64,000 bases of DNA, from positions 868,001 to 932,000 of the forward strand of contig NZ_CP062788.1 of assembly GCF_025136295.1 (NCBI RefSeq), in the 5' to 3' direction. This document shows, piece after piece, positions 1 to 64,000 of this stretch (its first letter is position 1; every line of letters begins with the position of its first letter). The translations under genes were made by a program, and so were the position numbers. The DNA comes from Aestuariispira ectoiniformans. GTDB taxonomy: Bacteria; Pseudomonadota; Alphaproteobacteria; UBA8366; Aestuariispiraceae. The notes beneath the pieces were generated by a model. The model searched no databases. It was not told where the DNA came from and worked only from the letters and a program-made list of their open reading frames with translations.

Positions 1-267
1 AAGGACACTCACCGCGATCTTCACGCGCAGCCAGTTCGCGCGCAACATCCGACTGTGTTTCAGAACCATATAAAGCCCCGACAGCCACAGCAACCCGATG
101 CCGGGCAGTGTCAGATAACGGACCGATAAATCCAGACCCGTCCGCAGGACTGCGATCTGTGCCAGATCCATCATGCTGTCAGCCAGACTGCTGAACAGGA
201 TATGTCCGCCAATGCTGCCCACGAACAGGGACAGCCCGACGATATGCAGGAATTTGCCAAACCGCAT
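1..267 (-). CDS. Small integral membrane protein, 3' end outside window
   Basis: An open frame of 89 codons runs off the left edge. It starts with ATG at 267, 7 bases after a strong GGAGG ribosome site (273-277). The product begins MRFGKFLHIVGLSLFVGSIG, and two hydrophobic segments are visible, at about residues 5-25 and 45-65, with a short basic stretch after each. This is the look of a small DUF2269-like or similar inner-membrane protein, but the family is not certain. Its promoter region is filled by a large inverted repeat (272-346), so regulation by a dimeric repressor is plausible. The stop and any C-terminal domain lie outside the window. Confidence 0.6.
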   Translation of the reverse strand, partial: MRFGKFLHIVGLSLFVGSIGGHILFSSLADSMMDLAQIAVLRTGLDLSVRYLTLPGIGLLWLSGLYMVLKHSRMLRANWLRVKIAVSVL

Positions 268-271
268 ATTA

Positions 272-346
272 ACCTCCATCAAAATAATATTGCTTGCTAT
301 ATATTTAGAATTTATATATAGCAAGCAATATTTATTGAATGGAGGT
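272..346. repeat. Large inverted repeat covering a promoter region
   Basis: Two 33-base arms (272-304 and 314-346) match at 29 of 33 positions around a 9-base spacer. The inner 18-19 bases of each arm are perfect and contain TTGCTTGCTATATAT and its complement. The outer ends carry a Shine-Dalgarno-like ACCTCCAT / ATGGAGGT on both sides. The left end is the real ribosome site of the gene at 1-267. The right end points towards a stretch without a convincing gene. It may be a double operator or a cruciform-forming element. Confidence 0.7.
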
Positions 347-549
347 CTTCAGGATTTTCTCCGGGTGACGATTCACCGCTCGAATCCAGGGGGTTGCGGC
401 AGGGGCTTGCCTTTGGCTGGTAATTTGGTCAGATTGCCGCGAACCGACCTTGAACATCGCTTGCAGACTATGCCGCGGATCGGTTCCCCTTGAGACAGAA
501 CCAGCGGGCCGTGAAGGACCCGGCACAGACATCCGAAGGACCAGGATCG

Positions 550-1074
550 ATGACCACCACCGTGCGCACTCTTTTTGAAGAAGCCACCATTCACGACCGC
601 GTTGCCGAAATGGCGGCGGAGATTGCCAAATCGATGCCGAAGGATGTGGTTGTGATCGGCCTGCTGAAAGGGGCATTCGTTTTCACCGCAGACCTCTATC
701 GCGCGCTGGACCGGGTGGGCTTGGAGCCGCAGGTGGAATTCCTGCGCCTGTCGTCCTACGGCAGTTCCAAGGAAAGCAGCGGCGAAATCCTGGTGTCCGG
801 CAACATCCCCAACAATATCGAAGGCAAGCATGTGCTGGTCGTAGACGACATTCTCGACACCGGCCGGTCGCTCACCTTTGCCAAGAAGACCTTCGAGGAA
901 CGCGGCGCTGCTGCGGTCACGACTGCCGTCCTGCTGGACAAGCCCAGCCGCCGCGAAGTGAATATCACCGCCGATTATACCGGTTTTGAAATCGACGACC
1001 TGTTCGTGGTCGGCTACGGCATCGACTATGCCGAAAGCTATCGCCATCTGCCCTATGTCGGGACGGTGGATTAA
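550..1074 (+). CDS. hpt: Hypoxanthine phosphoribosyltransferase
   Basis: The 174-residue product fits the hypoxanthine phosphoribosyltransferase family, which salvages hypoxanthine (and often guanine) to IMP/GMP with PRPP in the cytoplasm. The PRPP-binding motif VLVVDDILDTGRSL is clear at about residues 98-111, and the N-terminal VIGLLKGAFVF flexible-loop motif is present. An upstream in-frame ATG exists at 490. I chose ATG at 550 because an AAGGA site (536-540) lies at the right distance and homology begins there. The gene stands alone and ends just before a strong hairpin terminator shared with the convergent gene. Confidence 0.93.
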   Translation: MTTTVRTLFEEATIHDRVAEMAAEIAKSMPKDVVVIGLLKGAFVFTADLYRALDRVGLEPQVEFLRLSSYGSSKESSGEILVSGNIPNNIEGKHVLVVDDILDTGRSLTFAKKTFEERGAAAVTTAVLLDKPSRREVNITADYTGFEIDDLFVVGYGIDYAESYRHLPYVGTVD

Positions 1075-1100
1075 GCATCAAGACATATCAAGATATGACA

Positions 1101-1127
1101 AAAGGGGCCGACAGGATCGGCCCCTTT
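1101..1127. terminator. Bidirectional rho-independent terminator
   Basis: A perfect 11-base stem (AAAGGGGCCGA with TCGGCCCCTTT) surrounds a 5-base loop, with A and T tracts at its two ends. It lies between the convergent hpt and PEP-CTERM-like genes and can serve both. Confidence 0.85.
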
Positions 1128-1147
1128 CTTGTTTGTCAGTGCAAGTC

Positions 1148-1729
1148 TCAGGCGTAGCGGCGGCGCAGGCCAATAACCAGCAGACCCAGACCCAGCAGGC
1201 CGAGGGCGCCGGGTACCGGCACATTCTGGGATGTGATGTTGAATTCCAGATTTTGCGGGGTCGTCCACCCCTGTTGAGCCAGAGAGGTCGTTGCGGATGA
1301 CCCGTCGCTGTAGACAAGGGTCATAAACGCGTTAGCAAGGCTGGTTCCTACCATATCAAGTATACTGCCAGTGACGGAAAGCGGTGACAGGGTTTCGATC
1401 AGGTCGATATCCAGCCCGCCAAAATTGAAGGTCGCCCCCGGTGCGATGGACAGGCCGAGGAAGGATATCGTCTGGAAATGTTTCCCGTCTGACAGGAAGT
1501 CGGACGCAATGCCGCCACCTGTGTTGGTGTCCCAGGTTGCGATGCCATCACCGGCACTTCCCAGACTGTAGACCACCTGCGTGATATTTGCCGTTGCAGA
1601 GGCGCTGTTGGTAACTGCTCCATTCTGAATAAAGCCCGAAAGGGTGGCGGTTGCGATCGGCGTGGCCGATGCCAGGCCAGGCAGACAGAGACCAAGGACT
1701 GTGACCGCAATGGCCAGGAACTTTTGCAT
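1148..1729 (-). CDS. Exported protein with PEP-CTERM-like sorting tail
   Basis: The 193-residue protein has a Sec signal peptide (MQKFLAIAVTVLGLCLPGLASA, cleavage near residue 22) and a middle region rich in Ser, Thr, Gly and Ala. The C-terminus at about 170-193 has the motif VPVPGALGLLGLGLL followed by a hydrophobic helix and the basic end GLRRRYA. This tripartite tail matches PEP-CTERM/VPxPA-type sorting signals recognised by exosortases, which cleave and anchor surface or matrix proteins. No exosortase is in the window, so processing must rely on a gene elsewhere. The body has no domain that I recognise. It is transcribed alone and convergent with hpt. Confidence 0.75.
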   Translation of the reverse strand: MQKFLAIAVTVLGLCLPGLASATPIATATLSGFIQNGAVTNSASATANITQVVYSLGSAGDGIATWDTNTGGGIASDFLSDGKHFQTISFLGLSIAPGATFNFGGLDIDLIETLSPLSVTGSILDMVGTSLANAFMTLVYSDGSSATTSLAQQGWTTPQNLEFNITSQNVPVPGALGLLGLGLLVIGLRRRYA

Positions 1730-1901
1730 AGGTATGACCCCCCAATTTGCATTTTGATTGCCAGGGCGTCATTACGCAGGCTTCATGCCAAGAAAATAAG
1801 CTATTGATAAATAATAATATGTGCTGACTTTTCGGAAGGCTTTCGGCGTATCTGTAAAATATGCCGACACTCCTGTCAGGGACGGCGGCCCGACCTAGGG
1901 C

Positions 1902-2909
1902 CTATGCCGCCTGTGCCTTTGTCTTCGGCGCGCCGTTGCCCTTCGACGAGGTCAACTGCAGGAAGATGTCTTCCAGGTCGGTTTCTTCCGTCACCAGATC
2001 GACGATGGTCAGGCCCGCCCCCTGAACCGCCGTAATGATATCGCCTGCATTGGTCGTGCTGGGGCGATAGCTGACGGTCAGCCAGGTGAGGCCGTCTAGG
2101 TCCTGGCTCAACTGCGGTTCCAGCGGCGTCAAGGCATCCGGAATGCTGGTGATTGCCTCGGCAACGCTGACACGGACGGTTTTTGCGTCCAGGCGGCCCA
2201 GCAGACGTTTCTTTTCGTCATGGGCGACCACCTGGCCGTGGTTGATGATGGCGATCCGGTCGCACAGCTCTTCCGCTTCTTCCAGATAATGGGTGGTAAG
2301 CAAGACGGTCGTGCCGCGCTTGTTCAACTCCACCACATTGTCCCAAAGCTGTTGGCGCAGTTCGATGTCCACACCGGCGGTCGGCTCATCGAGGACCAGG
2401 ATCGGCGGATTATGGACCATGGCCTTGCCGATCAGCATGCGCCGCCGCATGCCGCCGGACAATGTCCGGGCATAGGCGTCGCGCTTGTCCCACAGGCCAA
2501 CGGCCTTGAGAATTTCCTCTGTCCGGCGTTCGGATTTGCGCACCCCATACATGCCCGCCTGGATATTCAACAGTTCTTCCGGCGTGAAGAAGGGATCGAT
2601 GTTCAATTCCTGCGGGACGATGCCGATGGCGGCCTTGGCATTGCGGGGCTGATCGTCAATGTCGCGGCCCCAGATCTTCACTGTGCCTGCGGTCTTTTGA
2701 ACCAGACCGGCCATGATGTTGATCATGGTGGATTTACCGGCGCCGTTCGGGCCCAGCAGGCCGAACAGGCTGCCACGGGGGATGGTCAGATCCACATTAT
2801 CCAGGGCGACCTTTTCCGCCTGCCGCCCCGCCGCGGCATAGGTTTTACAAAGGCCTTCGATCTCAATCGCAAATTCAGGCTGCGAATTTTTGTCTTGAGT
2901 AGCTGACAT
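1902..2909 (-). CDS. ABC transporter ATP-binding protein (ABC-2/NatA type)
   Basis: This 335-residue ATPase has Walker A GPNGAGKST (about residue 55), signature LSGGMRRR, Walker B ILVLDEPT and the H-loop TTHYLEEAEELCDR. A C-terminal DUF4162-like extension of about 90 residues follows. The layout is that of ATPases driving ABC-2 exporters (YadG/NatA/DrrA group). No ABC-2 permease gene is adjacent on either side, so the partner must be elsewhere. I took ATG at 2909. A GTG immediately before it (2912) is a possible alternative. The ATPase call is firm and the substrate is unknown. Confidence 0.88.
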   Translation of the reverse strand: MSATQDKNSQPEFAIEIEGLCKTYAAAGRQAEKVALDNVDLTIPRGSLFGLLGPNGAGKSTMINIMAGLVQKTAGTVKIWGRDIDDQPRNAKAAIGIVPQELNIDPFFTPEELLNIQAGMYGVRKSERRTEEILKAVGLWDKRDAYARTLSGGMRRRMLIGKAMVHNPPILVLDEPTAGVDIELRQQLWDNVVELNKRGTTVLLTTHYLEEAEELCDRIAIINHGQVVAHDEKKRLLGRLDAKTVRVSVAEAITSIPDALTPLEPQLSQDLDGLTWLTVSYRPSTTNAGDIITAVQGAGLTIVDLVTEETDLEDIFLQLTSSKGNGAPKTKAQAA

Positions 2910-3018
2910 CACCCGTCCAACCGGTTATTAAAAAGCATAGCCCCTAACGTGGAAATCGCGGGGGCCTTTGTCTATATAGGCATCGGATCAGGTAAAACAA
3001 CGGAAGAGTTAGAAAACC

Positions 3019-3219
3019 ATGGGTGCTCCGTCTATCGACCAGCCGGAAACGGTAGAAGTGGAAACGCTGAAAGTCTCCTGCGATGGGGGCGGTGGCGCAT
3101 TGGGCCATCCGAAGGTCTATCTGACCATCAACCCGACGAAAGAAAACTTCGTCGAATGCCCGTATTGCGACAAGCGCTTTAAGCTGAAAGAAGGGGCGAA
3201 GGTCCACGACCATCACTAG
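3019..3219 (+). CDS. Small zinc-finger domain protein (zf-CHCC)
   Basis: The 66-residue product carries a histidine/cysteine set ending in FVECPYCDKRFKL and a HDHH tail, as in the zf-CHCC family. That family includes the mitochondrial complex I subunit NDUFS6 and its alphaproteobacterial relatives. It is thought to bind one Zn. In bacteria it may accompany NADH dehydrogenase, but no nuo gene lies nearby. It is transcribed divergently from the ABC ATPase, and a repeat pair follows it before polA. Confidence 0.82.
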   Translation: MGAPSIDQPETVEVETLKVSCDGGGGALGHPKVYLTINPTKENFVECPYCDKRFKLKEGAKVHDHH

Positions 3220-3257
3220 GATGGACGGGGCTGGAAGTCGCTTCAGTAATTGAATTT

Positions 3258-3340
3258 CGTCACCCCCGCGAAGGCGGGGGGCCATGCCGGGTACGGAGTG
3301 TCACCTTAGATATGGATTCCCGCCTTCGCGGGAATGACGG
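3258..3340. repeat. Pair of inverted REP-like palindromes
   Basis: Two short palindromes face each other. One is CCCCCGC-gaag-GCGGGGG within 3258-3281, and the other is TTCCCGC-cttc-GCGGGAA within 3313-3340. The ends read cgtcac and gaatgacgg as complements. This is the usual form of extragenic repeats found by the hundreds in alphaproteobacterial genomes. It fills most of the gap before polA. Confidence 0.75.
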
Positions 3341-3432
3341 GAGGTAAAAGCACATCCATTGGAGCCTGCTTCAGGGCTCGCGGGTGTCGCGCCTCCAAAC
3401 CATAATCCGAACCGAACAGGGGGGAAGCCATT

Positions 3433-6189
3433 ATGGCGGCGCCGCGTCATGTCTATTTGATCGATGGGTCCGGGTATATTTTCCGGGCCTTTTACGGCCT
3501 GCCGCCGATGAGCCGTTCCGACGGCACCCCCACCAATGCGGTCTACGGTTTCTGCAACATGGTCTTCAAACTGGTTGAAGAAAGTGATGCGGATTATGTC
3601 GGCGTGATTTTCGACCGGGGGCGCAAGACCTTCCGCAACGACATCTACGAAGACTACAAGGGCCATCGCCCGGAGGCACCGGAAGACCTGGTGCCGCAAT
3701 TCCCGCTGATCCGCGATGCGGTCGAGGCGTTCAACCTGCCGGGCATCGATATGGAAGGCTATGAGGCGGACGACCTGATCGCCACCTACGCCGCCCAGGC
3801 GCGCGAACAGGGGGCAGAGGTTACCATCGTCTCCTCCGACAAGGACCTGATGCAACTGGTCCGCGACGGCGTGACCCTCTGGGACCCGATGAAGAACAAG
3901 ACCATCGGCCCGGATGAGGTCCATGAGAAATTCGGTGTCGGTCCGGACCGCGTGGTGGATGTACAGGCGCTGGCGGGCGACAGTTCGGACAATGTGCCGG
4001 GCGTGGAAGGCATTGGCATCAAGACCGCCGCCCAGCTCATCAACGAATATGGCGACCTGGACAGCCTGTTGGAGCGTGCCTCCGAGATCAAACAGCCCAA
4101 ACGACGCGAGCGCCTGACCGAACAGGCGGACATGGCGCGCATTTCCCGGCAGTTGGTGACATTGAAGCCGGATGTGGACGTGGAAGTGCCGCTTGAGAAG
4201 CTGGAACGTGTCGAGATCGACAAGGACAAGCTTCTTACCTTCCTGAAAGACATGGGCTTCAAGCGTCTGCTGTCCCGTTTCGAGGCGGATTTCGGCGGGG
4301 CCGAAGAGACCAGCAAGGGCGCACCGGTACCGGAAAAGGCCGACTACAGCCTGGTGCAGGACGAGGCGACGCTGCAGAAATGGGTTGACCATGCAATGGA
4401 GGTCGGCACGGTCGCCGTCGATACCGAGACCACCGGCCTGAACCAGGCCTATGCGGATCTGGTCGGCGTGTCGCTTTGCGTGGAGGCGGGCAAGGCCTGC
4501 TATATCCCGCTGGCCCATAAGGTACAGGCGGCCCAGGGGGACCTTCTGGGCGGTGGTGCGGAGGAAACGCCGAAGCAGATCGACAAGGCGCGCGCCTTGG
4601 AAATCCTGAAGCCCATGCTGGAAAATCCGGGCGTGCTGAAGGTCGGTCAGAATATCAAATATGACATGACTATCTTTGCCCGCAACGGCGTGCAGGTTGC
4701 CCCCATCGATGACACGATGCTGCTCAGCTTCGTGCTGGAAGGCGGGATGCACGGCCATGGCATGGACGAATTGTCCGAGCTGCATCTCGGCATCTCCCCG
4801 ATCAAGTTCAAGGAAGTGGCGGGCACCGGCAAGTCTCAGATCACCTTCGACTATGTGCCGCTGGAAAAGGCCTGTGACTATGCCGCGGAGGATGCGGATA
4901 TCACGCTGCGCCTGCACCAGATATTGAAGCCGCAGTTGCTGGAGAAAAAACTGACTTCCGTCTATGAGACGCTGGAACGGCCGCTGGTGCCGGTTCTGGC
5001 TTCCATGGAACAGGCGGGCATTCTGGTCGATCCGGCCAAACTCAAGGAACTGAGCACAGACTTCGCCCAGCGTATCGAGACGCTTGCCGGTGAAATCCAT
5101 GAACTGGCGGGTCAGGAATTCAACATCGGTTCGCCCAAACAGTTGGGCGAGGTGCTGTTCGGCAAACTGGAACTGCCGGGTGGCAAAAAGACCAAGAGCG
5201 GCGGTTTCTCCACCGATGCTTCCGTGCTGGAAGGCCTGGCGCATGAACATGAGATCGTCGCCAAGATTCTTGACTGGCGCATGCTGTCCAAACTGAAGTC
5301 CACCTATACGGACGCTCTGATTGCGGATATCAATCCCGAAACCAGACGCGTGCACACATCTTATATGATGACCGGCGCGCAGACGGGCCGCCTCAGCAGT
5401 ACCGATCCGAACCTGCAGAATATCCCCGTGCGGACGGAAGAGGGCCGCAAGATCCGTGAGGCCTTCATCGCCAAGCCGGGTTACAAGCTGATCTCTGCCG
5501 ACTATAGCCAGATCGAACTGCGCCTGATCTCCGAAATCGCAAACCTCAAGACCATGCAGGACGCTTTCCGTCAGGGTCTCGACATTCACGCGATGACAGC
5601 GTCAGAGGTCTTCGGCGTGCCGATTGAGGGCATGGACCCTGTGGTCCGCCGTAATGCCAAGGCGATCAACTTCGGCATTATCTATGGCATTTCCGCATTC
5701 GGTCTTGCCAACCAGCTTGGCGTGTCGCGCGGCGAGGCGAAGGAATTCATTGACCATTATTTCGAACGCTTCCCCGGCATCCGAAAATTCATGGATGATG
5801 TTATCGAGGAATGCCGGGCGGAAGGTTATGTGACGACGCTGTTTGGTCGCCGCATCCATATCGGGTCCATTAACGAGAAGAACCCGATGCGCCGCAATTA
5901 TGCGGAACGTCAGGCGATCAATGCCCCGATCCAGGGCACGGCCGCCGATATCATCAAGCGCGCCATGACCCGCCTGCCCAAGGCCTTGGACGACGCCGGT
6001 TTCGGCGATGTCACCATGCTGCTGCAGGTGCATGACGAATTGATCTTCGAAGCCCCGGAAGACAAGGCGGAGGCCGTGGTGCCGCTGATCAAGGAAATCA
6101 TGGAAAACGCCGCCGCCCCGGCCCATCACCTTTCGGTGCCGCTGGATGTCGACGCAGGTATCGCCGACAACTGGCGCGAGGCGCATTAA
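3433..6189 (+). CDS. polA: DNA polymerase I
   Basis: This is a full-length 918-residue family A polymerase. In order it has an N-terminal 5'-3' exonuclease/FEN domain (about 1-290), a 3'-5' exonuclease with the metal motif DTETTGL near residue 330, and a polymerase domain. Polymerase motif A is SADYSQIELR (about 687), the O-helix is RRNAKAINFGIIYGIS (about 740) and motif C is QVHDELIFE (about 865). The exonuclease Asp and Glu appear intact, so proofreading is likely. The ATG follows a purine-rich GGGGGGAAG. The last 53 bases recur at 7191-7243, which indicates an insertion at this 3' end that left the reading frame whole but changed the sequence after the last codon (TAA here, TAG in the downstream copy). 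Confidence 0.97.
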   Translation: MAAPRHVYLIDGSGYIFRAFYGLPPMSRSDGTPTNAVYGFCNMVFKLVEESDADYVGVIFDRGRKTFRNDIYEDYKGHRPEAPEDLVPQFPLIRDAVEAFNLPGIDMEGYEADDLIATYAAQAREQGAEVTIVSSDKDLMQLVRDGVTLWDPMKNKTIGPDEVHEKFGVGPDRVVDVQALAGDSSDNVPGVEGIGIKTAAQLINEYGDLDSLLERASEIKQPKRRERLTEQADMARISRQLVTLKPDVDVEVPLEKLERVEIDKDKLLTFLKDMGFKRLLSRFEADFGGAEETSKGAPVPEKADYSLVQDEATLQKWVDHAMEVGTVAVDTETTGLNQAYADLVGVSLCVEAGKACYIPLAHKVQAAQGDLLGGGAEETPKQIDKARALEILKPMLENPGVLKVGQNIKYDMTIFARNGVQVAPIDDTMLLSFVLEGGMHGHGMDELSELHLGISPIKFKEVAGTGKSQITFDYVPLEKACDYAAEDADITLRLHQILKPQLLEKKLTSVYETLERPLVPVLASMEQAGILVDPAKLKELSTDFAQRIETLAGEIHELAGQEFNIGSPKQLGEVLFGKLELPGGKKTKSGGFSTDASVLEGLAHEHEIVAKILDWRMLSKLKSTYTDALIADINPETRRVHTSYMMTGAQTGRLSSTDPNLQNIPVRTEEGRKIREAFIAKPGYKLISADYSQIELRLISEIANLKTMQDAFRQGLDIHAMTASEVFGVPIEGMDPVVRRNAKAINFGIIYGISAFGLANQLGVSRGEAKEFIDHYFERFPGIRKFMDDVIEECRAEGYVTTLFGRRIHIGSINEKNPMRRNYAERQAINAPIQGTAADIIKRAMTRLPKALDDAGFGDVTMLLQVHDELIFEAPEDKAEAVVPLIKEIMENAAAPAHHLSVPLDVDAGIADNWREAH
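6136..6188 (+). repeat. Direct repeat, left copy (candidate attL), within polA
   Basis: This 53-base unit begins GTGCCGCTGGATGTCGACGC and ends GCGCATTA. It encodes the last polA codons and the first two bases of the stop. It is identical to 7191-7243. Confidence 0.85.
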
Positions 6190-6246
6190 AAAATGGAATC
6201 GGCTAAGTGATTCAATTGATTCATCTTTTAGAATCAACAAGATAAA

Positions 6247-6275
6247 TTGACAAAATGTTGATTTTTTTGTACAAT
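6247..6275 (+). promoter_or_regulatory. Near-consensus sigma70 promoter inside the mini-island
   Basis: TTGACA (6247-6252), a 17-base spacer and TACAAT (6270-6275) give an almost ideal housekeeping promoter reading to the right. The start of transcription would fall near 6282. Confidence 0.75.
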
Positions 6276-6281
6276 TTACTA

Positions 6282-6560
6282 TATTGAAATGCACAACGGC
6301 GCCCCGAGTTTGGACCTGGAACGCCGTTGCTCCTTGCCCCTTTTGGAAGGGGGCAGGTGGGATGCGCTGCTAACGCAGCACTACCCTAATAAAACCAGAG
6401 GAATTACCATCCTTGTGGCCTCCTTTGGAAGTTCGACCGGTGAAGTCGAGAGTTCAGCTGAGGATATCATCAAGACTATCCCGGCTCTCGTTTGGTGGAG
6501 TTTCAGATCCACCACTAGTAGAAGCGCCTGATGCTGCAACATCGGGCGCTTCGTTTTTTA
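6282..6560 (+). ncRNA. Candidate short structured transcript or small-ORF unit
   Basis: A transcript of about 280 bases is defined by the promoter at 6247-6275 and the terminator at 6521-6560. Its interior has several local stems, including CCCCTTTT/GGAAGGGGG, GCTGC-taac-GCAGC, CGAGAG/CTCTCG and TGGTGGA-gtttcaga-TCCACCA. This favours a structured RNA. An 80-codon frame (6289-6531) also begins at an ATG only about 7 bases from the predicted start and ends inside the terminator stem, so a near-leaderless peptide cannot be excluded. I find no protein resemblance in that frame. The last about 105 bases are antisense to the 3' end of the gene at 6454-7020, which could allow one to control the other. 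Confidence 0.45.
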
Positions 6561-7020
6561 TTCCTATTTTACTTTGGACATATTCCAAATCAGATTTAGA
6601 AACTCCTGCGGCGCGTATATTTTCTTGAGTAACTTTAAATAGCCCCGGAGATACACGTTCAACATACCCTTTGTTTACAAGAGATGCGATCTGTGACCGC
6701 ATGCTGTCCTCTTTAATGTCGTCATATCCCAGGAGTCCTGCAATGACACTTATGTGATCGAGGCTTAGGTCTTCTGGGTAAAACGCAAAAATTCCGCCAA
6801 TTATTCTCTTCCACGTTTCTGAAAGTTGGCGTTGGCGAGTACCTTTGCGACGTTTTGTAGCTTTTGACGTATCTTCAGGTGCATGTTCAAGCGCATCCTG
6901 ATAGGCGCGTACTTCTGCTTTAAGCGTAGAAATCTCATGCTGAAGTTCGTCGATTTCAGCCTGTATCTCTGCAACTCGCCGATTACGCTCGTCGATCTGG
7001 GTTTCCAAATACTGCCTCAT
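6454..7020 (-). CDS. Unknown protein: coiled coil plus winged-helix-like domain
   Basis: The 188-residue product is not one I recognise. Residues 1-50 are strongly charged heptads (IDERNRRVAEIQAEIDEL region) and should form a coiled coil. A basic linker with KATKRRKGTRQRQ follows. Residues 70-150 look like a winged helix, with short helices and a motif ending in VNKGYVERVSPGLFKVT. The last 35 residues are a Ser/Gly-rich acidic tail. DNA binding or a regulatory role is an inference from this layout. Codon use is richer in A/T than in the neighbours. The promoter (7027-7055) puts transcription start at or next to the ATG, so the mRNA is probably leaderless. It is the only sizeable gene of the polA mini-island. 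Confidence 0.75.
   Translation of the reverse strand: MRQYLETQIDERNRRVAEIQAEIDELQHEISTLKAEVRAYQDALEHAPEDTSKATKRRKGTRQRQLSETWKRIIGGIFAFYPEDLSLDHISVIAGLLGYDDIKEDSMRSQIASLVNKGYVERVSPGLFKVTQENIRAAGVSKSDLEYVQSKIGIKNEAPDVAASGASTSGGSETPPNESRDSLDDILS
6521..6560 (+). terminator. Rho-independent terminator inside an antisense gene
   Basis: GAAGCGCC (6521-6528) pairs with GGCGCTTC (6545-6552). The inner pairs GATG/CATC extend the stem, the loop is CTGCAA, and a GTTTTTT tract (6553-6559) follows. It works only on the plus strand and lies within the coding 3' end of the minus-strand gene 6454-7020. Confidence 0.75.
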
Positions 7021-7026
7021 AATTAA

Positions 7027-7055
7027 TATATAGTGTTTAAATGGCCCGGAGTCAA
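7027..7055 (-). promoter_or_regulatory. Promoter of the mini-island gene, leaderless start
   Basis: On the minus strand TTGACT (7055-7050), a 17-base spacer and TATATA (7032-7027) form a strong promoter. The -10 ends only 6 bases before the ATG at 7020, and there is no ribosome site, so translation probably starts at the mRNA 5' end. Confidence 0.7.
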
Positions 7056-7190
7056 TGATCGTATGATTTACCGCGGGTTTTTAAGGTATACGAAAATGTG
7101 CACTCAGCGATTTCAGCACTACATGTTGTGGTCCCATCCTCGAAAAAGCCTGAATTGAAGAGATGCTACTGTCTAGGCGCATAACGATCC

Positions 7191-7243
7191 GTGCCGCTGG
7201 ATGTCGACGCAGGTATCGCCGACAACTGGCGCGAGGCGCATTA
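7191..7243 (+). repeat. Direct repeat, right copy (candidate attR)
   Basis: This is an exact copy of polA bases 6136-6188, followed by G, so the displaced gene end would have stopped with TAG. It is not joined to any coding sequence. Confidence 0.85.
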
Positions 7244-7272
7244 GGGCAAAGGCTGAAACAATCGAATAATCC

Positions 7273-7390
7273 CGTCATGCTCGTGCTCGACACGAGCACC
7301 CATGAGAGCAAGGTCTTATCGGGAGGAAACGTGTTTGCGCCACAAGCACTTCCTCTTCGTGGGTACGCGGGTCAAGCCCGCGCATGACGA
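7273..7390. repeat. REP-like palindromes in non-coding gap
   Basis: One palindrome is centred on GTGCTCG-a-CACGAGCAC (7273-7303). A second, ACGCGGGT-caa-GCCCGCGCATGACG (7361-7390), lies in opposite orientation, with GTCATG and CATGAC ends. The gap between 7244 and 7445 holds nothing else that I can identify. Confidence 0.55.
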
Positions 7391-7445
7391 CTTGACTAAA
7401 AACCGAACACCTTCAAATGTCATCACAGGGCATTGCGGTGATCTG

Positions 7446-7474
7446 AAAAAGATGGCCGTGTCTAGCACGGCCAT
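7446..7474 (-). terminator. Rho-independent terminator of the molybdoenzyme operon
   Basis: ATGGCCGTG-tctag-CACGGCCAT forms a perfect 9-base stem. Read on the minus strand it is followed by CTTTTT (7451-7446). It lies 40 bases beyond the cytochrome gene stop. Confidence 0.8.
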
Positions 7475-7513
7475 GACAACTTTGTATGATCTTCAATTTC
7501 TTGATTGCGGCCG

Positions 7514-8482
7514 TCAGCTCCCGGCATTCTCATTGCCGGTGATAGGCGTCACCGAACATCCCTGTGCATCCGGGTCGGTACAACAGGTGGACAGTTGTTT
7601 TATTGAATCCTTGTAGATGACATTCCAGGCATCCAGATTGTGGAAATTGCCGGGCGGCATCCAATGGCTGTTCGGGTAGCTATTGGCCCAGGCATTGCCG
7701 TTTTCGGGCGGGATTTCACCCGCGGCCTCCAGGATGCCCTGGCTGCAGGTGAACTGTGTGCCGATGCGGTGACAGCCCGTGCAGGTATTGCCGCGCGTCG
7801 TGATGGACTTCGGTTTTTCCCAGCCTTTGAAATCCTCGCCGATATTTTTGTACCAGCCAAACGGGTCGGTCGGCACCTGATGCCAGACCTGCGCGATATA
7901 GGGGCTGTACATGAAAGGATCGTTGTCGTGGCAGCCGCCGCAACCATCCTTGGCGACGTCTTCAGGTGCATTCCAGAAGTCCTTGGCCGCCACATGACCC
8001 GGCGGCGGGGTCTTTTCATTGGGCGGCGGCACGCGGGTGACATTCATGCCTTCCGGTGATTTGGCCGTCGCCTGAAACCAACAGGTATCACCCGTTGTCG
8101 GGTTATGGGCGACGATATCCACTTCGTCGAACATGGGGCTGTCGGCGCTGCGGATGGTCTTCTGGCGGCACAGTGCCGTGATCTGTGCGGTCTTGGTGTC
8201 AGACAGCAGCAGCGCCCGGGAATAGGGCACGCATTGCCCGTCATCATTACCAAGCGGCAACAGGGACGGACGGTCGCAATCCATGTCGGGTTTATATTCA
8301 ATCGGCGTCTGGCCGCCGTCGACGGTGATGGGGATCACGTCACCGTCCAGACAGTTGAAGGCGGGCAGCGCCTCAATCGCCTTGGCGCAGGTCTCACCAT
8401 ATTGCAGAACGGTTTCCGCCTTGCCCGGCAGGCTTGCCAGCATCGCCAGGGACAGTGTCACAAAGGTCAGGATTTTCCTCAT
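7514..8482 (-). CDS. Exported diheme c-type cytochrome
   Basis: The 322-residue protein has a signal peptide (about 1-22, ending GKAE) and two heme c attachment motifs, CGGCH (181-185) and CTGCH (234-238). Several further cysteines in the N-terminal half could form disulfides. It is the last gene of a three-gene operon with a molybdenum hydroxylase, overlapping the 2Fe-2S subunit gene by four bases (ATGA). The context suggests that it carries electrons from the enzyme towards the respiratory chain in the periplasm, as cytochromes do next to isoquinoline-oxidoreductase-type enzymes. The heme motifs are seen directly. The partner role is inferred. Confidence 0.85.
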   Translation of the reverse strand: MRKILTFVTLSLAMLASLPGKAETVLQYGETCAKAIEALPAFNCLDGDVIPITVDGGQTPIEYKPDMDCDRPSLLPLGNDDGQCVPYSRALLLSDTKTAQITALCRQKTIRSADSPMFDEVDIVAHNPTTGDTCWFQATAKSPEGMNVTRVPPPNEKTPPPGHVAAKDFWNAPEDVAKDGCGGCHDNDPFMYSPYIAQVWHQVPTDPFGWYKNIGEDFKGWEKPKSITTRGNTCTGCHRIGTQFTCSQGILEAAGEIPPENGNAWANSYPNSHWMPPGNFHNLDAWNVIYKDSIKQLSTCCTDPDAQGCSVTPITGNENAGS

Positions 8483-8997
8483 ATCACGGCTCCCGGCGTT
8501 TTCAGCAATACCTTTCTGGTGGCCTCGTAATAGCGGACATAGCCGGTACAGCGGCAGATATGTTCACCGAGCGCCTTTTCGATTTCCGTGTCCAGCTGGT
8601 CTTCCCGGACCGGGCTCATCTGCAGGTTTTCGGCCAATGTGACCGCCGCCATCAGAAAGCCGGAGGTGCAATAGCCGCATTGGAAGGCGAATTCGGTCAG
8701 GAAGGCCTCCTGCAGGGGGCTTAGCTGACCATGGGTCGCCTGGGATTCGATGGTGATGATATCCACGCCCTGCAGGCTACCGACTGTTGTGGAACAGGCG
8801 AGCGTGGTTTCCAAAGGGGCATCCTTGTGACGGCGAACCGCCACCGTGCAGGCCCTGCAGACGCCGATGCCGCAGCAGAATTTGGTCCCGGTGAGGCCCA
8901 GGTCCTCCTGAAGGAAATCGACCAGCGGCAGGTCCAGCTCGTCTTCTGGGGCTGTGACCATCTTGCCGTTTACGGAGAAAGTGACCGGATTACTCAT
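8479..8997 (-). CDS. Molybdenum hydroxylase 2Fe-2S subunit
   Basis: This is the 172-residue small subunit of the xanthine dehydrogenase/isoquinoline 1-oxidoreductase family. The plant-type [2Fe-2S] site uses the CGIGVCRAC motif (C42, C47, C50) plus C68. The second cluster uses CGYC (107-110) and CRC (148-150). It passes electrons from the molybdenum site to the cytochrome. No signal peptide is present, so export should occur together with the Tat-tagged large subunit. It overlaps both neighbours by four bases, indicating a translationally coupled operon. Confidence 0.93.
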   Translation of the reverse strand: MSNPVTFSVNGKMVTAPEDELDLPLVDFLQEDLGLTGTKFCCGIGVCRACTVAVRRHKDAPLETTLACSTTVGSLQGVDIITIESQATHGQLSPLQEAFLTEFAFQCGYCTSGFLMAAVTLAENLQMSPVREDQLDTEIEKALGEHICRCTGYVRYYEATRKVLLKTPGAVI

Positions 8998-11726
8998 GAT
9001 TTTGCCAAAGCCTCCTGAATCTTGGTCTGCGTGATGGGCAGGTCACGGAAACGGGTGCCGGTCGCCATGGCCAGTGCATTGGCAATTGCCGGTGGAACGG
9101 AACACATCACCGCCTCGGCAATGCCCTTGGCGGCCCATTCGCCGTGAAGCGGCGGCAGGGTGATCAGTTCCTGGTTCTGGAGGGCCACGTCTCGGGCCAG
9201 AGGCACGTGATAGCGGTTCAGGTTCCATTGGCCGTTCGCAGGGCCCGCCAGTCCGGGGGGCATGTCTTCCAGCAGGGTATAGCCGACGGACTGGGCCACG
9301 CCGCCCTGGCTCTGGCCGGAGACGATCCCTTCGGTGATAATCCGGCCCGCATTCAGGATGCTGACGGAATCGACCACGGTGGCCTTGCCGCTTTGCGGGT
9401 CGACGGTGACCGCGATCAGGTTGCCGCAGGGCGCGAAGGTGGTCCGGGAATAGCGCCCGGATTCCGCGCTGGGGTAATGTCCGTTCTGGCGGTTGATCAG
9501 TTCGGCCTGGTCCGAATTCGCGGGGAACAGGGCCAGGGCGTCGATCTCCCACTCGTATGGCCGCATGTCGACCTGATATTCCGCCCGGACCCAATGTTCC
9601 TGGAAATAGGCGTGGATCATGGCCTGGGTATAACCGCCGGACTTGAAGATTTCATGGGCCAGAACCGACATGGGCAGTTCCGGCAGGTTACCTATTTTAA
9701 GGTTTCCGTTTTCCAGCCAGCGGATGGAACGGCCGTGGAACCTGTCGGCCCTTGGTCCCAGAATCCGTCTGGCTGCTGGCAGGATCGCGGTGTCGAACAG
9801 GACCTTGCTGGCCTGTTCAATGGCATGAACCTGATGAAAGGCGGTGAGGCAGGCACTGGAGGAGCCGGAGAATTTCTTGGTCCAGCGCGGATTGTCCCAT
9901 TGGGTCGTGCCGCCGCTTGCCAGATCGAGGGCGGCGAAGACTTCCGGGTCGCCCATCTGAACCTCACGGGCATTGTTGCCCAGATAACGCGCGGTGACGA
10001 CGGCCAGCGTCGTGGCTGATCCGTTGCCCATGTCGACGGCGTTGCTGATCACGTCAATCCGGCCGTCGGGCAAAAGCTTCACCGCGCCCAGCATCCCGTC
10101 GCCGGAGGTGCCATAGGCCTGCATCGACAGGGCATAGCCGACGCCATAGAGCTGCCCATTTTCCGAGTGGCGCTTCTGTTCCTTGTAGCGTTCCTGCCAC
10201 AGGCGGTGTTTCTTGGCGATATGGCAGATTTCCTCCAGCCGCAGCAATTCGTTGACCGGTCCGCCGACCACCGTGTGATCGCCTTTGTAGAGGATGTTTT
10301 TCAGGCGCAGGTCAATCGCATCCATATTCAGGGCCTCGGCTGCCTCGTCCAGGCTGCTTTCCAAGGCGAAGAAGGCCTGCGGACCGCCAAAGCCGCGCTG
10401 TGACCCGCCGCTGATATTGGTGCTGTGTTTGGCATTGGCCTGAATGGAAGAACGCGGAATGGAATAGCCGCCGCCCGCACAAAGCGAGGAAAGCTGTGCC
10501 ACATAGGGGCTGAGGTTCTTACGTCCGCCCGCATCATATTCCATGTCGGTTACCACGGCCTGGATTTTGCCGTTTTTGTCCACCGAAACGCTTTCCTGCA
10601 GCTTGGCCGGATGGCGTTTCAGGCCCGCCTGGAACTGTTCGAAGCGGTCATAGGCAATGCGGACGGGCTGTCCGTTGGCATAGGCCGCGGCGATTGCCAG
10701 ATTCATGGTGAAGACCGATTTGTCACGACCGCCAAAGCCGCCGCCGGGATAGCAGGAATACAGGTTTACGGTTTCGACCTCGACCGGTGCTTCCTGTGAC
10801 TCGAACAGGGTTTTCGTTTCCTTGATGTCGTCGTCCGGTGATTGCGTGCCGACCACCAGATGCATGGTCTTCGTCGAGGCGTCATACCAGGCCAGCCCGC
10901 TTTCCGGTTCCATGAACATGGGGTCCATGGCCTGCATGCTGTAATCCGCCGTGAAGGTCAGCCAGTCGCTTTGTTTGATTTCCTCATTGATCAGGTTGGC
11001 ATATTTATCCGCGCGGGTGGCGTAGTCCGCGTCGCCGCCATTCTGGGCATAGGAGAATTTCTCCTCATTGCCATGGGTATAGCGCACGTAATTTGTTTCC
11101 GGCGGAAAGACCACATCCGGCAGGGGCGATGTTGGTGGGTTATAGACCTGGACATCGGCATTGAACTGCAGGGCTTTTTTCGCCGCCCGAAAGCTTTTGC
11201 GGTCCCTGAACAACAGCATCGCCAGCGGCTGTCCCAGATAAGCCGGAACGTCGCCGGGCACGACCAACAGGTCATAGCAGATGGAACTGGGCAGGGTGAT
11301 GGGATTGTCCTGGGTGGGGTCCAGTTTGCCGGTCAGGCTGCAGCCATAGCGGCTGGTCGCCGGAAGTCCGCGGCCCAGCATATCGCCGGTGATGATTTCG
11401 GATGGCCGCGCCGCATCCGGCAGCATGGAAAGGTCCAGCCCCTTGAACGGGCGGTCGGCATGCAGGGCACGCAGGATCATCACGGGCTGTTCCTGCGCGG
11501 GCCAGCCGTTCATATCGCTGGCATGATAGTCGCGGGCGAAAATCTTCTGGCCCGTGACCTTCGCCAGTCCGTCGATGCGGTACCGCGCCTTGCCGGGGCG
11601 GCCGGACCAGCCCGGCGGCGGTGCCAGCGCGGGCAGGTCTTCGGCAAAAACCTTCGGCAAATTGATGCAATTGACGGTAATGGCCGCGCCAGCGGATTTC
11701 AGCAACGTTCGACGCGAAAGCTGCAT
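8994..11726 (-). CDS. Molybdopterin-binding hydroxylase large subunit, Tat-exported
   Basis: The 910-residue protein belongs to the aldehyde oxidase/xanthine dehydrogenase molybdopterin subunits (IorB-like). It opens with a Tat signal, SRRTLLK at residues 4-10 followed by a hydrophobic stretch, so the folded enzyme is sent to the periplasm. The glycine-rich cofactor motif GGGFGGRDKS, the segment GGSQRGFGGPQAFFA and a C-terminal Glu in GIAE (about 871, the usual catalytic position) are present. These enzymes hydroxylate aldehydes or N-heterocycles with water. The substrate cannot be told. No FAD subunit is encoded, in keeping with cytochrome-linked members. It is first in the operon, and an AT-rich leader with a GGGGGA-type site precedes the ATG. 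Confidence 0.9.
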   Translation of the reverse strand: MQLSRRTLLKSAGAAITVNCINLPKVFAEDLPALAPPPGWSGRPGKARYRIDGLAKVTGQKIFARDYHASDMNGWPAQEQPVMILRALHADRPFKGLDLSMLPDAARPSEIITGDMLGRGLPATSRYGCSLTGKLDPTQDNPITLPSSICYDLLVVPGDVPAYLGQPLAMLLFRDRKSFRAAKKALQFNADVQVYNPPTSPLPDVVFPPETNYVRYTHGNEEKFSYAQNGGDADYATRADKYANLINEEIKQSDWLTFTADYSMQAMDPMFMEPESGLAWYDASTKTMHLVVGTQSPDDDIKETKTLFESQEAPVEVETVNLYSCYPGGGFGGRDKSVFTMNLAIAAAYANGQPVRIAYDRFEQFQAGLKRHPAKLQESVSVDKNGKIQAVVTDMEYDAGGRKNLSPYVAQLSSLCAGGGYSIPRSSIQANAKHSTNISGGSQRGFGGPQAFFALESSLDEAAEALNMDAIDLRLKNILYKGDHTVVGGPVNELLRLEEICHIAKKHRLWQERYKEQKRHSENGQLYGVGYALSMQAYGTSGDGMLGAVKLLPDGRIDVISNAVDMGNGSATTLAVVTARYLGNNAREVQMGDPEVFAALDLASGGTTQWDNPRWTKKFSGSSSACLTAFHQVHAIEQASKVLFDTAILPAARRILGPRADRFHGRSIRWLENGNLKIGNLPELPMSVLAHEIFKSGGYTQAMIHAYFQEHWVRAEYQVDMRPYEWEIDALALFPANSDQAELINRQNGHYPSAESGRYSRTTFAPCGNLIAVTVDPQSGKATVVDSVSILNAGRIITEGIVSGQSQGGVAQSVGYTLLEDMPPGLAGPANGQWNLNRYHVPLARDVALQNQELITLPPLHGEWAAKGIAEAVMCSVPPAIANALAMATGTRFRDLPITQTKIQEALAKS

Positions 11727-11831
11727 CGGACGGTCCCCCTGTTTTTGAATTTGTCCTGTCTTTTTTTAGGCGTTTTCAACATGCTATCGCAAAAGTTGTG
11801 CCTTGCGAAGCGAAATAATAGCGCTGATGGA

Positions 11832-13679
11832 TTATAGGCCGTAGACGACGGGCGCCAGAAGGCTGAATGTAGCCCAGATCAGAAGCATGAGCGGTATGCC
11901 CAGATAGAGGAAGTCGCTGAACCGGTAGTGGCCGGGACCCATGACGAGCAGGTTCGTCTGATAGCCGATCGGCGTGCAGAAGGAACAGTTGGCGGCGAAC
12001 AGGGTGGCGATGGCAAAGATATGCGGATCGATGCCGATGTTGAAGGCCATATGCACCCCGATGGGTGTGAACAGGACCGCACAGGCATTGTTGCTGATGA
12101 GGTTGGTGAAAAAGGCGACGACAAGGAAATAGGCCGACAGGATGATGGCCGGGCCGGTGTTGTTCAGTTCAATGAGAATATGTTGGGCCAGGAAGGTGGC
12201 GCCCCCGGTCAGTTCCAGGGCGGCCCCCAGTGCCAGCGATGTGGCGACGATGAAGACCAGATTGAAATCGATGCTGCGCAGGGCCTGCGGCAACCGTATG
12301 ACCTTCAGCAGCACCATCAGGGCGGCCCCTATCAGGGCCAGGACGACGATGGGAATGAGGTTGGTTGCCGCCAACAGCACTACGCCTGCGAAAATCACCA
12401 ATGCCCGTTTTGCCCGGTGATAGGCGGGCATGTCTTCCTGCGACTGGTCCAGGACAACGAGGTCCTTGCTGCGCTGAAGGGCGTCCACCGTATCCTGGGT
12501 GCCGTAGAGCAGCAGAACATCGCCGGGTTCCAGCGTAATTTCCGTCATGCGGGTTCGGATCATATGGGCGCGGCGCTGCAGGCCGATCACCACGCAGCCG
12601 AAACGCCGCAGGAAACGGCTTTTGCGGATGGTCGTGCCGGTCAGGTCGCCGCCGGGTACGACCATGGCCTCTACCACCTGACGATGGACGGAAGGAGCCG
12701 TGCCGCCGGGGCCGGAGCGCATCTGGAGGCTTTCATCGGCGGGGATCAGTCCGAAGCGATGCATGGTGGCATCCGTCAGAACCTGCCTGGTTGCCGCAAT
12801 CACCAGCATGTCACCCGCCTGCAGGGGCGTTTCGTCGAAGGGCGGCAGGATGGCGCGACGGTTGCGCCAGATCATCATGACCACGATGTCGGGCAGTTCC
12901 TTGAAATGCCCCGCGACCGGTTTCATCCCGACCATCGGGGAATCCTCCCGCAAGGTCAGATGCGCCAGAAACTGCCGCGACCCCCGGTTGGACAGTGACA
13001 CATTCGGCGTCTTGCGATGGCGCAGCAGAAAGGGCATCACGAAAAGCACGTAGATCAGACCAACCGCCGCCAGGATGACGCCGAAGCCGGTGAACTCGAA
13101 AAACCGAAACGGGGCCTGTCCCAGTTCCACAAGGCTGCGGGATACCAGAAGGTTGGTGCTGGACCCGATAAGTGTCGTCATGCCGCCCAGGATCGCTGCA
13201 TAGCTCAGGGGCATCATGATGGTGGCCGGGGATTGGTGAGTGCGGTTGGCAAGTGCCAGCAGGATCGGGATGAACATGACCACGACGGGGGTGTTGTTCA
13301 AAAAAGCCGTGATCACTGCTGCGCATAACAGCACGGAGACAACGGCAAGCCGGTTGCGGTTTTGTCCGGCGGTGGAGATCACCTGGGTGATCTGGACCAA
13401 GGCACCGGTCGTCACCAGGGCGCGGCCGATAATGATCAGCGACAGGACCGTGATCAGGGCGGGGTTGGCAAAGCCCGCCAGTAATTTATGCGGGTCCAGG
13501 AGGTTGGTGCCATTGGGGCCGGGCAGGGGCACAAGATGGAAGGTCAATGTCATCGCCGCCAGACAAAGCGTCGATGAAAGGATGATCGGAAGACGTTCCC
13601 AGATGTAAAGCACGACCAGAACCGCGGTGAAGGCAAAGGTCGCCCACATATGGAAGCCCGGTTCAAAGGTTATCATCAC
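11832..13679 (-). CDS. SLC13-family permease with TrkA-C domains
   Basis: The 615-residue membrane protein has about 11-12 hydrophobic segments split by a soluble block (about residues 205-420). That block contains two TrkA-C/RCK_C-like units, with the motifs MLVIAATRQVLTD and DVLLLYGTQDTVDAL. Conserved NNTP and SNNACA turns in the two halves match the DASS/SLC13 fold. Members import sulfate, dicarboxylates or citrate with Na+ or H+. The substrate is unknown here. It stands between the molybdoenzyme operon and lapA-like gene without obvious co-transcription. Confidence 0.88.
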   Translation of the reverse strand: MMITFEPGFHMWATFAFTAVLVVLYIWERLPIILSSTLCLAAMTLTFHLVPLPGPNGTNLLDPHKLLAGFANPALITVLSLIIIGRALVTTGALVQITQVISTAGQNRNRLAVVSVLLCAAVITAFLNNTPVVVMFIPILLALANRTHQSPATIMMPLSYAAILGGMTTLIGSSTNLLVSRSLVELGQAPFRFFEFTGFGVILAAVGLIYVLFVMPFLLRHRKTPNVSLSNRGSRQFLAHLTLREDSPMVGMKPVAGHFKELPDIVVMMIWRNRRAILPPFDETPLQAGDMLVIAATRQVLTDATMHRFGLIPADESLQMRSGPGGTAPSVHRQVVEAMVVPGGDLTGTTIRKSRFLRRFGCVVIGLQRRAHMIRTRMTEITLEPGDVLLLYGTQDTVDALQRSKDLVVLDQSQEDMPAYHRAKRALVIFAGVVLLAATNLIPIVVLALIGAALMVLLKVIRLPQALRSIDFNLVFIVATSLALGAALELTGGATFLAQHILIELNNTGPAIILSAYFLVVAFFTNLISNNACAVLFTPIGVHMAFNIGIDPHIFAIATLFAANCSFCTPIGYQTNLLVMGPGHYRFSDFLYLGIPLMLLIWATFSLLAPVVYGL

Positions 13680-13806
13680 AATCGCCTTCGAGATCGTTAC
13701 CGAAACTCAAATACTGGCAAAAAGATTACAGCGAAAATGCCTGAAAATCCCGTGATTAAAGATTTTTCGGGTCGGGTGGTATCGGGAAGCGGCGCGAAAT
13801 GAAGGA

Positions 13807-14157
13807 CTATTCCGCTTTTGGAAGGGCCGCGTTTTCCTGGTTGCCCAATGCGTCAACCTTGGCTTTTTCGGCTTCGCGGGTCCGGGCTTCAAGCCGGGTT
13901 ATTTCGCGTTCCTGGTTGCGGTTTTTGTATTCTGCCTGCCGTGCCCTGCGGCGGCTGCTTCCGGCGCCGATCCAGGCGGCAATGCCACCCAGGACAAAGC
14001 CGATGATGACCCCGACGAAGCCGACCATGGCGACCGGCATCGGCCATTCAAAAGGAAGCGGCCATAGCGACATCGGTACGACCGCCCGGTTGGAGACGGC
14101 AAAGGAAATCGCAACAACGGCAAAGATAACGGCGAGAACGGTATGAAGCAGGCGCAT
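13807..14157 (-). CDS. LapA (DUF1049) family membrane protein
   Basis: This 116-residue protein has two transmembrane helices (about 3-22 and 40-65) and a charged coiled C-terminal tail, as in LapA/DUF1049 proteins. In E. coli LapA works with LapB in controlling lipopolysaccharide synthesis. I set the start at ATG 14157 rather than the TTG just before it. It lies right after ihfB on the same strand, a common pairing of ihfB with a lapA-like gene in Proteobacteria. Confidence 0.8.
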   Translation of the reverse strand: MRLLHTVLAVIFAVVAISFAVSNRAVVPMSLWPLPFEWPMPVAMVGFVGVIIGFVLGGIAAWIGAGSSRRRARQAEYKNRNQEREITRLEARTREAEKAKVDALGNQENAALPKAE

Positions 14158-14195
14158 CAAGAGCCCATATCAGAAAGGGTTGAAGACAGGGCGGC

Positions 14196-14483
14196 TCAGG
14201 AGCCGTCTTTGTTCAGGCGCTCACGTAGAAGCTTGCCGGTTTTGAAGAAAGGCACTGCCTTTGCTTCCACGTCGACGGATTCACCGGTCCGTGGATTGCG
14301 GCCCGTACGGGCATCGCGATGCTTCACGGAAAAGGCGCCAAACCCGCGTAGTTCCACACGGTCTCCATCGGCGAGTGCGGCAGAGATTTCTTCAAAAATT
14401 GTGGTTACAATCCGTTCTACGTCGCGGTGGTAGAGATGCGGATTCTGCTGTGCAATACGCGCGATGAGTTCAGAACGCGTCAT
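14196..14483 (-). CDS. ihfB: Integration host factor subunit beta
   Basis: The 95-residue product [20 protein letters not shown]... is a DNA-bending HU/IHF protein. The beta-arm motif [12 protein letters not shown] carries the DNA-intercalating Pro, and [12 protein letters not shown] follows. Length and N-terminus match IHF-beta, which pairs with IHF-alpha in replication, recombination and sigma54 promoter bending. A longer in-frame reading exists upstream, but it runs back across a terminator. ATG 14483 is the family start. Confidence 0.95.
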
Positions 14484-14650
14484 ATCCGGAGCCCCCGTGG
14501 TTCCTGAAGTTACGGCGCCGAAGGGCGGCGCCCCACCATAACCGAACCGGCTCGCCTCATCCTCGCAAGTGTGAGGTTTGCGATCCCAAGTCACTGGAAA
14601 AGCTTGCCATTTCGACTGTAGAAGGTCAAGGCAGAAAGCAGCAGGGCCGA

Positions 14651-14688
14651 TAAATAAAGAACCGGCAGCCCAGATAGGCTGCCGGTTC
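14651..14688 (-). terminator. Rho-independent terminator of rpsA
   Basis: GAACCGGCAGCC and GGCTGCCGGTTC form a perfect 12-base stem with a 6-base loop. On the minus strand it is followed by TTTATTTA. It separates rpsA from ihfB. Confidence 0.9.
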
Positions 14689-14746
14689 AAACCGTCGGAG
14701 GCTGTCCGTACCGGCGGGGCCGATACGGAAAACCACATGTCGGGCC

Positions 14747-16429
14747 TTAGTCCTTGGACGCTTTTTCCTGCAGGGCTTTGCCCAGGATGTCGCCCAGGGA
14801 AGCACCGGAATCGGTGCTGCCATAGTTGGCCATGGCTTCTTTTTCCAGGTCGCTTTCGAAAGCCTTGATGGACAGGGACAGCTTGCGGCTGCCTTTGTCC
14901 AGGCTGGTGACTTTCGCATCGACTTTTTCGCCAACGGCGAAACGGTCCGGACGCTGTTCGGAACGGTCACGGCTCAGGTCGGACTTGCGGATGAAGCCGG
15001 TAACGCCGTCGGCGATTGCAACTTCGATACCGTTGTCCTGAACGGCAGTGACGGTGCAGGTCACGGTCGCGCCGCGTTTGATGTCGCCCAGGGCTTCTTC
15101 AAACGGATCGCCGCTCAGCTGTTTGATGCCGAGAGAGATGCGCTGGTTGTCGACGTCGACATCCAGAACCTTGGCTTTGACCACATCGCCTTTGTTGTAT
15201 TTGGCAAGTGCTTCTTCCGGAGCCAGATCCCAGTCGATGTCGGACATGTGGACCATGCCGTCGATGTCGTCGGTGAGGCCGATGAACAGACCGAATTCGG
15301 TGATGTTCTTGATCTCGCCTTCGACTTCGGCACCCTGCGGGTATTTATCCATGAAGGAATCCCACGGGTTGTCCATGCACTGTTTGATGCCAAGGGAGAT
15401 ACGACGTTTGGCCGGATCGACGTCCAGAACCATAACTTCGACTTCCTGGCTGGTGGAGACGATTTTGCCCGGATGGACGTTCTTCTTCACCCAGCTCATT
15501 TCGGAAACGTGAACCAGACCTTCGATGCCCGGCTCCAGCTCGACGAATGCACCGTAGTCGGTGATGTTGGTCACGCGGCCGGTGAATTTCGCATTGATCG
15601 GGTATTTGGCTTCGACGCCTTCCCACGGATCGGCTTCGAGCTGTTTCATGCCGAGGCTGATACGCTGGGTTTCAGCGTTGAAACGGATAACCTGTACGTT
15701 GACGGTCTGACCGATGGACAGAGCTTCAGACGGGTGGTTGATACGCTTCCAGGAGATGTCGGTGACGTGCAGCAGGCCGTCAACGCCGCCGAGGTCAACG
15801 AACGCACCGTAATCGGTGATGTTCTTGACAACGCCTTCCAGAACCTGGCCTTCCTTGAGGTTTTCGACCAGTTCTGCACGCTGTTCGGCGCGGGTTTCTT
15901 CCAGAACCGCACGGCGGGAAACAACGATGTTGCCGCGGCTGCGATCCATTTTCAGGATCTGGAACGGCTGCGGGTTGCCCATCAGCGGAGTGATGTCGCG
16001 AACCGGGCGGATGTCCACCTGGCTGCCCGGCAGGAAGGCAACGGCGCCATTGAGGTCAACCGTGAAGCCGCCTTTGACGCGACCGAAGATAACACCCTGG
16101 ACACGCTCGTTGGCGTTGAACTGCTCTTCCAGCAGTTTCCAGGCTTCTTCGCGCTTGGCTTTGTCACGGGACAGAACGGCTTCGCCGTTTTTGTCTTCCA
16201 GACGCTCGATGTAAACTTCTACGGTGTCGCCGATTTTCAGCTCGGCGGGCTGGCCCGGTGCCGGAGCAAATTCTTTAAGGGCAACACGGCCTTCAGCCTT
16301 CAGGCCGACGTCGATCAATGCTGCATCGCTGTCAACGTTGATCACGGTGCCTTTTACGACGGTGCCTTCGAGGCTGTCGTTTTCGCCCAGGGACTCTTCC
16401 AGGAGAGCCGCGAAACTTTCGTTCGTCAT
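14747..16429 (-). CDS. rpsA: 30S ribosomal protein S1
   Basis: The 560-residue protein consists of six S1/OB-fold repeats. The repeats are visible as recurring [20 protein letters not shown] and [10 protein letters not shown] motifs and RISLGIKQ ends. S1 docks mRNA on the 30S subunit and assists initiation of structured messages. Length is typical for Alphaproteobacteria. It sits between cmk and ihfB in the conserved order and ends in a strong terminator. An upstream leader of about 135 bases before cmk's stop could hold an autoregulatory site. Confidence 0.98.
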
Positions 16430-16567
16430 TTAAGTTAGCCTTTCGTATATCACGTTATTCCGGCCGCAACGGTTGTCTCCGGCGGTCTCACCCCAAAATC
16501 AAAATGGCCTGCGCTGTGGGGCTCTAACGCAAGCCGACTGGCCTCCCGATGTCTTCGGCCTTGAGGG

Positions 16568-17215
16568 TTAGCGTAACTTTTCAGCCACAACAGGGGAGGC
16601 GATTTTCAGCGCTGCTTCAAACGCTTGGTCCGCATCCATGGCCGACGTATCGACCATTGTGGCGTCTTCTGCGGGTTTCAGCGGGGCCACGGCCCGGGCG
16701 CTGTCCCGCGCGTCACGTTCCTTCAAATCTTCCAAGACGCGCTCGTATATAGAGGTTTCGCCCCGTTGAAGCAACTCTTTGTGCCGTCTTTCGGCACGAA
16801 CTTCTACAGAAGCGGTCACAAACAGCTTCACATCGGCGTCGGGGCAGACCACCGTGCCGATGTCGCGGCCATCCAGAATGGCGCCTTTTTTACCGCCCGG
16901 CGGATTGGCCGCCAGGGACTTCTGGAAGTCCAGCAGAGCGGCCCGGACTGTTTCAATAGCCGCTACTTTGGAGGCGGCACTTGCCGCGGCATCGCTTTTC
17001 AACTCGTCGTCATCCAGCTGCGACGGCTGCAGGTTGCGCGCGACATCGCCTGCAGCGTCTTCGTCTTCCGGGTCACCGCCCAGACGCAATACCCCCAAGC
17101 CCACGGCCCGGTACAGCTTTCCGGTGTCCAGATAGGCAAAGTCGAAATGGTCGGCCAGGCGGCGGGCAAGCGTGCCCTTGCCGCTGGCGGCGGGTCCGTC
17201 GATGGCGATGATCAT
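16568..17215 (-). CDS. cmk: Cytidylate kinase
   Basis: The 215-residue protein starts MIIAIDGPAASGKGTLARRL, with the P-loop GPAASGKGT at residues 7-15. It includes the DGRDIGTVVCPDADVKLFV motif. It phosphorylates CMP and dCMP. It lies upstream of rpsA as in many Alphaproteobacteria, but its usual neighbour aroA is separated from it here by a protease-hydrolase gene. Confidence 0.97.
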   Translation of the reverse strand: MIIAIDGPAASGKGTLARRLADHFDFAYLDTGKLYRAVGLGVLRLGGDPEDEDAAGDVARNLQPSQLDDDELKSDAAASAASKVAAIETVRAALLDFQKSLAANPPGGKKGAILDGRDIGTVVCPDADVKLFVTASVEVRAERRHKELLQRGETSIYERVLEDLKERDARDSARAVAPLKPAEDATMVDTSAMDADQAFEAALKIASPVVAEKLR

Positions 17216-17293
17216 CTTTCGGCAACTCGTTTCATGTCGTTAAAGCTGCCGACTGATAGCCGATCGGTGGCGAGGCGACAAGCGGGTCGGTGT

Positions 17294-19192
17294 TCAGTAA
17301 TCGAGGTCCTCCTTGGTAAAGCGGCGCTGGGGTGCGGCGTCCAGAATATGTTCCAGGACCGAATTCATCGTGGTGACGTCATTGTCGAAATCCATATGGG
17401 ATTCAGACCGTGTGCGGTCCGGATTGTCGGCATTGTTAAAGGTCGTGATTTCCGGTCCCTGGGCAGCACCCTGCCAGTATTTCTGCATGCCCATGATCGG
17501 CACGGTCTGTGTTTTGTCCTGATAGGCTCTCGATACCAGATAGAGCAGGGATTTACGGTAGATGCTGGCGACATTGTCGTCCTGCTCGGTGGCGTCGTCC
17601 ATCTGGTAGTGGATCAGTCGGCTGACCGCCTTGCCCGGTCCGACCTGCGGCCTGATGCGGGTATCGTAGAAATCGATGGTGCAGGCCGGGGCCATAAGTT
17701 GCAGGGTCTGGAAGGGGGCGATCGCCGTACCACCGATGCCCTGCCAGACCTGGACCAGATGACCCAGCAGGATGGACCCGGCGCTATGCCCCGCCAGATG
17801 CACATTGGGCGGATTGGGGCTGTTGGCCAGGGCGTCTTTCAGCATGGCCATGGTCTTGTCGCCGGCGCGGTCGATCTGGAAGGCCAATCCGGCATCGTCG
17901 CGCATTTCCTGCCACAAGGCATGGCCCAGGGGGCGGGTGAGCTTTTCGATCATGCTGTCCCAATGGTCGGAAAAACCGCCTGCGCGTTCCTCGATCTGCG
18001 TCTGTTTTCCGAAAATAATATCGCGCAGCTCGGCAAACAGGCCCGTTTCCCAGATGAAATGAACCTGCTGGATGCCATTGGCGTTCATCACCGGCTGAAA
18101 AGCCTTGGTGCGGGCGGCACAGCTTTTGACCGAGTTCAGCCCGCCATGGGCGTAAAGCAGCAGATGCCCGCCTGCGGCCTCCGCCACGGTCCGGGTGATC
18201 AGGTCGCGGACTTCATCCTCCTGGGAATAATAGTCGCCTTGGGGATCAAAACGGCCATCGTCTATATGGATATAGTCATCGGCGATCTCATGGCGTGGCG
18301 GGGCCTTTTCAATCCGTTCCACCATGGTGCCGCGATGGGTCAGGCCGCCGGTCGTGGTCAACATGGTCTTGGAATTGACCGCAGGGGCCACCTGCGCCAC
18401 CCAGGCATCCCAGACATGGGTTTCGAAGTCGTCATAGCTCCATCGGGCGAGGCCCTGGAAATAATCCCCGTCCAGTTCGATGCCACCCCAGCCGGGGCCC
18501 CAGGAATTCTGGATGATGAAGCCGTCCTCGTCATAGCCCAATATACAAAAGGCATGACCGCCCGTCGGGTGGACATTGTCGGTCAGGATGTTGCCGTTTC
18601 TCGGACGTGACCAGCCGCTGTGTACCTTGGCGGATGTATAGACCGCGCCTGCCTCGTCAACGGCGGATTGCAGGTCCGTCCGGTTCTTCAGCACCCGGTA
18701 ATAACCGCCCAAGGGATTATTGGCGGCGTCCGTGCGGGCCTCAAGGGTCAGATGGCCGGGCTTTTTCACCACATAGGGCCACAGGTCCTCGCGGCAGACG
18801 CCATGTTTGAACCAGCCCTTCATGGCCCCCCGGCAGCTTGATCCGTCATAATTCTCGCCCGGCCAGCGGTCGTAACGTTTGGCCATTTCATAGAGCATGC
18901 GCGGGCTGACCCGGCCCTGCTTGTCCTGCGGCAGGCTGCGCTGTTTGTTGAGATAGTTGATCGTCGCCGCCAGGCCAAAGCCGGTGCAGGCCCCCTCGCG
19001 GCCCTGGTTCAGAACCCGGACATGGTCCAGGGCGGGATAGCATCGGTTCTTCAGGGAACGCAGTGAGGGCTGGTAAATCTTGTCGCGAAAATCGACGGAA
19101 TCCCGTTGGGTGTCCAGCGTTTGCGTTTCAGTGCTTTCACTGCCGTCTTCCGCCGTTACGTGGATGTCGATCGAAGGCGCATGCTCTTGCAT
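17294..19192 (-). CDS. Papain-like (C1) peptidase fused to an alpha/beta hydrolase
   Basis: The 632-residue protein has two enzyme-like halves. The N-terminal half has a papain-type triad: Q63 and C69 in NQGREGACTGFG, H213 in GGHAFCILGY and N229 in QNSWGPGWGG. The C-terminal half (about 340-600) has an alpha/beta-hydrolase pattern, with an HGG turn (349-351) and the nucleophile elbow GHSAG with Ser470. No signal peptide or membrane helix is seen, so it should be cytoplasmic unless exported by a dedicated route. The gene lies between aroA and cmk, which are normally adjacent, and is therefore probably an insertion. Substrates and role are unknown. An effector or defence enzyme are possibilities without direct support. 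Confidence 0.82.
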   Translation of the reverse strand: MQEHAPSIDIHVTAEDGSESTETQTLDTQRDSVDFRDKIYQPSLRSLKNRCYPALDHVRVLNQGREGACTGFGLAATINYLNKQRSLPQDKQGRVSPRMLYEMAKRYDRWPGENYDGSSCRGAMKGWFKHGVCREDLWPYVVKKPGHLTLEARTDAANNPLGGYYRVLKNRTDLQSAVDEAGAVYTSAKVHSGWSRPRNGNILTDNVHPTGGHAFCILGYDEDGFIIQNSWGPGWGGIELDGDYFQGLARWSYDDFETHVWDAWVAQVAPAVNSKTMLTTTGGLTHRGTMVERIEKAPPRHEIADDYIHIDDGRFDPQGDYYSQEDEVRDLITRTVAEAAGGHLLLYAHGGLNSVKSCAARTKAFQPVMNANGIQQVHFIWETGLFAELRDIIFGKQTQIEERAGGFSDHWDSMIEKLTRPLGHALWQEMRDDAGLAFQIDRAGDKTMAMLKDALANSPNPPNVHLAGHSAGSILLGHLVQVWQGIGGTAIAPFQTLQLMAPACTIDFYDTRIRPQVGPGKAVSRLIHYQMDDATEQDDNVASIYRKSLLYLVSRAYQDKTQTVPIMGMQKYWQGAAQGPEITTFNNADNPDRTRSESHMDFDNDVTTMNSVLEHILDAAPQRRFTKEDLDY

Positions 19193-19220
19193 CGGTCTCC
19201 CCTCCCCAGAGCAGGTTTTA

Positions 19221-19238
19221 TTGATAGCAATCTATCAA
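19221..19238. promoter_or_regulatory. Palindrome upstream of the protease-hydrolase gene
   Basis: TTGATAG-caat-CTATCAA is a perfect 7-base dyad 29 bases before the start codon at 19192. It may be an operator. No regulator is evident nearby. Confidence 0.35.
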
Positions 19239-19338
19239 ATATTTGAGGGAAGGGCGAGTTTCTTTTGGCGGTTCAACGCCGCCCCGGACGGCGCAGGGGG
19301 GACAGTGAAACGGTGGCTAGCAGTCTTGTTTTGAAGGC

Positions 19339-20664
19339 CTACGTCGCCGCGATCTTGCCGCCGAGGCCGTTGATCAGTTCTACAAAGCCGGGGAAACTGG
19401 TTTCGATCGGCTCGCCGTCGTCGACGGTGACGGGGGTTTCCGCAACCAGCCCCATGACCAGGAAGCTCATGGCGATGCGGTGATCCAGATGGGTGACAAC
19501 CGTGCCGCCGCCCGGAATCTTGCCACCGGTGCCGTGAACAATCATCCAGTCGTCGCCGGTTTCAACCGTGATGCCGTTGGCGCGCAGGCCGGAGGCGACG
19601 GCCTCCAGGCGGTCGGATTCCTTCACCCGCAACTCGCCGATGCCGGTCATGACCGTTTTGCCTTCTGCAAAGGCCGCGGCCACGGCCAGAACCGGGTATT
19701 CGTCGATCATGGAGGGGGCGCGTTCCGCAGGCACCTCGATGCCTTTCAGTTTGCCGCCTTTGACGATGATATCCGCAATCGGTTCGCCGCCTTCAATCGC
19801 CTCATTGGCAAAGGTCACGTCCGCACCCATTTCCTGCAGCGTGGCAAAAAGGCCGGTCCGGGTTTCGTTCATGCCAACGGCGGGCAGGGTAACCTCGGAC
19901 CCCGGTACCAGGGCGGCGGCGACCGCCGGGAAGGCAGCGCTGCTGGGGTCGGCGGGAACAACCAGATCGGCGGCCGTCAGCTCCGGCTGGCCGACGACGG
20001 TGATGCGGTTGCCGCCGTTATCCAGCGGTTCCACCGTGATCTTGCCACCGAAATGGGTCAGCATGCGTTCGGTGTGGTCGCGGGTCGGTTTGTTCTCGAT
20101 CACCGTGGTCTGCCCGCGCGCATTCAGTCCGGCCAGCAGGATGGCGGATTTCACCTGTGCGGAGGCCATGGGCAGTTCATAGTCGATGGGCATGACCTCT
20201 TCCGCGCCGGTCACGGCCAGCGGCAGGCGGCCGCCGTCGCGGCTGGTGAATGTGGCGCCCATCCGGCCGAGCGGATCGATGACGCGGCCCATGGGGCGTT
20301 TGCGCAAAGAACCATCGCCGGTCAGGAAACAGGTGATCGGGTGACCGGCGAGAATGCCCAGGATAAGGCGGGCCGAGGTGCCGGAATTGCCCATGTTCAA
20401 CACGTCGTCGGGTTCCGCCAGACCACCAAGCCCGACGCCGTCGACGGTCCAGGTGCCGTCCTCGTGTTTTTCGATTTTGGCCCCCATGGCGCGGAAGGCG
20501 GCGGCGGTGGCCAGCACATCCTCGCCTTCCAGCAGTCCGGAAATCGTCGTTCGCCCCACGGCAAGCGAGCCCAGCATGATCGAGCGGTGCGAAATGGATT
20601 TATCGCCCGGAACGCGGACGGTGCCGATGAGTTTGCCGGATTGGGAGGCACGAAGCGGACGCAC
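19339..20664 (-). CDS. aroA: 3-phosphoshikimate 1-carboxyvinyltransferase (EPSP synthase)
   Basis: The 441-residue protein has the family motifs GDKSISHRSIMLGSLA near residue 19, GNSGTSARLI near residue 92 and the C-terminal VKESDRLEA. It joins PEP to shikimate-3-phosphate in aromatic amino-acid synthesis. ATG at 20664 gives the standard N-terminus. It is transcribed towards the protease-hydrolase gene and cmk. Confidence 0.97.
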   Translation of the reverse strand: MRPLRASQSGKLIGTVRVPGDKSISHRSIMLGSLAVGRTTISGLLEGEDVLATAAAFRAMGAKIEKHEDGTWTVDGVGLGGLAEPDDVLNMGNSGTSARLILGILAGHPITCFLTGDGSLRKRPMGRVIDPLGRMGATFTSRDGGRLPLAVTGAEEVMPIDYELPMASAQVKSAILLAGLNARGQTTVIENKPTRDHTERMLTHFGGKITVEPLDNGGNRITVVGQPELTAADLVVPADPSSAAFPAVAAALVPGSEVTLPAVGMNETRTGLFATLQEMGADVTFANEAIEGGEPIADIIVKGGKLKGIEVPAERAPSMIDEYPVLAVAAAFAEGKTVMTGIGELRVKESDRLEAVASGLRANGITVETGDDWMIVHGTGGKIPGGGTVVTHLDHRIAMSFLVMGLVAETPVTVDDGEPIETSFPGFVELINGLGGKIAAT

Positions 20665-20757
20665 GGGATGGACCCTTTCTAACAGACAAAAGTAGTAACC
20701 TTCAGAGCGCCTGAATGTGCTGGGTTTTTTCCGTTTTGTCTAGCACCCGACGGGCGA

Positions 20758-21345
20758 TTATCCGAACAGGCCCGATTTGTCGTCCTCATCCCGGCGGAAA
20801 ATCGACTTGAAGTCGTTTTCATCATTGGCGTCATTGCCGGATTCCTGGGCGGTCAGGCCGGTTTTCGGGTTCAACAGGTCCAGGCCCATCCGGCTGCTGA
20901 TGTTGCTTGCGTTGAAGATCTTGGTTGCCTCGCCCAGTGCGGTTTTCCCGGCTTTGTCATCGGACTGGCTGCCGTTCATCTCGGAGGTGGCGGCAAGCCT
21001 CTTCTGGATTTCGTCCTGGACCATCTTTTCGATGGAGGCGCGCCGGTCGGCGGGCATGCCCTGCAGATCCTGCTCGGTAAGCCCCATGGATTTCAGGATT
21101 TTCTCGCGAAGCTCTTCCAGCTTGCGGTCGTTTTCCTCTTCGGCCCATTGCTGGAAGCCGACTTCCTTGATGCGCTTGATCGCGTCGCTGGCTTTTTGGC
21201 CGGCTTCCGATTTCTGGGGGGCGGCAAGGACGTCGCTCTGTGCGTCGTCCTTTTGCGGCCGGGACGAACCGAATAGGGCCAGGTTGTAAGCAGCGCTTGA
21301 TCCGGAGACCTGCATTTTTTGCCTCTTGAAGATGGTTTCAGACAA
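20758..21345 (-). CDS. Hypothetical charged protein
   Basis: The 195-residue product is not recognised. It is soluble, rich in Lys, Glu, Asp and Ser, with a predicted helical charged segment (about 60-120: EENDRKLEELREKIL) and an acidic C-terminal tail. ATG 21345 and an ATG at 21312 (MQVSGSS) are both possible starts. It is transcribed towards aroA, divergent from the TIGR02300 gene. Similar short proteins of unknown role occur next to aroA in related genomes as far as I recall, which I cannot verify here. Confidence 0.7.
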   Translation of the reverse strand: MSETIFKRQKMQVSGSSAAYNLALFGSSRPQKDDAQSDVLAAPQKSEAGQKASDAIKRIKEVGFQQWAEEENDRKLEELREKILKSMGLTEQDLQGMPADRRASIEKMVQDEIQKRLAATSEMNGSQSDDKAGKTALGEATKIFNASNISSRMGLDLLNPKTGLTAQESGNDANDENDFKSIFRRDEDDKSGLFG

Positions 21346-21584
21346 TCAATTGGAAATAGAAGCAAAAGATGCGCCAAACTCTATGGGTGTGCGGTGTGCT
21401 GTGATATTTCGGACGCAGCGACAAGAAAAGTGACGGTTTTGTGCAAAAATGCTTTTGACAGATGCCGCGGAATTTGGCTAATCCCCTGCAACGCGTTATT
21501 TTGTGGTGCCATACTGTCGGGCACCTGGCGGTTTTGAGTTTAGAAACGAAACCCTTAGTTGATTGAATTCCAAGGAGATTTCCC

Positions 21585-21926
21585 GTGGCGAAACCCGAGT
21601 GGGGACTGAAGCGCATGTGCTTAAGCTGCGGCGCGAAGTTCTATGACCTTCAGCGCGATCCGATCCTGTGCCCGAGTTGCGGTACACAGTTTGATCCGGA
21701 AGCGGCAATCAAACTGAAACGTGGCCGTCCGGTCGTCAGCGAAGAGAAGAAAAAGGTCGAGAAGTCCGACGGCGGTGACGTCGAACTGCTGGAGACCGAT
21801 GATATTGAAGACGATATCGACGACGATGACGAAGACGTCCTGGAAGACACCAGCGACCTGGACGACGGTGACGACGTTCCTGTTGTCGGTGGCGGCAGTG
21901 ACGGCGACGACGGCGACGATAGCTGA
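21585..21926 (+). CDS. TIGR02300 family protein (two CxxC motifs, acidic tail)
   Basis: The 113-residue protein has MCLSCGAKFYD and LCPSCGTQFD near its N-terminus, a likely zinc ribbon. An unusually acidic tail (about 65-113) follows, almost entirely Asp, Glu, Gly and Val. This is the TIGR02300 family, found in Alphaproteobacteria, of unknown function. An AAGGAG site precedes the ATG. Its location before an alanine tRNA and beside aroA is common in this class. Confidence 0.9.
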   Translation: MAKPEWGLKRMCLSCGAKFYDLQRDPILCPSCGTQFDPEAAIKLKRGRPVVSEEKKKVEKSDGGDVELLETDDIEDDIDDDDEDVLEDTSDLDDGDDVPVVGGGSDGDDGDDS

Positions 21927-22023
21927 TCGACTAAAAAAATCGTCCGTTGAGATAATTTTTCTCTTGCATGGACGGCGCGGCTGATCGATAAGAAGCGCCG
22001 TCCGGCACATAACGGACGTGAAT

Positions 22024-22099
<76 letters not shown>

Positions 22100-22288
22100 G
22101 TTCCCCTCCGAAAAAGACGACATATATTTCCGCGCTTTCTGTCGCAGAGTTTACCTCTGCCGTGCGGATGCCTGTCGTTTCGTTTTCCGAAAACACACAC
22201 TCATGTTGACCTGCGCCTTGGCTGCCCGGGGCGTTTTGCAGCATTTTCTTCTCCTGTCCCTCCCTATTTTGAAGTTCGAGGATGGTGC

Positions 22289-22834
22289 ATGAGTGACCAT
22301 TTCTTCATCGTGACGGGCGGCCCGGGTGCGGGCAAAACCAGCCTGATCGAGGCATTGTCCCGTCGTGGGCTGCATGTCATGCCCGAATCCGGCAGGGCTA
22401 TTATCCAAGATGAACGATGCCGTGGTGGCAGTGCGTTGCCGTGGGCGGACCGCGCGGCCTACGCCGAGCGTATGGTGGACCGCGACCTGCGCGCCTACAG
22501 CGATGCAAGGGCGCTGGCAGGCCCGGTGATCTTTGACCGGGGCATTCCCGACACCCTGGGCTATTTAACGCTTTGTGACCTTCCGGTACCGCCCTATATC
22601 GCCGCTGCAGCCCGCCAGGTCCGCTATAATCCACGGGTGTTTCTAGCGCCTTGCTGGGACGACATTTTTATCCAGGATGCCGAGCGTAAGCAGACCCGGG
22701 CAGAGGCGGAAATGACCTGCGGCGTTATGGTAGAAACATATAAGGGGCTTGGCTACGAGATTGTCGAACTGCCTCGCACAGACGTTGAGAGCCGGGTGGA
22801 TTTCCTCCTGGCGCAGATGTGGCCGAATAAATAG
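22289..22834 (+). CDS. AAA-family predicted ATPase/kinase
   Basis: The 181-residue protein has a P-loop near the N-terminus, TGGPGAGKTSLIEAL (residues 9-23), and a DRGIPDTLGY segment like the Walker B/LID region of small nucleotide kinases. It matches the AAA_28-type predicted ATPases that are widespread in Proteobacteria and of unknown substrate. It is a single gene downstream of the tRNA. Confidence 0.82.
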   Translation: MSDHFFIVTGGPGAGKTSLIEALSRRGLHVMPESGRAIIQDERCRGGSALPWADRAAYAERMVDRDLRAYSDARALAGPVIFDRGIPDTLGYLTLCDLPVPPYIAAAARQVRYNPRVFLAPCWDDIFIQDAERKQTRAEAEMTCGVMVETYKGLGYEIVELPRTDVESRVDFLLAQMWPNK

Positions 22835-22868
22835 TCCTGAACCAGTCACCCTGCCAACGGCTATCCGG

Positions 22869-23471
22869 TCAGTGGTCGTCGTCGGGGAGGTCGTGGAATT
22901 CGGGGGCACCGGCGCCGATATCGATGATCTCCCGGTCCAGCACATAGATATAGTGTAGCTGGTATTCGTCTTCGAAGGTAAACCGGTTGCTGCGCCGCAG
23001 TTCATTGCTGGAATAGATGATGATGGGATTGTCGCCGCGGTCGTTGAGCAATGGGAAACCGATCGCCTCGACCGTGACATAGCGACCGGTGGTCAGCAAC
23101 TGGTCGAGCCGGGCGACGATACCGCAGGGCGTTTCCGCCATCATAAGGAAGGCAGAAGCGGCAACCTCGCGGCGTTTCGGCTCAACGAAATCCAGATAGT
23201 TCGCGCCAGCCATGTCGCTGCCGTATTGTTCGTCGATGGTCGTGCCTTGCAGCCGGATTTTCATGAAGTCTTTGGAAATCACCTCAAACAGCAGCAGGTT
23301 TGGCAGCAGGTCGGGAATCTCTTCAGGCAGGAAGCTGCTCCGGTACGGCAGGAGGGAACCCTCCGCCCGTGGAAGCTGTTTCCAGTAGTCATAAAACTGG
23401 CGATTTCTTTCGTTGAAGATTTCGACCAAACCCGCCCCCGAGCACTCCGTTCCCTGATCGTTTCCACCCAT
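22869..23471 (-). CDS. PAS-domain protein (PAS_5 type)
   Basis: The 200-residue protein consists almost entirely of one PAS-like domain, with YDYWKQLPRAEGSLLPYRS near residue 28. This opening is typical of the PAS_5 (DUF1488-like) family abundant in Rhodospirillales. It has no output domain and probably works by protein contacts or as a ligand sensor. It is convergent with the ATPase gene. The next 260 bases upstream hold no gene that I can see. Confidence 0.8.
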   Translation of the reverse strand: MGGNDQGTECSGAGLVEIFNERNRQFYDYWKQLPRAEGSLLPYRSSFLPEEIPDLLPNLLLFEVISKDFMKIRLQGTTIDEQYGSDMAGANYLDFVEPKRREVAASAFLMMAETPCGIVARLDQLLTTGRYVTVEAIGFPLLNDRGDNPIIIYSSNELRRSNRFTFEDEYQLHYIYVLDREIIDIGAGAPEFHDLPDDDH

Positions 23472-23733
23472 CCTCGAATAATCAAGGTTAGGAGCATTGA
23501 AGGTGCTTCGATGTAATAGGGCAAGTCTTTTATCGGCTATGCAAAAAAAAGTTATCTTTCATACGGTTCCTGTGAGGCGCTGCTCTCCATTATTTCCGCA
23601 TCCCCGTTTCCCGGGTCAGCGCGTATGAACCGGTTGAGGGGATCATTTGCGCATTGATGTGGTTGTGCTTGCCAATCGCGATAGCTGCCGCTCATATGGG
23701 CGATTAACAGGACCGGTGATGCGGGGATAAAGA

Positions 23734-24285
23734 ATGTATGATTTTGATGTCGCAGTGACCAAAGCCATCAATGGCCTCGCCGGGGGCAGTGCCACCATGG
23801 ATACGTTGATGATCTGGGTTTCGGCGATTGCTGTGGAGGTTCTTGTGCTTGCGGTTGCCGGGCAATGGTGGGTTCGAAACGGGCGGTCGCACACCCGTCA
23901 CATTCTGGTGGCGACGGGTTTTTCCTTTCTTCTCGGTCTCGCCCTGAACCAGCTTATCCTGCTGTTCCTTCATCGCGTTCGTCCCTATGACGCCGGTATA
24001 ACGGACCTGCTCATCTCGCCGAGCACTGATTATTCTTTTCCCTCCGATCATGCGACTGCAAGCTTTGCCATTGGGGTGGCCTTCCTGCTGCACGGGTTCC
24101 GGCGGCGTGGTCTGATTTTCCTGGCGGCGGCAGCGTTGGTTGCATATTCCCGGGTGCATATCGGCATTCACTATTTTGGTGATGTCGTTGGCGGTGCGGT
24201 TACCGGCATGCTTGGGGCCCTATTGGTGCGGGCCTTCTATCGGGAAGGCTCCCGTCTGGACAGCCTGTTGGTCCGTATCCTGTAG
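23734..24285 (+). CDS. PAP2-superfamily membrane phosphatase
   Basis: The 183-residue protein has about five membrane helices and the three PAP2 motifs: HRVRPYD (about 80), PSDH (about 104) and SRVHIGIHYFGDV (about 139). It probably dephosphorylates a lipid pyrophosphate such as undecaprenyl diphosphate (BcrC-like) or another phospholipid. The active-site His residues are all present. No operon partner is evident. Confidence 0.9.
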   Translation: MYDFDVAVTKAINGLAGGSATMDTLMIWVSAIAVEVLVLAVAGQWWVRNGRSHTRHILVATGFSFLLGLALNQLILLFLHRVRPYDAGITDLLISPSTDYSFPSDHATASFAIGVAFLLHGFRRRGLIFLAAAALVAYSRVHIGIHYFGDVVGGAVTGMLGALLVRAFYREGSRLDSLLVRIL

Positions 24286-24335
24286 GTGCTGCCAGTGAGG
24301 GGACGGGCAGTCCCCTGCTGCAACGGCGCTGGTGA

Positions 24336-24854
24336 TTATTGGCGTGCCGCCTGATGCGGGAAGGCCACGGCGGCCAGCAGGGCGGGCCCGGCTTCCTTGC
24401 CGGAGGCGCGTGCGACCTCGATCAGCTTCTGGTCCACATTTTTGATGACATAGCCTTTGGCCTGCAGGCGTTCCTGCAGGGCCTGCGGGGACAGTTCGTA
24501 TAACGGTGCGACCTGCGCAATCGTGCCGTTCTGGATCGCCCCGACGGCGGCCCGCATCGGGTTGCCGCCGGTCTGTCCACTGGTCAGGGCCGGATAGGCG
24601 AAGGCGGTTCCGGCAATCAGGGACACCACAAGCGGCAGGATTATCGTGCGGCGGCGGAAATAGTTCACGAAAGCGGGCCAGTTTTTCCAGAGGTGAATCG
24701 CCACGGGCAGGATCAACAGGACCGAAAGCCATTCATGCATCGAATGGAACAGTGGTGACGCCACATGGAAAAACAGGAACAACCCGGACACGGTTGAAAC
24801 AAGAAAGAGGCCTGCGGTGAAGGTTGTTCCATTGGATTTTATTTTTTTGAACAT
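24336..24854 (-). CDS. DUF4405 membrane protein
   Basis: The 172-residue product begins with three membrane helices (about 10-30, 42-62 and 70-92). The HEWLSVLLILPVAIHLWKNW block has spaced histidines typical of DUF4405 proteins, which resemble b-type cytochrome subunits. A soluble C-terminal region (about 115-172) follows, with an SPQALQERLQAKGY motif. A redox role is inferred from family. A GGGGAC-gggca-GTCCCC hairpin lies near its stop. Confidence 0.75.
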   Translation of the reverse strand: MFKKIKSNGTTFTAGLFLVSTVSGLFLFFHVASPLFHSMHEWLSVLLILPVAIHLWKNWPAFVNYFRRRTIILPLVVSLIAGTAFAYPALTSGQTGGNPMRAAVGAIQNGTIAQVAPLYELSPQALQERLQAKGYVIKNVDQKLIEVARASGKEAGPALLAAVAFPHQAARQ

Positions 24855-25042
24855 GGCGGTTGCTCCAGAGCATTTCCGAGTGATTAAGCAGCCCCTTATG
24901 CACCCGGAACCTGGTTCTCTCTCAAGGCAAAAATTGTAATTTTTTGTATCAGAGCGACATGCTTTTCCATGATTAATATATAGTTGTCAGTGTTTTAGGT
25001 GAGCTTTGGAAATTCCTTCACTAAAGGAGTTTCACAAATTAT

Positions 25043-25098
25043 CCGACATATATCTCGATATATCTTGAATTTCGATATATCGAGAGTTATATCGGGAA
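25043..25098. promoter_or_regulatory. Double operator upstream of the PadR-family gene
   Basis: TCTCGATATATC (25053-25064) and GATATATCGAGA (25074-25085) are 12-base inverted arms with a 9-base spacer. The right one contains the perfect palindrome TCGATATATCGA. Outer half-like sites (CATATATC and GTTATATCGGG) extend it. Its position 40-90 bases before the PadR gene fits autoregulation. Confidence 0.65.
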
Positions 25099-25138
25099 TA
25101 TGAACTTAAAAAAACACGTAACAGAGAAGTAGAAATCA

Positions 25139-25711
25139 ATGAGACACAGAAACAGACATAGGGGCGGCGGAGACTGCCATCACGATCACCATGATGAGGG
25201 CGGCGATCATCACGCCGGTCATGGCCGGGGACATGGCCGTCACGGTCGCGGCCGCCATGGCGGACGGCTTTTCGACTATGGAGAGTTGCGCCTTCTGGTT
25301 CTTGCCATGATCGAGAACCAACCCAGTCACGGCTATGAATTGATCAAGCTGATCGAGGAGCGCTTTGGCGGTGCTTACAGCCCAAGCCCGGGCGTGATCT
25401 ATCCGACTTTGGCCTGGCTGGATGACATGGGATATGCCGAGGTTGATGCCGATGGCGGTAACCGCAAATGCTATCGCATCACGGCGGAAGGCAAGGCATT
25501 TCTGGAGGCCAATCGCGCCGCTGCGGATGCCCTGTTGCAACGCAGCGGTACCGCCCGGGGCCACGCGCCGGCACCTGTCGTGCGTGCTATGGAAAATCTG
25601 AAAATGGCCCTGCGCCTGCGCCTCCGGGAAGGCCCGGTGGACGGTGAGGCGGCAGACAAGATTGCCGCAGCCATCGATGCTGCGGCCCAGGCTGTGGAGA
25701 AAAGCCAATGA
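25139..25711 (+). CDS. PadR-family regulator with His-rich N-terminus (YqjI-like)
   Basis: The 190-residue protein starts with about 42 residues very rich in His, Gly, Arg and Asp. A PadR winged helix follows (LFDYGELRLLVLAMIENQPSHGYELIKLI, read as two parts), with the SPGVIYPTLAWLDDMGY recognition region, and then a helical dimerisation tail. This is the layout of E. coli YqjI, which senses nickel or iron through its His-rich arm and represses a siderophore-reductase gene. It overlaps the next gene by four bases. The operator pair upstream suggests that it controls itself. Confidence 0.85.
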   Translation: MRHRNRHRGGGDCHHDHHDEGGDHHAGHGRGHGRHGRGRHGGRLFDYGELRLLVLAMIENQPSHGYELIKLIEERFGGAYSPSPGVIYPTLAWLDDMGYAEVDADGGNRKCYRITAEGKAFLEANRAAADALLQRSGTARGHAPAPVVRAMENLKMALRLRLREGPVDGEAADKIAAAIDAAAQAVEKSQ

Positions 25712-26025
25712 GCGAGACTGCAATGAATGATATCACTGGCGGCGTAGAAAGCGTCAGCATCGTAGCCACAGCCGCTGCCTCCAAATACCTGCAGCAGCTT
25801 TGCAAGCATTTCTCGCACAAGAGGCCGACCACCTTCGATGCGCAGTCGGGTCATATCGCCTTTGACGATGGTGATTGCTATCTGGAAGCCGCGGCCGGGC
25901 AACTGCTCATGACGGTCACGGCACCGGATGAGGCGCGGAACGAAGTGCTTCGGGGTGTGATCGACAGGCATCTGCAGCGCTTTGCTTTCCGGGAGGAACT
26001 GGCAGTCGACTGGCGCGTTGTTTGA
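25708..26025 (+). CDS. DUF2218 domain protein
   Basis: The 105-residue protein is a DUF2218 member, beginning with the typical SKYLQQLCKHFSHKRP block and a C-terminal RFAFREELAVDWRV. Proteins of this family are often encoded beside or fused to siderophore-interacting reductases and YqjI-type regulators, so a part in iron metabolism is likely. It is translated through an ATGA overlap with the PadR gene. Confidence 0.82.
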   Translation: MSETAMNDITGGVESVSIVATAAASKYLQQLCKHFSHKRPTTFDAQSGHIAFDDGDCYLEAAAGQLLMTVTAPDEARNEVLRGVIDRHLQRFAFREELAVDWRVV

Positions 26026-26038
26026 ATGGAGGGAGGCA

Positions 26039-26620
26039 TCAGCCCCCTGTTGGTGCGGGCCATCGCTCCAGATAGGTTGCAACGTCGGCGCGCTTCTTGA
26101 TGCGGGGTTCTTCTTTTTGCGATCCCAGGTGGAGGAAGCCTATGATCACGTCCTTTGACGCCAGTCCAAGACCCTCCTTGACCAGATCGTGATGGGCCAT
26201 CCAACCGGTCAGCAAGACCCCGGCATAGGGGCTGGCGTGGATTGCAAGCAGGATATTCTGCGTGGCACAGCCTGCGGCGATGATCTGCTCAACCGGTGGC
26301 ACCTTTGGATGGCCTTCCCTGATTTCCGCGCAGATGGCAATGACCAGCGGCGCACGCAAAGGCTTCTGGCGCAGTGTTTCCAGTTCGTCCTCCGTTGCGT
26401 CCGGTTTGTCCACCCGCCGTGCCTTCTCGAACAGTCTGCCCAGGTGATGGCGGCTCTCTCCGCGAATGATTTTGAACCGCCAGGGGCGGATGGCCCCGTG
26501 GTCCGGTGCACTCATCGCGGGGGTGAGCAATTCGTTGAGTTCTGCGTCTGAAGGGGCGGGGTCCGTCAGATAACCGACACCTGTCGACCGGCGGTTCTTA
26601 AGGGTGTGGATCAAGTCCAT
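26039..26620 (-). CDS. Nitroreductase family protein (YdjA-like)
   Basis: The 193-residue protein begins MDLIHTLKNRRSTGVGYLTD and has the FMN-binding motifs NRRST and the CATQNILLA block (about 130). It is of the short YdjA type, which reduces nitro compounds or quinones using NAD(P)H. Start ATG 26620 overlaps the last 23 bases of the tctA gene, so it is probably translated with the transporter operon. The substrate is unknown. Confidence 0.88.
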   Translation of the reverse strand: MDLIHTLKNRRSTGVGYLTDPAPSDAELNELLTPAMSAPDHGAIRPWRFKIIRGESRHHLGRLFEKARRVDKPDATEDELETLRQKPLRAPLVIAICAEIREGHPKVPPVEQIIAAGCATQNILLAIHASPYAGVLLTGWMAHHDLVKEGLGLASKDVIIGFLHLGSQKEEPRIKKRADVATYLERWPAPTGG

Positions 26621-28160
26621 GGGCCTTCCCTGGAAAATCGGGCGTTGTATGGTCTTGCATGGCCTTTTCCTTCGCCATCTGCTTTTTCCGGTCCCGCAGA
26701 AGGACCCAGACAACAACGGGGGTTGCGACGAACAGGCCGAGGGCCAGCGGATGATCCAGGATGGCCCCCGGGTTCATGCGCATCAGGATGATCGACTGGC
26801 GGGCGGAAAGCTCGATGATCGGGCCGAGAACCAGCCCGATGGCAAAGCAGACAATCGAGATGTCGAGCTTGCGCATCACATATCCGAGCAGGCCAAAGCC
26901 CAGCATCAGCCAGACGGCGAACAAGGACCGCTGGGACAGGTAGACGCCGACCAGGCAGAGCATCAGGACAACCGGGTAGATCACCTGGGCGGGCACCAGG
27001 GCGATCTTGGCGAATAACCGCAGGCCAATACTGCCGATGGCGATGACGAGTATATTTCCCATGATCATCGCTGCGAACAGCCCATAGACCAGTTCCGGAT
27101 TGCGCGTGAAAATCATTGGCCCCAGGGCGATGCCGTGAATAAGAAAGGCCCCGACTAGCAAGGCTGCCGACAGATTGCCGGGAATCCCCAGGGTTAACAG
27201 GGGGATAAGGTTGGCCCCGCAAACGGCTGAATTGGCGCTTTCCGTGGCGGCGATCCCTTCGATCGCACCGGTTCCAAGCGCCTCGGGTTTTTGGGAAAAC
27301 CGCTTTGTCGCGGTGTAGCTGATAAAGGCAGCCAATGTGGAGCCCAGTCCGGGGATTGCGCCGATTACGGTGCCAATTCCTGCCCCCCTCAACAGCGTTG
27401 CCCGAACCGCCCACATTTCGGAAAACCGGATACCCTCGTCTGAGACAGCATCGATGTCCGGTTGGATGGGGCTGCCTTGTGATGCGGTATGCCGTTCTTC
27501 CATGCGCATGACGATTTCCGGCACTGCCAGCACACCGATGGCCACGGCCACCAGGGGCAGGCCGTCCAGCAGTTCAACGGAACCGAAGGTGAGCCGGGGG
27601 GAGGCGGTTTCCGGGTCCAGACCGACCGTCGCCAGAAACGCCCCCAGAACGGCAGCGAAAATACCTTTCAACAGGGATGACCCGGACAGCGCCGCAATCA
27701 CCGACAGGGACAATACCAGGAAGGCGGCAATCTCTACCGGACCGGCCTTAAGCGCCACTACCGCCAGCGCCGGTGCAGAGGTGATCAGGACAAGGTCCGA
27801 ACAGGTATCGCCGAAGGCGGAAGAAAACAGGGCGGTTTGCAGGGCTTTCTTGGCCTTGCCGCGGCGGGCGAGGGGATGGCCGTCCAATGTGGTGGCTGCC
27901 GAATGAGGTTCACCCGGTGTGTTCAGCATGATCGCGCCGATGGCGCCGCCATATCCGCCCCCTTTCATGACCCCCACCAGCATGGCGATCCCCGCCAGCG
28001 GTGACATGGACATGGTCAGCGGAACCGCGATTGCGATGGCCATCGGCGCATTCAGGCCGGGAATGGCCCCGACGATGATGCCGATGGACACGCCGCCCGC
28101 AACGGCCAGGAATGTCCAAAGCGACATCGCGTCAATCATGCCTGAGAGGATCTGATCCAT
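26598..28160 (-). CDS. tctA: Tripartite tricarboxylate transporter, large membrane subunit
   Basis: This is a 520-residue integral membrane protein of the TctA family. The N-terminal GIIVGAIPGLNAPMAIAIAVP and the internal GTVIGAIPGLGSTLAAFISY are the two duplicated TTT signatures. About 11-12 helices are visible. It forms a solute-binding-protein-dependent secondary transporter with TctB and TctC for carboxylates. The ligand is not evident. Confidence 0.93.
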   Translation of the reverse strand: MDQILSGMIDAMSLWTFLAVAGGVSIGIIVGAIPGLNAPMAIAIAVPLTMSMSPLAGIAMLVGVMKGGGYGGAIGAIMLNTPGEPHSAATTLDGHPLARRGKAKKALQTALFSSAFGDTCSDLVLITSAPALAVVALKAGPVEIAAFLVLSLSVIAALSGSSLLKGIFAAVLGAFLATVGLDPETASPRLTFGSVELLDGLPLVAVAIGVLAVPEIVMRMEERHTASQGSPIQPDIDAVSDEGIRFSEMWAVRATLLRGAGIGTVIGAIPGLGSTLAAFISYTATKRFSQKPEALGTGAIEGIAATESANSAVCGANLIPLLTLGIPGNLSAALLVGAFLIHGIALGPMIFTRNPELVYGLFAAMIMGNILVIAIGSIGLRLFAKIALVPAQVIYPVVLMLCLVGVYLSQRSLFAVWLMLGFGLLGYVMRKLDISIVCFAIGLVLGPIIELSARQSIILMRMNPGAILDHPLALGLFVATPVVVWVLLRDRKKQMAKEKAMQDHTTPDFPGKAHGLDPHP

Positions 28161-28172
28161 GGATGTGGTCCC

Positions 28173-28673
28173 TCAGGGCATCGGAATGTGAAAGACGAAC
28201 CAGGACATTGCGTAGATGGAGGCGGGCGTCGCCACGGCATTGATAAAAAGGGTACGCAGGCGGACCTGGCCATGTATCAGGGTGAAGACGACAACAGCCG
28301 GTGGAACGGCGACCCAGAACCCTGCATAGGGAACCTGGCTGAGACCACCGACTTCGCCCATGGTCCACAACATGGCGGCGCATGTGCCGACGACGATGCA
28401 GAGATGCCCCATATTCGACCAGGTCAGGGCGGCCCTTTCCCGGCTTTGCCCGTCTCTCCGGGAAACAGGCAGAAAGGCCCGGCAGTTGCGGGCGGCCATC
28501 AGGCTTCCGAGAAGGAACATTAGTCCGGCCAACAACTTTGGCACAAAGCTCGGCGGCAGGCCGTAGGCACCGGCATCGTTGATTTCAAACGGGATCACCC
28601 AGAAGAAGAGGGTGATGCCGGCCGTGGCGATTACCACCCCCAGGACGGCATCGGTACGCGATTTCATTTCCAT
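28173..28673 (-). CDS. tctB: Tripartite tricarboxylate transporter, small membrane subunit
   Basis: The 166-residue protein has four hydrophobic helices and fits the TctB family. Start ATG 28673 follows a GGAGAG site. Longer readings lack one. It lies between the binding protein and TctA genes in the standard C-B-A order. Confidence 0.85.
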   Translation of the reverse strand: MEMKSRTDAVLGVVIATAGITLFFWVIPFEINDAGAYGLPPSFVPKLLAGLMFLLGSLMAARNCRAFLPVSRRDGQSRERAALTWSNMGHLCIVVGTCAAMLWTMGEVGGLSQVPYAGFWVAVPPAVVVFTLIHGQVRLRTLFINAVATPASIYAMSWFVFHIPMP

Positions 28674-28722
28674 TGTCTCTCCGTGGTCCGGGCTGATCCT
28701 TTCAGGCAGAGGCCTGCGGCGT

Positions 28723-29664
28723 TCATTTCTCTTCAACCGCTTTCTTCAGCGCCGTGAAGTCTGTTCGCTGTTTGCGGATTGCCGCATCCAACTGGTCGCC
28801 ATCCAGAAAGACCTCGCTGCCCCGGAAACTGTTACGGACGAAATCCACATATTTGGGTGTGCTGGATGCTTTTCTGAGCGCCTCGGTCCAGACTTTCCGG
28901 ACCTCCGGGTCCATATTGGCCGGTCCGAAGAAAACCGAATAATTCTCGGAATAGACGCCATAGCCGAGGTCGATCAGGGACGGGACTTCCGGCAATTCCT
29001 TGATGCCGTCCGGGAAGGATGTCGCCATAACTTTCAGCGCGCCTTCCTCATGCATGGGAATGGCATTCGATCCGGAATAGGCGAGGTCCACGTAACCGCC
29101 CAGCACCGCCTGGCGGGCCCCGGCCCCTCCCTTTGTCGGCACGATGTTGATCGCCAGGCCTTCCTTCTTGCCGATATATTCCATCAGCATCCGGTCCAGT
29201 GGTAGGATGGACGCGTAATTCAGCCAACCGCGCTTTTTGGCGAGGGCGATCATGCCTTTGAAGTCCTTGAATTCGGCATTTGGCGGGCTGACGAAAACGC
29301 TTCGCGAGCCATGGGTTGCGGCGATCTGTGTAAAGTCGTCGATATCGAAGGAGACCTGGCCCAGCATCGGGTCGAAGCTGAATGTGGTGGCAACCGCAAA
29401 GCCGATTGTATAGCCATCTGCGGGCAGGGATTTTATCCGGGCTGCGGCAACACCGCCTCCGGCGCCAGGGACATTCTGGACGATGACCGTCTGCCCCAAT
29501 GTCTTCTCCAGGTCTGCTGCCAGGATGCGGGCGGCCGCGTCGCTGCCGCCGCCGGCGCGGAAGCCGACGAATATGGTGACAGGTCTGTCCGGAAAGGAAC
29601 CGGTTGCATGCGCGATTGCCGGCAAAGCCGTGATCAGCGCACAAATTATCATCAGCGTTCGCAT
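28723..29664 (-). CDS. tctC: Tripartite tricarboxylate transporter binding protein (TctC/Bug family)
   Basis: The 313-residue periplasmic protein has a signal peptide (MRTLMIICALITALPAIAHA) and the Bug motif FPDRPVTIFVGFRAGGGSD. GYTIGFA follows, as in receptors for carboxylates. ATG 29664 is preceded by GGGAGG. It is the first gene of the tctCBA operon, divergent from a LysR regulator likely to control it. Confidence 0.92.
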   Translation of the reverse strand: MRTLMIICALITALPAIAHATGSFPDRPVTIFVGFRAGGGSDAAARILAADLEKTLGQTVIVQNVPGAGGGVAAARIKSLPADGYTIGFAVATTFSFDPMLGQVSFDIDDFTQIAATHGSRSVFVSPPNAEFKDFKGMIALAKKRGWLNYASILPLDRMLMEYIGKKEGLAINIVPTKGGAGARQAVLGGYVDLAYSGSNAIPMHEEGALKVMATSFPDGIKELPEVPSLIDLGYGVYSENYSVFFGPANMDPEVRKVWTEALRKASSTPKYVDFVRNSFRGSEVFLDGDQLDAAIRKQRTDFTALKKAVEEK

Positions 29665-29805
29665 TGCTGCCTCCCCCTGCGAGTTAAAAGATTGCAACTC
29701 TTGGATGGTCGCTGATTAAAAATTACTCGTTAATTTTGAAGCTATTAAATATAATCTCGTGATATTCGTTAGTATGAAACGTTATGGCGGTAGCATCGTA
29801 GGCCC

Positions 29806-30792
29806 ATGGAATTTAAACATCTCCGTAGTTTTCTGAGAGTTCTTGAGCTGGGTAGTTTTTCGCGCGCCGCCGAGGACCTGAACATTGTTCAACCTGCCTT
29901 GAGCCAGCACATCAAGAAGCTGGAAGAGAAGCTGAACGAGCGGCTGTTCGACCGGACCTCCGTTGGCGCAACGCCAACCCCGGTGGGGCGAAAACTGGCC
30001 GAATATGCCCGGCTTATCCTGGATACTGCGGCGCGGGCCGATGCGGAAATCCGGGGCCAGCGTGAGCATCCTTTCGGTGATGTGACGGTTGGCCTTCCCA
30101 GTTCGCTATGCCCCTTCCTGTCCTTCCCCCTCATCGAGCGGGCCTCCATCCTTTATCCGGACATAAAGTTGATGATTGTGGAAAACATGAGCGGTAGTCT
30201 GGAATATGCGCTTGAGCATCAGATGCTGGATATCGCGGTTTTGTTCGACCGGGAGGCGACCCAGAAGTTTTCATCCGAGCCGATGATCCGGGAAAAGCTG
30301 CATGTGATCGGCCCGGCGGACAGTTTCGAGAATTTCCCGGAAGAATTTCCCGCCCAGAGGCTGTCAGGGCTGCCATTGGTTTCGACGATCCCGCCGCATG
30401 GGCTGCGGGCGCTGATTGACCGCTGGCAGGGGGACAACAAGATTGCCCTGAACATTGCGTTAGAGGTGGACTCCGCCTCCACGATCCTGCAACTGGTTGA
30501 ACGCAAAAACTATTTCTCGATTGTACCGTCCACGGCGATCCTTGAGAAAAAGCAAAGCAGCGCAATCGAAAGCCGCCCGATCGGCTTTCCCTCCTTCATC
30601 CGCGAAGCCTGTCTGTGCACCACGACGGTCCTGCCGTTCAGCTATGCCCGGGAGGCTATTGCGGCCCTTATCAAGATTCTGGTCTATGAACAGGCCACGC
30701 AGGGAAACTGGGAAGGCAAACTTCTCCTGGGGTCCCAACCGCCCGTCGTCGCAACGGAAAAGACAACGGCAGGCGGCACAACCGTCTTGTAG
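29806..30792 (+). CDS. LysR-family transcriptional regulator
   Basis: The 328-residue protein has the N-terminal helix-turn-helix (MEFKHLRSFLRVLELGSFSR, about 1-60) and a substrate-binding domain. It is transcribed away from tctC, with a 141-base AT-rich gap between them that contains CGTTA repeats at 29728, 29767 and 29780. It probably regulates carboxylate uptake. The inducer is unknown. Confidence 0.88.
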   Translation: MEFKHLRSFLRVLELGSFSRAAEDLNIVQPALSQHIKKLEEKLNERLFDRTSVGATPTPVGRKLAEYARLILDTAARADAEIRGQREHPFGDVTVGLPSSLCPFLSFPLIERASILYPDIKLMIVENMSGSLEYALEHQMLDIAVLFDREATQKFSSEPMIREKLHVIGPADSFENFPEEFPAQRLSGLPLVSTIPPHGLRALIDRWQGDNKIALNIALEVDSASTILQLVERKNYFSIVPSTAILEKKQSSAIESRPIGFPSFIREACLCTTTVLPFSYAREAIAALIKILVYEQATQGNWEGKLLLGSQPPVVATEKTTAGGTTVL

Positions 30793-30813
30793 ACTGTGCG
30801 TTCGGTGTTGGGA

Positions 30814-31326
30814 TTAATGGATGGATGCCAAAGGGGCGTTGGCCCCGGGGTCCATGACCAGTTTAATCCTTTCCGGGCAAAGCTTTCCCTTCTGTCGCAG
30901 GAAATCGTCCAGCAGCCGCGCCGAGGCAGCGAGGTCGCCATATAGCCCGGTTGCCGTTTCCGCAAGGAATGTGGACAGGGAGGAAGACATGTCCTTGCCA
31001 CGGCAGGCGCTTGCCACGTCTTCCACGATATTCAGCAGGATTTCAGGGCTGGACACATCGACAATCTCATAAGTGTCAAAGGCCAGATCCCCGGCATGGC
31101 GCTGCAGGACCCGCACAAGACGTCTAGTGGCAGGAGACACCGCGCCGTTCGCGGAATAGGTCACGAATTTGACGCAGGACGCGGACCCGATGGCGGCGAT
31201 GATGTCTTCCGCGCTGATTGCGATGCGGACATTATGCCGGTGTTCGTCGGGATGCATCCGGGCTGCCAGACTGAAAAGAATGTCGTGGCAGACAGGGTGG
31301 TCTTCCAGGGTAACCAGCAAATCCAT
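30814..31326 (-). CDS. Unknown protein, last gene of the biosynthesis-like cluster
   Basis: The 170-residue product is not recognised. It is soluble, with no signal peptide, and starts MDLLVTLEDHPVCHDILFSL. A pattern of alternating beta and alpha segments is visible. It stops 22 bases from the convergent LysR gene and starts 11 bases after the HlyD-like gene, so it is co-transcribed with the cluster. Confidence 0.7.
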   Translation of the reverse strand: MDLLVTLEDHPVCHDILFSLAARMHPDEHRHNVRIAISAEDIIAAIGSASCVKFVTYSANGAVSPATRRLVRVLQRHAGDLAFDTYEIVDVSSPEILLNIVEDVASACRGKDMSSSLSTFLAETATGLYGDLAASARLLDDFLRQKGKLCPERIKLVMDPGANAPLASIH

Positions 31327-31337
31327 GACCGGCCCCG

Positions 31338-32546
31338 TTATGAGTCAGAGGTGACGATGGCGGTTACACCGGCACCGCAGAAGGCCTGTTGCCGCAACCA
31401 GTCATTGCTGTCGATATCCACCAGCAGCGATGCGATTTTCACCGGCAACTGACGCCTGACAAGGTCAATCGGGGGGATCGGCATCGGGCTTCCGATCTGA
31501 ACCCGGTCCACATTCTGCCTGATCGCGCGCACTGTGCCGGTTACCGCCTCGTCGGCCCCTTTGAAGCGGACATGGACCTTCCTGCCGACGCTGAATTCAT
31601 CCACATGCTTTTGATAGATATAGGCCTCGACCCAGACATTGTCGCATTTCAACGTGGTGAAAAGCAGCTCTCCGCCTTCGGTCACCGCCTGACCATAGGA
31701 ATGGATTTCCCAGACCCTTTCGCGCCCGCTGGCCGTGAACTGCAGGTTGGCGACCTGCCCGTAGAGCGTTTCATAGGCGTGGTAGAGTTCTTCGGCGGTT
31801 TTGATGTCATTATTGGTGGAGATGATGCTGTTGTTCAGATAGCGGTTTCTTTCCACATATTCATTCACCCGCGACAGGTAATAATTGAAGACCTGGCTTT
31901 CCTCATATTGGAGGCCCTGTTCCATGGCACGGCGGTTCCAGTCATTGATCTTGCTCTGGATGTTGAGCGCCTTCACTTCCTGAACACTGGCCAGGTAATT
32001 GGTTTCATCATCCTGCAGGACTGAATCGGAAATGATCTTTTTCACGTTCAGGCTGCGGCTGCGGTTGTAGTCGTCTTTTTGCCGGTTGAGCAGAATCCTT
32101 TTCCGTTCGGTCTGGACGCGGATCAACTCATTCTCAAGCTTGGCCACCTTGCTGGAAATCTCGACGGATTGGTCGTATTTGTCGCGGTAATGTTTGATAT
32201 GGCTGGTGTTCAGTTTCTTTTCGTTGTCGATGCTTTTGAGCTGGTTCCGGGCGTCGGCGATCTGGTTTTTAACTTCCAGCATCCGGGTTTTGAGGCCCAG
32301 GACGCCGGGGTCGGATTCCGGTACGACAATCTTGCCGAAGATGTCTCCGGCCTGGAACTCCTCATCGCTGACGAGGCGTTTGCTCGGCTCCCAGGCCCCA
32401 ACGGCATTGGCTTTATATTCCACCACTTCGATGTTGACGAAAGCCTCCACACTTTCGGCGCCTTCCATTGCGTCATGCGCGAAATAGGCCCCTGCACCCA
32501 GCAGGACAACGGCGGCGGCGGCGTATAATTTCTTCATGGTTCTCAC
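31338..32546 (-). CDS. HlyD-like membrane fusion/adaptor protein
   Basis: The 402-residue protein has an N-terminal membrane anchor (about 5-22), a long coiled-coil hairpin (about 95-265, rich in Lys, Glu, Asn, Gln) and flanking lipoyl/barrel-like parts. This is the shape of HlyD/EmrA periplasmic adaptors. No membrane pump or outer-membrane partner is adjacent. The MFS gene at 45811 is the nearest candidate, by analogy with EmrAB. It overlaps the YrdC-like gene by four bases, so it belongs to the same operon. Confidence 0.7.
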   Translation of the reverse strand: MRTMKKLYAAAAVVLLGAGAYFAHDAMEGAESVEAFVNIEVVEYKANAVGAWEPSKRLVSDEEFQAGDIFGKIVVPESDPGVLGLKTRMLEVKNQIADARNQLKSIDNEKKLNTSHIKHYRDKYDQSVEISSKVAKLENELIRVQTERKRILLNRQKDDYNRSRSLNVKKIISDSVLQDDETNYLASVQEVKALNIQSKINDWNRRAMEQGLQYEESQVFNYYLSRVNEYVERNRYLNNSIISTNNDIKTAEELYHAYETLYGQVANLQFTASGRERVWEIHSYGQAVTEGGELLFTTLKCDNVWVEAYIYQKHVDEFSVGRKVHVRFKGADEAVTGTVRAIRQNVDRVQIGSPMPIPPIDLVRRQLPVKIASLLVDIDSNDWLRQQAFCGAGVTAIVTSDS

Positions 32547-33298
32547 TCATGTGTTTGCAGCATTGCGGGGCTGTCATTCACAGCGGTCACCACACTGTTG
32601 ACCCGCTCCTCGAACCCGGCGCTGTAGGCGTCGGTATCCAGGTTCAGGTTCGGGAAAAATTGCTGGATTTTCTCAACCGGCACCCAGCCCTTGCGCACCA
32701 GCCAGGGCTCGCCCTGTGTGAAATCCACAAGCGTGTTCACCCTGTCGGTATGTTCCGCAAAGGCCTGGGCGACTGTCGGCCCGCCATCCAGGATCAGGTC
32801 CACCTTGTCGCCGATATCCTCCATGGCTTTGTCAAGCGACACGAAGATATTGCCCTGACCGGAAATATTGGCGGATGTACCGGCCAACGGCTTTCCGTAT
32901 TCCTTGACCAGCGGTCCGAAATTTCTGTCGGAACTGATCGTGATCGCCAGGGTCGGCAGTCCGCTGACCAGTTCCCGTGGAAACGGGTATTTGTGGCGGA
33001 ATATCATGGCAATCTCGCCTGGGAACAGGGAATCCAGGGCGTATTGCGACACCCAATCAGGGATATGGACATATTGGCCGATGTCGGAAGTGTCCGGCAG
33101 GGCGACCGAAAGCGGCCCGGTCTGGCGGCGTTTTTTTACGTCGAATACGCGCCGCACGGCGTCCCTGTTGGTGGCGTCGCACACAAGGATGTAATTGGTT
33201 ACGGAAGGGGTGATAACCAATCCCCCTTCCGACAGCACCTGGACGGCCCGTTCCAGAAACGGGCCGCTGGTGCTCAGGATCGGTGTCGTATCAGGCAA
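32543..33298 (-). CDS. YrdC/Sua5-like protein (first of two)
   Basis: The about 251-residue product has the YrdC nucleotide-binding pattern: a start-of-domain GGLVITPSVTNYILVCDATN, KKRRQTGPLSVALP and the TSANISG motif near residue 165. Sua5/TsaC enzymes make threonylcarbamoyl-AMP from threonine, bicarbonate and ATP for tRNA modification. A copy inside a metabolic cluster suggests that carbamoyl-AMP-like chemistry is used for something else. I place the start at TTG 33298, overlapping the previous gene's stop by 8 bases, as no ATG fits. The domain is clear and the start is less so. Confidence 0.75.
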   Translation of the reverse strand: MPDTTPILSTSGPFLERAVQVLSEGGLVITPSVTNYILVCDATNRDAVRRVFDVKKRRQTGPLSVALPDTSDIGQYVHIPDWVSQYALDSLFPGEIAMIFRHKYPFPRELVSGLPTLAITISSDRNFGPLVKEYGKPLAGTSANISGQGNIFVSLDKAMEDIGDKVDLILDGGPTVAQAFAEHTDRVNTLVDFTQGEPWLVRKGWVPVEKIQQFFPNLNLDTDAYSAGFEERVNSVVTAVNDSPAMLQTHE

Positions 33299-34472
33299 GT
33301 TCCAGCTTCTCCTGCTTCTTCTGATAGGATTCGACGGTCTCTTTCTTGATCCCGTAGAATTCCATGGCGTTGTTGCAAAGAATTCCCTTCTTGGCCGTAT
33401 CCGACACATCCGTGCGCCGTCTCAGGTCGATAAAGGAATGGGACATGCCGCCGTCTTCTTCATGGGCGTGCGGGAAATCCTGCCCGCCGAGCAGGCGATC
33501 GGGACCCAGTGTCTTGAGCAGGTCGGGAAGGTTGTCCTCGTCGCCACCCGCTCCGAAATAGATCGGGCATTCCTGCAGGTAGTATTCCGGGTCCTTGAGG
33601 GCGGGCCAGGGGTGGGCGGCTGCCGTACCCTTCCAGGCGGTCATCCGCTTGAAAGCCACCGGGAACCAGTCGATGCCGCCTTCGACCAGGGCCACCTTCA
33701 GGGCCGGGAAACGGTCATAGATGCCGCCGCCGACAAAGCTGAACAAGCCCATCACAAGGCAGAAATCGACGCCGATACACACACCCGCCGCCGGGCTGTC
33801 ACAGGATCGCATCAGGGAATCATGGCCCCAACCGAGGTGACAGCAGATCGGAATCTGGAGATGTTCCGCCACTTTCCAGAAGGGGTCGAACTGGCGTTCA
33901 TGCAAGAAGGTGTCGCCCGCCGTGCCCAGCAGCATGACACCGGATGCCCCCAGGGAATGCGCCCGCTTCATTTCCTCCACGGCCGCTGGAACATCCCGGA
34001 TCGGCACGGTTGCGATCCAGCGCAGACGGCCGCCGGATTCTGCCGCACGTTCGGCAATATAATCATTGTAGCTGCGCATCAGCGCCAGTTCGTATTGCAG
34101 GTCCTTGGTCAGGTTCTGCAGGAACACCGTCGGGTAGACCACATGCACATCCACACCGCCGCGGTCCATCGCCTGCAGGCGGGCCTCGGCGGTCATGATG
34201 GCCTGTTCCTCGATGGAGGCGTCCTTTTCCAAGGCAAAGGTAGAGAGAACCGGGCTGCCGTGGCAGGTGTGACCATGGCCCATGCGGCGGGGCATGATCT
34301 CCCCGTCGATGAACCAATGCACGTCCCGCTTCGGCCGGTCGGGAATGGTGTCGATCTTGACCGTCACCGGTTTGCGGGCCTTGAATTCTTCCGACATATA
34401 TTCCCAGACCGCAGGGTGTTCCTCGACATGGGTGTCGCTGTCAATGACGAGATCCGTTTTCAAATTTTCCAT
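33291..34472 (-). CDS. Amidohydrolase-family protein (ACMSD-like)
   Basis: The 393-residue protein fits amidohydrolase_2 (ACMSD/gamma-resorcylate decarboxylase type). The N-terminal DSDTHVEEHP supplies a metal site, the ICCHLGWGHDSL and GGIDWFP blocks follow, and GGQDFPHAHEEDGG lies near the C-terminus. Such enzymes decarboxylate or hydrolyse aromatic and enol acids using a metal. ATG 34472 is preceded by AGGGGATTTGAG. It sits between the heme-oxygenase-fold gene and YrdC-like gene. Confidence 0.85.
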   Translation of the reverse strand: MENLKTDLVIDSDTHVEEHPAVWEYMSEEFKARKPVTVKIDTIPDRPKRDVHWFIDGEIMPRRMGHGHTCHGSPVLSTFALEKDASIEEQAIMTAEARLQAMDRGGVDVHVVYPTVFLQNLTKDLQYELALMRSYNDYIAERAAESGGRLRWIATVPIRDVPAAVEEMKRAHSLGASGVMLLGTAGDTFLHERQFDPFWKVAEHLQIPICCHLGWGHDSLMRSCDSPAAGVCIGVDFCLVMGLFSFVGGGIYDRFPALKVALVEGGIDWFPVAFKRMTAWKGTAAAHPWPALKDPEYYLQECPIYFGAGGDEDNLPDLLKTLGPDRLLGGQDFPHAHEEDGGMSHSFIDLRRRTDVSDTAKKGILCNNAMEFYGIKKETVESYQKKQEKLELA

Positions 34473-34513
34473 CTCAAATCCCCTGTTCATTCATCGCTTG
34501 TGGGCTTGTAACG

Positions 34514-35233
34514 TCAGCCCGCGAGCCGTTGTTTTTCACCGGTCGGTTCTGTCGTGATGGCGTAGTAGTAGTCCTGCAGGTGGTTCCACTGGGTCATGAA
34601 ACGGTCGATGACCCGAAGCCCGTCCTGTTCCAGGTTTGGCAGGTCACTGCCTTCCTCTTCCATCAACACCCGTTCCGCATCGGCATGTTCGTCGTCACCG
34701 GCATGGACCTCGAACCACTCCAGGGCGTGATCGCTCAGGCCGAACTGATCTCTCAGCTTCTGGAGAACCTGGGTGATCACCTCCGCCGTCTGGCTTTCGC
34801 CCGCATACATGGCGGCGAGGACGACAACCGGATGTTCCGTCCAGCAGACATCCTTGATTTCGTCGACATAGCGCTGCACCGGGCCGCCCGGCGGGGTGTT
34901 GGCGATTTCCTCTTCCGTCGCCCCCATTTCCAGGGCAAACCGTTTCATCAGTTCGTAATGGGCGTCGCCGCCGGAACTGATGCTGGTTTCCTCGTCGATC
35001 AACTGATCCACCATGAACAGCCGGATGGCCCGGCTGTCCGTGCGGGCGTGCAAAATGGAAAAAATCGGAATCTGGAGATAGGTCTGGTGGTATTTCTGGA
35101 TTGCCCAGTTCTTCAGGCCTTCTCTGGTTGCCTGACCGCTAAGGACGAATTTCGTCCAGGAATGGTCCGTGTATTTCCGTCGCTGGATTTCGGCGTCGAA
35201 ACTGGCAAGAATGTCTTCGATCTTTTTACTCAT
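34514..35233 (-). CDS. Heme-oxygenase-fold oxidase (PqqC/CADD-like)
   Basis: The 239-residue all-helical protein resembles PqqC/TenA/CADD proteins. Candidate iron ligands in their usual order are E81/E82 (DEE), H92, E146 (AGES), H177 (EVHAGDDEH), D180 or D181 and H183. These enzymes use iron and oxygen for unusual oxidations in cofactor and natural-product synthesis. It overlaps the second YrdC-like gene by four bases (ATGA), so the two are coupled. The substrate is unknown. Confidence 0.8.
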   Translation of the reverse strand: MSKKIEDILASFDAEIQRRKYTDHSWTKFVLSGQATREGLKNWAIQKYHQTYLQIPIFSILHARTDSRAIRLFMVDQLIDEETSISSGGDAHYELMKRFALEMGATEEEIANTPPGGPVQRYVDEIKDVCWTEHPVVVLAAMYAGESQTAEVITQVLQKLRDQFGLSDHALEWFEVHAGDDEHADAERVLMEEEGSDLPNLEQDGLRVIDRFMTQWNHLQDYYYAITTEPTGEKQRLAG

Positions 35234-35943
35234 GATTTTCCCCCTTTGATTTTGGTGCGTAATTCGGCCAGCGGTTTTTGCAGTTCGTCGAAATTGACGC
35301 CGCGCCGCGCGACTTCCAGTGTCCGCAGGTCGATCATGGTCGTTGCCATGCGCTGTTCGTTCTCATAGCGGGCAACCCCGTGATCGATGAACAGATCCAC
35401 CCCCTTGGTCAGATCGTCGGGAAGCTCGTCCGGGCGATAGGAATTCCCCTTGCCGCTGACATTTCCGGATGATCCCGCCAACAGTTTTCCGTCGCGATAG
35501 GCACGTTCGACCAGGGCCTCCAGGAAGGCGCCTGCCTTCAGGAAAACCGCGACCGATTGTTCGAAGCTGGACTGTTTGCGCACGAATTCGGGCAGCGACA
35601 GCCAAAGCGGGCTTGTCTCGTCGAGGTCTGCGATCACCGAGATGGTGGTCCAGGTCATCTGTTCGGCGAGCCAGTCCAGGATGACAGGGTCGATACTTCC
35701 GCCGCTCAATTCCTGCAAAATGGTCAGGTCGCCGGGAACCACGCAGGGGTTCTGCCAGCTTCGGCCTTTGAGCGTATACATCCGCTTGATGGATTCTTCG
35801 GAATGCCCGACAAAGCCATAGCCGATATCGAGTTTGACCAGGGTGAGCCCGCCGTTCTCGATGACCTGATAGGCCTGCTCGAGCTCCGAGGCGGAGAAGG
35901 CTTCAGGATGTGCCTTTTCGGCGGTGTTAGCCATCGTATCCAT
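35230..35943 (-). CDS. YrdC/Sua5-like protein (second, divergent)
   Basis: The 237-residue product has GYGFVGHSEESIKRMYTLKG at its front, and GSSGNVSGKG, the counterpart of the YrdC TSAN motif, near residue 160. VDLRTLEVARRG lies near the end. It is clearly a relative of the gene at 32543 but far from it in sequence. The motif reads SGN instead of SAN. ATG 35943 follows AAGGAA. Two such proteins in one operon are unusual. Confidence 0.72.
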   Translation of the reverse strand: MDTMANTAEKAHPEAFSASELEQAYQVIENGGLTLVKLDIGYGFVGHSEESIKRMYTLKGRSWQNPCVVPGDLTILQELSGGSIDPVILDWLAEQMTWTTISVIADLDETSPLWLSLPEFVRKQSSFEQSVAVFLKAGAFLEALVERAYRDGKLLAGSSGNVSGKGNSYRPDELPDDLTKGVDLFIDHGVARYENEQRMATTMIDLRTLEVARRGVNFDELQKPLAELRTKIKGGKS

Positions 35944-35953
35944 ACTGGTTTCC

Positions 35954-37180
35954 TTATGCCAAAGTGAGGGACTGGGACTCCGCGGACGACACGGACACAT
36001 GGGCGCCCATGAAGGACGCGCGCAGCAGGTAGGTGCGGGCCGTTTCTTTTGACGACGCCATGGCGGCGAGGCGCGCACTGGCCAGGGCCGTCTTGCGGGA
36101 CTGCCGGTTGGCGTGGTCGTGGTAGTAGGCATTGGTGGATTTCTGGATGTGATCCAGGGCTGCTCGCCGGCGCAGGCTGGCATAGTCGTCCAGCTCGCTG
36201 ACGTCCGCATTGCCTACCAGATGCATCTGTAGAACACGTGCCAGATGGTCCGCGTCATGGAAGCCGCTGTTCAGGCAGACGCCGTCGACCGGTGTGCCGT
36301 GACTGTGGGCGGCGTCGCCTGCGAGAAGCACGCGGCCTTTTTTGAAACTGTCCGCCACAGAGGGACGGATATAGCTGACCGCCACCTGTTTGATGTCTAT
36401 GTCCGGCTTGTCTCCGATCAGGGAGAAAAGACGTTCGCGTGCCTGATTTTCATCACGGATCTGTCGGTCGCTTTCATCGGCACTGATCGGGAAGACGGCC
36501 TGGACGCGGTCACCGTAACGAATGACGCTGATGCAATTCTGACCACAATATAGATAGGCGGCATTGCCGAAATCCGGGAAATGGCGGCTGAAATCCAGGT
36601 CGCTTTCCACCATCAGAAAGCGGTGGTCTTCGACCAGGGCCCTGGAGGGAATCCCGGCCATGTCCCGCAGGCTGCTGTCCTTGCCGTCTGCGCCGACGAT
36701 ATAGTCGCCTTCGACCTCGAACTCGCCTTCGAATGTCGCGACCTTCGCAACGACCTTGTCGCCCCGCTCCTCAACGGATTGCAGATCATAGCCGGTGCAG
36801 ATCGCGGAGGGTGACAGAAGGCTTACGCGGTCTGCCAGAATGCGGACAATGTCCTCATGCGTGCAGTGAAGATGGAAAGGATATTCGGTTTGCTGGTCAA
36901 TGATGGAGAAGGGCAGTTCCGCCACCATCGAGGTTTCGTCGCAGTCCCAGAATTGCAGTTCCGGGACGCGCTGACCCTGTTCGAGGATGGCGTCGTCGAT
37001 CCCGTTCTGCTGGAACATCTCCATGGTTGAAGGGAATATCGTGCCGATGCCGGGCCGTTGCGGCAGACGTTCTTCGCGTTCAAAGACCTGAACGTCGATC
37101 CCCCTGCGCAAGAGGCCAAGCGCCAGGAACAGCCCAACCGGACCCGCCCCTGCAATGAGGACTTTTCCAGAAACAGTCAT
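35954..37180 (-). CDS. FAD-dependent monooxygenase (PHBH fold)
   Basis: The 408-residue protein has the FAD motif GAGPVG (about 10-15), the middle GADGKDSSLR motif and GDAAHSHGTPVDG, all signs of the aromatic-ring hydroxylase family. It inserts one oxygen using NAD(P)H. ATG 37180 follows GGAGG by 5 bases. An earlier in-frame ATG at 37192 lacks a site. It is close to the LeuCD-like gene (overlap or 1-base gap), so the two are co-transcribed. Confidence 0.9.
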   Translation of the reverse strand: MTVSGKVLIAGAGPVGLFLALGLLRRGIDVQVFEREERLPQRPGIGTIFPSTMEMFQQNGIDDAILEQGQRVPELQFWDCDETSMVAELPFSIIDQQTEYPFHLHCTHEDIVRILADRVSLLSPSAICTGYDLQSVEERGDKVVAKVATFEGEFEVEGDYIVGADGKDSSLRDMAGIPSRALVEDHRFLMVESDLDFSRHFPDFGNAAYLYCGQNCISVIRYGDRVQAVFPISADESDRQIRDENQARERLFSLIGDKPDIDIKQVAVSYIRPSVADSFKKGRVLLAGDAAHSHGTPVDGVCLNSGFHDADHLARVLQMHLVGNADVSELDDYASLRRRAALDHIQKSTNAYYHDHANRQSRKTALASARLAAMASSKETARTYLLRASFMGAHVSVSSAESQSLTLA

Positions 37181-37181
37181 G

Positions 37182-39143
37182 TTATCCTCCATTGGTTATT
37201 CTTGTTGGTTGGCCGTTTCCCTGTTTCAGGGCGGCGATCACCCCGCCGGATGCCAGGATTGATGCGGCTTCTCCAGCCGGACATTGGCCTTGGAATATGC
37301 GGTCGGTATCCGCGACCCGTATCGACCCGGTTGCCAGATCGACCTGAAGCTGTGTTCCATCGTCGACCAGATCGAAGAAATCAGGGTCATCGACCACCAG
37401 GGTGGGAAGGCCCTCGTTGACCAAATTGCGGCGATGGGTTGCGGCAAATCCGCGGGCGATAACCAGTTCCACACCGGCACCGATCAGGGCCCAGGCGGCA
37501 TGTTCGCGGGCGGAGCCGCTGCCCCAGGCCTCGCCGGCAACGATGATTGTGTTGCCGGATGTACAGCTTTCCTTCATGCCCGGGCGGACATATTCGAAGC
37601 AATGCTCGCCCAGTTCGGTCCAGTCCGACAGGTTGCAGAATTCACCCGGAATTATTGCGTCCGTATCCACATGGTCCCCGAATTTCTGAACCCCTGCGGA
37701 GACAAGACCGGACAGGGAGGCGCTTTTGTTGGCATCCTGATGATCCACCTTCATGGCGGGGATATTTTCGTAGCGGATTTCGATCGCCGCCGGGGCCGTC
37801 GATGGCTGTCGGCCGAGGATATTGTGGTAGCGGTTCTGGTCGATCCGCGCGAGATAGGGACGGGGGTCGGCGATTGTCATCCCGTATGAACTGGCGGCAA
37901 CCGTTGCGGCGGATGACAACCAGGCCAGCGACCCTTTGCCCATACGGTTGCGGTAGTTCCGGTTTTGTGAGGAGAGCCAGATTTCGCCGTCTCCGGCCCG
38001 TTCGGACCCAACCCCCAGGCACAGGTGACAGCCGGGAACGCCAATCCTGTAACCGGCGCGTTCGTATATCTTGTCCAGGCCTGTGTCCGCCAGAAGTTGG
38101 CGGATTTCCAGATCGCCGGGAACAACCAGACGGCGTGAACTCGGAACCGGGCGGTGGCCATCCTGCCACATCAGGTCCAGCAACATCCCGCCGAGAACCA
38201 GTTCTTCCTCTGTTGTGGTGCAGGCGCCGATAAAACAGCCATCAAGGGCCTGATCGGTGACGTCCTCCACATCGAAGACATTGTCCGGCGAGAAAGGTTT
38301 TGCGACTTTCGGTGACAGGTGATGCAGGTCGATCCGGATCGTCTCGGCATAGTCGGCATCCTCGTCCGCGCGGAGGAAGCGGGCGTCCGCGGCTGTCCTG
38401 CCCCTGCTTTCCAGAAATCGGACCGTTTCTGCGGTGGGTTCGAAAATGCCGTTCATGCCGCCCAGTTCGGCGGTCATGTTGCAGATGGTAAAGCGGGTGT
38501 CGGTCGTGAAGCCTGCGGCAGCCGGGCCGCCATATTCGACCGTGCGTTCCAGGGCCGCGCGGTTCCGGCCAAGGGTTCCGAGCGTGTGCAGGATGATATC
38601 CTTCCCGCCGATGCCGAAGGCCGTTTCGCCCTCATAGACAACCGAAATGGCCTCTGGCACCTCCAGCCATGTTTCCCCGGTCAGGGCGGCGATTGCGACA
38701 TCCGCGCCGCCCAGGCCGATTGCCAGTGCGCCAAGCGCGCCGTGGGAGGTGGTATGGGAATCCGCCCCCAGAACGATCTGGCCCGGCAGGCAGTGATCGC
38801 GGTAGAAACGCGTGTGCATGATCGTTTCATTGGCGTCGTAGAAGGCCGTCAGGCCGTTTGCCTTGGCAAAATTCTGACATAGCGCCACAAGGCGGCGGGT
38901 TTTCTCATTTTCCCGGACCGTGACCGGGTCTACGGTGTGGTCGACTGCCAGATAGAAGTGGTCCTTGTCGAAGAGCCGGGGATTTCCCAGTCGTTCGAAG
39001 GTGCTCATCATACCGTTGAGCGCCAGTTCGGACGCCATGGTCCAGTCAACCGCAACCCGCACGGTGCTGCCCGGCGCAACCGCACCGGAACCGACCATAT
39101 GGGTGCAGAGGATTTTCTGCGTCAGGGTAAGGCCCGCAGTCAT
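37182..39143 (-). CDS. Fused LeuC-LeuD-type isomerase (aconitase family)
   Basis: The 653-residue protein joins both halves of an isopropylmalate-isomerase-like enzyme. The large part has GADSHTTSHGALGALAIG and cluster cysteines C308 (CFIGACT), C372 and C375 (GCHLC). The swivel domain (about 500-630) has DHVDTDAIIPGEF and GSGSAREHAAWAL. Members move a hydroxyl between adjacent carbons of a malate derivative. The fused form is known from homophenylalanine (HphCD) and other chain-extension routes. No LeuB-like dehydrogenase gene is nearby. It overlaps the LeuA-like gene by four bases. Confidence 0.88.
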   Translation of the reverse strand: MTAGLTLTQKILCTHMVGSGAVAPGSTVRVAVDWTMASELALNGMMSTFERLGNPRLFDKDHFYLAVDHTVDPVTVRENEKTRRLVALCQNFAKANGLTAFYDANETIMHTRFYRDHCLPGQIVLGADSHTTSHGALGALAIGLGGADVAIAALTGETWLEVPEAISVVYEGETAFGIGGKDIILHTLGTLGRNRAALERTVEYGGPAAAGFTTDTRFTICNMTAELGGMNGIFEPTAETVRFLESRGRTAADARFLRADEDADYAETIRIDLHHLSPKVAKPFSPDNVFDVEDVTDQALDGCFIGACTTTEEELVLGGMLLDLMWQDGHRPVPSSRRLVVPGDLEIRQLLADTGLDKIYERAGYRIGVPGCHLCLGVGSERAGDGEIWLSSQNRNYRNRMGKGSLAWLSSAATVAASSYGMTIADPRPYLARIDQNRYHNILGRQPSTAPAAIEIRYENIPAMKVDHQDANKSASLSGLVSAGVQKFGDHVDTDAIIPGEFCNLSDWTELGEHCFEYVRPGMKESCTSGNTIIVAGEAWGSGSAREHAAWALIGAGVELVIARGFAATHRRNLVNEGLPTLVVDDPDFFDLVDDGTQLQVDLATGSIRVADTDRIFQGQCPAGEAASILASGGVIAALKQGNGQPTRITNGG

Positions 39144-40426
39144 CGGACGCTCTCCGCCATCAGGCCCTCGGCGGCCTCTTTTCCCACGCGGATTTCATCG
39201 GCGACGAGACGTGCGACCTGATCCTCTGTCAGCAGCGTCCGGGAGCTTTTGGCGGTGTTCAGAACACGCTCGACACAGCTTTCCCTGCGCAGCTCCTCCA
39301 TATGCGGGTGATTGACTTTCAGCCAGTGCAGAACGTTATGACGCCCGGACATGAAACCGATTTCTATCGTCTGGTCGCGCCCGAACAGGGATGCCGGAAC
39401 GGCGGAATAGACCCGGTCGGCAATCCAGTTGCTGCCCATGTCCAGCGCCTTGACGATAGCGGCTGCATGGACGCCCGTGGCGGTCCGGAAAGCATCGTTG
39501 CCCATCATCGGGTAGTTGCCGGGCAGGGGGGCATCGCACCATTCGCGAACCCGCTCGCAATATTCCGGCAGGGCGGACAGATCGCGGCCCGTTCCCGGAA
39601 ATTTCAGTTCCAGATTGACCAGAAGCTGGTCCAGTGCCGTGTTGCCGACGCGTTCGCCGATACCCAGACAGGTTGCATGGATGCGGTCGACGCCTTCGTC
39701 GGCGGCGGCAAGGGCGTTGGCCTGGGCAAGACCACGGTCGTTATGGCCATGCCAGTCCAGTTTTGCACCGGTGCCGCTTTCCTTGATCAAGTCCAGGGCA
39801 AAGCGGACAATCGCGCGGGTGCCTGCCGGTTCCGCATGGCCGCAGGTATCGGCCAGACAGATCCGTGTTGCCCCTTCGTCCAGGGCCGCCTTGTAAAGAT
39901 CGCGCAAATCTTCGGGCCGTGAGCGCGTGCTGTCCTCGGTAATGAACATGACCGGCGCGCCGTTTTTTACGCAGGACCGGACGGAATTCCGGGTCAATTC
40001 CACGAGATCGTCCCATTCCCAGCCTTCGGCAAAAAGCCGCATGGGGGAACTGCCGAGGAACATACCTGCCGTCAGGGTGGCCCCGCTTTTCTCGCAGGCC
40101 GCGAGATGGGCCTTGATGTCGTGCGAATGGGTGCGGACCCCGGTCACCAGGTCAGGTGCCTGACCGTGGCTTTGCAGATGGATCGCCAGTTCGGCGATCT
40201 CGTCGCAGGCCTTCGGGCTGGCCCCGGGCAGCCCGAGGACGATCCCGTCGGAGCCGATCCGGCTGGACAGGCGGACAAGCTGTTTTTTCTGTTGAAGTTC
40301 GGGGTCGCGCACAGAGGGAGACTGCAGGCCGTCCCGGATGGTGTCGTCCAGAACCGCGACCCGCTTGGGGATGAAGTCTCCCGACGGGTTCCAGTCATGG
40401 ATCAGTGTCAGGTCTTCCGGATTCAT
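39140..40426 (-). CDS. LeuA/homocitrate-synthase-like condensing enzyme
   Basis: The 428-residue protein has the DRE-TIM barrel signature: DDTIRDGLQSPSV (R31, D32), the metal motif HGHND (226-230) and the substrate-loop NTALDQLL region. Such enzymes join acetyl-CoA (or another acyl-CoA) to a 2-keto acid, or split HMG-CoA. The fused isomerase next to it argues for condensation. The C-terminal LeuA regulatory domain is absent, which suggests that it is not feedback inhibited. Confidence 0.85.
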   Translation of the reverse strand: MNPEDLTLIHDWNPSGDFIPKRVAVLDDTIRDGLQSPSVRDPELQQKKQLVRLSSRIGSDGIVLGLPGASPKACDEIAELAIHLQSHGQAPDLVTGVRTHSHDIKAHLAACEKSGATLTAGMFLGSSPMRLFAEGWEWDDLVELTRNSVRSCVKNGAPVMFITEDSTRSRPEDLRDLYKAALDEGATRICLADTCGHAEPAGTRAIVRFALDLIKESGTGAKLDWHGHNDRGLAQANALAAADEGVDRIHATCLGIGERVGNTALDQLLVNLELKFPGTGRDLSALPEYCERVREWCDAPLPGNYPMMGNDAFRTATGVHAAAIVKALDMGSNWIADRVYSAVPASLFGRDQTIEIGFMSGRHNVLHWLKVNHPHMEELRRESCVERVLNTAKSSRTLLTEDQVARLVADEIRVGKEAAEGLMAESVR

Positions 40427-41409
40427 TCTGCGGCCTCCTCAAGATAGTTGAGTGCTTGCAGCCCGGGGCGGCAGGCCTCCTCCAGGGCGGTGCGTGCCGC
40501 TGGGTCGATGCTGCGCCAGTCATTCCTTGGCGGATGGAGGTCATCCGCGCAGGCCTTGGCCCAGGACGCCGCAGGCAGTGCCGGATCAATGAATGCCAGC
40601 ATCTCCGTCAGGACCTCCTGCGGGGCATCCAGCAAATCCTCGTAGCGCATCCAGTGTTGCTGGGCGGCGGGGATGTGGCGCAGTTCGTCCAACCCTTCCA
40701 CCACCATCCGGTTCCAGAGGCCTCCGAAGGTGGAAAGCGGGATTTCCCGGTCATAAAAGGCGTCCAGATCGACCTGATCGGCCGGCAGCGGACGAATATG
40801 CAGCCAGGAACTTTCCGGATTTGCTTCCGCCCGCATGATCATCAGGCGAAATGCGTGATGTTTGCTCATGGAAAGCGCGACATTGCGGCCATCGCGATAC
40901 ATGTGGATGATTTTCATGTCGGGCCACATGGTCCGCCATAACGGCAGGTATTCGATGCTGGCCCCGGTCCGTTCCACCCATACCTTGCGCCCCAGGCTTT
41001 GGGCGATAAAACCGAACATTGCCTTGACGTGATCGGCGGGAATGGCGGTTTCGCGGGCCCTCATGAAGTCAGCGATTTCATGGAACAGGCTTTCATAGTC
41101 CTGCACCAGGGACGGCAGGGCGATGCGGCGCATATAGTTCCGTTCATGCAGCGTCCGCTTGGGAACCTGCGATATCCGGCCGTCGGACGCGATCTTGAAG
41201 ATATCGTCCGCCATGGGAACGCTGAGCAGATCCCAATAGTCGCTGCCGGACATCGGCCGGGTGGAAAACAGCTCCGGCAGGTTCAGCCGATTGGGCCAGA
41301 ACTCGGACAGGCTCAGGACATCCGGATGGTCGCGCAGCAGATTGGACAGCAACGTCGACCCGCATCTGCCGGTGCTGACGATCAGGATTGGCGGTTGATC
41401 AAACGACAT
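40423..41409 (-). CDS. Sulfotransferase
   Basis: The 328-residue protein begins MSFDQPPILIVSTGRCGSTL, with the PAPS 5'-phosphosulfate-binding loop STGRCGS at 12-18. The 3'-phosphate region YRDGRNVALSMS lies near residue 165. It should move a sulfo group from PAPS to a hydroxyl or amine. ATG 41409 overlaps the radical SAM stop by 11 bases. The target is unknown and could be the cluster product or a lipid/glycan. Confidence 0.88.
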   Translation of the reverse strand: MSFDQPPILIVSTGRCGSTLLSNLLRDHPDVLSLSEFWPNRLNLPELFSTRPMSGSDYWDLLSVPMADDIFKIASDGRISQVPKRTLHERNYMRRIALPSLVQDYESLFHEIADFMRARETAIPADHVKAMFGFIAQSLGRKVWVERTGASIEYLPLWRTMWPDMKIIHMYRDGRNVALSMSKHHAFRLMIMRAEANPESSWLHIRPLPADQVDLDAFYDREIPLSTFGGLWNRMVVEGLDELRHIPAAQQHWMRYEDLLDAPQEVLTEMLAFIDPALPAASWAKACADDLHPPRNDWRSIDPAARTALEEACRPGLQALNYLEEAAE

Positions 41410-43171
41410 CGAAGGAATCTCCCCGGAAGCCCGACCCGACATATGAATCCCTTGCGTCCGGCTGGGCGCCTGGGGGAACCATGTTGTTTTTGGACTTGCG
41501 GGTGGTCGGCCTTGCCTCGTCACCGGACCCGAAATGCAGCTTCACCTTGCCGCTGGAATGGTGCGAACGCGTCAGTTGCAGAAGTTCATGGCGGTTTTCC
41601 GTATTCTCGGCGGCGGTGAAGGTGTCGCCACGTACGACCGAGGTATAGAGGTTCCACAGTTCCGGGTGTTCCTCGATGCCATATTCAAGGCGTTTCTCGC
41701 GTATGACCTCGTCGAAATAGGGCGTGCCCGGATAAGGTGTGGCATTGAACAGGCTGAAGTTGATATGCGATCCGATCAACCGGTCCGACTCATCGGTGAT
41801 GTCGTCCCGGATTTCCATGATGGTCTCAAGGTTCTTGCGGGTTGCTTTCAGCTTGTCCTTTGTCGCGTCGGGGAAACCGAGCATGACGGCCAGGTTGATC
41901 TGGGGCATGCCTGCCGCGATAACCCGGCTCAGGATCTGCATATTCTCGTTCACCGTCCGCATCTTGCGCAGGTTGGTTTCAGGCGCGTCGCCATCCGCCA
42001 GGATGTTTTCGAACGGCACCAGACCGCGGAACGCGCCGGAGAAATTGTCCGGATCGTCGCTGTTCCAGAACATGAGGTCGAAAAGATGCTCCCGGAAGTC
42101 ACTGCTGTCTTTCTGCATCAACCGGCCGATTTCGATGCCGACCGGGAACTCCCAGACCATCTCCATTTTCTTGAGATATTCGAACATCTCGATGAGTTCG
42201 AGTTCCCCGCGCTCCCCATGGTTCAACCGCTGTAGCAGGTTGTCGTCGGACAGCATGACGGTTGAGACGCCGTTTGCACGGTACCAGGCGACCTCGTCCT
42301 TGAAACGCTGGACGCTCATTTCGCTACGTTTGGTGAGGCGTTCGGTGCAATAGCCGCATTCGCGGAAGCACCCCCTGGAGCTTTCAAAATAGGCGACACC
42401 ACCCTTTTTCAGGATCGAGGGCAGGAACTGGCCGCCGCCGCTTTCGCAATAATGGGTCAGCGGATTTTTCAGGAACTCGAAGCGCATGAAGGGCAGGCCG
42501 TCCATCTGGATACGCTCGCCGGTCTGCACAAGGCAGCGGCTTTTGACCAGATCGTCGAGGTCTTCGTCCCGATACAGCCGCACCAGCAGTTCGGGCAGGG
42601 AATAGTCGGCATCGCCATAGGCGACGAGGTCGGCTCCCATCCGCAGGAAATAATCCGGGCGCGCCATTGCATCACGGCCCCCGACCAGGATCAGCTTGTT
42701 CGGGTCGAGGCGCCGGAGCGTCGCAATGGCCTGGACCACCGGATAGGCTTCCAGCGTGAAATTCGCCGTAATGCAGACGACATCGGCATCCCAAAGCGCA
42801 TGAGGCAATCGCTGCATGCCGTCACCGACATAGGCCTTGGTCAGTTTTTTGTGGCCATACTGGAATTCGGCATAGGGCTGCAGATAGGCATCCCAATGTT
42901 CCATGTCCGGGATGCTTTTGAAGTCATCGAAATGGACGGTCCAGGGAATGCCTTCTGCCTCCAGCCTGTCCAGGACGGAGCTTGCCAGCATGAGTTGGGG
43001 GGTCGGGAAATAGTTGGTGCGATTGGGTGACACCGGCTCGTCGCCGTGGAGGAGAACCGGCGTTGGCACCGAAATCATGTGAATGGAGGCGCTGCGTTTC
43101 CTGCGGAGGCGCTGCGCGCGCTGGAGTGTGTTATCGCCGGACACTGAACCTGGTACGCTAAGATCATACAT
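41399..43171 (-). CDS. Cobalamin-binding radical SAM protein
   Basis: The 590-residue protein has an N-terminal B12-binding-like domain (about 30-200, with TPQLMLASSVLDRL near residue 57) and a radical SAM core with CxxxCxxC cysteines C268, C272 and C275 (RGCFRECGYC). A C-terminal extension of about 100 residues follows. B12-dependent radical SAM enzymes methylate or rearrange unactivated carbons. The substrate is unknown. It is the second gene of the cluster, and the PDT-like gene lies 34 bases upstream. Confidence 0.85.
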   Translation of the reverse strand: MYDLSVPGSVSGDNTLQRAQRLRRKRSASIHMISVPTPVLLHGDEPVSPNRTNYFPTPQLMLASSVLDRLEAEGIPWTVHFDDFKSIPDMEHWDAYLQPYAEFQYGHKKLTKAYVGDGMQRLPHALWDADVVCITANFTLEAYPVVQAIATLRRLDPNKLILVGGRDAMARPDYFLRMGADLVAYGDADYSLPELLVRLYRDEDLDDLVKSRCLVQTGERIQMDGLPFMRFEFLKNPLTHYCESGGGQFLPSILKKGGVAYFESSRGCFRECGYCTERLTKRSEMSVQRFKDEVAWYRANGVSTVMLSDDNLLQRLNHGERGELELIEMFEYLKKMEMVWEFPVGIEIGRLMQKDSSDFREHLFDLMFWNSDDPDNFSGAFRGLVPFENILADGDAPETNLRKMRTVNENMQILSRVIAAGMPQINLAVMLGFPDATKDKLKATRKNLETIMEIRDDITDESDRLIGSHINFSLFNATPYPGTPYFDEVIREKRLEYGIEEHPELWNLYTSVVRGDTFTAAENTENRHELLQLTRSHHSSGKVKLHFGSGDEARPTTRKSKNNMVPPGAQPDARDSYVGSGFRGDSFDVV

Positions 43172-43204
43172 CGCTGATTGCTCCTGTCCTGTCTTTTTGA
43201 CTTC

Positions 43205-43900
43205 TTATGCTGCTTTCAAGCGGAACACCGTGTAGGGCACGGGGAAGGCCCCGAAATCCCTGACTTTGACAACGCCTGCTTCGGCTGCCGATGCATCCGT
43301 TCCAACCGCGCCATCGACTTCGCCGCGTTTGCACATGCGGGCGGCCTCGGAATTGCTGGGCGCCCAGACCCATTCGAAATTGTCGTTTCCAAGGAAGGCC
43401 GTTGATGTCGGCGGGGCCGCGACGGTCCTGATCTTGTCGTCATGGGCCCTGGCAAAAAGGCCCATTTCGGCGGAATAGAGGAACACGTCGGCGGCATAGA
43501 CACGGTGAAGATTGGGAAGATAAAGCTTGTGGATGTCCGGGTAGAGGTTGCAGACCACACAGCCGTCAACCTCACCGTCCAGCAGAACCTGAAATGAGTC
43601 CTCCGCCGTCCGGCAAAGCAAGGCGTCATCGGCGCCGCCGCGTGAAATCAGGAAATGCCGTGCGGCGTCGTGACTGTTCGTCCTCTCCGGACCCAGAGTG
43701 GAAACCGTCCGATAACGAAGCTGCCCGCTTTCCGTCCGGTTAGACTTATCAGCCGTTTCAGAAATATCCATAATGTCTGGAGATGAATTTTGAGGATGGC
43801 TCGATGCACCGCCGTCCTCAAAACAGCGCAAGTCGCTAACCAATTTTTTTACTCCCGTCTGTCCCTGTGAATCCGTCATCTTCCTGCCTGAACAAGGCAT
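43205..43900 (-). CDS. Prephenate-dehydratase-like / periplasmic-binding-fold protein
   Basis: Residues 60-231 resemble the catalytic part of prephenate dehydratase. TVSTLGPERTNSHDAARHFL corresponds to the family's LGPEGTFS motif, and later DGCVVCNLYP replaces the usual VPIENS region. Key residues therefore differ and activity is uncertain. No ACT regulatory domain is present. The first about 55 residues are low-complexity. ATG 43900 and 43879 are both possible starts with weak ribosome sites. It is the first gene of the cluster, after a long AT-rich promoter region. Confidence 0.6.
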   Translation of the reverse strand: MPCSGRKMTDSQGQTGVKKLVSDLRCFEDGGASSHPQNSSPDIMDISETADKSNRTESGQLRYRTVSTLGPERTNSHDAARHFLISRGGADDALLCRTAEDSFQVLLDGEVDGCVVCNLYPDIHKLYLPNLHRVYAADVFLYSAEMGLFARAHDDKIRTVAAPPTSTAFLGNDNFEWVWAPSNSEAARMCKRGEVDGAVGTDASAAEAGVVKVRDFGAFPVPYTVFRLKAA

Positions 43901-44578
43901 TCCAAATCCGACCCGCTTCTCAGGTTGAGGTGCTTCGGCACTGACGAGCGTTGTTTCGTTCCGTATTCTTTACCGCTCGTACTTAATCGGCGGAAGTACA
44001 CTCAAACCAAGACTTCATTCTTATTGTCTTGTGTTTGTTTTTATCCGGGGTTTACCCCGTCGTTTTGGTAAGGAATTTCGCCGTCAATCAACGCTGTTTT
44101 CCGCTGTGCAACAGCGTCCTCACCAGTGATTTGATAGAGGCATAATTAAAAAATACTGTCAACTGAGGGTTGATTATTCTGCTTTATTACAGGCTGTGAT
44201 GGTGGTGCTGGGTGTGATTGCTAAATCTGATGTCCGGAAAACTGTTCAGAATGTTGCATGAATTTCATAAGCATTTGTTTTTATAGGAAGAATCTCATAA
44301 ACACAAATTATCCATGCGAGTAATTTGTTTCATTTGAATATATTTCCAGTGGTATTCCGGGATGTCTTTTGTGCGGGCCATATTATTTTATGATGCCATC
44401 TATAATTGAATATTATGTGAATAAAAAAATCAAAAGATACAACGCTCTATCATAGAATTTCTCCTTTTAGTTGTTTTTTGTAATATCATACTCAACTTGT
44501 TTAGCTTGCCAAAATGGTGCAGTGCACCTAAAACTTTGCATGCAAATTAAGATAGAAAGTTGAGAGAGGATTATAGAA
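43901..44578. other. Long AT-rich divergent promoter region
   Basis: No coding frame with support is seen in these 678 bases. The base composition is far richer in A+T than the rest of the window. It holds the inverted repeat ACGCTGTT-N11-AACAGCGT (44091-44117) and CGGGG-ttta-CCCCG near 44046. Before the plus-strand gene, the palindromes GGTGCA-g-TGCACC (44516-44528) and TTTGCATGCAAA (44535-44546) are present. It must carry promoters for both the minus-strand cluster and the citrate synthase gene. Confidence 0.6.
44516..44546. promoter_or_regulatory. Paired palindromes upstream of the citrate synthase gene
   Basis: GGTGCA-g-TGCACC and TTTGCATGCAAA are separate dyads 6 bases apart, ending 32 bases before the TTG start. 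They are candidate operators for a regulator not identified here. Confidence 0.45.
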
Positions 44579-45700
44579 TTGGTTGACGCAGGATTAGAAA
44601 ATGTAGTCGCCGCTGAGACACGTCTCAGTGCTCCCAATGGCCAAAAGGGCGAACTGATTATCGCGGGATATGATGTTGCTGATCTGGCGCCGAATGCCTC
44701 CTACGAACAGGTGATTTCACTTTTGTGGAATGGACGGCTGCCGACAGTTGCGGAACTGGAAGAGATCAAAACTGAACTGGCTGGACATCGGGTGTTGCCC
44801 GAGATTACGCTTCGTCTGCTGGAAGATGCAGCCAAGGTGAAACTGGACCCGATGACCGCGCTTCGCATGGCAACGGATACGCTTGCCCTGGCGATTGACA
44901 CGGATGGTGAGTTGAAGGAGGTCGGCGCGCAGATTGTCTCGGCCATTCCGACCATCGTTGCCAGCTATTTCCGGCTGTATAACGGCAAACCGGTCGTGGC
45001 ACCCCGTACTGACCTGGGGCATATCGCCAACTTCATCTATATGCTCTCCGGTGAAGAACCGCAGGAAAGCACGGTGCATGCGTTGGCAACATATTTCAAC
45101 GTAAGTGTGGATCACGGCCTCAACGCATCGACCTTTGCCTCGCGGGTGATCATTTCGACCCAGTCGGACCTGTTGTCGGCAATTGTCGGTGGCATTGGGG
45201 CCTTGAAAGGTCCGCTGCACGGCGGTGCGCCCGGCCCGGCGCTCGACATGGTTATCGAAATCGGTAAACCCGAAAATGCCGAAGCCTTCATCCGTGAAAA
45301 ACTTGAGAAAAAAGAACGCATCATGGGCTTTGGTCACCGGGTCTATAAGACCTATGACCCGCGCGCGCGGACACTCGATAAGGCCGTGAACCTGCTTTAC
45401 AGCCATTCCGGCAACAAAGAGCTGTATGATCTGGCCAAGGAAGTGGAGCGCGTGACGCTGGAACTTCTCAAGGAATACAAACCCGATCTGAAACTCGAAA
45501 CGAATATCGAGTTTTATACGGCCCTTCTGCTGAACGGGATCGGCCTGACGCCTGAATTCTTTGCCCCGACCTTTGCCGCCGCCCGTGTTGTCGGCTGGAT
45601 CGGCAACTGCCTGGAGCAGACGGAGACAGGCCGGTTGATCCGCCCGAAAGCCGATTACATCGGGCCGAGAAATCTGAAATGGGCTGACGAAGCAGCCTGA
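44579..45700 (+). CDS. Citrate synthase-family protein (short type)
   Basis: The 373-residue protein has the family histidines H179 (VDHGLNAS), H214 (GPLHGGAP) and H253 (MGFGHRVYKTYDPRA). Where classic citrate synthases have a catalytic Asp, this one has Glu311 (NIEFY), as in several short actinobacterial-type members. It should join acetyl-CoA (or propionyl-CoA) to oxaloacetate or a similar keto acid. The start is TTG 44579 behind GAGAGAGGA. Its place opposite a cluster with LeuA- and LeuCD-like genes suggests a specialised rather than central role, though it could be the house citrate synthase. Confidence 0.85.
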   Translation: MVDAGLENVVAAETRLSAPNGQKGELIIAGYDVADLAPNASYEQVISLLWNGRLPTVAELEEIKTELAGHRVLPEITLRLLEDAAKVKLDPMTALRMATDTLALAIDTDGELKEVGAQIVSAIPTIVASYFRLYNGKPVVAPRTDLGHIANFIYMLSGEEPQESTVHALATYFNVSVDHGLNASTFASRVIISTQSDLLSAIVGGIGALKGPLHGGAPGPALDMVIEIGKPENAEAFIREKLEKKERIMGFGHRVYKTYDPRARTLDKAVNLLYSHSGNKELYDLAKEVERVTLELLKEYKPDLKLETNIEFYTALLLNGIGLTPEFFAPTFAAARVVGWIGNCLEQTETGRLIRPKADYIGPRNLKWADEAA

Positions 45701-45718
45701 TCCAGATCTTTATCTTCC

Positions 45719-45748
45719 GGAGGCATCAGCCTGCCCGGCGATGCCTCC
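45719..45748. repeat. Hairpin downstream of the citrate synthase gene
   Basis: GGAGGCATC and GATGCCTCC form a perfect 9-base stem with a 12-base loop. The following bases are C- and A-rich, without a T tract, so it is only a weak terminator candidate on the plus strand. Confidence 0.4.
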
Positions 45749-45810
45749 CCCCAAAAATAACAAGAAGGGTGTAAGCGCCCCGAAACTGTTGCAAACAGGG
45801 GGATCATGAC

Positions 45811-47025
45811 ATGAAAGCATATATATTCTATGCCTACCGGATACTGTCCCGGATGTATTTTCATGTCATTGTTTTATTTATATTTTTATACCAGATAGGC
45901 TTTGGCCTGTTTAACTCGTCGCTTCTGGTTTCGATCTATGGGCTTGTCCTGTCGCTGTCCGGCATGCTGACCGGGCGGATCAGTCATCGGCTCAGTTTCA
46001 AAACTTCGCTGATCATCGGAGAGTTTTTGAAGCTCGCCGGGGTTTATCTGATCATCACGGGCACGATACAGACAAGCGTCGATTTCATGGTGGTCGCCCT
46101 TGGTCAGGCTTTGGGCGGTCTCGGGTTCGGGCTTTGCATCTCGCGTGACACGGAAATTGTTACATCCGACAAGACATTCACGGATTCCGCAAAGCTGACG
46201 GCCATTCTTTTCAAGTCCCAGGGATTGATGTTCATCAGCACATTCGTTGCCGGTTTTGTCGGCATTATCCTTTATTCCCATGACGAGCATCTGCCGTTTT
46301 ACTTTTCAATCGGTGCGCAACTGCTGACCTGTTTCGTTCTGATCTTTTTCATTTCGGACAACAGCGAGAAAACGGCGTCAAAGGGGGCTGCCGCGGCGGA
46401 ACTACCGGCTGTCGATGAGGCCGCGAACAGCAATCGTATCCTGTTCTGGACCTGTTATTACGCGGTTGTGCGGTCGCTTTCGCTGGCACCGTTCCTGGTC
46501 TTTCTGCCCTTTTATTTCATTCAGCTTCTGATGGACCCCTATCTGTTCGCCATCCTGCTGAGCCTGTTTTCGCTTTTTGCCTTTATCTCGGCTTTGAAAT
46601 ATCAGCGGATCATGTCCACGCTGGGCCTGAATATGACCTTTCTGGTCATGACAGGGGCGATGATCGTCGCCTTTGCGATCTTCACATTGACGATCATCCG
46701 GCCGAACCTCTTTACCAACGTGCTTTATCCGCTGCTTCTTGCCATCTCCATTTTCGGCTTCGGGTCCGGCTGCGTGCGCCCGATCTCGCTGGAAAACCTG
46801 AAACTGGGGGAATTGAGCAAGGCGTCACGGATTCATGTCCTGACCCGGATGGAAATCTTCTTCGGTATCTTCAACACCGCCTTCATCATCATCGGGGCGA
46901 CGATCATCCTGGAACTGGGGTTGGGAAGCCTGATGGTGACGATCTGTACGATGATGGTGCTGGCGGTCCTCGTCGGCTGGCACGACATGAACCGCCACGA
47001 ACCCCTGCCGTCAGAGGCGGATTGA
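45811..47025 (+). CDS. MFS transporter
   Basis: The 404-residue protein has about 12 hydrophobic segments with a charged central loop (about 180-205). A GRISHRLSFKTS loop lies between helices 2 and 3, at the usual MFS position. It lies 110 bases after the citrate synthase gene, so export of the cluster product or uptake of its precursor is an inference. ATG 45811 follows AGGGGG. Confidence 0.82.
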   Translation: MKAYIFYAYRILSRMYFHVIVLFIFLYQIGFGLFNSSLLVSIYGLVLSLSGMLTGRISHRLSFKTSLIIGEFLKLAGVYLIITGTIQTSVDFMVVALGQALGGLGFGLCISRDTEIVTSDKTFTDSAKLTAILFKSQGLMFISTFVAGFVGIILYSHDEHLPFYFSIGAQLLTCFVLIFFISDNSEKTASKGAAAAELPAVDEAANSNRILFWTCYYAVVRSLSLAPFLVFLPFYFIQLLMDPYLFAILLSLFSLFAFISALKYQRIMSTLGLNMTFLVMTGAMIVAFAIFTLTIIRPNLFTNVLYPLLLAISIFGFGSGCVRPISLENLKLGELSKASRIHVLTRMEIFFGIFNTAFIIIGATIILELGLGSLMVTICTMMVLAVLVGWHDMNRHEPLPSEAD

Positions 47026-47031
47026 CCGGCC

Positions 47032-47898
47032 TCAGGTCTTCATTTCGTCGGTGATGTAATCCAAAACGGCGCGAATGCGCGCGGTGTGGCGAAGATCAGG
47101 ATGGGTCAGCAGCCAGAGATCAACGGTCAACTCAGGGATCGGGGCGCTGACCCTTGTCAGTTTTGCGTCTCTGTCGGCGAGATAACAAGGCAGGGCAGCC
47201 AGACCCAGACCGTTTCTGACAGCCGCAATCATACCCATGACGGTGTCGACGCGATATCGGCACAGCCGATCAAGATCGTTGGTGGCCATCCATTGTTCCA
47301 GCTCCCGGTAGAACATGCGCTCGTCCGGGCCGATCCAGTCTTGTGTTGGCCAGTCCGTTGTATCCTTCGGCTCTTTGCGGCCCTTGCTGGCGTAAACCGC
47401 AATTTCTATGGCGCTCACCTTGCGGCCGACAAGGGTTTCAGCCGGCGATGTGGCGGGCCGCAGGGCGATATCGGCTTCGCGTCTGGACAGGTTCAGGACC
47501 TGATTGGAGATCGCGATCTCCAGGGTGATGTCAGGATATTTCTCGCCAAATCCAGTCAGGATTGGCGACAACATGCCGTCGAACAGCGTGTCCGTCGTCG
47601 TAATGCGTACCGTGCCGGACGGTTTGAGGTCTTTTCCCAGAATATGCCGTTCCACGGTAAGGACTTGATCCTCGACACCACGGGCGGCCTTTATCAACTC
47701 CTCCCCGGCGTCGGTCGGGACAAATCCGTTGCGATCGCGTTGAAACAGCGAAACGCCCAGACGATCCTCCACCTGGTTAAGGCGTCGGTAGACTGTGGCA
47801 TGGCTGACCCCCAGTTTCCGTCCCGCCGCCGACAGGGTGCCGGTTTCGCCAATTGCCAGGGCCAGATTGAGGTCGTCCCAGTGAAGATTTCTGTTCAT
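47032..47898 (-). CDS. LysR-family transcriptional regulator
   Basis: The 288-residue protein begins MNRNLHWDDLNLALAIGETG with the LysR helix-turn-helix, and a substrate-binding domain follows. It belongs to the group that controls oxidoreductase genes, often by acting on the divergent neighbour, here a quinone-reductase-like gene 99 bases away. Confidence 0.87.
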   Translation of the reverse strand: MNRNLHWDDLNLALAIGETGTLSAAGRKLGVSHATVYRRLNQVEDRLGVSLFQRDRNGFVPTDAGEELIKAARGVEDQVLTVERHILGKDLKPSGTVRITTTDTLFDGMLSPILTGFGEKYPDITLEIAISNQVLNLSRREADIALRPATSPAETLVGRKVSAIEIAVYASKGRKEPKDTTDWPTQDWIGPDERMFYRELEQWMATNDLDRLCRYRVDTVMGMIAAVRNGLGLAALPCYLADRDAKLTRVSAPIPELTVDLWLLTHPDLRHTARIRAVLDYITDEMKT

Positions 47899-47997
47899 TT
47901 TTGCAAAGTCAGTTGTCAGATTTATCGAATGTCACGTCGTTATTGAACAGGCTAACCTTCTCCTTATCAACGTTCAAGCGATGGAAGGAGAATTGAG

Positions 47998-48732
47998 ATG
48001 CGGATATTGATTGTTCACAGCCACCCGGAGCCGAAATCCTTCAACGGAGCGCTGACAGAGGTGGCGGTATTAACATTGCGCGCCGCAGGTCATGACGTCG
48101 TGATATCGGATTTGTACCGGGACGGATTTTCTCCGCTTGAAGGGCCTGAGCATTATCCGGACCGGTTGAATAAGGATCGTTTTTCCGCCCTGGCGGAACA
48201 ACGGCATGCCAGTGAGAATGCAAGTCTGTCCCGGGAGGTACAGCGCGAAATTGACCGGTTGAAATGGGCGGATCTTGTGGTGTTTCAATTTCCGCTCTGG
48301 TGGCATGCCCAACCTGCCATCCTGAAGGGCTGGTTTGACCGCGTCTTTGTCAGTGGCGGTCTTTATACCAGTCGCATGCGCTATGACCGGGGTGTTTTCC
48401 GGGGCAAGCGGGCCATCTGTTCCGTCACGACCGGTGCGCCGCAGGAGGCGTTTGGTCCCGGCGCACGGGGCGGTGATATGGACCAGCTCATGTGGCCCAT
48501 TCACTATTCATTGCATTATATGGGGTTTTCGGTGCTTCCGCCGTTTCTTGCTCATGGTGTGCAGGGGCATGGATACGCCTATCAGTCCGATGACGGTTAT
48601 GGTCAGTTGCTGGACGATCTCAAGGATGACTGGGCAGCGCGGTTGGAAAATCTGGACCGTTCCCGTCCGCTGTCATTTGCGGGCTGGAACGATTGGACGG
48701 AGGCCGGTCAACTGGCGAAAGAGCAGGCCTGA
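47998..48732 (+). CDS. NAD(P)H dehydrogenase (quinone)-like flavoprotein
   Basis: The 244-residue protein has the flavodoxin-like opening RILIVHSHPEPKSFNGAL and the FPLWWHAQPAILKGWFDRVF block typical of the MdaB/KefF/NQO1 group. These reduce quinones by two electrons to limit oxidative damage. It has a good AAGGAG site and is divergent from the LysR gene that probably controls it. Confidence 0.9.
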   Translation: MRILIVHSHPEPKSFNGALTEVAVLTLRAAGHDVVISDLYRDGFSPLEGPEHYPDRLNKDRFSALAEQRHASENASLSREVQREIDRLKWADLVVFQFPLWWHAQPAILKGWFDRVFVSGGLYTSRMRYDRGVFRGKRAICSVTTGAPQEAFGPGARGGDMDQLMWPIHYSLHYMGFSVLPPFLAHGVQGHGYAYQSDDGYGQLLDDLKDDWAARLENLDRSRPLSFAGWNDWTEAGQLAKEQA

Positions 48733-48910
48733 CCTCAGAAATATTCTACCAGTGGTTGGTGTATCCTCAGTAGAATGCTATATTATTTTTCTTCGGAAAA
48801 GGAGAATATATTTCCCAGTCATTTAGTTATTAGGTACCATGCATGTAGCGTAACCGAGTTGCTATGGGGGGCAGGCCTTACGAATTGGTGTGAGGGAAGC
48901 GAGGTTTCAC

Positions 48911-50836
48911 GTGCAGGACGGCAGACAGATAGTTGAGTGGAAAGCTCTAGTATTCCAGGCTCAATCCAGTTGGGTGTTCGCGCTGGCCCTTTTGGCCTGC
49001 TTCGGCATCTTCGCCGCGGATGTATTTCTGCCACTTCAAATCACCGACGGTGTGCCCTTTATCGTGGTTGTCCTGATGGGGCGCTGGTTCAGCGCACGCT
49101 GGCAGGTGATCTTCATTACTGTACTTTCCTGTGCCCTGGTGGTGGCCGGCTACGTCATCGTCCCGGATGGTGGCGAGGTTTGGAATACGATGGCGGAACG
49201 CCTGATCGCGCTTGCCATCATCGTCCTGTCAGCCGCCATCACTCTTTCGGAGAAGAAGGAGGAAAGGGCGCGGGAGCGAAGCGAGACCCTTTTCCATCAG
49301 GTGCTCGACAATGCGGTGAGCGGGATTATTTCCATCAATGACCGCGCGGTGATCCAGTCATTCAACCGGGCGGCGGAGGATATTTTCGGCTATTCCGCAG
49401 AAGAGGTGATCGGCCAGAACGTGAAGATGCTGATGCCGGACATGGACGCCAAATATCACGACGCCTATGTCTCCAACTATATCCGCACCCGGGAGGCCAA
49501 GATCATCGGGATCGGCCGTCAGGTGGAAGGCCTGAAGAAAGACGGGACCGTCTTTCCCATGGAACTTGCAATCAGCGAGTTGAATGACAACGGCCAGCGC
49601 CTTTTCACCGGCACTGTCACGGATATCTCGGACCGCGTGGAGTGGGAGCAGGCCCTGCTGGAGGCGAAGCAACAGGCGGAACTGGCGGATCAGGCCAAGT
49701 CGGAATTCCTGTCGTCGATAAGCCACGAACTGCGCACGCCGCTGAATGCGATCATCGGCTTTACGCAGTTGCTTCAGACCGACAAGGATAACCCGCTCAG
49801 CAAGAAACAGATTGAATCCACCGAATATGTCCTGAAATCCAGCGCCCATCTCCTGTCCCTGATAGAGCAGGTCCTAGACCTGTCCGCTATTGAATCCGGG
49901 CAGGTGCGTGTTGAGGTGGAGACCGTCAATCCCGACAATATTATTCTGGATTGTGCCATGATCGCGGAGAATCTGGCCAGGCAACAGAATATTACCTTCT
50001 TCAACCGCGTTGCCAATTGGGACCTTCCCAAAATCAATGTGGATCAGACACGCTTCCGCCAATGTCTGCTGAACCTCCTGTCCAACGCAGTCAAATACAA
50101 CCGGGAAGACGGTTGCGTGACCTTTGCCGTGACGGAAAGTGAAAAGCACGAACTGCGGTTCATGGTGATCGATTCCGGGCCGGGCATTGCCAAGGAGGAA
50201 CAGGATCGTATTTTCTCACCCTTCAGTCGCCTGGGGCAGGAAGGGTCGGGCATTCCCGGCACGGGCATCGGCCTCAAGATTACCAAGGAACTGGTGGAGG
50301 CGATGGGCGGCAGCATCGGTTTTGAAAGCACACCCAATCTGGGGTCGACCTTCTGGGTGGACTTCCCGATCGTCAGCGGCATCCTGAGCCTGCGCGAAAC
50401 GCCGACGGATTCCGACCCGATCACGCTGAAGGCGCAGGGCAAATACACGGTGCTTTGCGTGGACGATAACCCCAGCAGCCTCAAGCTCATGGGGTCCATA
50501 GTCGATCGAATTCCCGGTGTGTCCCTGATCACGGCCCATACCGGGGAACTGGCGATTGATCTGGCGGAAATCCACCGGCCGGATGTGGTGTTGATGGACA
50601 TTAACCTGCCGGGCATTGATGGCTTTTCAGCGTTGAAGCAGATCCACCAGTCCGAGGTTACGAAGAAAACGCCGGTGATCGCCCTGACGGCACGGGCCTC
50701 CCAGAAAGACCGCCAGCGCGGCCTGCAGGAAGGCTTTCACGCCTATCTCACCAAGCCGGTCAACGTTACCGAAGTGACTGCCATCTTAAACAGCACCTTC
50801 AAGGGCGAGGATGGAACAGGCAGTCTCCCGAACTGA
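48911..50836 (+). CDS. Hybrid sensor histidine kinase with FixL-like PAS domain
   Basis: The 641-residue protein has about four membrane helices (about 20-115), a PAS domain (about 125-250), a HisKA/HATPase kinase (H272 in SISHELRTP, N box near 393, G boxes DSGPGIA and GTGIGL) and a receiver (Asp563 in LMDINLPG). In the PAS domain, YHDAY with H183 and IIGIGRQVEG with R203 match the heme-ligand His and distal Arg of FixL, so oxygen or redox sensing is likely. No FixJ gene is adjacent, so the receiver or a distant regulator must take the signal. I chose GTG 48911 behind GAGG. GTG 48890 lacks a site. Confidence 0.88.
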   Translation: MQDGRQIVEWKALVFQAQSSWVFALALLACFGIFAADVFLPLQITDGVPFIVVVLMGRWFSARWQVIFITVLSCALVVAGYVIVPDGGEVWNTMAERLIALAIIVLSAAITLSEKKEERARERSETLFHQVLDNAVSGIISINDRAVIQSFNRAAEDIFGYSAEEVIGQNVKMLMPDMDAKYHDAYVSNYIRTREAKIIGIGRQVEGLKKDGTVFPMELAISELNDNGQRLFTGTVTDISDRVEWEQALLEAKQQAELADQAKSEFLSSISHELRTPLNAIIGFTQLLQTDKDNPLSKKQIESTEYVLKSSAHLLSLIEQVLDLSAIESGQVRVEVETVNPDNIILDCAMIAENLARQQNITFFNRVANWDLPKINVDQTRFRQCLLNLLSNAVKYNREDGCVTFAVTESEKHELRFMVIDSGPGIAKEEQDRIFSPFSRLGQEGSGIPGTGIGLKITKELVEAMGGSIGFESTPNLGSTFWVDFPIVSGILSLRETPTDSDPITLKAQGKYTVLCVDDNPSSLKLMGSIVDRIPGVSLITAHTGELAIDLAEIHRPDVVLMDINLPGIDGFSALKQIHQSEVTKKTPVIALTARASQKDRQRGLQEGFHAYLTKPVNVTEVTAILNSTFKGEDGTGSLPN

Positions 50837-50847
50837 GGCTTTTGCGG

Positions 50848-51972
50848 TCAGACCTGAACCCAGGCCTGTTCGGCGTCAGAGCGGATCATCGCGTCGATAA
50901 TCTTCTCGATCTCGTAGCCTGCCCGGAAACCCGGGTAAAGTGCTGTCTCATCGCCATCGATGCCGTCCAGCAGGCATTTTACCTCAATCACCTTTTGATC
51001 GTTAAAGCCAAGGCTGTGCCCGGGGGCGGGGCAGAATGCACCGTAATGGGGATGATCGGGACCGATCAGGATGCGCCGGAAGCCCCCCAGGCGGTGCTGG
51101 TCGGCTGCGGTGAAGAGGTGAAGCTCGTTCATCTGTTCCTGGTCGAAGACGATGGAGCCCTTGGTGCCGGTCACCTCATAGGCCAGATGCATCTTGCGGC
51201 CCTGGGCGATGCGGGAACATTCCACCGTCCCCATTGCGCCGCTTTCGAATGTCACCATGGCATGGGTCTGGTCATCGTTTTCCACCGACAGGGAGGTGCC
51301 GGGGGAGGCCGGATCGGGCCGCGCCTCGATCACTGTTTGCATCTGGGCGTTCACGGCCCGGATATCGCCTGCCAGGTAGAGGGCGATGCTGATAATATGG
51401 CTGCCGATATCGCCCAGAGCACCGGCACCGCCCCGATCCCTGGTGCAACGCCAGCTATGGGGAACTGTCGGGTCCCCCATATAGTCTTCGTTGTGGATAC
51501 CACGGAAATGAACCACGTCACCGATTTCGCCTGAGGCGATGATCTCCCTGGCCAAGGCGGTGGCCGGATTTTTGAGATAGTTGTATCCTACCATGGTCTT
51601 CACCCCGGCCCGTTCGGCGGCCTGCGTCATTTCAAGCGCGTCTTCGGAAGTCAGGGCCAGCGGCTTTTCGCAATAGACATGCTTGCCTGCCGCAATCGCG
51701 GCGAGCGCCATTTCCTTATGCAGGAAATTTGGTGTGGTGATTGCGACGATATCCACATGCGGATCGTTGATCAGATCCGTCCAGTCGGTGGTCCAGCGGC
51801 CGAAACCGAATTGACCGGCAAAGTTGCTGACCGTGGCTTCGTCAATATCGGCGACCACAGTCAATCTGGGGCGCAGGGCCGTGTTGAAGACACTGGCGGC
51901 ATTCTGGAAAGCCATGGCGTGGCATTTGCCCATAAAACCTGTGCCAATCAGGCCGATACCGATCTCCGGCAT
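50848..51972 (-). CDS. Gfo/Idh/MocA-family oxidoreductase
   Basis: The 374-residue protein has the N-terminal NAD-binding GLIGTGFMGKCHA motif and the CEKPLA motif (about 96-101) typical of sugar and inositol dehydrogenases. It is the last gene of the sugar ABC operon. It could oxidise an inositol isomer (scyllo- or chiro-) or a related sugar. A second, shorter relative at 57126 is the better match to IolG. Confidence 0.85.
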   Translation of the reverse strand: MPEIGIGLIGTGFMGKCHAMAFQNAASVFNTALRPRLTVVADIDEATVSNFAGQFGFGRWTTDWTDLINDPHVDIVAITTPNFLHKEMALAAIAAGKHVYCEKPLALTSEDALEMTQAAERAGVKTMVGYNYLKNPATALAREIIASGEIGDVVHFRGIHNEDYMGDPTVPHSWRCTRDRGGAGALGDIGSHIISIALYLAGDIRAVNAQMQTVIEARPDPASPGTSLSVENDDQTHAMVTFESGAMGTVECSRIAQGRKMHLAYEVTGTKGSIVFDQEQMNELHLFTAADQHRLGGFRRILIGPDHPHYGAFCPAPGHSLGFNDQKVIEVKCLLDGIDGDETALYPGFRAGYEIEKIIDAMIRSDAEQAWVQV

Positions 51973-52008
51973 GTCGAATATCCTTGGAAAAGAGACTTGT
52001 TCAGTCGT

Positions 52009-52782
52009 TTATGAAAAAGCTTTGCGGAAGGCTTCAAGGGCCTCTTCCGGGTCACCGGAGGCAAAGGCCTCCATGCCGACCGGCCCGGTGTAGCCCATCG
52101 CCCGCAGGGCCTGTGCAATGACCGTCCAGTTGACCTCACCCGTACCGGGTTCGCAGCGGCCCGGCACGTCGGCGACCTGAATTTCACCAATCCAGGGTAA
52201 ACTTTTGCGGCAAAGCTCGATCAGGTTTCCTTCGCCGATCTGGGCGTGATAGAGGTCCAGATTCAGACGCAGACGGGGATGATCCACACAGGAGACCAGC
52301 GCCAGCGTGTCTTCCGCCCGCGCGAAAGGAACGCCCGGATGGTCGACGGGCAAATTGAGGTTTTCCAGGGTGAAAACAACGCCTTCCTCCTCTGCCATAT
52401 CGGCGATCCGGCACAGCGTATCGTGGGCCTTGAGCCACATTGCGCCGGTAACTGTTTCAACCGGTTGCAGCGGCAGGCCGCCGTCACCCAGCCCGGTTCC
52501 ATGAAGGTTCAGGCGTTGCACGCCGAGGCGCTTGCCCACCTGTGCCGTCTCCCGGGCGGACCTGAGAAGTTCGTCCGCCCCCTCGTCGTCGGCCAACCGC
52601 CCTTGCAGATAACCATTCATGATCGTGAAGGCCGCCCCGGTTGCCTCCAGTTTGGTCAGGTCATGGTCCGGCCAGTTCCACAGGCCGACGCCGAACCCCA
52701 TTTCTTTCAGTCGGCTGGCCCGCCATTCAATGGGGCGGTCGCGCCAGATCATTTCGGCACAGGCGGCAAGCGGGAAAGTCAT
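52009..52782 (-). CDS. TIM-barrel sugar isomerase/epimerase
   Basis: The 257-residue protein is of the xylose-isomerase-like TIM-barrel family, with TLENLN (about 138), LNLDLYHAQIG (about 170) and GMEAF near the C-terminus. These supply metal-binding Glu, Asp and His as in Hyi, IolI and IolE. A hydroxypyruvate-isomerase or inosose-isomerase role is likely. ATG 52782 gives the family N-terminus. Confidence 0.83.
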   Translation of the reverse strand: MTFPLAACAEMIWRDRPIEWRASRLKEMGFGVGLWNWPDHDLTKLEATGAAFTIMNGYLQGRLADDEGADELLRSARETAQVGKRLGVQRLNLHGTGLGDGGLPLQPVETVTGAMWLKAHDTLCRIADMAEEEGVVFTLENLNLPVDHPGVPFARAEDTLALVSCVDHPRLRLNLDLYHAQIGEGNLIELCRKSLPWIGEIQVADVPGRCEPGTGEVNWTVIAQALRAMGYTGPVGMEAFASGDPEEALEAFRKAFS

Positions 52783-52804
52783 CCTCGGTCTCCCTAAACG
52801 CTGC

Positions 52805-53584
52805 TCAGATCGTACCACCCAGAGAACCCTCAAGCTGGGCCAGTTCCTGACCGCCCGCCATGAGGTCCTGCAACTCTTCCGCAGTAATTTCTCCGCGTTT
52901 TGCGGTGCCCAGCGTTTTACCGCGATTGAGCACTGTGAAACGATCGCCCACAGCCAGGGCGTGACGCACGTTGTGGCTGATGAAAACAACGCCGATACCC
53001 TGTTTGCGCACACGGTCAATCGTGGCCAGTACGTTGGAGGTCTGGCGCACGCCAAGTGCGGAGGTCGGCTCATCCAGGATCAGCACCTTGGCGCCGAAAT
53101 AAACCGCGCGCGCAATGGCAACCGTCTGCCGTTCGCCGCCGGACAGTGTGCCCACGGCCTGGTCGGGTGCCCGCAGGTTGATGCCCATCTTTTTCATCTC
53201 GGCCATGGTGGTGTCATTGGCCATGTCCACATCGAAGCGCTTGAAGGGGCCCCATCCCTTGGTCGGCTCGCGCCCCATGAAGAAATTCCGTGTGACCGAC
53301 ATCAGCGGGATCATGGCAAGGTCCTGAAACACGGTTGCGATCCCGGCTTCCATGGCGTCGCGGGGGCTGTTGAAGAGGGTCGGTTTGCCGTCGATCAGGA
53401 TTTTACCGGCGCTTGGCTGGAATACACCGGACATGGTCTTGATGAAGGTGGATTTACCAGCGCCATTGTCACCCAGAAGGCAGTGGCATTCGCCGGGGAA
53501 GACGTCGAAGCTGACCCCGGCAAGGGCGATGACGTTGCCGAAATGCTTTTCGATCTTGTCCATATGGATAATCGGATCGGTCAT
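52805..53584 (-). CDS. Sugar ABC transporter ATP-binding protein
   Basis: The 259-residue single-domain ATPase has Walker [10 protein letters not shown], signature LSGGERQT and Walker B VLILDEPT. It is of the short FrcA type rather than the double-domain RbsA type. It overlaps no neighbour, and one base separates it from the permease gene. It powers uptake with the permease and binding protein below. Confidence 0.92.
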
Positions 53585-53585
53585 C

Positions 53586-54692
53586 TTATCGCTCCCCCGT
53601 GACGCGTTTGCGGATGGAGTTATTGAATACAACGGCCAGCAACAGCATGCCGCCGAGGAAGACCTGGAACCAGTCCTGGTCGAAATCCGTATAGGTCAGG
53701 CCGATGACCACCATTCCGAAGATGATGGAACCGAAAAAGGCGCCGATGGCCGACCCGTAACCGCCGGTCAGCAGGCAGCCGCCGATGACACTTGCGATAA
53801 TCGCCTCGAATTCTTTCTGGAAACCACGGCGTGCGTCTGTGGAGCCCGCATCCATCACGGTAATGATCGCGACCAGCGCAGCACAGCAGGCGGTCAGCAT
53901 GAAAAGCGAAATCTTGACCTTGTTCACCGGTACACCGGAATTGGAGGCCGCGACCTTGTCGCCCCCGGCCGCGAAAACCCAGTTGCCCACCGGCGTGCGC
54001 AGCAGGACATAGGTTGCGACCAGTGCGATGATTGCAAACCAGATGATTTCTATCGGCACGCCGGGCACTTTGGGTGTCCCGTTTTTGAAGGCGTCGATGA
54101 TCCCGGCCTCTGCCAGCCACGTGAACAGGGCGGGGAAGGCGTCGCCCGAAAACAACGGGGCAAGCCAGTCGCCTTCGACGGCGTCGCGCACACCGCGCAG
54201 CTGCGTGGAGCCGCCCGTCGCCAGTTTCAGGCCAACCAGCGACAAGCCGCGCAGGATGAACAGGAAAGCCAGGGTCACGATGAAGGAGGGGAGGCCGGTC
54301 CGGATCACGATATTGCCATTGATCGCACCGACACCGGCGGCAAAGACGAAGGTCAACGGGATGGAAACGATGAGCGGCAGATGCCAGGTCACAACGCAGG
54401 CGGCAAAGAACAGGCCCGCGAAGGCGACCATCGAACCGATGGAAAGGTCGAATTCCCCACCGATCATCAGCAAGGATGCGCCGATGGCAAGGATGCCCAA
54501 CTGTGCCGCAGGGGTCATGAAATTCATGATACCGGACAGGCTGAACATTGCCGGGTCTGCGGTGATGAGGAAAAAGATCACGACCAGGATGACGCCGGCA
54601 ATGGCCCCCAGCTCCGGCCGTTTCATCAGTCTCGTGCCGAGCGATTCCTTTTTCAGCCTCTCATCGGCTGGTTCCAGGGTCGTTACACTCAT
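53586..54692 (-). CDS. Sugar ABC transporter permease
   Basis: The 368-residue integral membrane protein of the RbsC/FrcC family has about ten helices. It has the conserved [14 protein letters not shown] and [19 protein letters not shown] motifs. It forms the channel of the importer. Confidence 0.92.
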
Positions 54693-54761
54693 CGGTTTCT
54701 CCCATTTACAGGAACAGCGCCGGACCCGGCGCTGCCCCCAAAGTCAGTATCACAGTTTAGT

Positions 54762-55682
54762 CTAGCGGATGCCTTTGGCGGACAGGTCGATGACCTGGGC
54801 GGCCTTGTCGGCGGTGATCAGGTTCGGACCGGAAGGCACGTTGCCGCCGGGCATCAGGCCGTATTTGGCATGAAGTGCCAGGAAGTCCACGGCAAGGTAG
54901 CCCTGCAGGAACTGCTGCTGGTCGATGGCAAAGGCTGCGTCGCCATCCACAACGGACTGCAGGAAATTGGCCGATAGGTCAAAGCTGGCGACATTCACTT
55001 TGCGGCCCGTGGCCTTGGCGGCGGCGACCGAAGGTTCCCCGGCCGTCGATGCGCCAAGCGCCATTACCGTATCAACATCCGTGTCGGATTCGAGGGCCGC
55101 GCGGACCTTGGACTGGATTTCGGAGGGATCGTTGCTGGTCGGCAGGACGGTAACATTGCCGCCGAAGCCTTTGGTGAAACCCTCACAACGCAGGTCAAGC
55201 GAGACGTTGCCGACTTCCTGGTTGACGCAAATGGCTTTCTTGCCCCCCATCTCCGCCAGTTTTTCACCGGCAGCTTTACCGGCATCGAATTCGTCCTGAC
55301 CGACATGAAGCAGCGCGCCCAATTCCTTGGAGACGTCGGACCCCGAGTTGATCGAGATTACCGGAATGCCTGCGGCAACCGCGCGTTTGATCGACGGGCC
55401 AAGCGCATCTGCGTCGGGAATGGAAACCACCAGACCGTCGGGCTCCTGGTTCACGGCGGCGTCAATCAACTGCGACATGGCGACCATGTCGAATGTTTCG
55501 GGCGAGCGATAGTCCACATGCACGTTGGAATCCTGCGCGGCTGCTTCCACGCCGTTTTTGACCACCGACCAGAAGGGGTCATTCGCCTGGCCGTGGGCCA
55601 CAACAATGATATCCGCAGCCATCGCAGGCGTGGCCACGGCGATTGCACCGGCGGTCAAAACCGATTGTACTAATTTTCTCAT
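54762..55682 (-). CDS. Sugar ABC transporter substrate-binding protein
   Basis: The 306-residue periplasmic protein has a signal peptide (MRKLVQSVLTAGAIAVATPA) and a type I (ribose-binding-like) fold, with VVSIPDADALGPSIKRAV and SINSGSD motifs. Inositol or a related sugar is the likely ligand, from its context. Start ATG 55682 follows GGGAGG. It is first in the operon, so the binding protein is made in excess. Confidence 0.92.
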   Translation of the reverse strand: MRKLVQSVLTAGAIAVATPAMAADIIVVAHGQANDPFWSVVKNGVEAAAQDSNVHVDYRSPETFDMVAMSQLIDAAVNQEPDGLVVSIPDADALGPSIKRAVAAGIPVISINSGSDVSKELGALLHVGQDEFDAGKAAGEKLAEMGGKKAICVNQEVGNVSLDLRCEGFTKGFGGNVTVLPTSNDPSEIQSKVRAALESDTDVDTVMALGASTAGEPSVAAAKATGRKVNVASFDLSANFLQSVVDGDAAFAIDQQQFLQGYLAVDFLALHAKYGLMPGGNVPSGPNLITADKAAQVIDLSAKGIR

Positions 55683-55828
55683 CTGTATCCTCCCAGAGAT
55701 CATGAGTGACGGTCCTCTCCCCAACCTATTGTTCTTGTTGATGGCTAAGGTGGTTGGGCCGTGCCCCGTTATGTTCGTTTTCGCTTCCGTTTATTTTTCA
55801 AAACGAAAATTTCAGTCAATATAAAAAA

Positions 55829-55844
55829 TAGAATACACGTTCTA
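55829..55844. promoter_or_regulatory. IolR/RpiR-type operator, site 1
   Basis: TAGAA-N6-TTCTA lies about 150 bases before the binding-protein gene and 200 before the regulator. It is the same pattern as at 55973. Confidence 0.6.
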
Positions 55845-55972
55845 AATTGGAGGTAAATAACTTTCGTTGCTGCGCTGCAAAAGTTCTTTTGAAACAGGAC
55901 GCTAAAATATCCGGATTAGCAGTGATTTCGAGCGGCCATATTGAAAGTTCACTTGACAATATAGTCATGCAA

Positions 55973-55988
55973 TAGAATAAAAATTCTA
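55973..55988. promoter_or_regulatory. IolR/RpiR-type operator, site 2
   Basis: TAGAA-N6-TTCTA, again with a 6-base spacer, lies 14 bases after a TTGACA (55953-55958). It overlaps where the -10 of the regulator promoter should lie, which fits repression. Confidence 0.65.
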
Positions 55989-56037
55989 TTTTTGGAACTT
56001 CCATTCGTCCTTTCAGACCAGCAGTCAGGGAGAAACA

Positions 56038-56871
56038 ATGACCGCGCCGCAAGATTTCGACGACCTGCGTATTGAACTGGCAAACAAACACGCCAGCCTT
56101 AGCAAGCGCCTGCGTCAGATTGCCGAATATGCCCTGGAAAATCCCAATGACATGGCCCTGGAAACGGTGTCGACAATTGCGGAACGCGCGGATGTACAGC
56201 CCTCCAGCCTGATCCGTTTCGCCAAGGCTTTCGGCTATTCCGGTTTCAGTGAAATGCAGCGGGTCTTCCGGGCGCGGTTGCTTGAGAACAAGCCCGACTA
56301 CAAGGAGCGCATCCGCAGTCTCGCAGAGGAAGGCGGGGGCGAGGCCGGTGAAAACGGCATTATCGGGGATTTCGTGCAAGGCGGTATTGCGGCGTTGAAC
56401 CATCTGAATGAAACCCTGCCGCGTGATCTGCTCGACAAGGCAATCCAGTTGCTGGTCGATACCGATACGATTTATCTGGCCGGACAGCGCCGCTCCTTTC
56501 CGGTGGCGGCCTATCTTTCCTATGCGCTGTCCAAGCTGGGTAAGCGCTGTATTCTGCTGGACGGGACCGGTGGCATGTTCTTCGAACAGGCGGCCAGCAT
56601 GCGCCGGGGCGACATGCTGATGGCGATCAGCTTCAAATCCTATTCGCCGGAAATCGTGCAACTGGTGCAGGACACGGCGGAGCGTGACATCCCGGTGCTT
56701 AGCATCACGGATAGCCCGCTCAGCCCGCTTGTGCCCAACGCAACTGTCTGCCTGGAAGTCGAGGAGGTGGAGGTCCATTCCTTCCGCGCCCTGAATGCCA
56801 CCATGACGCTCGCCATCGCGCTCGTCGTGGGACTTGGGCGGCAGTTGGAAAAGAAGCATATCTTGAATTGA
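56038..56871 (+). CDS. iolR: RpiR/MurR-family regulator of inositol use
   Basis: The 277-residue protein has an N-terminal RpiR helix-turn-helix (about 1-80, including LRQIAEYALENPNDMALETV) and a C-terminal SIS domain (about 125-265, with DTIYLAGQRRSFPVA) that binds sugar phosphates. It is divergent from the ABC operon and next to iolG, with matching operators on both sides. The name iolR is inferred from context. In relatives it is a repressor released by an inositol catabolite. Confidence 0.82.
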   Translation: MTAPQDFDDLRIELANKHASLSKRLRQIAEYALENPNDMALETVSTIAERADVQPSSLIRFAKAFGYSGFSEMQRVFRARLLENKPDYKERIRSLAEEGGGEAGENGIIGDFVQGGIAALNHLNETLPRDLLDKAIQLLVDTDTIYLAGQRRSFPVAAYLSYALSKLGKRCILLDGTGGMFFEQAASMRRGDMLMAISFKSYSPEIVQLVQDTAERDIPVLSITDSPLSPLVPNATVCLEVEEVEVHSFRALNATMTLAIALVVGLGRQLEKKHILN

Positions 56872-56872
56872 A

Positions 56873-56896
56873 AAGGGCGGCTCGATGGCCGCCCTT
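56873..56896 (+). terminator. Hairpin after the RpiR-type gene
   Basis: AAGGGCGGC-tcgatg-GCCGCCCTT, a perfect 9-base stem, begins right after the stop codon. The T tract is short (TTCAG), so it is a modest terminator. Confidence 0.6.
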
Positions 56897-56954
56897 CAGA
56901 CTGCTGACGATGATGGGAGTGCAGAAATCCCGGCATGGGCCCTAAAAACACAAC

Positions 56955-57042
56955 CGTTCGTCCTGGCGCAGGCCAGGATCTTCCGTAGGCAGCTCAGCCC
57001 TAGAGCGCGCTCCAAAGATCCTGGCCTGCGCCGGGACGAACG
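56955..57042. repeat. Long inverted repeat between the RpiR gene and iolG
   Basis: The 28-base arms 56955-56982 and 57015-57042 match at 27 positions, with a 32-base loop. The arms read CGTTCGTCCTGGCGCAGGCC and its complement. It is a repeat of the kind scattered in alphaproteobacterial genomes, and no gene overlaps it. Confidence 0.8.
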
Positions 57043-57125
57043 GATTGACGGGGCATCACATCAATCGTCAACATGTCTGGGCTTGGACTCGCGTTGCTAC
57101 GGGATGATGTGGCCCCCTTCTTTCG

Positions 57126-58112
57126 TTAAAGCCTGACCGCCTTGCCGGTCTTGCAGCTTTCCAATGCGGCTTCGGCCAGTTCCAGGGCGATCAGCCCGTC
57201 CCTGCCGATTGCAAGCGGGGTGCGCTTGTCAGTCAGCGCGGTGACGAAATCGTCCAGTTCTGCCCGGTAGGCCGCTTCATAACGTTCCAGGAAGAAATAG
57301 AGCGGTTTGTCAGTTGTCGCGCCGTCGTCGGTCATCAGTTCTACCGTGGTCGGGCGGACATTCTCCGCGCGCAGCATGCCTTTTTCGCCAAAGGCTTCCA
57401 CCCGCTGGTCATAGCCATAGGCGGCGCGGCGGCTGTTGCTGATCTGGGCCAGTTTGCCGCTGGCGGTTTTGAGGGTGACAAGGGCTGTGTCTACGTCGCC
57501 CGCCTCGCCGATGGCCGGGTCCACCAGACAGCTTGCGGTGGCGAAAACCTCCACCGGTTTTTCGCCCAACAACCATTGGGCCATGTCCAGGTCGTGGATC
57601 ATCATGTCACGGAACAGCCCGCCGCTGCGCGCCACATATTCCGCGGGCGGCGGGGAGGGGTCGCGGCTGGTGATCTGGACCATTTCGGTCTTGCCGATCT
57701 TGCCGTCGAGCATTGCGTCCCTGATCTGGCGGAAATTGGGGTCGTGACGACGGTTGAAGCCCAGCGCCAGCAGCGTGCCGGTTTCTTCCACTACCTGCAG
57801 GCAGGCCTTGGTCCGCTCGAGATCGAGGTCAATTGGCTTCTCGCAGAGGATTGCCTTACCGGCCCTGGCCGCGGCCTCGATGAAATCCGCATGGGTGTCC
57901 GTGGAACTGGCGATCAGGACGGCGTTGACCTCCGGGTCGGCGAGCGCCGTTTCCATGGTCGCTACCTGCGCGCCGTGTCTATCGGCCAGGTTTTGCGCGG
58001 CTTCCGCCACCGGGTCCACCACATATTTCAAACTGGCTTGCGGGTGGGCGGCAATATTGGCGGCGTGGATGGCACCGATGCGCCCGGCACCGAATTGGCA
58101 GAAAGTGATCAT
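57126..58112 (-). CDS. iolG: Inositol 2-dehydrogenase
   Basis: The 328-residue Gfo/Idh/MocA protein begins MITFCQFGAGRIGAIHAANI with the NAD-binding glycines. CEKPIDLDL (about 94) supplies the catalytic Lys, and GGLFRDMMIHDLDMA the Asp-His pair. It oxidises myo-inositol to 2-keto-myo-inositol (inosose). It is divergent from iolBCDE, with a shared operator region. Confidence 0.88.
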   Translation of the reverse strand: MITFCQFGAGRIGAIHAANIAAHPQASLKYVVDPVAEAAQNLADRHGAQVATMETALADPEVNAVLIASSTDTHADFIEAAARAGKAILCEKPIDLDLERTKACLQVVEETGTLLALGFNRRHDPNFRQIRDAMLDGKIGKTEMVQITSRDPSPPPAEYVARSGGLFRDMMIHDLDMAQWLLGEKPVEVFATASCLVDPAIGEAGDVDTALVTLKTASGKLAQISNSRRAAYGYDQRVEAFGEKGMLRAENVRPTTVELMTDDGATTDKPLYFFLERYEAAYRAELDDFVTALTDKRTPLAIGRDGLIALELAEAALESCKTGKAVRL

Positions 58113-58183
58113 CTGATAGGTCTCCCCGATCGGGCGGATGCCCTGTTGACGGATAGAAAATTCATTTGCCCTAAAAAATCTTC

Positions 58184-58210
58184 ATTCTATTCTTGCAAGT
58201 CAAATAGAAT
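58184..58210. promoter_or_regulatory. IolR-type operator between iolG and iolB
   Basis: ATTCTATT-N11-AATAGAAT uses the same half-site (TAGAAT) as the sites at 55829 and 55973, but with the halves facing outward. It lies between the divergent iolG and iolB genes, where one regulator could silence both. Confidence 0.55.
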
Positions 58211-58314
58211 TTTTGTTTCATAATGCGAAATGAACATTCCGCCTGCAATCAACTATAGTCGATCTGCACGGCGCCTGACTGAAATTTACTGCAATGCCCG
58301 CCAGGGAGGGGACA

Positions 58315-59136
58315 ATGACGCTGCATATCAAGGATCATCGCGAAGGCTTCGGTCCGGGAATCACGCAAATCACCCGTTTCGACGAGGCGGAGGACAATAC
58401 CGGTATCGCCATGGGGGTGCTGCACCTGGGCGCCGGTGAAACCTATGAGGTCAATACCGATCACGAGACGGCCTGGTTGCTGATGACAGGCAAGGCGACG
58501 GTGACGGTTGGCGGCAAGACCACCACCTTCGAGCGCCAGTCGATTTTCGACCAGAGCCCGAGCTGTGTGCATATCCCGGCGGACAGCAATCTGGTGATCC
58601 GCGCGGAAACGGATGTGGAATTCACCCATTACGGCACCGCCAATACCAAGACCTTCGAACCACGCATCTATACGCCGGACGATGTGCCCAATGAGCATCG
58701 CGGCAAGGGCCAGGTCGGCGGCACCTGCCTGCGGTTCGTCCGCACAATCTTTGACGGCAGCAACAGCGACAGCAATGCCGAACTGGTTCTGGGTGAGGTG
58801 ATTACGATGCCGGGCCGCTGGTCCAGCTATCCGCCGCATCACCATCCACAGCCGGAAATCTACCATTACCGTTTCACCAAACCGCAGGGTTACGGCCACG
58901 CGGAACTGGGTGAGACGGTCTTGAAGGTGCGTCAGAATGATACGGTCAAAATCTTTGACGGTTTCGATCATTCCCAGACCTCCGCGCCGGGGTATGGCAT
59001 GTATTACGCTTGGGTGATCCGCCATCTGCCGGACAATCCCTATACCGTGCCGGAATTTACCGAAGAGCATACCTGGACCATGAAGCCTGACGCCGATTTC
59101 TGGATGCCGGTGGAGTTGGCCAATGACGATGAGTAA
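58315..59136 (+). CDS. iolB: 5-deoxy-glucuronate isomerase
   Basis: The 273-residue cupin-type protein has HHHPQPEIYHYRF (about 175) and matches IolB. IolB isomerises 5-deoxy-glucuronate to 5-dehydro-2-deoxy-gluconate in inositol breakdown. ATG 58315 follows GGGAGGGG. An earlier in-frame ATG at 58294 is less likely. It overlaps iolC by 14 bases. Confidence 0.95.
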   Translation: MTLHIKDHREGFGPGITQITRFDEAEDNTGIAMGVLHLGAGETYEVNTDHETAWLLMTGKATVTVGGKTTTFERQSIFDQSPSCVHIPADSNLVIRAETDVEFTHYGTANTKTFEPRIYTPDDVPNEHRGKGQVGGTCLRFVRTIFDGSNSDSNAELVLGEVITMPGRWSSYPPHHHPQPEIYHYRFTKPQGYGHAELGETVLKVRQNDTVKIFDGFDHSQTSAPGYGMYYAWVIRHLPDNPYTVPEFTEEHTWTMKPDADFWMPVELANDDE

Positions 59137-61042
59137 GTCCCTTGACCTGATCTGCATGGGCCGGGCGGGCGTCGACCTATACGGCGAACAGGTGGGTGGC
59201 CGCCTGGAGGATATGCAGAGCTTTCGCAAATATGTTGGCGGCTGTCCGACCAATATTGCGGTGGGGACGGCCCGTCTGGGCCTGAAATCGGCGATGTTCA
59301 GCCGGGTGGGTGATGAACATAACGGGCGTTTCATCTGCGAGACGCTGGACAAGGAAGGCGTGGACGTCAGCCATCTGATTACCGACCCGGACCGCCTGAC
59401 CGCGCTGGTTTTTCTCGGTATCAAGGATCGCGACACGTTTCCGCTGATCTTCTATCGGGAGAATTGCGCGGATATGGCGCTGTGCGCGGCGGATGTGGAT
59501 GCGGATTTCATCGCTTCCGCCAAGGCGCTTCTGGTGTCGGGCACGCATTTCTCGACCGAAACCGTCGATGCCGCCTGCCGGGCTGCGATCCGGGCGGCCA
59601 AGGCAGCCGGGACCAGGGTTGTTTTCGATATCGACTATCGTCCCGTGCTTTGGGGGCTGACCGGCAAGGGTGAAGGCGAGAACCGTTTTGTGGCCGATGC
59701 TGGTGTGACCGAACATCTGCAATCCATCCTGCCGGATTGTGACCTTGTTGTCGGCACGGAGGAGGAGTTCCATATCGCCGGAGGCAGCACGGATACCCTT
59801 CAGGCCTTGGCGAATGTGCGTACGCGTACGGACGCAACCCTTGTCCTGAAGCGGGGGGAGCTGGGCTGCTCCGTCTATACGGATGCTATCCCGGCGAGCC
59901 TGGATGACGGCGTTTCGGGCCGGGCTTTCGCCATTGAGGTGTTCAATGTCTTAGGCGCGGGCGATGCCTTCATGAGCGGTTTCCTGCGTGGCTGGCTGAA
60001 AGGTGAAGACCTGGAGACCTGCTGTACCTATGCCAATGCCTCCGGTGCCCTGGTGGTGACGCGGCATGGATGCGCCCCCGCGATCCCCAGCTTTGACGAA
60101 TTGCAGGTCTTTATCGACCGCAACGGTGTCGGGAAACACCCCGATGAGGATGCCGGTTTTGCACATCTGCATCGCGCGTCGACCCGTTGGGGTAACTGGC
60201 CGGAACTGGAAATCATGGCCTTTGACCATCGTATCCAGTTTGAGGATATGGCCGATCGGGTCGGTGTTGACCGAAGCCGGATTTCGGATGCCAAGAAACT
60301 GATCGCCAAGGCTGCGCGCCGCGTTGGCGGAGACAATGCCAAGGCTGGCGTTCTGGTGGACGGGCGCTGGGGGGAAGAGGCACTTTGGGATATGACCGGC
60401 GTCGGACAATGGGTTGCACGCCCGGTGGAACTGCCTGCCTCCCGCCCGTTGGAATTCGATTTCAATATCGGGCGCAATATTGCCGCCCATCTCAACACCT
60501 GGCCCAAGGAACAGGTGGTGAAATGCCTGGTCTTCTATCATCCGGACGACTCGGCGGACCTGAAACAGGCCCAGGAAGACAAACTGCTGACGCTTTACGA
60601 CGCCTGCATTGCCGCGGACAAGGAATTGCTGATTGAAATCATCCCGCCCAAAGGATCGGATGTTCGGTCCGATACCGTGTCGCGCGCGATGACGCGGTTT
60701 TACGAGTTGGGCATCCGGCCTGACTGGTGGAAATTGCCACCGGCGCCGGACCGGGAGGCCTGGGTGAATATCAGCGCGGTGATCGAGGCAAACGATCCCT
60801 ATTGCCGTGGGGTGCTGTTGCTGGGCCTGGAGGCACCGCAGGATGAACTGGCGAAGGGTTTTGCCGCCGTGGCGGAGTTCCCGCTTGTCAAAGGTTTTGC
60901 CGTCGGGCGGACGCTCTTTGCGAAACCGGTGGAAGACTGGTTGGCGGGCCGGATCGATGATGACACTCTGGTCGATCAGGTGGCGGCGAATTATGCCAGT
61001 CTGATCACTATCTGGCGCAGCAGCCGCAAGGCCGCTGCATAA
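59123..61042 (+). CDS. iolC: 5-dehydro-2-deoxygluconokinase fused to DUF2090 aldolase-like domain
   Basis: The 639-residue protein has an N-terminal PfkB/ribokinase domain (about 1-330: GRAGVDLYGEQ at the front, GAGDAFMSGFL near residue 277) that phosphorylates 2-deoxy-5-keto-gluconate. The C-terminal DUF2090 domain (about 340-630) has an aldolase-like TIM pattern. It is thought to replace IolJ in splitting the phosphorylated product into malonate semialdehyde and DHAP. Such fusions are common in Alphaproteobacteria. ATG 59123 starts inside iolB. Confidence 0.93.
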   Translation: MTMSKSLDLICMGRAGVDLYGEQVGGRLEDMQSFRKYVGGCPTNIAVGTARLGLKSAMFSRVGDEHNGRFICETLDKEGVDVSHLITDPDRLTALVFLGIKDRDTFPLIFYRENCADMALCAADVDADFIASAKALLVSGTHFSTETVDAACRAAIRAAKAAGTRVVFDIDYRPVLWGLTGKGEGENRFVADAGVTEHLQSILPDCDLVVGTEEEFHIAGGSTDTLQALANVRTRTDATLVLKRGELGCSVYTDAIPASLDDGVSGRAFAIEVFNVLGAGDAFMSGFLRGWLKGEDLETCCTYANASGALVVTRHGCAPAIPSFDELQVFIDRNGVGKHPDEDAGFAHLHRASTRWGNWPELEIMAFDHRIQFEDMADRVGVDRSRISDAKKLIAKAARRVGGDNAKAGVLVDGRWGEEALWDMTGVGQWVARPVELPASRPLEFDFNIGRNIAAHLNTWPKEQVVKCLVFYHPDDSADLKQAQEDKLLTLYDACIAADKELLIEIIPPKGSDVRSDTVSRAMTRFYELGIRPDWWKLPPAPDREAWVNISAVIEANDPYCRGVLLLGLEAPQDELAKGFAAVAEFPLVKGFAVGRTLFAKPVEDWLAGRIDDDTLVDQVAANYASLITIWRSSRKAAA

Positions 61043-61078
61043 AAGAAGAAACACAAATCTATCCGGGAGGGTGCGTCT

Positions 61079-62926
61079 ATGGCGACGCTTCGATTGACTG
61101 CGGCACAGGCGATGGTTCGTTTCCTGGCGGCGCAATATACAGAGATCGACGGCGAGGAATTACCGCTTTTCGGTGGGGTCTTCGCCATCTTCGGTCATGG
61201 CAATGTGGCGGGTCTGGGCGAGGCGTTGTACCACGCGCAGGCCGACCTGCCGACCTATCGTGCGCATAACGAACAGGGCATGGCCCATGCGGCGATCGCC
61301 TATGCCAAGGCCAACAACCGCCGTCGCATGATGGCCTGCACCACCTCTATCGGGCCGGGGGCGACCAATATGGTCACTGCCGCCGCCCTTGCCCATGTGA
61401 ACCGTCTGCCGGTCCTGCTGATCCCCGGCGATACCTTCGCCAATCGCCGCCCCGACCCGGTGTTGCAGCAGGTCGAGGATTTCGCCGGGCCGACGGTGAC
61501 CGCCAATGATTGCTTCCGGCCGGTGTCGCGTTATTTCGACCGTATCACCCGCCCGGAACAGTTGATCACCAGCCTGCCACAGGCGATCAATGTGCTGACC
61601 GATCCGGCCAATTGCGGCCCGGCCACCATCGCCTTCTCCCAGGATGTGCAGGCAGAGGCCTATGACTATCCCGAAAGCTTTTTTGAAAAACGCGTGCATC
61701 ACCCGCGCCGGATTCGGCCTGATGCCGATGAGTTAGCAAATGCGATTGCCTTGCTGAAAGGCGCGAAAAAGCCTTTTGTGATTGCAGGTGGCGGCGCGCA
61801 ATATGCTGATGGCACGGCAGAGGTAAAGGCGCTGGCGGAAGCCGCCGGGCTGCCGGTGGGCGAGACCCAGGCGGGCAAGGGCACGCTTGCCTGGAACCAT
61901 CCGCAATCGGTCGGCGCGGTGGGCGTGACCGGGACCAGTGCGGCCAATGATCTTGCTGCGGAGGCCGATGTCATTCTGGCGGTCGGGACGAGGTTGCAGG
62001 ATTTCACAACCGCCTCGCGGTCGCTTTTCCAAAACCCGAATGCGAAACTGATCCAGTTGAATGTGACGGCCTTCGATGCCATCAAACATGGCGCGGTATC
62101 CTTGGTGGCGGATGCAAAGGCTGGATTGGCGGAACTGCTGGATGGTCTGGAAGGCTATCGCGCGCCCGCCGACTGGCAGGCGAAAACTGCCACCGTGAAG
62201 GAAGCCTGGGAAGTTGCTTGCAGCGAGGCGACGGGGGCCAGTGATGCCGAGTTACCGAGTGACGCGCAGGTTCTGGGCGCGGTGAACCGCCAGGCGGGTG
62301 AGATGGGCACGGTGGTCTGTGCCGCAGGCGGTCTGCCGGGCGAGTTGCACAAGAACTGGCGCGCCGAAGGACCGGACAGCTATCATCTGGAATATGGCTT
62401 TAGCTGCATGGGGTATGAGATCGCCGGGGGGCTTGGCGTGAAAATGGCCAAGCCGGAGCGCGATGTGACCGTCATGGTCGGCGACGGCAGCTATATGATG
62501 ATGAATTCCGAAATCGCCACCTCTGTGATGCTGGGCCACAAGCTCACCATTGTGGTACTCGACAACCGGGGCTATGGCTGTATCAACCGCCTGCAGCAGG
62601 CCTGCGGCGGGGCAGGGTTCAACAACCTGCTCAAGGATGCCAACCATGTGGTACCCAGCAATATTGATTTCGCACAGCATGCCGGTTCCATGGGGGCGAT
62701 TGCGGAGAAGGTTTCCGGCATTGCCGAACTGGAAGCAGCCCTTGTGCGTGCCAAATCCTCCGACCGGACCCATGTGATCGTGATCGACACGGACCCGTTG
62801 ACGACAACGGGTGAGGGCGGGGCCTGGTGGGATGTGGCCGTGCCGGAAGTCTCAAAACGCGCGGAGGTGAACGCCGCCCGCGCCAACTATGTAACCGCCA
62901 CGTCTCAGCAGAAGGTAGACCGCTGA
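61079..62926 (+). CDS. iolD: 3D-(3,5/4)-trihydroxycyclohexane-1,2-dione hydrolase
   Basis: The 615-residue thiamine-diphosphate enzyme has YRAHNEQGMAHAAIAYAKA near residue 60 (the catalytic Glu of ThDP enzymes). The C-terminal ThDP/Mg motif GDGSYMMMNSEIATS is near residue 467. It opens the ring of the diketo-inositol intermediate. ATG 61079 follows GGGAGG. Confidence 0.96.
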   Translation: MATLRLTAAQAMVRFLAAQYTEIDGEELPLFGGVFAIFGHGNVAGLGEALYHAQADLPTYRAHNEQGMAHAAIAYAKANNRRRMMACTTSIGPGATNMVTAAALAHVNRLPVLLIPGDTFANRRPDPVLQQVEDFAGPTVTANDCFRPVSRYFDRITRPEQLITSLPQAINVLTDPANCGPATIAFSQDVQAEAYDYPESFFEKRVHHPRRIRPDADELANAIALLKGAKKPFVIAGGGAQYADGTAEVKALAEAAGLPVGETQAGKGTLAWNHPQSVGAVGVTGTSAANDLAAEADVILAVGTRLQDFTTASRSLFQNPNAKLIQLNVTAFDAIKHGAVSLVADAKAGLAELLDGLEGYRAPADWQAKTATVKEAWEVACSEATGASDAELPSDAQVLGAVNRQAGEMGTVVCAAGGLPGELHKNWRAEGPDSYHLEYGFSCMGYEIAGGLGVKMAKPERDVTVMVGDGSYMMMNSEIATSVMLGHKLTIVVLDNRGYGCINRLQQACGGAGFNNLLKDANHVVPSNIDFAQHAGSMGAIAEKVSGIAELEAALVRAKSSDRTHVIVIDTDPLTTTGEGGAWWDVAVPEVSKRAEVNAARANYVTATSQQKVDR

Positions 62927-62927
62927 C

Positions 62928-63821
62928 ATGACCATACAGATCGGGATCAATCCCATTTCCTGGAGTAATGACGACCTGCAAAGCCTGGGTGGGGCGACGC
63001 CGCTGGAGACCTGCCTTGGCGAGATCAAGCAGGCAGGCTATGCCGGGTTGGAGCTTTACCATAAATGCCCGCGCCAGCCGGAAGCTTTACAGGCCGCCGT
63101 CGCCCCCTATGGCCTGAAAATCGTGTCAGGCTGGTATAGCGGCCGCCTGCTGGAGCGGGATGCGGATGCGGAAATCGCCGCCCTTCAGGATCATCTGAAC
63201 CTCCTGAAGGCAATGGACTGTCAGGTCATGGTCTGGGCGGAAGTCACCGGCTGTGTCCATGGCGATATCGACACACCGGTCTCCCAGCGCCCGGTGATCC
63301 GGGACGAGCAATGGCCCGAATTTGCTGAACGCATGACCAAAGTGGCCGACTACCTGCGCGACCAGGGTATCGCCATGGCCTATCATCATCACATGGGCAC
63401 CGTGATAGAGACCGAGGCCGAAGTCGACCGCCTGATGGCGGAGACCGGCCCGTCGGTCGGTCTGTTACTCGACACCGGGCATCTGGTATTCGCGGGCGGC
63501 GATCCTTACGCAACGCTTGAGCGTCATCGGGATCGCGTGGTTCATGTTCATTGCAAGGATATCCGCGCGGATGTGCTGGCCCGTGCCAAGGCGGAAGGCT
63601 GGAGCTTCCTGAACGGCGTGATCGAAGGCGTCTTCACCGTGCCCGGCGACGGCAGCATCGACTATCAGCGCGTCGCCGACATCCTGGCCGCCCAGGACTA
63701 CAGCGGCTGGCTGGTCGTAGAAGCCGAACAGGACCCGGACAAGGCCAACCCCCTGCAATATGCCACCATGGGCCATCAACATCTGGAACAGGTTGCGCGC
63801 AAGGCCGGGTTGCTGGCCTAG
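62928..63821 (+). CDS. iolE: Inosose dehydratase
   Basis: The 297-residue TIM-barrel protein begins MTIQIGINPISWSNDDLQSL and includes YHHHMGTVIETEAEVDRL and LLLDTGHLVFAGG, with metal-binding Glu, Asp and His. It dehydrates 2-keto-myo-inositol. It begins one base after the iolD stop. The operon lacks iolA (methylmalonate-semialdehyde dehydrogenase), which is presumably elsewhere. Confidence 0.95.
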   Translation: MTIQIGINPISWSNDDLQSLGGATPLETCLGEIKQAGYAGLELYHKCPRQPEALQAAVAPYGLKIVSGWYSGRLLERDADAEIAALQDHLNLLKAMDCQVMVWAEVTGCVHGDIDTPVSQRPVIRDEQWPEFAERMTKVADYLRDQGIAMAYHHHMGTVIETEAEVDRLMAETGPSVGLLLDTGHLVFAGGDPYATLERHRDRVVHVHCKDIRADVLARAKAEGWSFLNGVIEGVFTVPGDGSIDYQRVADILAAQDYSGWLVVEAEQDPDKANPLQYATMGHQHLEQVARKAGLLA

Positions 63822-63843
63822 ACAACAGACGGTTCCATCCTGG

Positions 63844-63879
63844 AAAACCCCCGTCCGGGCAACCGGCGGGGGTTTTTGT
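63844..63879 (+). terminator. Rho-independent terminator of the iol operon
   Basis: AAAACCCCCG and CGGGGGTTTT form a 10-base stem, with a CCGG-gcaa-CCGG inner stem, followed by TTTTTGTTTG. It lies 23 bases after the iolE stop. Confidence 0.9.
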
Positions 63880-64000
63880 TTGAATTGAAAAAGTGAGCTA
63901 TTATAAGTGTTTATGGTGATTATGAGGTCTGTGGCATAGAAAGAAGGTTGATGCTGTGTTGTTTGGGATATGTGTTGCCTTATCGTTACTTTATGTTTTC
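63880..64000. other. AT-rich end of window without a recognised gene
   Basis: No coding frame, RNA gene or strong hairpin is visible in these bases. A downstream gene may begin just beyond the edge. Confidence 0.5.

Follow-up and report, generated by a model that had tools for sequence, protein, structure and literature searches.

The locus studied here raises the question of whether fourteen neighbouring genes that together match no familiar pathway form one metabolic unit, and what such a unit might make. The genes occupy positions 30814–47025 of the window (i.e. the whole stretch of 64 000 nucleotides that was analysed) and all are open frames (Table 1). Twelve minus-strand genes are closely packed, and the citrate synthase and MFS genes are divergent from them. 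With refined starts, genes of the operon overlap by 11 bases (radical SAM/sulfotransferase and LeuCD/FMO), 8 bases (amidohydrolase/YrdC1) or 4 bases (sulfotransferase/LeuA, LeuA/LeuCD, YrdC2/HDO and YrdC1/HlyD). The gaps are of 33 bases (prephenate dehydratase-like/radical SAM), 10 bases (FMO/YrdC2), 23 bases (HDO/amidohydrolase) and 11 bases (HlyD/orphan). The frames and refined starts confirmed the original prediction of a 14-gene block with 12 minus-strand genes and overlaps of 4–11 bases.

Table 1. Features of the locus (positions in the window).
Feature	Position	Strand	Characteristics
Orphan protein, 170 aa, last operon gene	30814..31326	-	matches no family
HlyD-like adaptor	31338..32546	-	PF13437; 49–50% to MAG copy
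YrdC1, core gene, TTG start proposed	32543..33298	-	PF01300 118.1 bits; TIGR00057 125.8
ACMSD-superfamily amidohydrolase, core gene	33291..34490	-	PF04909
HDO (heme-oxygenase-like dimetal oxygenase), core gene	34514..35233	-	PF14518; ligands aligned to CADD
YrdC2, core gene	35230..35943	-	PF01300 43.1 bits; KGR and SGN motifs
FAD monooxygenase (FMO)	35954..37192	-	PF01494; absent in MAG cluster
Fused LeuC-LeuD-like isomerase (LeuCD)	37182..39143	-	PF00330 + PF00694; 70–71% to MAG copy
LeuA/homocitrate synthase-like, DRE-TIM motifs kept	39140..40426	-	PF00682 above cut-off; 68% to MAG copy
Sulfotransferase, P-loop-like STGRCGST	40423..41409	-	PF13469; 76% to MAG copy
B12-binding radical SAM enzyme	41399..43171	-	CxxxCxxC; Pfam below cut-off; 69% to MAG copy
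Small prephenate dehydratase-like (TdaC-like), first operon gene	43205..43900	-	PF00800; 68% to MAG copy
Intergenic divergent region	43901..44578		AT-rich, 38% GC; likely promoters
Citrate synthase II, extra copy	44579..45700	+	outside conserved core
MFS transporter, core gene	45811..47025	+	MFS_1 below cut-off

Curated Pfam cut-offs were exceeded by HMGL-like, aconitase and aconitase C-terminal domain, FAD_binding_3, Amidohydro_2, Haem_oxygenas_2 and TENA, two Sua5_yciO_yrdC, Sulfotransfer_3, HlyD_3 and citrate synthase matches. Matches to Radical_SAM (25.3 for a cut-off of 29.5), B12-binding (20.2 for 32.1) and MFS_1 (31.0 for 33.4) fell below them. As predicted, the Pfam and NCBIfam matches listed for the 14 proteins include neither an NRPS nor a PKS family. 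A PADLOC search with six of these proteins yielded a single weak match (radical SAM, E 5.6e-4); a defence system was rejected. Promoter-like sequences in a consensus scan (10 vs. 6.7 in shuffles, sd 2.6) and terminator-like sequences (16 vs. 17.9, sd 4.1) were both inside the shuffle range.

Conservation was the main evidence that these genes belong together. In a Sneathiellales MAG, i.e. from another order, ten operon genes are found in the same order together with the divergent MFS gene (the long version, type A). Protein identities with the window are 49–79%, and third codon positions were the most diverged in 11 of the 11 genes compared (HDO and LeuCD being covered over part of their length). 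The FMO, the orphan and the citrate synthase were not found in the MAG type A cluster, and an alignment of its upstream region with that of the window gave no clear shared element. The proposal of a conserved gene set matching no pathway was borne out by this gene order, and the predicted co-occurrence of radical SAM, YrdC, HDO and LeuCD genes was found in one other genome. The 14-gene cluster held for the ten operon genes and the MFS gene, and not for the FMO, the orphan and the citrate synthase. In a search of 43 genomes of the order, which included 13 others of the same family, only the genome that holds the window was found to have the radical SAM gene. No relative of it was found in the viral contigs scanned or in the plasmid search. 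Searches at class and phylum level were made on samples of 385 and 398 genomes, respectively. A slightly favoured reading is that the region was gained by horizontal transfer and is an operon dedicated to an undescribed small metabolite.

A smaller set recurs more widely. It consists of YrdC1, YrdC2, HDO, the amidohydrolase and the MFS protein, and was seen in genomes of three families, also at loci where LeuCD and radical SAM genes are missing. This core is found again at a second locus of the same Sneathiellales MAG (type B), beside acyl-CoA dehydrogenase-, thiolase- and FadJ-like genes (beta-oxidation-like, by eye). In three genomes of another family (type C), it is split over two loci with all five genes retained. 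A transporter gene is present in each core set found, the window MFS protein being 62% identical to that of MAG type A, 34% to type B and 31% to type C. The view of the cluster as one unit is therefore upheld in part: a gene set does recur, but its recurring part is the five-gene core and not all 14 genes. The presence of two core versions in one MAG suggests a family of related products. A chance gathering of unrelated genes has a negligible probability. Nothing was found for it other than the three genes missing from the MAG cluster, and it is contradicted by the syntenic block in another order and by retention of the core when split.

Single core genes were also matched elsewhere. Amidohydrolase matches in G201, G375 (two), G071, G251 and G340 had no YrdC or HDO match in 20 kb, and were set aside; two or three such coreless loci look catabolic by eye. 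An FMO-like gene (27–29%) lies near two coreless amidohydrolase matches. G766 and G254 have distant, CADD-like HDO matches, with no other core gene within 20 kb. Plasmid HDO matches in Caballeronia and Cupriavidus (six records) are 25–26% identical; the only plasmid neighbourhood opened, that of Caballeronia SBC2, has another make-up.

The YrdC pair is the most unusual part of the core. Both window proteins have the KxR and SxN motifs, which we take to be those of the TsaC/Sua5 threonylcarbamoyl-AMP synthases of the same family. Unlike these enzymes, the window proteins are two divergent paralogues, and a further Sua5-like protein is encoded separately. In the five core-bearing genomes examined, YrdC1-type and YrdC2-type copies were equal in number and one separate, stronger Sua5-like YrdC (179–203 bits) was present in each. 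In a tree made from 300 of 693 columns, with a long-branch warning and with untrimmed rows, some carrying read-through-start residues, support was 100/100 for the YrdC2 clade and 100/98 for Sua5, and YrdC1 was weakly grouped (62/71). In the YrdC2 alignment, the window row starts two codons ahead of the gene start. The separate Sua5-like proteins make a housekeeping role of the pair unlikely. It is very improbable that the two proteins form a variant system for tRNA t6A-type modification and that their neighbours are unrelated. YrdC1 does exceed the TIGR00057 cut-off of 123.2 (YrdC2 scores 36.5), but each of the five genomes has its stronger Sua5-like protein, TsaB, TsaD and TsaE are unmatched among the 14 proteins, and the neighbours are conserved along with the pair. 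Class III carbamoyltransferases of the GdmN type also have a YrdC-like domain, which adenylates the carbamoyl donor, as outlined in PMC9633730. They differ by their Kae1-like transferase domain, and no TsaD/Kae1 partner was among the Pfam and NCBIfam matches for the 14 window proteins.

The long version adds a LeuA/LeuCD arm. The LeuA-like protein reached the cut-off of none of the NCBIfam models that it matched, and LeuCD is under those of the NCBIfam models (25 of 26 matches listed). The LeuA motifs DDTIRDGLQ (27–35), HGHND (226–230) and GVH (318–320) are presumably the DRE-TIM residues required of a 2-oxo-acid elongation synthase. They are identical in the MAG and Streptomyces copies, save D28E and I30L in Streptomyces. 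Cysteines C308, C372 and C375 of LeuCD are, we assume, the Fe-S cysteines expected of an elongation isomerase. The LeuA-like gene of type C, read by eye, seems no longer to encode the Arg and HxH residues. The chances that the arm extends a 2-oxo acid are about even. HphCD is a fused protein, and in the HphA-HphCD-HphB and LeuA-LeuCD-LeuB sets, as in the window, the synthase adjoins a LeuCD-like isomerase. The steps of the homophenylalanine pathway (HphA/HphCD/HphB) are set out in PMC12961565. The window cluster differs by the lack of a dehydrogenase: neither a LeuB-type dehydrogenase nor an aminotransferase was among the Pfam and NCBIfam matches of the 14 proteins. The closest LeuA relative found outside the family (40%) is from Streptomyces KN37 (plasmid records only); its locus also encodes a fused aconitase, an isopropylmalate-type dehydrogenase and NRPS/PKS enzymes. 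The order of that fusion is LeuD-LeuC, the reverse of the window, which suggests that the two fusions arose separately.

The first operon gene, which was absent from the enzymes named in the original prediction, encodes a prephenate dehydratase-like protein exactly on the PF00800 cut-off (25.2 for 25.2) and has an alternative ATG at 43879. Its sequence has T224-V225-F226 in place of T-R-F, presumably the catalytic motif of prephenate dehydratase. TdaC of the tropodithietic acid locus, a locus of specialised metabolism, is a small protein of the same type. However, identity with Phaeobacter TdaC is 24% and its neighbours differ (glutathione S-transferase, thioesterase, acyl-CoA dehydrogenase and others are annotated there). 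The radical SAM enzyme has the motif CFRECGYC at 268–275, and no DxHxxG motif is present in its sequence. Predicted structures of these two proteins were unusable (mean pLDDT 34.6 for the prephenate dehydratase-like protein and 36.8 for the radical SAM enzyme).

The solved structure closest in sequence to HDO is CADD. Residues E81, H92, E146, H177, D180 or D181, and H183 align with CADD ligand positions, which we take to be the dimetal ligands. Between its last two histidine ligands, type A HDO is one residue shorter than types B, C and CADD, which may mean an altered metal site. As a further difference from the CADD/PabS proteins, window HDO scored 89.9 bits for a cut-off of 200. The p-aminobenzoate synthases CADD/PabS are self-sacrificing, at Tyr27 and Lys152, as outlined in PMC11965152. 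Window HDO has Thr27 and Val156 at these positions; the sacrificed residues are gone and this function was rejected. HDO is also distant kin of PqqC, which makes a cofactor, and of CADD, which makes the precursor of one. This kinship, the absence of an NRPS/PKS match and a small core recurring in slightly varied form would suit a PQQ-like pathway, for a cofactor or signalling molecule and not for a secreted specialised metabolite. Such a pathway is quite improbable, given the rare and patchy distribution in the genomes sampled, the constant transporter gene and the sulfotransferase of the long form.

Among the solved proteins related to the amidohydrolase are ACMSD and the gamma-resorcylate and carboxyvanillate decarboxylases; PtmU3 is another relative. 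With the catabolic look of some coreless loci, the beta-oxidation-like neighbours of type B and the tricarboxylate transporter adjoining the cluster, the decarboxylases speak for a catabolic or detoxification operon. In such an operon, the MFS protein would import a compound, HDO and FMO would oxidize it, the amidohydrolase would decarboxylate or hydrolyse the ring-cleaved product, and LeuA, LeuCD and citrate synthase would feed central metabolism. We regard this as unlikely. B12-radical SAM enzymes, PAPS-type sulfotransferases, HlyD and ATP-using YrdC pairs occur more often in biosynthetic than in degradative routes, the MAG cluster dispenses with the FMO, the closest LeuA relative found lies in a biosynthetic-looking locus, and PtmU3 is biosynthetic. 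As to the adjoining transporter genes (TctABC), the LysR gene at 29806 is divergent from them and probably belongs with them.

Biosynthesis of a specialised metabolite is the probable role of the locus, and the kept catalytic motifs of LeuA, LeuCD, the radical SAM enzyme and both YrdC proteins speak for it. Against it weigh the unmatched LeuB-type dehydrogenase, aminotransferase and Kae1-type carbamoyl transferase, the shorter ligand spacing of type A HDO, the residues seemingly gone from type C LeuA, the surroundings of type B and of some coreless amidohydrolase loci, and the weak grouping of YrdC1. That a pathway exists is well supported; we infer what it makes and by which chemistry. The two YrdC proteins, possibly paired, would make a carbamoyl-adenylate from ATP, bicarbonate (or carbamoyl phosphate) and an amino-acid-type amine, a chemistry that is possible but doubtful. 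HDO would oxidize or cleave this carbamoyl-adenylate or its product, the amidohydrolase would hydrolyse or decarboxylate that intermediate or product, and the MFS protein would move substrate or product through the membrane. In the long version, the LeuA-like synthase and LeuCD would lengthen a 2-oxo acid, perhaps aromatic since the first gene is prephenate-dehydratase-like. The B12-radical SAM enzyme would perform an alkylation or rearrangement at an unactivated carbon, the sulfotransferase would add sulfate and HlyD would assist export. More broadly, the YrdC1–YrdC2–HDO–amidohydrolase core would be a new biosynthetic engine, in which a heteromeric YrdC pair passes free carbamoyl-adenylate to a dimetal oxygenase and not to Kae1/TsaD. 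It would yield a family of alphaproteobacterial metabolites that carry an unusual N-C(=O) group, extended by LeuA/LeuCD, radical SAM-modified and sulfated in the long version. We consider this general scheme rather unlikely. If true, it would be a natural-product route without the usual marker enzymes, and the universal YrdC fold would be used beyond tRNA modification and carbamoyltransferases. The recurrent core can be used to search for further examples, and its five proteins make a small target for reconstitution. No description of the gene set was found in the titles and abstract openings of the open-access papers listed.

Besides the FMO, two genes lie outside the conserved part. The orphan had no match in Pfam, NCBIfam, PADLOC, plasmids or the MAG contigs fetched. 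The citrate synthase, an extra copy, was not found in the 13 other genomes of the family; a housekeeping role was rejected for it, and it is probably part of the island. A relative of it (44%) lies near the type C loci.

The window covers bases 868001-932000 of a single-contig genome of 4.36 Mb. All 14 genes that the original prediction had assigned to a metabolic cluster were found in place. On the minus strand, they are transcribed in the order prephenate dehydratase/TdaC-like (PDT), B12-radical SAM, sulfotransferase, LeuA-like, fused LeuCD, FAD monooxygenase (FMO), YrdC2, heme-oxygenase-like dimetal oxygenase (HDO), amidohydrolase, YrdC1, HlyD and a 170-aa orphan. After refinement of the starts, seven of the junctions between these twelve genes are overlaps of 4-11 bases and the other four are gaps of 10-33 bases, as in a single operon. 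Between the operon and the divergent citrate synthase and MFS gene lie 678 bases with 38% GC. The transporter genes directly to the left of the cluster look like a separate unit, together with their divergent LysR. On the right flank, another LysR and a flavodoxin-fold protein are encoded. Two further blocks of the window were recorded in the table; the one that starts at 50848 looks like inositol catabolism.

Loci recorded in the window and in the other replicons
Locus	Coordinates	Content
Tripartite tricarboxylate transporter	window 26598-30792	TctA, TctB, TctC; divergent LysR
Right-hand block of the window	window 50848-63821	PfkB-DUF2090, TPP enzyme, xylose-isomerase-like barrel, two MocA-type dehydrogenases, sugar-binding protein, RpiR-type regulator
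Left-hand block of the window	window 8479-13679	Xanthine-dehydrogenase-like 2Fe-2S subunit and molybdopterin-binding subunit, adjoining citrate-type transporter
Streptomyces KN37 plasmid locus	L007:17192-26944	LeuA, fused LeuD-LeuC aconitase, isopropylmalate-type dehydrogenase, two crotonyl-CoA carboxylase/reductases, acyl-AMP ligase; beside NRPS/PKS genes
Homocitrate-synthase-like protein	L031:12430-13647	Next to YrdC2 and HDO
Serpentinimonas and Pantoea plasmids	L008:3502-5309, L009:9995-11742	Small TdaC/prephenate-dehydratase-like proteins adjoining DUF6421 genes

The radical SAM enzyme was sought with a pattern scan, which detects close relatives only, in genome_contigs, a collection with one genome per species (84 980 species, the window's own record possibly being absent). 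The scan gave a single relative, on a contig of a Sneathiellales MAG. This contig carries the MFS gene and then, divergently, PDT, radical SAM, sulfotransferase, LeuA and the beginning of LeuCD. Two more contigs of the same MAG were reached through an HDO search: the second carries the remainder of LeuCD, YrdC2 and the beginning of HDO, and the third the remainder of HDO, the amidohydrolase, YrdC1 and HlyD. Where adjacent contigs meet, their ends share 138 bases (one mismatch) at one junction and 127 identical bases at the other, so ten operon genes stand in the order of the window. FMO is absent from the MAG cluster (on the MAG contig L015, LeuCD ends at 1755 and YrdC2 begins at 1768), and the best match of an FMO search of the MAG was at 25%. 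The orphan and the citrate synthase were without match in the MAG cluster contigs. Identities between window and MAG were 49-79%. In all 11 comparisons, which covered MFS and the ten operon genes (HDO and LeuCD partially), the third codon position was the most diverged, as would be expected under purifying selection.

The radical SAM gene was detected in 1/144 relatives and 1/43 genomes of the order (the genome of the window in both cases), in two of the 385 class genomes (the same genome and the MAG), within the order of the MAG in one of nine genomes (the MAG itself) and in none of the plasmid records. The citrate synthase of the cluster is a second copy: all 14 family genomes carry one match at 32-34% identity, and the cluster copy is additionally present in the genome of the window only. 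In the genomes sampled the gene set is rare; it was probably acquired.

Beside this long version (type A), a second MAG locus (type B) carries five core genes in the order YrdC2, HDO, amidohydrolase, MFS, YrdC1. The amidohydrolase profile had matches in 10 of the 385 class genomes, including the genome of the window and the MAG. Three others, all of one genus from another family, contain a type C locus, in which a LeuA-like gene, YrdC2 and HDO are transcribed divergently from the amidohydrolase. Approximately 1 kb beyond this amidohydrolase, after an RlmJ-like gene (identified by eye), lies a citrate synthase (44% identical to that of the window), a candidate member of the set. In the remaining five genomes (six matches), no YrdC or HDO was found within 20 kb. 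The YrdC family was searched in the five core-bearing genomes. A single strong Sua5-like protein (179-203 bits) is encoded in each of them, and YrdC1-type (118-134 bits) and YrdC2-type (35-48 bits) proteins are equal in number in all five (1 + 1 in the genome of the window and in each type C genome, 2 + 2 in the MAG). The type C YrdC1 lies away from the main locus, on another contig or >1 Mb distant, and its direct neighbour is an MFS gene whose identity to the type B MFS is 47-49%. Thus, the same five core genes are retained even where they are not neighbours. Core proteins are 30-51% identical between types. In the tree, the YrdC2 (100/100) and Sua5 (100/98) clades were recovered and YrdC1 was weakly grouped (62/71); the program warned of long branches.

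In the window, LeuA has its DRE-TIM residues intact, LeuCD retains three Fe-S cysteines, and both YrdC1 and YrdC2 retain KxR and S(A/G)N; CxxxCxxC is present in the radical SAM enzyme. The dimetal ligand positions of HDO align with those of CADD, but the Tyr and Lys sacrificed by CADD are missing. Because of this absence, a p-aminobenzoate synthase of the CADD kind was rejected. Both type A HDO copies have one residue fewer between the last two histidines.

The YrdC proteins would turn a carbamoyl group into an adenylate. In the known cases, as described in PMC9633730 and PMC11648230, a Kae1/TsaD domain transfers the YrdC-activated carbamoyl group. No Kae1/TsaD-type transferase was among the families matched by the 14 proteins, so the activated group is probably either handed to HDO or cyclised and then oxidised by it. 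In types A, B and C alike, HDO is the gene immediately after YrdC2. The amidohydrolase and MFS would round off the core pathway, and the long version would contribute chain extension, radical SAM chemistry, sulfation and the HlyD adaptor. The gene set likely serves biosynthesis. Several points speak against this reading: by eye, type B and some amidohydrolase relatives lie in surroundings that look catabolic, the ligand spacing of HDO is altered, YrdC1 is weakly grouped, and no LeuB, aminotransferase or Kae1 match was obtained in the cluster. The metabolic gene set is real, rare and conserved and, as far as the searches go, undescribed.

Among the plasmid records searched, the closest LeuA-like relative (40%) was in the Streptomyces KN37 locus. 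The fused aconitase of that locus has the reverse domain order relative to the window LeuCD, so the two fusions look to have arisen independently. The type C LeuA-like gene seems, by eye, to be without the Arg and HxH residues, which have apparently been lost. The homocitrate-synthase-like protein of L031, in which these family residues are by eye absent, is perhaps a regulator or scaffold. The plasmid pairs of TdaC-like and DUF6421 genes possibly represent another small pathway.
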